Positions 1-20,444 of a stretch of DNA of 20,444 nucleotides are shown here, piece after piece. The stretch lies in NCBI GenBank assembly GCA_020283715.1, contig JAIQCW010000128.1, positions 1-20,444 on the forward strand, given 5' to 3'. The notes beneath the pieces are model-generated. The model was not told the DNA's origin. It worked only from the letters and a program-made list of their open reading frames with translations, and did not search any database. The DNA is from Cytauxzoon felis (Eukaryota > Apicomplexa > Aconoidasida > Piroplasmida > Theileriidae). Made by a program: the position numbers and the translations under genes. Each line of letters starts with the position of its first letter. Within the stretch, counting starts at the first letter, position 1.

Positions 1-862
1 CGATTTAATAGTACCTGAGGTTGACAATATAGAGGTTGATGTACTTTTGTTGGATCCATCATGTTATGTCAAGAGAACATATGGCGAGACTACACATACT
101 ATAGCATTCATATCTCCTCATCGTGCTGTTAAAGTAAAGTATGGTGATTTGTTATTATGGGAATCTGAGAATATCGATGAGCATTGTAAGATCATTGATG
201 TATTTAGTAAAAATGGAAATGATTTAATGGTACTCTCCATCCTCAATGATAAAACCTCTGCAATCCTCCCTGGCTTCTACCATTGTAGTAGAGATTTTGA
301 ATGTTATAAATTCAATTATGAGAACTTCATATATATGTGGAATGAATTTAAATTTACATTTGACACCATTGGGGGTATCATTGATTACTCGGATTATAGT
401 CGAGTGATGGATATTATTGAACCTTTAGATGAACTCCCATATGGTAGATGTGGTATCGATGATTACTTCAAAGACTTGAAACCAATTACACTAGACATTT
501 ACAATCACGAGACTGAAGGATTGGAAGTTAAGATTAAACAATACTCAAATTATTCATCAACTATTCACACATGTAGACCGAAAGATGGATACATACTCGA
601 TTCATTATATGACTCACAACGTAACGAAATGTTATGGAAGAGATACAAGAATAATAAATACGGCATCGCAACACTCGTTAATACCGATGACCTTGAACTC
701 ATTGTAATATTTATAATTGATGTAAATCCTCAAAAATCTGAGGTTATATATTTCAAGTACTCACTATTATATGGGTGGGAAGAAGTATATAAAGAATCTC
801 TCACAAAATGTTATTTAGATACTGTCATTAAAGGAGAATGGAGAATCTCCGATAAAATTTAG
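1..862 (+). CDS. FAINT-like (DUF529-like) protein, 5' partial
   Basis: The frame is open from base 2 to the TAA at 860-862 (286 residues visible). There is no ATG near the left edge, so the gene begins outside the window. I see two copies of a domain-like pattern. Each starts with a short beta-type stretch (VDVLLLD; ITLDIYN), continues through a valine/lysine segment and a tryptophan (VKVKYGDLLLWES; EMLWKRY), and ends in a hydrophobic strand and an aromatic helix (FIYMWNEF; LLYGWEEV). That layout resembles the FAINT domain, which is abundant in secreted and subtelomeric proteins of Theileria. The match is from memory of the pattern, not from a profile search. No membrane segment is visible. 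The role is unknown; relatives are thought to be exported to the host cell or parasite surface. Confidence 0.6.
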   Translation, partial: DLIVPEVDNIEVDVLLLDPSCYVKRTYGETTHTIAFISPHRAVKVKYGDLLLWESENIDEHCKIIDVFSKNGNDLMVLSILNDKTSAILPGFYHCSRDFECYKFNYENFIYMWNEFKFTFDTIGGIIDYSDYSRVMDIIEPLDELPYGRCGIDDYFKDLKPITLDIYNHETEGLEVKIKQYSNYSSTIHTCRPKDGYILDSLYDSQRNEMLWKRYKNNKYGIATLVNTDDLELIVIFIIDVNPQKSEVIYFKYSLLYGWEEVYKESLTKCYLDTVIKGEWRISDKI

Positions 863-945
863 TAATTTGTCGAAGTGCCGAATAGGTATTCGTAAATTAA
901 TGTAGATTTAAATTCATATATATATATATATATTATACATTGTAA

Positions 946-1077
946 TACACCTGAGGTTAATCCGCTGTAAGTCGTCTTCAATTGCTGTGGTGGCATTCCT
1001 ATTTACCTCACCCTAAAGAGTATAGCCACTCCCAGAGATCGTTTTCTGGTAATCCACTTCCACTTGATGTCCAATCA
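946..1077 (+). repeat. Dispersed element copy 1 (degenerate)
   Basis: It begins with CACCTGAGGTT and ends with CCACTTCCACTTGATGTCCAATC. Internally it keeps the family's CTATTTACCTC box and a diverged form of the box TAAAGAGTAGAGCCACTCCC followed by GAGATCG. It has many substitutions relative to the other copies and looks old. Confidence 0.65.
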
Positions 1078-1099
1078 CTAATAATATGTAAATTAATTA

Positions 1100-1410
1100 A
1101 ATTAAATACAATAATTATCTTCCTTCAATCATTTACAACTGAAGTTTAATATTATAATAATTTTATAGAAGTGTAATTAGTTATACAAATCTATTACTAT
1201 CTTATATAAGTAGTATACTTTAATTCATGTTAATAGTTATATAGTATGTATATTATAATAATTAATTATATTAATACTTATATATCTTCATACAACTATA
1301 CATCATCCTTCAATTGTATTAATATATTAGTATATATTATATTAGAAGAGAAATCTTCAATTGATATTAATAAAGTAGGGGTAAATAGTGTTTATTATCC
1401 CTATAACCCA
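1100..1410 (-). repeat. Inverted copy of the 5' flank of the cysteine-rich gene
   Basis: The reverse complement of this stretch aligns along its length with 15600-15905, directly upstream of the 844-aa cysteine-rich gene. Shared blocks include GGATAATAAACACTATTTACCC, TATTAATACAATTGAAGGATGAT, TATATAACTATTAACATGA and CTTCA-TTATAAA. Where the coding region would start, a degenerate dispersed element (946-1077) is found instead. It looks like the relic promoter of a second family member. Confidence 0.7.
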
Positions 1411-2229
1411 AGGTTGATGGTGTTTTTTAAATTCACTATATATATATATTTACTAGGAAATATGGTGCTAAAACTCATAAACCTAATAATTGTGGTGATC
1501 ACATATAATACTATACCATATACCATAATACCGTAGTCGACAAATGGTAGGGGGAGGGAAATATAAGAAGCCTCCATGGCTAATGGTGAAAATAATAAAG
1601 AACCTTCGGTGGATGTACTCATATAACTAATGGATAGTCTAGTGATGTGATAATACGAAAGCAAAAGGTAGTACTGATTGAGGAATATAGTTGTCACATA
1701 TGAAGATTATGAATATAAAGTAAATCGATATAAACCTAGGAACTATGGTTATAGAAATGACTACAAGTGATAAAAAGTCCATTATAATCCCCAATCTTCC
1801 ATATGTGTTGGAAATTTCTATCTTTCCAGAGATGATGTTACTGGAAGTATGACTCATGATGAAATGAATATTTACCATCTTCTACTATTAAATCCTCTAC
1901 CATATACACATATTCTCAATTATTTACATCAGGTGGATTGTCTATAGATGATTAAATTAATTAAAGAATAGAATGGCTTTCATCAAATTGGGGTATAATA
2001 GTATGGAGGAATCACTAAGGCCACATCTGGGATACTAGGTGGAAGGACCATAACAATGAAATGTAAAGTAATATCAATATCCAATATGAATTTGTAGTAT
2101 ATTAAGGTTAATTCTACTCAACACATCATGATACATCATCCCTAAATATATAAAATGTGTAAAAATGACACAAGGGATGATGTAGAAATGTAGGATTGTA
2201 AATGCACATTTGAGCAATAATGTAGCATA

Positions 2230-2284
2230 ATCGCAAAAATATCGCAATGTTTACTGTACTATAGTCTCATTTATCGCAACGTTT
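2230..2284 (+). promoter_or_regulatory. Three ATCGCAA motifs upstream of the membrane-protein gene
   Basis: ATCGCAA occurs at 2230, 2241 and 2273, the last two as ATCGCAATGTTT and ATCGCAACGTTT. All lie 70-120 bp before the ATG at 2350. The clustering in an AT-rich background suggests a transcription-factor site, but no known factor is assigned. Confidence 0.3.
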
Positions 2285-2349
2285 GTTTTTTATAATTTTA
2301 AATAGGCTTTAATTATCTGAAGATACGGTTGATATACACATACTTCAAA

Positions 2350-3717
2350 ATGACTGCTAAAAATAATAGTACACCAGGCCTAAAGGAAGTCTCTATGTTC
2401 CTGGTAGGATTCGTTGCAGCATTACCATTGAGGCTGGCATTATCATGTGCCAAATATGCCATTGGTAGATATAATCTTCCGGTTAATAAACTTGGTTTAT
2501 TCATTAACATATGTCACAATCCTATGGAATTAATTGGTCTTGTAGGTATCACAGCGGCAAACATCATTAAGTTAATTGCGGGTAATACGAAGGCTGTTGC
2601 TGCATTATCCGTGGTTTCAAACTGGTTCATGTTCGCCTTCTCAGTAACTACACTCTATGTTTATACATATGGAGGTGATCTAGGCGATCCTAACCTTTAC
2701 ATGTGGACTCTTATAATACATCAATTCGTATTTGGTCTTAATTACATATTCACTATCGGTGCAGAACCGAAGGCTGTAAGTTACTCAAGTGCAGGCTTAC
2801 CACTTTCATCTGTTTTTGTCACTCTTTATCACAATGTATTCCTTTATTATGCAAATAAGTACCTCCTACAGGATGTCGATTACTGGCTTGTATGTGGACA
2901 GATTATGGTGAATATGATCTTAATGTTTATAACCGCGTTACTGTGGACTGCACACTGCGCTATGTGCCATTTTAATGGAAATGGGTGTGAAGATAATCAA
3001 CAATCTTCTAAGGATGAAGAACAAACCAATTTGATGGAGGGATTGAAAGAACCATGGACATGGTCACCTGCTATGATTGTGGTATTCTCCCTAGGGGCAT
3101 TGTACTGCGTATACCCTGGTATAGCACCATTCCAATTAGTAGATCCACAGACCGGATATAAGATTGAATTAATTAACTTGGCAATATATCCAATTCCAGC
3201 TATAGTTGTATGCATTCTGGATCATTATAAAATAGGACCAAGTAATAAATGGAAGGATCACTTCGGGTGGAATGCTTGTTGGATTGCTGAAGCGTATGCT
3301 CTCTTTTGTGTCTATATCTGTTATACAGTCCTCCATTACCCGTACTCATTCTTAGGTAAATTGATAATTGGTAATGCATTTTGGGTTGGATTCATAACTG
3401 TTACATTTGTAACTGCACAAGAAGGCCTTAAAGCAGTGAGCGTTAGTGGAGTTGGTATGCAAGGTGAAAAAGGCAAGGTCAATGGTGATGTTATAACATT
3501 TGTATTTATCATATCACTTGCCATTCTCAACTATACCAGTTTCATGGGTGATGCGTACCTTCAGATCTATAGGAAAGCTGAATGGGATCATTGGCCAACT
3601 GAGGGATACACGAGATATAGGGGCTTCAAATTTTGGTTCAATGCAGCGTCTACTTTGGCTAAGAAAACTGTAATGAACGCATTTAGTGTAGACGTTAGAA
3701 GAGAAATGTTAAAATGA
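2350..3717 (+). CDS. Multi-transmembrane protein (piroplasm mtm/Tpr-like; ENT-like topology)
   Basis: This is a single-exon gene of 455 aa. The start is the first ATG (AAAATGAC context); the frame opens a few codons earlier without another ATG. By eye there are 10-11 hydrophobic helices. Six lie in the N-terminal half, then a hydrophilic acidic loop (roughly residues 208-235, containing NGNGCEDNQQ and SKDEEQ), then about five more. The 6+5 arrangement with a central cytosolic loop is the topology of equilibrative nucleoside transporters, and is also reported for lineage-specific multi-transmembrane families of Babesia and Theileria (mtm, Tpr-related). I cannot tell these apart without a profile search. 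The C-terminus is short and basic. The likely location is the plasma membrane or an internal membrane, and the substrate is unknown. Confidence 0.72.
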   Translation: MTAKNNSTPGLKEVSMFLVGFVAALPLRLALSCAKYAIGRYNLPVNKLGLFINICHNPMELIGLVGITAANIIKLIAGNTKAVAALSVVSNWFMFAFSVTTLYVYTYGGDLGDPNLYMWTLIIHQFVFGLNYIFTIGAEPKAVSYSSAGLPLSSVFVTLYHNVFLYYANKYLLQDVDYWLVCGQIMVNMILMFITALLWTAHCAMCHFNGNGCEDNQQSSKDEEQTNLMEGLKEPWTWSPAMIVVFSLGALYCVYPGIAPFQLVDPQTGYKIELINLAIYPIPAIVVCILDHYKIGPSNKWKDHFGWNACWIAEAYALFCVYICYTVLHYPYSFLGKLIIGNAFWVGFITVTFVTAQEGLKAVSVSGVGMQGEKGKVNGDVITFVFIISLAILNYTSFMGDAYLQIYRKAEWDHWPTEGYTRYRGFKFWFNAASTLAKKTVMNAFSVDVRREMLK

Positions 3718-4237
3718 AGTGGAGTAAAATACACAATGAGTACTCCTGAAATGTTAATAAAATGTAGTTTTAAATTTTAAATCCTATCTTAATGTAGTCC
3801 TTTAAATGCCTTTAGGCATTGTAATTTTAATCTACTTTAATAATTCATTATATGTTATACACTCCACCTCTCCTTCCACTCGATGTCTTTCCACTCGCCG
3901 TGGAAGCTTCTTCTATTTACTTCCCCTTCCAGCTCCTGTAGATCGCTTTCAGGTGTTCCACTTGAGGTTACATCCATACCTCTACCTTCGCCACGATCTC
4001 CGGGAGTGGCTCTACTCTTTAGAGATAGATAATTAAAAGAGGCCACCACGGCGAGTGGAAGAGAAGAGTAGGATTGGACCTCAGGTTGAGAGCCGTATGA
4101 ATTACCTGCAGTTGAGGTAACCTCAGGTGGATTAACTTTTTCTGGTGTATTATAATTTTGTACTAACTTCATGTATATAGACATGAAATATAATGATATA
4201 GAGATTAAGATGTGTGTACACATTTTGTATAGAAAAA
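3718..4237. other. Convergent intergenic region holding an element copy
   Basis: This lies between the 3' ends of the membrane-protein gene (+) and the KH-protein gene (-). Roughly half of it is dispersed element copy 2; the rest is AT-rich 3' flank. Confidence 0.6.
3864..4130 (-). repeat. Dispersed element copy 2
   Basis: It is bounded by CCACCTC on the left and CCTCAGGTGG on the right. Internal inverted arms are 3891-3920 (CCACTCGCCGTGGAAGC...) and 4031-4058 (...CCACCACGGCGAGTGG). The minus strand reads without a stop through the shared peptide words RATPGDRGEG and ELEGEVNR, although this copy is outside any confident gene. Confidence 0.85.
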
Positions 4238-7207
4238 TTATGATAATGCTGGAAAGTTTCCATGATCGTTAGGATCGATATTGATACTAGTAGCTTGTTG
4301 TTGTTGTTGTTCGACATTACGTTGTTTAGTTTTGGTATTTGCATGTTTTCTTATAAATGAGTTTTTACTAGTATATTCTTCATAAATTGATTCATTAGTT
4401 ATATTTAATTTTGTTATATCCTCATCTGATGATATAATCTGACCTATTAAATCTACAGCATTAGATATACTCCTCCTATTACCATGTATCAATAATATAG
4501 TACCACATGTAGATATATTCACAACACCCGATTTATTTATCAAATAACGCATATTCGATCCACCCTTACCTATTATACGACTCATACTCGAACCCGATAC
4601 CTCCAATGATCCATAAAATAAACCAGAAACAATATCCACCAATGAACCATCTACATCCGAGGTCGTCCTGCCGTCTCCACCTGAGGTCCTTCCATCTTTC
4701 CCATTGCATGGAGCTTCTCTATTTACTTCCCCCTCCGCTTCCCTGAGATCAGCTACGGGTTCCACTTGAGGTCCATTAACTACATCACGTTCTTCCGGGT
4801 TAACATTCTCTGTTCCTCCGGGTAGATTTCCTGTTCTTCCGAGTTGAACATCTTCGTTCTTATGGGTTAACATCTTTTGTTCTTCCACATTACCTTCGCC
4901 ACGATCTCCGGGAGTGGCATTACCGTTTACGGGGAGTGAATTGGAGGAGGCCTCCACGGCTAGTGGAACACTGGTTGTAACCTCGGGTGGAGTAATATTG
5001 ATTGGTTGATTAAGTGAGAGTGTAACGATTGATTGGAATATTTTATTGATTTCATTGAGGCAATATTGTGTATTATTGATATTACCTGAGATATGTAATA
5101 TTTTTTTATCATATATTTTGAGATTGACATTGAATTTGATTTCGAGTGTATGTAATAGATATGATTTATTATCATTAAGTAATGTATATTGTAATGGTGT
5201 AATATTTTTTTTAATAAGATTATGATCATTTAATATATTATTAATATAATTAATAGTATTATTAATTTGTTCATCAGTACCATATATAAGTAGATGATCT
5301 TTATAATCTATAATATAAGAACCAATATTATTTTCAATATTATTAATATGTTGTAATATAATATTAATTTTATAATTAATAATATTAAATTTAAATGGTT
5401 GTATATTTTTAGATTTAATTAATTCTAATGCTCTATTATAACCAAAATTTATAAAATTTTTATAACCTACTATATATATTTTATCATTATATTTAATTAT
5501 ACATGTATATTGTGATTTATAACGTTTACGTTGTATATCATTATCTGATAGAAATAATATCTCATCATTTGTTATATTTTTTAACTCTATAAATGTAAAG
5601 TCATTTATTATGTCATCCATTAATTTTATTACCGTAGTCATGGCATTGGAAGCTGAAGCTGAAGCGGAAGCGGAAGTGTTGGATGTGGAAGGGTTGTTGT
5701 TGGAAGTGTTGGATGTGGATTTGTCGTTGGAATGGGAGTTGTCATGAAGGTTGTCATTGTTGCTTCTGCCATTTCCATCATCGCCTCTGCTTCTGTCAAT
5801 AATGTATAAACGTCCTTTATTATTATTAAATTCCAATTTTACATCTACATTATAATCCTCTTCCAATTTACGTATCAATGATTTAAATTTTGTTGATAAT
5901 GCCTTTAGTATTAAATAATTATCTTCTCTTGAATAAATATTTTCATTATCCTCTACTATACATGATCTTTCATTAATATATTCAATTGCATTCTTTACAT
6001 TTATACCTTTACCTATTATATCCAATTGACCGGAATAATAAAATGTTAATACATTAAATCTCTCTTGTATATCCATCAAGTCTTTATATCTTGTAAATGA
6101 CATTTGTATCCTTGATGATGAATCGAGGTCTAGGGATGATAGATATTCTATACACTTTTCAACATCCGTACGCAAACCGTAAATTACCAATAGATGTGAT
6201 GAAGATAGTGACGACGACGTAGGAGTTGCTGAAGAACGAAGTGATGAAGGACGATGTTCTGTATACGCTTCATTCAATGATGTCTGAAAAGGTACAATCT
6301 TCGGACCATCATCCAATGAGGTCTGAAAAGGTCCAATCTTCGTACCTTCATTCAATGATGTCGATAGTCGTTCGATATGTACGGTAAACATATTTTTAAT
6401 ACGTTGTAGATAATTAAATGGATATTGGAAGCGATTTTCTTTATCATAAATCCTAAAATAACCAGTATAAATATCATTAGCATCAATTAATTCTTTATTA
6501 TTCTTCCTTTTATAGTCATTAATAGTATTATAAAGAAATTCGCTTGTAATTGTTGTAGTCTTTACAGGTTGAGATTGTACCTTTTCTATTTTATTCTTCA
6601 ACTTCTTTTTTATATTCAAAATATCTTTACATGTACTACGAAGTTTCATAAGTGATATCTGTATAGATTTAATCCTCTGATATTCACGTAATATCATCAA
6701 TTGATCTTGTAAATATGATATATACATCTCAACCTCTTTAAATGCGACATCACCACCATCCTTTAATTTATCCTTAGATTTCATCTTTGATAATTTATTC
6801 TTTGCATCCTTTATCTTATTTTCTAACTCTAATATACTCATATTCTGATCAGGCTTTATAATATCTATCAATATACCATCTATAGCATCATCTAATTCAG
6901 ATATATACATATTCAATTCATCATCATCTATAGTACTATCCTTTATCATAGATTCATCCAAATCTTTTACAATTATACCACGCTTCTTCAAACGTGATTT
7001 TATACTCGACTCCTTCTTTATACATTCCGATGGTGTTATACGCTTCTCATCCAATAACTTACTAACCTTCTTCTTTAATGAACGACGCTCCGATATACTT
7101 AATACCTTCTGAAAACCATCATCATCTATCACATTACTATCCCTATCTACAATAGGAATATCACCCAAATTCACATTACCATCAACTTCATCATTTATAT
7201 CAGGCAT
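4238..7207 (-). CDS. Vigilin/Scp160-like multi-KH RNA-binding protein
   Basis: This is a single-exon gene of 989 aa, started at the first ATG (7207); the frame upstream of it has no other ATG. The C-terminal part has a clear KH domain with the GxxG loop IIGKGGS near residue 876. Upstream are several degenerate KH-like units that keep the hydrophobic, IxG and helix rhythm but have lost GxxG (for example LKIYDKKILHISG; LLIYGTDEQINNTINYI; GQLDIIGKGINVKNAIEYI). This fits the vigilin/Scp160 type, cytoplasmic RNA- and polysome-binding proteins. The N-terminal 230 residues are charged and helical. Other oddities are a 13-aa tandem repeat (residues about 281-312), a Ser/Asn/Ala run (about 476-522), and about 110 residues (739-850) encoded by a dispersed element in frame. 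The C-terminus ends NFPALS after a glutamine run. It is the most downstream gene of the minus-strand cluster. Confidence 0.75.
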   Translation of the reverse strand: MPDINDEVDGNVNLGDIPIVDRDSNVIDDDGFQKVLSISERRSLKKKVSKLLDEKRITPSECIKKESSIKSRLKKRGIIVKDLDESMIKDSTIDDDELNMYISELDDAIDGILIDIIKPDQNMSILELENKIKDAKNKLSKMKSKDKLKDGGDVAFKEVEMYISYLQDQLMILREYQRIKSIQISLMKLRSTCKDILNIKKKLKNKIEKVQSQPVKTTTITSEFLYNTINDYKRKNNKELIDANDIYTGYFRIYDKENRFQYPFNYLQRIKNMFTVHIERLSTSLNEGTKIGPFQTSLDDGPKIVPFQTSLNEAYTEHRPSSLRSSATPTSSSLSSSHLLVIYGLRTDVEKCIEYLSSLDLDSSSRIQMSFTRYKDLMDIQERFNVLTFYYSGQLDIIGKGINVKNAIEYINERSCIVEDNENIYSREDNYLILKALSTKFKSLIRKLEEDYNVDVKLEFNNNKGRLYIIDRSRGDDGNGRSNNDNLHDNSHSNDKSTSNTSNNNPSTSNTSASASASASNAMTTVIKLMDDIINDFTFIELKNITNDEILFLSDNDIQRKRYKSQYTCIIKYNDKIYIVGYKNFINFGYNRALELIKSKNIQPFKFNIINYKINIILQHINNIENNIGSYIIDYKDHLLIYGTDEQINNTINYINNILNDHNLIKKNITPLQYTLLNDNKSYLLHTLEIKFNVNLKIYDKKILHISGNINNTQYCLNEINKIFQSIVTLSLNQPINITPPEVTTSVPLAVEASSNSLPVNGNATPGDRGEGNVEEQKMLTHKNEDVQLGRTGNLPGGTENVNPEERDVVNGPQVEPVADLREAEGEVNREAPCNGKDGRTSGGDGRTTSDVDGSLVDIVSGLFYGSLEVSGSSMSRIIGKGGSNMRYLINKSGVVNISTCGTILLIHGNRRSISNAVDLIGQIISSDEDITKLNITNESIYEEYTSKNSFIRKHANTKTKQRNVEQQQQQATSINIDPNDHGNFPALS
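4657..4990 (-). repeat. Dispersed element copy 3, within the KH-protein ORF
   Basis: On the minus strand it begins CCACCCGAGGTTAC and ends in GACCTCAGGTGG followed by a second terminal module. The interior has GAGATCGTGGCGAAGG and repeated ACCCGGAAGAAC/ACCCGGAGGAAC units shared with copy 6, then GGACCTCAAGTGGAACCCG. The reading frame of the KH protein passes through all of it without a stop, adding about 110 codons between a degenerate KH unit and the canonical KH domain. Confidence 0.85.
6262..6365 (-). repeat. 13-codon tandem repeat inside the KH-protein gene
   Basis: About two and a half units of 39 bp encode SLNEGTKIGPFQT, SLDDGPKIVPFQT and SLNEAYTEH. It lies in a low-complexity linker near residues 281-312. 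Copy number may vary between strains. Confidence 0.7.
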
Positions 7208-7586
7208 TTTTAGCCACAAAAAACTATAAAGATATAACACATATAAACATTCTAATTTATCCACACAATGTGGTCTGAATTATTTACATTTAAATTCTTA
7301 GCACTAAATCATTAGACAATAATCACTTCAACATACCAATCATAACTACCCCCATCAATACCAATTATATCAACCACCCAGTATAACACAGATCATAGAT
7401 GATGAATGATTATATATAGTTTAATTTATATTTAATATCCTATAATAATTATTATATAACAATAAACACATATACCATAAAAGATGTACGATGATTATAT
7501 ACCCCCTAACAAGTATACCATTAAGGATAAGTACTAGACAATAATTATATACCATTTAACATATATAAATTATATAAATATATTAT
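7208..7586. other. Intergenic spacer between KH protein and RAD23
   Basis: This is AT-rich, with several TATACCATTT-like and ATAATTATATACC-like near repeats around 7450-7560. It must contain the 5' flank of the KH gene and the 3' flank of RAD23. I see no gene, RNA or dispersed element in it. Confidence 0.5.
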
Positions 7587-8986
7587 TCAATCCTCCGCCA
7601 TAAAATCATTAGCATTCTCCAATAAATAATTTGCAGCCAATTCCTCATTCTTATCACAAGCCAAATACGCCTCCAACACAGCAGCACGAGAAAATCCTAA
7701 ACCTTCTAAACGCTCTACACTCTCCATCTCCAATTGAGTCAATGATATCATATTCGGTGGATCACCGCCAGTATAAGGATCCCTATAACCACCTCCATTG
7801 TTTATCAGTTCCATAAACTCATCTTGATGTTCTATTATATTCTAAAAATAATTAAATCATATAATATCCTCCGCCAACCTGTAATAATTCTGGATTATTT
7901 TGGCCAATATTATCCAGCAATTGCTGGAACATCTGCGGATCCGATTGAATGACCTGCCGCAATTGCTCAAACATTGGATGCGATTGTAACGATTGTATCA
8001 CGTCGTCATTATTCTATAGATTTTAAGAGATCTATGAGATCTAAACATACATTTGAATCTTCAACAGTTGGTATATTACCCTAAATGTAATCAAGAAGTA
8101 CTAAAATTTAAAACCAACCATAGATAAAAATTCTACAGCCCTCTCAGGATTATTAAACGCCGCCGTCATCGCCTGCTCCACCAAAGATCTAGGAAATCCC
8201 ATCTCACATATCCTCTTAATATTCTATAGTATAAATTTACAATATATAATTAATACCAGTACAATATCGTAAACTTATAGTCATACACTTTCATCTTCAA
8301 CTTCCCACTCGCTGATCCACATGAGGTCGTATTGCCACTCGCCGTGGAGGCCTTCTCTATTTATCTCCCCCTCCGCTCCCATAGATCGCTTCCAGGTATT
8401 CCACCTGAGGTTACATTATCTTCACGTTCTTCCGGGTTAACATTATACCGAGGATGATCTACGGGAATCCGAGGGGAGCTATTTAGAAGAAGGCTCCACG
8501 CCTAGTGGAAGGAGAGGTGGATTGGACCTCAGGTGGAAAGAGAGTTGGATTGTACATCAGGTTGTAATGAATTATAAACATACTTGTTCTAATTCGGATC
8601 CGGTGAGTAGTTTGGATGTATCTTTGAATTGATCATCATTGGTTATGGATGGTGTTGGTTGTGTTGTATTTTCTATTTTGGGTGTATCTATATTTTCTTT
8701 TTTTTCAATTGTTGTTGTTTCATGCTAAAGATTAGAATAATGATGTAAGAATTACATACGGGTTTGGATGTGATGACGATAATTTTATCCCCGTCTTTTA
8801 TATCTTCATAATTGTTCAAGAGTAATTCTTTTTTTAATATTTTACCAGAATGTATTAATTTTGATGTATTGCTGGCATATTTGGTAATGCTTCTTCTATT
8901 TTTTTCATAAGATCATCAATTGTAGATGATTCTTCAACATCAACTTCTACCTCCACATTTTTTAATGTCTTAACCTTAAGCTTCAT
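7587..8986 (-). CDS. RAD23: UV excision repair / proteasome shuttle protein RAD23 (six exons, frameshift in exon 1)
   Basis: RAD23 binds ubiquitinated cargo and the proteasome and partners XPC/Rad4 in nucleotide excision repair. Exons on the minus strand are 8986-8760, 8724-8584, 8223-8119, 8080-8051, 8013-7879 and 7841-7587. In order the domains are an N-terminal ubiquitin-like domain ([15 protein letters not shown]...), an acidic/threonine linker, UBA1 ([15 protein letters not shown]), the XPC-binding domain ([16 protein letters not shown]), and UBA2 ([19 protein letters not shown]). The product would be about 297 aa, short for the family. Introns are 35, 360, 38, 37 and 37 bp; the 360-bp one carries element copy 4. 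Exon 1 is one base short. At the T run 8859-8862 the frame slips within the ubiquitin-like domain and hits a stop, while the remaining UBL residues continue in the next frame. All other exon phases close. This is either a sequencing indel or a real lesion. Confidence 0.85.
8304..8565 (+). repeat. Dispersed element copy 4, inside RAD23 intron 2
   Basis: It has inverted arms CCACTCGCCGTGGAGGC...CTATTTATCTCCCC (from 8336) and CTATTTAGAAGAAGGC...GCCTAGTGGAAGGAG (to about 8514), followed by GGTGGATTGGACCTCAGGTGG. It lies entirely between the donor (GTATGT, 8583) and the acceptor (ATAG, 8224) of RAD23 intron 2, and accounts for most of that intron's excess length. Confidence 0.85.
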
Positions 8987-9080
8987 AATTTATAATGATG
9001 ATATAATATTAAAGTGATTTAACATATAAATAATATAAAATGAAATTAAGAAAAAAAAATTATATAAAATACACCACAAT

Positions 9081-9613
9081 TTAATTCTCATTATTTTTTA
9101 TATTCTTCTTCTCCTATAATTTACATGAGATGTTTTTTTAAAAAAATATAACCCTCTATTATAATACTTACCAGATATGCTAATTTTGCTGCATCTAAAT
9201 GATCTCTTAATTGGATATATAAATTATCTTTACTATTACCAGATATTTTTGAATCACGATCTATTCTTTCTGTTATCATTTCAATTTTCTTATTTAATAA
9301 TTCTAATTTCTCATCATCTATAAATATAATTATGAATTAGTCGTACTAAAAAAAATTTTTTTTTACCTGTCATTTTACTATAAGTTATCTTTGCTCTATC
9401 AGAATAATTAAATGTCTCTTGAATATCTTCATATCTAGATGCATCTTCAGGTAATAATGAAAATGATTCTTTTAATAATTCTCTAAAATATAAATCACCA
9501 CCTTTTATCTTATGCTTTATACTCTTTGCATCTTCTATAGGATTACCAAGCTCTTTAGATAACATTGGTACATTAATTAATCTGAAGTTATTTATAAATA
9601 TAAGAAACTCCAT
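9081..9613 (-). CDS. Small hypothetical protein (three exons)
   Basis: Exons are 9613-9367, 9317-9172 and 9113-9081, with introns of 49 and 58 bp; phases close and give 141 aa. The start chosen is the ATG at 9613 (MEFLIFINNF). The frame stays open upstream to 9757 through an acidic run and a repeat fragment, but contains no ATG. The protein is hydrophilic and mostly helical, with charged segments (EKLELLNKKIEMITERID) and an aromatic stretch near ELLKESFSLLPEDASRY. I do not recognise a family. An alternative is that these exons are the 3' part of the neighbouring gene (9765-10986). Splicing a GTAAGT donor at 9768 to an AG at 9655-9654 keeps the frame, would remove the repeat fragment, and would give a 385-aa protein. 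Confidence 0.5.
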
Positions 9614-9655
9614 ATCCTCCACATCCACCTCCTCTTCCAATTCTTCTTCTTCTCT

Positions 9656-9724
9656 TTTGCCCCCTTCAGCCTCCCCGAGATCGGCTTCAGGTTCCACTTG
9701 AGGTCCATTAACTACATTCGAGGT
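9656..9724 (-). repeat. Dispersed element copy 5 (fragment)
   Basis: Minus strand: GGACCTCAAGTGGAACC followed by the GCCGATCTCGGGGAGGCTGA block, matching the right-hand part of copies 3 and 10. Only this terminal part remains. It sits between the mS26-like gene and the small hypothetical gene, or inside an intron if they are one gene. Confidence 0.75.
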
Positions 9725-9764
9725 CTCTTCTTCTAGTTCTTCTTCTTCCTCCTCCTCTTAAAAC

Positions 9765-10986
9765 TTACTCGTTCTTTTTAATTTCATCTTCTTTATAATT
9801 GAAACCAGTTTGTAATTTATTAAGCCAATAAATGTTACCAATTTTCTTACTAGATAGTCGACCGAGTTCTAAAGCTTGAGTAACTATAAAATTATAATAT
9901 AAATATAATTATAAAACATTTACCTTTCTTTTCTATACGTAAAGTGTCACGTAATATCTATAAATGTAAACATTAATAAATAAAATAAATTTACCGCCTT
10001 CCTTTTATTCTCCTCATGAATCGATCTTCTAATCTCCTCCTTACGATTATAAGATTCTATTAAATAAAAATGAAATCAAATTAATGAAACGCTGTACATC
10101 GAAGGTTAACCACCTGAGGTCCAATCCTACTCTTCTTCCACTTCCACCCGAGGTCGTCTTGCAGACAGCTCTTCTATTTATCTCCCCTCGGATTCCCGTA
10201 GATCATCCTCGGTATAAAGTATACCCGGAAGAACGTAGATGTTAACCCCTAAGAACAAGAATTCTACCCGGAGGAACAGAAAAACTTCAACCCGGAAGAA
10301 CAGACCTCAGGTGGAATACCCGCAGCTGATCTCAGGGAAGCGAAGGGGGAAGTAAATAGAGAAGCTGTCTGCAAGACGACCTCGGGTGGAAGTGGAAGAA
10401 GAGTAGGATTGGACCTCAAGTGGAGTGTTCATTAGAGTAGTTGTGATTAATTTTTGTGTATTAAGTGTACCTTTTCGTTGTCTAATAAATTGTTTATATT
10501 GTTTTTTTCTTTCTTCTTCTGTGACTTCAGCTAATTTTTGTAGATATTGTGCTCTATAAATCTTTCTTAAATCTCTCATTTGTCTTTCCCACATATAAAG
10601 TTCTGCTAGATAAGGTGTTAGACCTTCTCTTAATTTGGCATGAAGTTGTTGTTGTTTTGCGGCATCACTTAATAAAAAATCTAGACGTCTTTGTAATACT
10701 TCTGGTGATACTTTAGGTACACCTTCTATTGGTTTAATAAATGATTGTATAATTGGTTTTGCGATTGGTATTCTCCTACACATTTTATTATATATATGAA
10801 ATTTCTATACCTTGGCAATGGAACATCTGAAAATAATCTTGCTTTTTCACGTAATCTTACAAATCTTCTTACTGGATTCTCAAATGGTCCAGTCTTGCGA
10901 TGTGGTTTCTCACGCATCTCTGCTCTCTTGAAGAAACCTGGTGGTTTCAAAAATCTTGCTGCATATAATACACGTTTATCTACCAT
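9765..10986 (-). CDS. Basic protein, possibly mitochondrial ribosomal protein mS26-like (five exons)
   Basis: Exons are 10986-10811, 10775-10471, 10056-9995, 9957-9924 and 9883-9765, with introns of 35, 414, 37 and 40 bp. Phases close exactly and give 231 aa ending at TAA 9767-9765. The joins restore continuous helical sequence (FIRQRK joined to ESYNRKEEIRRS). The N-terminus is arginine-rich, like a mitochondrial targeting segment. The middle (MRDLRKIYRAQYLQKLAE) and the end (ALELGRLSSKKIGNIYWL) loosely recall the mS26 family (a coiled charged rod, then a short motif with Asn and Trp), a resemblance judged by eye only. The 414-bp intron holds element copy 6; without splicing, exon 2 would read into the repeat and stop at 10307. 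The stop overlaps a consensus-like GTAAGT, so the gene might instead continue into the downstream exons. Confidence 0.65.
10110..10423. repeat. Dispersed element copy 6 with ~78-bp terminal inverted repeats, in an intron
   Basis: The left arm 10110-10187 starts CCACCTGAGGTCCAATCC; the right arm, about 10345-10423, ends GGATTGGACCTCAAGTGG. I aligned the two arms by eye; they match over about 78 bp with only a few differences, the outer 40 bp with one. The interior has ACCCGGAAGAAC, ACCCGGAGGAAC and AACCCGGAAGAAC units. The whole element lies inside intron 2 of the mS26-like gene. I see no obvious target-site duplication (flanks AAGGTTAA and AGTGTTCA). Confidence 0.9.
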
Positions 10987-11089
10987 TTACATTTAATTAA
11001 ATGTATATTAAAGTATATTTATAAGTTGAGGTGTAAATTATAAAGTGATTATTTTGCACCTCATTCTGGTGGGTAACATCTACTGTCTT

Positions 11090-12513
11090 TTATCTACGCC
11101 CTCTACCACGACGTTTATTCTTACCAAATTGAGCAGCAAATGGATTACCAGCTTGAGCAACCTGAGATACATTAGGATCACTAAAGCCGGGAATGATAAT
11201 TTGCGATGGTGTCAAGACATTGAAATTCTGCATAGGAATTTGTTGTTGAGGTATCTGAGGTATGGGTTCTTGTTGAGGTATATTGTTGGCTTGACCAAAT
11301 ACGAAATTTGTAGCAGTAGGATTACTAAAGATTGGTACGTCAGCAGCTTTTGGTGCGAATAATGGATTACCCTGTGGTATAGGGATATTAATTTTATCAC
11401 TGAAAAGCTTTAGAGTTTCAGAACTGAAAATAGATCCAGGCTCTGATGATGGAATACTAGTGGTATGAAAGAGATTTGGAACAGACAAATCCTTTTCTAT
11501 AGGCATTTCATCCTTTGTAATTGGACCTGATGTAACTTTATCTCCACCCATCAAACCAGACACATCACCTGTACCTCCATCTGTAATTTCAGACACAACT
11601 TCACTTCCACTTCCATCAGTACGTGCATTCATTTCAGATTTCGTCTCTACAACATGTTCAGATCGATTAGTAGACAAAATTGATGAGCCATCAGCAACAT
11701 GGTCACATGTATTATCAATTACTGAAGTCTCACTAACAACACTCTCCAATCGGTCTGGTATGCTTGACTGTTCAGTAACACTCGTATTTCTACTTAAATT
11801 TGCGATCATCTCTTCTCTCCTTCTAGCTTCCTCCTCCTTTAATCTCTGTAACTTCTCATTTTCACGACTTCTTGTAGTCTCAATATCAAAACAAGTCATA
11901 AATCCATTAAGAGTAGATAAATCAACAATACCATTAAATCCAGTATAAATATCCAACTTGACGCGCTTTTTTGTACTCTTTCCACCTTTTTTTGCCTTTT
12001 TAGGCATACTATTTAAACGTCTCTTCAAGCTCATTAGCTCATCATTCTCCCTCGATGATTTATAAGCGATAACGCGTAGTTTACGGGAATCTTCATAGGG
12101 ATTCTGATCCCCTTCCACAATTCCCTTGACATCTATAGCCTATAAAGTATAATATAAACATCAAATGTTATTAAATTTTGAACATCGAATATCATACCTC
12201 ACATACCTTTTGGTCTGTTTTAAGTTGTTTGTCTGTATGAAATGAGTAAATGATGAGATTTAGAGAATTCAACTTACATCTAGAAGATTCATTTCCAATA
12301 ACACCGTCATTATTAAAACTAGAGACCTTCTTACGCTTATTAAAAGTGTAAAAGGATCTATCTCTAGTTTCTACATGAGAAAATCCATACTTGTTACACA
12401 TGTAACAGTCGGCATCACAGGTCAACCTCTAAAAATGAAAAAAAATAAATATTCAATTGACTTACGGAAAAATTTAATAATTTCTTCTTAAATTCATCGT
12501 CAAATACGTTCAT
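11090..12513 (-). CDS. Nucleoporin-like protein with FG motifs (four exons)
   Basis: Exons are 12513-12466, 12428-12278, 12232-12207 and 12139-11090, with introns of 37, 45 and 67 bp; this gives 424 aa. The 45-bp intron (GTAAGT...ACAG) is in frame, so it could also be retained. The last exon opens with a reading frame lacking ATG, which is why upstream exons are needed. The N-terminus (MNVFDDEF...) is followed by a cysteine cluster (CDADCYMC) and a lysine-rich segment (KKAKKGGKSTKKR) that could be a nuclear localisation signal. Next come a charged coiled coil (ENEKLQRLKEEEARRREE), a long Ser/Thr/acidic linker, and a Pro/Gln/Asn-rich tail with NFVFGQA and NPFAAQFG, ending in KNKRRGRGRR. FG units plus a basic tail suggest a nuclear-pore or nuclear-transport role; a nuclear RNA-binding protein is an alternative. 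Confidence 0.6.
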
Positions 12514-12897
12514 TATTTATCTACTGATTTAGTTCACTGCCAAAGGCACTATATAAAGTAGGACAGACTTCCAGGGTAAATTACATTAGTCTTACAAAAA
12601 TGTACAAATTTCAAAAAGTTTTAAACATATATTTAGTTGTAGAATCATATATACTCTAATTAGTTGAGGTTTAGTAAGTTAGTCACATCTTGGTTCATGG
12701 AGATGTGTATCTCTACAACACTGTCAAAATGGCCAAAAAACAGGGATCAACTCTTGACATTGTATTGTATTCATCTAGATAATGCTATGTTAATTGTAAG
12801 ATTCCATTGAAGCCTTATAGCACCAATGAGCAGTATCGTCGATAGGGTACGAGATTAGACAGATGATCATCAGTATAGTAATATAAACTAATAGACA
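12514..12897. promoter_or_regulatory. Divergent intergenic region
   Basis: This stretch of 384 bp separates the starts of the nucleoporin-like gene (-) and the secreted-protein gene (+), so it must hold both promoters. It is less AT-extreme than other spacers here. I see no dispersed element, tRNA-like fold or clear shared motif. Confidence 0.5.
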
Positions 12898-13585
12898 ATG
12901 GCGGTATTAGTGATATTTGCCATTGTTTTAGTGCATAATATTCTAAATGTGTCGAGTATTATGCGTGATATTCATGAACATGGTGTTGAGGTACCGTATT
13001 CACTTCAACAACTTGAATCTATGTCTAAAACTCAAATAAATCCGAATCCACCTGTAAATAACACAAATACACCAACTAATCCCCCTTCTAATCCTACAGA
13101 AAATTCCACAAACACTGTCCCTGCTACTCATGAAACTAGCGCTCCGGTTCATGAAAATCATGGTTCTGCAGAGCGAAATGAAGCAAAATCAGCAGAAAAA
13201 CCACATGTAGAGGCTGAAGTAAGCTCAAATGTCGTCTTGGCTCCAACTGTTGGTAATGTATCACAGAAGAATGAAGAGTTGATGAATAGTATGGTGAGTT
13301 GAAGCCTATACTACGATTATATACCTCCAGGAAAAAGGAGTTAAGCACATCAGGAATGTTCTAATGGTATTATCAGTACTTGAACAATTACTGGATCAAG
13401 ATGACAAGACATCGAAATTTACTGTAGAAGGTGAAGATTATACATTTTCTATGACTATGGATATAATTAATAAATTAATCGCTGATGGTGAAAAGGCGCA
13501 ACGTATAATTATACATTTGGGGCCATTGATTTTAGCTAAATTAGCTACACCCAAGAATAATCCTGAAGTAAATACAGTAAAATAA
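12898..13585 (+). CDS. Secreted protein with Pro/Asn/Thr-rich linker (two exons)
   Basis: Exons are 12898-13293 and 13331-13585, with a 37-bp intron (GTGAGT...CCAG); phases are exact, giving 216 aa. The first 20 residues (MAVLVIFAIVLVHNILNVSS) form a typical signal peptide or signal anchor. Residues about 46-100 are rich in Pro, Asn, Thr and Ser (NPPVNNTNTPTNPPSNPTEN), with several N-x-T sequons, and then in Glu/Ala/Lys. The second exon encodes a compact, partly helical domain (VKHIRNVLMVLSVLEQLLD; SMTMDIINKLI). Without splicing, exon 1 would stop two codons later. The family is not recognised. The protein is probably exported or surface-associated. Its stop lies 4 bp from the stop of the convergent tubulin gene. 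Confidence 0.72.
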
Positions 13586-13589
13586 AAAA

Positions 13590-15191
13590 TTATATTATTA
13601 ATTCTGCTTGAAATTTAAATGGATATTTATTTATTATTGAATTTGGGAATCCATTTATTATAGAATTATTATTATTACCTTGTATGAAATTATCTATGGA
13701 GAATTGTTGATCATTTAAATCCTTATATAAAACACTTATATTTGTCATTGCATCAATGCAATCAATTAATTCATCTTGTGTAATTGTTTTGAAATGATGT
13801 AGAAATGCTTTTTTTTTCAATAATACTTGTACATTATTAATTATATTATCAATATATTCTGATATACCAGAATGATTTACTAAATATAAATATTCTGATG
13901 ACTCCTGTATATCATCTCTTTTAATTCTATTATAATATGGACGTAATAATGTTACTTTAGTAGCATCACGATTCCATGTTAACATTTGTTGTCTTAATTT
14001 CATCCTCTTTATATATTTTAATTGATTAACATTAGATTTTTTAGTAATTATAGATGATGTAATAGGTAACGTATGTGTATCTTTTATTAATGGTGATAAA
14101 TTATTATTATATTTTATTATATCTTGAAATAATTGATCTAAATTATTATATCTATTATAATAATTCTCTGATAACATTGATGGACATATAAAATTCATTA
14201 AAGGGAATGGTATTAAAGTTGTACATAATGAATTTATATTTATATTTCTAATATAATCACATGTCATTATATCCTTAATCTCTCTATTGAAACAACTTAT
14301 TATATTATTCATAGGATTAAAATATCCATTACTATCATTTGATCCTCCATACATTGATGATACTCCATCCATTGAAGATACTCCATCCTTCCTCATATCA
14401 AGCGAAGAATTTTCTTCCATTATCGAAGAATTTTCTCTTCTTTCTTTTATCTCCCTCTTCGAGGAAAGTAGTTCTTCCTTTTCTTTTATCTCCCTCTTCG
14501 AGGAATTTTCTTCCTTCATCGAAGAATTTTCCTCCCTCCTAACTTCATTAAATGATGATTGATGAATTAACCTCTCTTGATGTACAACTCTATTCAACAA
14601 TGCTTCATTTGAAAATGGTATAATTAAATCTGTAAACTCCGATAACTTCGATAAACATAATAATGTATTATAAGGTGATACAATTGATACATTATCATTT
14701 GTTATTATATTTGATACATTTGTTATCGATGGATAATCATCATTTAATATTTCTAATAAATAACTACCTAAACCACTACCAGTACCACCTGATATACCAA
14801 ATGTTAAATTAAAATATTGTAATGATTCACAAGCTTCTACCTCATGTCTTATAACATCACATATAACGTCATAATATTTACAACCATATTCTTTATATGC
14901 TGTACCCCAATTATTACCCGTAGATTCTGTACCTGCTATTATATTACGAGAATTTATTAAATTCTCATTATAATCTTCCAATACTTTTGTACATGGACCC
15001 AATTCTGTATCTATCAATATACATCTAGGATGCATATTATCATCTATACCCGAAGTATAATCCACATTATAAACACTAGATATATCCGTATCTATATCAC
15101 CAGTCAATATATCCAATCTATACCTTTTCCAATGATCATTTGCAATTTGAATACCACATTGACCCAAATTTATATCTAAAATTTCCTTCAT
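13590..15191 (-). CDS. Delta-tubulin-like protein
   Basis: This is a single-exon gene of 533 aa starting at ATG 15191. The tubulin N-terminal motif LGQCGIQI is at residues 9-16 and the GTP-binding signature GGTGSGLG at 135-142. The stretch NNWGTAYKEYG and the later SPYNTLLCLSKLSE resemble the delta-tubulin equivalents more than alpha, beta or gamma, and I judge delta most likely, with epsilon as the alternative. Delta-tubulin acts at centrioles and basal bodies. The C-terminal half is much diverged and asparagine-rich. A low-complexity insertion at residues about 210-284 is built from repeated EENSS, KREIKE and DGVSSM words, making the protein longer than the usual 450 residues. It is divergent from the cysteine-rich gene and convergent with the secreted-protein gene. 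Confidence 0.75.
   Translation of the reverse strand: MKEILDINLGQCGIQIANDHWKRYRLDILTGDIDTDISSVYNVDYTSGIDDNMHPRCILIDTELGPCTKVLEDYNENLINSRNIIAGTESTGNNWGTAYKEYGCKYYDVICDVIRHEVEACESLQYFNLTFGISGGTGSGLGSYLLEILNDDYPSITNVSNIITNDNVSIVSPYNTLLCLSKLSEFTDLIIPFSNEALLNRVVHQERLIHQSSFNEVRREENSSMKEENSSKREIKEKEELLSSKREIKERRENSSIMEENSSLDMRKDGVSSMDGVSSMYGGSNDSNGYFNPMNNIISCFNREIKDIMTCDYIRNININSLCTTLIPFPLMNFICPSMLSENYYNRYNNLDQLFQDIIKYNNNLSPLIKDTHTLPITSSIITKKSNVNQLKYIKRMKLRQQMLTWNRDATKVTLLRPYYNRIKRDDIQESSEYLYLVNHSGISEYIDNIINNVQVLLKKKAFLHHFKTITQDELIDCIDAMTNISVLYKDLNDQQFSIDNFIQGNNNNSIINGFPNSIINKYPFKFQAELII
14345..14540 (-). repeat. Imperfect short tandem repeats in the tubulin gene
   Basis: Units such as GAAGAATTTTCTTCC and TCTTTTATCTCCCTCTTCGA recur several times, and ATTGATGATACTCCATCC appears twice. 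They encode the EENSS/KREIKE/DGVSSM low-complexity insertion. The pattern looks like replication-slippage expansion inside a surface loop. Confidence 0.75.
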
Positions 15192-15488
15192 TTATGGTAT
15201 ATATCAAATAATTAATACTCCAAAAATAGACGTTTTAGCATATATATATTTATATTTTAATGACGACTCAGTGAACTTGATTTTCCACAGTACATCTAAT
15301 AATATTACCAAAGATCTCCAAAGTGATACCAATGAGATAGCAACAGAGCCAATAGTATTAAAAGCCAAGCATTAGTTTAAATGACGTATATAGAAGTTAT
15401 TTTTTAATTTTCATGCATACCCCAAAGTGAAAATATTCAGGTGTTGTATACTCATTGAGGTACGATCACAATATTGTACAACTTATCT

Positions 15489-15560
15489 TCGTCCTGCCGT
15501 CAGCTCTTCCAATTACCTATCTCTAAAGAGTAGAGCCACTCCCAGAGATCGTGGCAGAAG
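15489..15560 (+). repeat. Dispersed element copy 7 (fragment)
   Basis: CGTCCTGCCGTCAGCTCTTCC is followed by CTCTAAAGAGTAGAGCCACT and CCCAGAGATCGTGGCAG. It retains two internal boxes of the family but lacks the terminal CCACCTGAGG module. The frame reads LSLKSRATPRDRG, as in other copies. Confidence 0.75.
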
Positions 15561-15599
15561 TATAAGCACAATAAATAGATACTTTGATACCCCAGAAGT

Positions 15600-15905
15600 G
15601 TCGGGATAATAAACACTATTTACCCTATAATATTAATGTCTATTGAAGTTTTCTCCATGACTATAATATATACTACTATATTAATACAATTGAAGGATGA
15701 TTGATGAAAGTGGGAACGTATTGATGTATTAATATAAATAATTTATATAATATATATACTATATAACTATTAACATGATGTGATACTACTATAGTAACTA
15801 TATTATACTTATAATAATACTAATTATATATACTTTTATAAATTATTAAAAAACTATGCTTCAATTATAAACATTCTTCATCATTGAATCAGATTATAAA
15901 ACTTT
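15600..15905 (+). repeat. Duplicated 5' flank (partner of 1100-1410, inverted)
   Basis: This is the second member of the inverted pair described at 1100-1410. Here it leads directly into the ATG at 15916 of the cysteine-rich gene, so it is likely the promoter and 5'UTR block that travels with this gene family. Confidence 0.7.
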
Positions 15906-15915
15906 ATTATTATCA

Positions 15916-18450
15916 ATGCTATCAGATTATATCAATAGTTGTGAGAGAATAAAGAAAGCTGTTGAAGGAGGGAGTGGTAGTAGTCAAGGAGGTAGTGGAG
16001 GTAGTCCCGGTGGAGGTGGAACTAATTCATCTCAACAATCTACTAGTTGTGGAACATCATCAGCACCTTCGAGTACATGTGTAACAACTCCTGCCTCTCA
16101 ATGTAATGCAAATGGTGGTAGAACAAGTAATTGTTCACAGACTTCTGCAGCTCAACCAGCTTCTACATCTCAGAATTGTAACTCAGGGCAACAACAACAA
16201 ACTCAAACTACAGCTAAGAGTAATAACGGATGTGGTTTTAAAAAATTTTGTGAACAAGCGACTAAAAATGCAAGTACATGTAAAGTATTCGGGGAGATTA
16301 AGGACAAGTGTAAATGTGAATGTGATAACATTTGTGTAAATTCAGATCAGATATGTACAAAATTCATCAGTGTAACTATAGAACACTGTGAGAAGGAAGC
16401 TGAGTGTTTAATTATACAATTCAATGAGGATTTATCTCCTGAATTAGTAAATACAATAGTCTTGAGATTCATAGGTCTACAATTATATCTGAGAATAATA
16501 CAGGAATTCTCTTTGTTAAGAGATTATTTTACAAATATTATAAAGAATTTAGAAAAGAATTATAATGCAATTAAATCATGTACGTGTGGAAGTGCTGGAC
16601 AGTCTACTAATAATAATTGTTCTAAGGATAGTAAATGTCTATGTTCCATATTCTATAAATTATTTAAAGCAATTAAGACACTACATAATAGATATTGTAA
16701 GATTATTAATTATATTAGAGGAGAATCTGATGAAGATTTATATAAAGTTATACCATCATTATCATTAACTAGATCTATTATCTTATTAACATCCTATTTC
16801 AATGATTATATCAGATCTGATTATATGGTTGAGGGTAGTAGTTGTGGATGTGGTTATAATGAGTATGTGAAACCATCGTTAATTGGAAGTATAGCTAGTA
16901 TTGCAGCCGAAACAGTATTATGGTTATTCAGTACTGTTACTGAATCTAAATACACAGGGTTAAAGACATGTCCCTGTCATAAATACAGCAGTAAATTAGA
17001 TGATGTGGTGACACTGCTACAAACAGGAATAGAGGACACAGATGATTGTGATGGTATACTCTCTGATGTCATCTTCATGATATCTCCCCTTGTTAAGGAT
17101 AAATGCGTCGACACTAAAACCATGGATAATAATCCATCAACGACTCACAAGGATTCAATTGATCAGCAGTTGAACACAGTTAATCAGCAGAAGAGTACTC
17201 TTAGTACTGTAATTACGGGTATTAATGGAAATTCTAAGTGTGATGGGACGGCTGGCAGTTCTGGTGTAGGGGGGTCACCTAGTTCTGGAGCTGGTTGTAC
17301 AAGTTGTGATTCTCCTTCGAGTGAAAGTCAAACTGCTACTAATTGTAATGGTGATGGAACCATTGCAACAGCATGTGGTCAATATATCAATAACGGAGGT
17401 ACCACTGGTTGTGGTGGTGATAGTAAATGTGAATGCGGATGTAAAGCTTGTACAAGTGGTAGTCCAGGAGAATGCTGTTGTTTCTGTAAGGATACTAAGC
17501 ATGAGGAGTGTGATAATAAGATCAAATCGTGTCTTGAGAGTTTGGTTGAGAAATTGAGCGATAAAGATGTTCAATGTAAAAGTAATGGTGATAATGGTGG
17601 TAATAAGGATTCTTTAATGTGTTATTTGTGCGTTTTAAATTGCAGTATTAAAAAATTACAGTCTGTTTATAATGGCACTGGTTCTAATGGATGTATTTTA
17701 GATGAGACATTGCAGAATTTGCCTAACCATATAAAAACTGTGGTTGGAAAGATATGTGGTACAGAAAATTCTGCTAAGGAATGTTGTGAGAAGTGTAATG
17801 GTAATGGTTGCTCTGAAAATGGAACTTGCTCATGCAACGGTGGTGAATGCTGCAAGGTCAACGATCGCTTCTCCAACTTTACGAAATTTCTATTAGGGAC
17901 GAATTCTTGTTCTACTTCTACTTCTAATAAATGTAAAACTATTGCGAAAACATTGACGGATTTGAATAATACGTTGAACACCTTTATTGGTGAGAATGGT
18001 ACGAGTAATGAAACTCAGTGTAACTGTAATAATGGCGGTGATAATTGTTGCACAAATAAATGTTGTTGCGGGAAACCTGATTGTTCTAAAGATAATGGTA
18101 ACGGATGTAATAGTACTCAACCAATTAAAATATTATCGTGCGTCATAAACTGCGGGTTGAAGGGTATTAAGGAGAGGTCTGAGAAAATTGAGACGCATAT
18201 AAATAAAATAGAAAAATGTTTGACATGTATATGTGAAAAGATGAAAAAACTGGAGGAATATTACTGTAACTTACATAAATGTATATCTGATTTGGGGAAG
18301 TGTGTGAAGGATGAGACGAAATGTTTAGAAGATAAGATATGCAACTTAGCGAAGGCAAAAGAGAATAATCTAAAGACATTTAAGGATGTAATTGATAAGT
18401 CTAGAGATGTACTTTCTGATATTTGTGGATATATAGGGTTTATTCTATAG
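15916..18450 (+). CDS. Cysteine-rich 844-aa protein, candidate variant antigen
   Basis: This is one uninterrupted frame of 844 aa with about 80 cysteines by my count. The N-terminus (MLSDYINSCERIKKAVEGG) is followed by a Gly/Ser linker and a Ser/Thr/Gln stretch. Next are two helical regions (residues about 120-350 and 610-840) with spaced cysteines, separated by dense CxC and CC clusters such as GDSKCECGCKAC, ECCCFC and CCTNKCCC. I see no signal peptide and no convincing transmembrane helix; the most hydrophobic stretch is SLIGSIASIAAETVLWLF. Cysteine-rich domains, Gly/Ser linkers and lack of a signal peptide recall the VESA-type variant antigens of Babesia, but no specific motif proves that. 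A tail exon or an upstream exon could have been missed. The duplicated 5' flank elsewhere suggests a multigene family. Confidence 0.7.
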   Translation: MLSDYINSCERIKKAVEGGSGSSQGGSGGSPGGGGTNSSQQSTSCGTSSAPSSTCVTTPASQCNANGGRTSNCSQTSAAQPASTSQNCNSGQQQQTQTTAKSNNGCGFKKFCEQATKNASTCKVFGEIKDKCKCECDNICVNSDQICTKFISVTIEHCEKEAECLIIQFNEDLSPELVNTIVLRFIGLQLYLRIIQEFSLLRDYFTNIIKNLEKNYNAIKSCTCGSAGQSTNNNCSKDSKCLCSIFYKLFKAIKTLHNRYCKIINYIRGESDEDLYKVIPSLSLTRSIILLTSYFNDYIRSDYMVEGSSCGCGYNEYVKPSLIGSIASIAAETVLWLFSTVTESKYTGLKTCPCHKYSSKLDDVVTLLQTGIEDTDDCDGILSDVIFMISPLVKDKCVDTKTMDNNPSTTHKDSIDQQLNTVNQQKSTLSTVITGINGNSKCDGTAGSSGVGGSPSSGAGCTSCDSPSSESQTATNCNGDGTIATACGQYINNGGTTGCGGDSKCECGCKACTSGSPGECCCFCKDTKHEECDNKIKSCLESLVEKLSDKDVQCKSNGDNGGNKDSLMCYLCVLNCSIKKLQSVYNGTGSNGCILDETLQNLPNHIKTVVGKICGTENSAKECCEKCNGNGCSENGTCSCNGGECCKVNDRFSNFTKFLLGTNSCSTSTSNKCKTIAKTLTDLNNTLNTFIGENGTSNETQCNCNNGGDNCCTNKCCCGKPDCSKDNGNGCNSTQPIKILSCVINCGLKGIKERSEKIETHINKIEKCLTCICEKMKKLEEYYCNLHKCISDLGKCVKDETKCLEDKICNLAKAKENNLKTFKDVIDKSRDVLSDICGYIGFIL

Positions 18451-18660
18451 AATCCTATTCTTATTACTTGTCCCCATATTATGACCCCATATATACCCCA
18501 TAATAAAAATTTATCCTTCCATCTATAAATAACTGAATTCACATATATTTCACATTAATATTAAATTAAATTACCTTATACTACATTATAATTAACTATA
18601 AACTCGACATAACATACACTTTAATCACAATAACTATCCTTAATGAAAATATTGAACGAT
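18451..18660. other. 3' flank of the cysteine-rich gene
   Basis: AT-rich with runs of CCCATATTATGACCCC and CCCATATATACCCC just after the stop. I see no gene. It ends at dispersed element copy 8. Confidence 0.45.
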
Positions 18661-18780
18661 CCACCTGAAGTTCAATCCAACTATATTCGTCCTGCCGTCA
18701 GCATCCACCTGAGGTCTATCCTGCCGTCAGCTCTTCTAATTATTTCCCCCTTCGCTTCCCGTAGATAAGCTTCGGGTAAT
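18661..18780 (+). repeat. Dispersed element copy 8 (left arm of an inverted pair)
   Basis: It contains CCACCTGAAGTTCAATCC, then CCACCTGAGGTCTATCC from 18705, CTGCCGTCAGCTCTTCTAA and CCGTAGATAAGCTTCGGG. The segment 18705-18775 is closely matched, inverted, by 19573-19638. Confidence 0.85.
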
Positions 18781-18789
18781 GTACCCTGT

Positions 18790-19410
18790 GTGCAATAGTG
18801 TTCATTATATACGACGTTTGCTGATCCTCTTGAATCTAAAGGCCTAGAAGGAAGTTCAGGTGAAGAACGAGAAACTGCTGATACTGCTCCTACTTCTCAA
18901 CCTCCTCAACCTATAGACCATAAAGTATGGTTGAGTAAGATCACTATGTTCATTTCAGTGATGCTTTGTATATATGAATATAATAAATTATTATTTCTAT
19001 TCATATAGCTTTCGATATTGCAGATACACAGGATAAACATACGCCTGATTCCAGTGATCAAAATAAAACTTCCATTGATTACGGTACTTTTGATGCTCAA
19101 GGTCAAGAACAGAATAATGCTCATAAAGAACCTCCCACTAAAGGCATTAATCAACTTTTTGAGAAAAGAGAAGTTAATTCATCTTCAAAGGCTGGTAATG
19201 TAACTGGATATGCTGAAGAATCGTCCTCATCTTCATGTCGACTTGTTCTATATATTCCTTCTATTATTTCCCCGGAAGCGGCGACGGATATAACAGTAAT
19301 TCAAATGAACCAAGTGATCTTGGTATTTTTAGGAATCGTTTATATAATTGGTATGATGAACCTGCCTGGAATTGTTTCTGGATAGCAGAAATTTCTCTAC
19401 ATTCACCTCT
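18790..19410 (+). pseudogene. Decayed or fragmentary coding segment between inverted repeats
   Basis: Coding-like blocks run from 18808 (FADPLESKGLEGSSGEERE...PTSQPPQPIDHK), then about 19039-19225 (DKHTPDSSDQNKTSIDYGTF; GQEQNNAHKEPPTKGINQLF), then in another frame about 19274-19385 (GSGDGYNSNSNEPSDLGIF; YNWYDEPAWNCFW). A plausible intron (GTATGG at 18929 to CAG before 19033) joins the first two. No GT/AG pair I tried joins the second to the third in frame, which suggests a frameshift. No initiating ATG is found on the left and the element begins on the right. It resembles a truncated hydrophilic surface-protein gene; the family is not recognised. Confidence 0.4.
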
Positions 19411-19411
19411 A

Positions 19412-19707
19412 CCACTCAACCTCTCCTTCCCACTGCCGTGGAGGCCTCTCCACCTGAGGTCTATCCACTCGCCGTGGTGGCCCTCCTATTTACATATCTC
19501 TAAAGAGTAGAGCCACTCCCGGAGATCGTGGCAGTAGAGAGGTTAGTAATTGGACCTCAAGTGGAACCCGTAGCTGATCTCAGGGAAGCGTAGGGGGAAA
19601 TAATTAGAAGAGCTGACGGCAGGATAGACCTCAGGTGGAGACTCTCTGCAAGAGAAGGAGAGTTGGATTGGACTTAATGTGGAGCTGACGTCAGGACCTC
19701 GAGTGGA
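19412..19707 (+). repeat. Dispersed element copy 9 (right arm of an inverted pair)
   Basis: It contains CCACTCGCCGTGGTGGCC, CTCTAAAGAGTAGAGCCACT with CCCGGAGATCGTGGCAG, GGACCTCAAGTGGAACCCG, and AGAGCTGACGGCAGGATAG with ACCTCAGGTGG to 19638, then a further terminal GGACCTCGAGTGG. In this copy the shared ADLREA frame meets a TAG (at 19590-19592), so it is not open throughout. Confidence 0.85.
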
Positions 19708-19751
19708 GCATATAATGATATATATGGTGTTATAAAATTGAAATATGTGAA

Positions 19752-20444
19752 TTAGAGTGTATTGGCGAATTGTTCGAGTTCTTCGGGTGTGGCATTAGTG
19801 AATCTGGATATAAATCTCCAGCATGCTGATTTAAGTTTATTAGCAATTTGTGCATCACTACATATACCAACAGCATGATTAACTAACTTATTTAATTCCG
19901 GTAATTCATTACGTAAACCTTTTATCATATTATCATCATTCTCTAATGATAAACGAAAATCCGGAAATGCATTCGTCTCCTTCAATATCTTCAATCTCCT
20001 CAAACCATCACGTGCACCCTTTAATACCCACTTTACAGCATGACCATACTCATCCTTATGTAATGCACGACCATGCCTCAACTTATACTCTATATCATCC
20101 TGATCCTTCATTACCATAGTCGCCGTTCCACCCGAGGTCGTCCTGCCGTCAGCTTCTCTATTTACCTCCCCCTCAAGCTCCCGTAGATCGCTCTCGGGTA
20201 GACCACTTCCACTCGAGGTTACATCACTACCCTCACCACGATCTCCGGGAGTGGCTCTACCCCTTGGGGATAACAAATTAGAAGAGCTGTCTGCAAGACC
20301 AATGTTGGAAGCAAGTGGATGACTGGTCGTTCCACTAGACGTCCCACCTGATGTTACAACTACTGTTCCACTAGGCGTGGAGCCTCTTCTATTTAGTTCT
20401 CCCTCCGCTTCCCTGAGATCAGCTGCGGGTTCCACTTGAGGTCC
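19752..20444 (-). CDS. Hypothetical protein, 5' partial, N-terminal part repeat-encoded
   Basis: The frame is open from the right window edge to the stop at 19754-19752 (230 aa visible). The first 105 residues are encoded by element copy 10 (VEPAADLREAEGELNR; RATPGDRGEG; SDLRELEGEVNRE). The remaining 125 residues are a well-formed helical, charged domain starting ATMVMKDQDD, including GHAVKWVLKGARDGLRRL and ELPELNKLVNHAVGICSDA, and ending ATPEELEQFANTL. I do not recognise the family. The helical domain is presumably the native 3' exon. The repeat may be translated or removed as an intron. A minimal alternative start is the ATG of MVMKDQ near 20117. Confidence 0.6.
   Translation of the reverse strand, partial: GPQVEPAADLREAEGELNRRGSTPSGTVVVTSGGTSSGTTSHPLASNIGLADSSSNLLSPRGRATPGDRGEGSDVTSSGSGLPESDLRELEGEVNREADGRTTSGGTATMVMKDQDDIEYKLRHGRALHKDEYGHAVKWVLKGARDGLRRLKILKETNAFPDFRLSLENDDNMIKGLRNELPELNKLVNHAVGICSDAQIANKLKSACWRFISRFTNATPEELEQFANTL
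20128..20444 (-). repeat. Dispersed element copy 10, runs off the window
   Basis: It starts (plus strand) CCACCCGAGGTCGTCCTGCC at 20128, carries the CACGATCTCCGGGAGTGGC box and the CTCCGCTTCCCTGAGATCAG box, and ends at the window edge in TCCACTTGAGGTCC. It is in frame with the partial gene on the minus strand. Confidence 0.85.

Follow-up and report, generated by a model that had tools for sequence, protein, structure and literature searches.

The nuclear genome of Cytauxzoon felis contains thousands of short hairpin-forming repeats, many of which are in-frame within genes

Element copies in the window

The window (the whole 20,444-nucleotide stretch of DNA analyzed) contains a FAINT-domain gene, a KH-domain gene, and other open reading frames (ORFs), together with copies and fragments of a short repeat element (Table 1). 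The host is Cytauxzoon felis, a parasite of cats, in agreement with the piroplasm-type genome proposed in a preliminary description, and element sequence was present at all ten places named there as copies or fragments, in both orientations as claimed. A recurrent-word scan gave 12 element intervals across the window. The terminal motif CCACCTGAGGTCC was found at 22 sites with up to two mismatches, compared with 0.16 on average over 100 shuffles, and the CCACGATCTCCGGGAGTGGC, TCTATTTACCTCCCC, and CCGCTTCCCTGAGATCAGC boxes were found with up to three mismatches at 6, 12, and 4 sites, respectively (0, 0.66, and 0 expected). The interval 18660..18777 matched positions 19566-19683 in inverted orientation (118 nt, 84%). 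Several of the copies fall inside ORFs, and ORF 10307-10804(-) takes its C-terminal residues and its stop codon from the element at 10108..10425.

Table 1. Genes and element copies in the window (strand, in all rows, is that of the element peptide frame)
Feature	Position	Strand	Remarks
Degraded element copy, D+ G+ F- A+	946..1080	+	3' of FAINT-domain gene; A motif at 946 degraded
Element copy, B+ D+ F+ G- B- A- A-	3885..4130	-	Minus strand open within ORF 3855-4268
KH-domain gene, 1013-aa stop-to-stop frame	4238..7279	-	Contains in-frame element
KH-gene element, 336 bp = 112 codons	4657..4992	-	Reads TPPEVTT...ATPGDRGEG...GPQVEPVADLREAEGEVNRE...DGRTT; missing from three Theileria orthologues
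Element copy, A+ B+ D+ A+ D- B- A-	8317..8552	.	Inner boxes degraded
Fragment, E+ A+	9656..9708	-	Within ORF 9314-9757(-); reads GPQVEPEADLGEAEGG
Element, D/E-type arms face to face	10108..10425	.	Inverted arms 78 nt, 94% complementary
Half element, C1+ G+ F-	15489..15558	+	
Half element, A+ C1+ A+ C1+ D+ E+	18660..18777	-	Two stacked outer layers
Complete element, A+ B+ G+ F- A- E- D- C1- A- C1- A-	19435..19708	+	Stacked outer layers
ORF, open at window end	19752..20444	-	N-terminal half consists of two in-frame element copies
Complete element, in-frame	20120..20302	-	Reads IGLADSSSNLLSPRGRATPGDRGEG...ESDLRELEGEVNREADGRTTSGG
Second copy in ORF 19752..20444	20366..20444	-	Truncated by window end

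Dispersal and architecture of the family

Confinement of the copies to the window, which the preliminary description had set against a mobile family, was not observed. In the whole genome, CCACCTGAGGTCC occurred exactly at 1,099 sites and GATCTCCGGGAGTGGC, with up to one mismatch, at 2,671 sites; the reversed controls gave 0 in both cases, and the sites of both boxes were split about equally between the strands. These sites bear out the dispersed family with inverted structure described earlier: the boxes belong to one genome-wide repeat family, of which the C. felis nuclear genome carries several thousand scattered copies. Elements, counted in one contig in full, parts of one other, and the window, made up 14% of the sampled DNA (216 kb), a sample richer in elements than the genome (99 boxes compared with 67 expected), and the share scaled to the whole genome is approximately 10%. 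Half of the interval lengths fell within 97-223 bp. For two window elements, no near-identical long copy was found elsewhere among the candidates scored (40 of 2,826 and 40 of 2,563); the best values over at least 240 bases were 87% and 86%, and shorter pieces of the same elements reached up to 93% and 97% identity.

A search of viral contigs for CCACTCCCGGAGATCGTGG gave 0 matches, and one archaeal contig contains it, about as often as a 19-mer is estimated to occur by chance in 257 billion bases. Searches with the element peptide recovered two proteins, both of them cf76, at E up to 1 in a set of 834 candidates of about 294-934 aa, and none in the class of about 126-402 aa (3,011 candidates). 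The absence of the peptide from Theileria is suggested rather than established by these searches, because they were limited in length class and returned no C. felis protein besides cf76. Literature queries with element sequence strings gave matches for the DNA string only, unrelated by title, and the available records on Cytauxzoon with repeats, palindromes, or transposition contained no description of this family.

Each copy is a quasi-palindrome, short and GC-rich, in which two different arms surround a middle CCTCAGGTGG motif and exchangeable terminal hairpins serve as caps. Arm Y is ...CTAAAG...GCCACTCCCGGAGATCGTGG and arm X is GCTGATCTCAGGGAAGCGGAGGGGGAAGTAAATAGA. The elements form hairpins, with a median fold z of -2.28 for 60 elements versus 0.06 for 60 controls. 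The ends are A, B, C1, or C2 hairpins, which can be stacked and swapped. Both ends could be placed in 53 of the 164 elements; the terminal motif previously described as inverted at both ends was indeed outermost at both in 31 of these, but another hairpin occupied one or both ends in the remaining 22, and CCACCTGAGGTCC was found mid-element too. A recognized hairpin flanked both sides of 77 of 82 cores, and the left and right hairpin flavors assorted independently, with no coupling between them (chi-square p 0.49). The several arrangements reported earlier are not free: of 99 adjacent arm pairs, 85 showed a single order, Y+X-, or its reverse. Non-coinciding boundaries, also regarded as evidence against a mobile family, were found in the variable outer layers but not in the core, the order of which is mostly fixed.

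Base pairs covary in one arm hairpin. Among the 102 ungapped Y arms (out of 111), column pair 10-17 was T-A in 70 and C-G in 29 (98% paired versus 78% shuffled), and column pair 11-16 was C-G in 80 and G-C in 18 (97% versus 68%). The terminal stems also varied with their pairing preserved (GTCT-TGC-AGAC, CTCT-TGC-AGAG, and CCAT-TGC-ATGG). Among 45 of the 291 strong pairs, shared blocks mostly stopped at module joints and terminal hairpins were swapped. A sharp, constant outer border in recent duplicates was not seen in this set, one pair of which was AT-rich, non-element DNA.

Copies read in-frame within genes

Many copies, dozens at least, are in-frame and open within genes and leave the reading frame unbroken. 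The open strand encodes a stereotyped peptide, PPEV...ATPGDRG...ADLREAEGEVNRE, and examples were found in the KH gene, the PARN nuclease domain (twice), CAF-1 p60, and the cf76 antigen. Same-strand coding on both sides was detected for 22 of the 161 elements with both 150-bp flanks available; 20 of these were open with the frame kept, one contained a stop, and one was shifted. The cf76-frame peptide was present in at least 41 other ORFs of at least 400 aa (63 of 3,289 candidates scored). All 13 copies of the in-frame set were open by construction, the set having been picked for openness; arm spacing was divisible by three in 12 of 12, a result only partly independent of that selection. Among the non-coding copies, 20 of 68 were open in the same frame.

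In sequence comparisons, the element reads as an insertion relative to orthologues (KH) or solved structures (PARN and CAF-1) in three genes. The distance between two anchors was 150 residues in the KH protein and 32-33 in three Theileria proteins; it was 178 versus 21 and 212 versus 21 residues in PARN and 375 versus 43 in CAF-1 p60. The anchor on one side was weak in both PARN and CAF-1 p60 (single-stretch E 1.2, 0.032, and 0.018). A Pfam analysis of 18 proteins assigned no family to the element peptide. The CAF1 and Yju2 Pfam matches extend across an element copy.

The cf76 of the assembly is identical to the 723-aa public protein, lies at the published coordinate, and contains two element copies. 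The gene consists of one exon, and the 2172-bp ORF has been amplified full length from cDNA (PMC3748084); therefore, the two copies are not spliced out. In genes other than cf76, the in-gene copies are presumably translated. In-frame reading within conserved genes, which we regard as the most important property of the family, had gone unnoticed in the preliminary description.

Proposed explanations for the family

The repeats are probably one non-autonomous hairpin family resembling the Rickettsia palindromic elements (RPE), the in-frame copies of which are translated and tolerated and which spreads selfishly with the assistance of its hairpins. A copy landing in a gene in the correct orientation and frame would be transcribed, kept in the mRNA, and translated, and the inserted peptide would be tolerated in protein loops, whereas frame-breaking copies would be removed by selection; the scarcity of elements inside ORF proxies (33 of 164) speaks for this reading. 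Spread would proceed at the DNA level by hairpin-assisted copying, either template switching or ectopic gene conversion, and would need no dedicated transposase.

Rickettsia is the best-known source of protein-coding palindromes that are read in-frame; its RPE are described, in the available text of PMC10969869, as palindromic repeats of about 150 bp, many of them in-frame in unrelated genes and encoding a conserved peptide. The C. felis family shares the short palindromic unit and the in-frame insertion of a conserved peptide in unrelated genes, but it resides in a eukaryotic nucleus instead of a bacterium, comprises thousands of copies compared with the 44 cited in the available source for R. 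conorii, and has modular, stackable terminal hairpins. When 7 proteins were scanned against NCBIfam at E up to 10, with HMMER filters that drop weak matches, just two transporter matches were obtained, both in the MFS part of one protein, and no palindromic-element family was matched. The NCBIfam library includes RPE models. The GC clusters and double-hairpin elements of fungal mitochondria are likewise GC-rich nested hairpins scattered in an AT-rich genome; however, they are organellar and mostly outside genes, whereas the C. felis family is nuclear and often in coding frames. PARCELs, which the available text of PMC2996958 describes as coding DNA with dyad symmetry dispersed in microbial genes, eukaryotes included, are similar in that respect, but a PARCEL is a 25-residue tandem amphipathic motif, and the C. 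felis unit exceeds this length and, for the most part, is interspersed and lies outside genes.

The family offers a second system, eukaryotic and nuclear and with copies in the thousands, in which to test how such palindromes spread and are tolerated. The parasite group has been described as almost free of mobile DNA, yet the C. felis genome holds thousands of these repeats. According to the available text of PMC9141347, a survey of 64 apicomplexan genomes, no transposable elements were found in C. felis; the family contradicts this view of Cytauxzoon as lacking interspersed mobile-like DNA, and short, modular, diverged copies may have escaped detection there.

A true MITE family, the inverted ends of which are moved by a transposase encoded elsewhere or since lost, is unlikely. 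Like MITEs, the elements are short and non-autonomous, with inverted ends, many copies, and both orientations, and they had been called MITE-like on first description. However, target-site duplications (lengths 2-6 and 8, offsets up to 3) did not exceed the largest shuffled count in the 53 two-ended elements, in which degraded older outer layers could mask them, and the ends are several interchangeable stacked hairpins and not a single terminal repeat. No match to DDE_3, rve, or Y1_Tnp was found in the genome in a loose first look at these three families, which can miss diverged genes, and the survey of 64 apicomplexan genomes in PMC9141347 reports no class II transposons. A LINE/SINE retroposon served by a reverse transcriptase source in the genome also found no support, since the only RVT_1 locus found in the genome carries Telomerase_RBD and is telomerase. 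That the family moves is our inference; empty alleles or other movement events were not seen. Recent copying may be mostly local, because duplicates lying close together in one ORF (97% over 315 bp and 100% over 116 bp) were among the pairs with the highest similarity in the sample.

A functional protein module is distinctly unlikely. In that view, selection acts on the peptide, for instance as a disordered linker or an antigenic peptide common to several proteins, and its usefulness drives the spread of the DNA. One stereotyped peptide does recur across many ORFs and forms part of the seroreactive antigen cf76, two alleles of which differ mainly around one element copy. The share of synonymous differences in the X arm, at 38% for coding and 44% for non-coding copies, also exceeded the random expectation of 25%, but coding and non-coding copies did not differ in this small sample (Fisher p 0.35 for X and 0.28 for Y), which does not favor protein-level selection, and the Y arm showed no excess (29% and 23%, respectively, versus 29%). 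Moreover, 111 of the 161 copies had no detectable coding on either flank, 33 of 164 elements (20%) lay inside ORF proxies compared with 45% of 8,000 random element-free placements, and pairing of the Y arm was preserved at the cost of amino-acid changes (LSLKS, LSLKG, and LPVNG). All 13 copies of the in-frame set were open by construction, the set having been picked for openness; arm spacing was divisible by three in 12 of 12, a result only partly independent of that selection. Among the non-coding copies, 20 of 68 were open in the same frame.

It is highly unlikely that the hairpins have a non-coding structural role in RNA 3' ends, chromatin, or replication, with the in-gene copies as by-products. 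The covariation described above would fit such a role, as would the enrichment of intergenic copies between convergent genes (38 of 111, 34% versus 23%), their depletion between divergent genes (14 of 111, 13% versus 21%), and the spacing on C9, somewhat more even than random (coefficient of variation 0.69 versus about 1 for random scatter). However, the positional bias is modest and would equally result from selection against promoter insertions, copies are present in conserved genes too, and an Rfam scan of the window at gathering scores gave 0 matches; the even spacing could be caused by merging of close copies together with gene exclusion. Introner-like elements, reported as invasive intronic elements for the dinoflagellate Amoebophrya (PMC7789003), are hardly credible here, as splicing of the copies is contradicted by the cf76 cDNA, for that gene only, and by the open, in-frame state of 20 of the 22 copies flanked by coding sequence, which introns need not have.

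The RPE-like hairpin family favored here can be extended, rather tentatively, to a selfish, transposase-independent palindrome family that would occupy about a tenth of the nuclear genome and, by extrapolation, place one peptide in several hundred proteins. The terminal hairpins would change between isolates and generate in-frame protein variation, and the published length polymorphism of cf76 among isolates would represent gain and loss of element layers. cf76 is a vaccine candidate with two element copies, and antibodies raised to the shared peptide might also recognize many other parasite proteins; such cross-reaction would affect antigen screens and serology. Two of the published cf76 fragment primers lie partly within the repeat.

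Element anatomy and genomic dispersal

The four boxes named in the preliminary description lie well above chance in the window, where a recurrent-word scan delimited 12 element intervals. On one strand, the boxes are ordered as outer A, terminal hairpin, arm Y, middle A reversed, arm X, terminal hairpin reversed, and A reversed (A, TTCCACCTGAGGTC; arm Y, AATTACCTATCTCTAAAGAGTAGAGCCACTCCCGGAGATCGTGGC; arm X, GCTGATCTCAGGGAAGCGGAGGGGGAAGTAAATAGA), and the terminal hairpin occurs in the flavours B, C1, C2, or variants of these. The family is dispersed in the genome, with 553 forward and 546 reverse exact CCACCTGAGGTCC sites, and 1,356 forward and 1,315 reverse GATCTCCGGGAGTGGC sites with at most one mismatch; the reversed-pattern controls gave 0 in both cases.

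Elements were counted in 215,868 bases, comprising the whole of contig C9, 50 kb of contig C4, and the window, and the 164 intervals found made up 14.2% of this sample. The sample is element-rich with respect to the genome (99 boxes observed, 67 expected), and extrapolation by box density yielded approximately 4,400 elements, or 9.6% of genome length; the pieces outside C9 alone gave 9.9% of bases. The GC content was 51% within elements and 29.5% outside them. Element density reached 16% of bases in C9 against the 9.9% of the other pieces read, and elements may be unevenly distributed along the chromosomes.

Of 236 arms found, 48 were alone. The 99 neighbouring arm pairs were arranged as Y+X- (45), its reverse (40), or otherwise (14). 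A recognised hairpin was present on both sides of 77 of the 82 cores, and the left and right flavours were independent, with no coupling detected among these cores (p 0.49). Outer layers were stacked two deep in some elements. Among the strong pairs, of which 45 of 291 were inspected, near-identical cores often carried differing terminal hairpins, and the ends of shared blocks mostly coincided with module joints. The median core-arm identity was 0.84, indicating that the copies are diverse.

Conservation and folding of the hairpins

The hairpins of the element are maintained. The Y-arm stem C(T/C)(C/G)-TAAA-(G/C)(A/G)G covaried in the 102 ungapped of 111 Y arms; one pair was T-A in 70 and C-G in 29, and the next was C-G in 80 and G-C in 18. 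These positions were 97-98% paired, versus 68-78% with one column shuffled, a comparison that leaves shared descent in and in which most covariation comes from a few alleles. The alleles also differ in peptide (LSLKS, LSLKG, and LPVNG); since the amino acids vary with the stem alleles, it is the pairing and not the peptide that is kept at that place. The terminal hairpins likewise showed differing stems on one loop. Folded as DNA, two window elements gave z scores of -17.2 and -4.6. The median was -2.28 for 60 sampled elements (33 below -2) versus 0.06 for 60 controls (6 below -2).

In-frame copies in genes

Several elements of the window are contained in long open frames. Peptides resembling GPQVEPxADLREAEGEVNRE and/or ATPGDRGEG were found in four minus-strand ORFs of the window, and ORF 10307-10804 takes its C-terminal tail and stop codon from the element at 10108-10425.

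Genes and element-bearing reading frames of the window
Feature	Position	Strand	Basis
FAINT (DUF529) domain protein, cut by window start	2-862	+	Pfam
471-aa hydrophobic, transporter-like ORF	2302-3717	+	without Pfam match
ORF with element peptide	3855-4268	-	stop-to-stop ORF
KH-gene frame, 1013 aa	4238-7279	-	stop-to-stop ORF holding element peptide
ORF with element peptide	9314-9757	-	stop-to-stop ORF
Tubulin/FtsZ-GTPase protein, internal short EENSS/KREIKE repeats at about 14380-14540	13590-15191	-	Pfam, ORF reading
859-aa cysteine-rich ORF, Gly/Ser-rich low-complexity stretches	15871-18450	+	without Pfam match above cut-off
ORF with element peptide	19752-20444	-	stop-to-stop ORF

Of the 164 elements, 37 lay inside an ORF (minimum 100 aa), 47 were in contact with one, and 80 were clear of any. 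A hexamer coding score was applied to the 150-bp flanks of 161 elements, leaving out 3 near ends. No flank was coding in 111 and one in 27; both were coding in the same frame in 20 with the element open and in 1 with an internal stop, on the same strand but shifted in 1, and on opposite strands in 1. The arms of the open set lay in sense versus antisense orientation at 16 to 1 for X and 14 to 1 for Y. Arm spacing was divisible by three in 12/12 of this set versus 25/57 copies without a coding flank, an agreement that is only partly independent because the set was selected for openness; the whole-element sense frame was open in 20 of 68 non-coding copies. Elements were under-represented in ORF proxies (20% vs 45%). 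When the 20 cases of the strict set and the 37 of the loose set are extrapolated by box density, roughly 500 to 1,000 in-gene insertions would be expected genome-wide. The middle between the arms was longer in genes: it spanned 12 to 198 bases in 12 in-gene copies and mostly 34-54 bases in 57 non-coding ones (Mann-Whitney p 0.0008). A NLPGGTKNVNPEEQ-type stretch was frequent in the middles of in-gene copies.

Comparison with related proteins indicates that the copies in three genes are insertions. In the KH gene, 150 residues separate two anchors, versus 33, 33, and 32 in its Theileria relatives (two from T. orientalis, one from T. annulata; identity 31-33%), and the element is 112 codons long. 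In PARN, the element-bearing stretches are 178 and 212 residues, and each corresponds to 21 residues of solved PARN. The whole-sequence E values of the two alignments are 6e-9 and 3e-13, although in both of them the second stretch is weak (E 1.2 and 0.032), and the Pfam CAF1 nuclease match spans both copies (residues 45-466, profile 5-210; residues 3-303, profile 204-320). In CAF-1 p60, a stretch of 375 residues corresponds to 43 in 7y5k, and the anchor on one side is weak (E 0.018). Further element-bearing ORFs match kinesin, MFS, LCCL, gamma-tubulin complex, FAINT, and Yju2-like proteins.

Among 834 candidates at E up to 1, an element-bearing protein stretch of C9 matched only the C. felis surface antigen cf76, as two proteins (clusters of 1 and 4 sequences). 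The cf76 of this genome starts at contig base 6540, in line with the reported contig00195:6540-8711 (PMC6310948), and is identical to the 723-aa form of the sequenced isolate; most isolates have 706 aa (PMC3748084). The published C. felis genome is thus the most probable source of the window. The cf76 protein contains two element copies, the first at residues about 179-262 and the second at about 583-656. The gene is a single exon, and cDNA amplification yielded its 2172-bp ORF (PMC3748084); both copies therefore remain in the mRNA. The two forms differ in 61 columns, all in residues 119-298 (10 at 119-163, 47 at 174-273, which is copy 1, and 4 at 287-298), with no difference elsewhere, copy 2 included; copy 1 of the longer form seems to carry an additional stacked outer layer. 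In copy 2 of the genome's cf76, the C1-A terminal layer is doubled at a spacing of 33 bp, and we read the 30-bp tandem repeat doubled in 10/11 samples (PMC3748084) as this layer. Two cf76 fragment primers lie partly inside element boxes (PMC3748084 Table 1); therefore, part of the primer sequence recurs genome-wide, which bears on PCR specificity for cf76.

Mode of spread and related elements

The identity as MITEs proposed in the preliminary description was not borne out by the tests made, as no target-site duplication was found and three transposase-related families, Y1_Tnp, DDE_3, and rve, had no match in the genome. According to the Mobilome of Apicomplexa survey (PMC9141347), C. felis has no transposable elements, and MITE candidates were dropped as likely false positives. 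PARCEL identity was also rejected. No description of the family was found in the literature searched, nor in the parts of the main texts of PMC3748084 and PMC6310948 consulted. Rickettsia palindromic elements, as described in PMC10969869, work alike; however, the C. felis family resides in a eukaryotic nucleus, is far more numerous, and is modular.

A single reverse transcriptase locus was found in the genome, and it carries a telomerase RNA-binding domain. For two window elements, with 40 candidates scored for each, identity to the best long relative was 87% (246 bases) and 86% (268 bases), and the most alike sample pairs include local duplicates in one ORF (97% over 315 bp and 100% over 116 bp). 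We infer that a hairpin-based copying mechanism is favoured, in which elements would spread and be reshuffled at the DNA level through template switching or ectopic gene conversion at their hairpins, and gene-breaking copies would be removed by selection.

Apart from the elements, the 859-aa cysteine-rich ORF possibly represents a parasite surface or secreted protein family.
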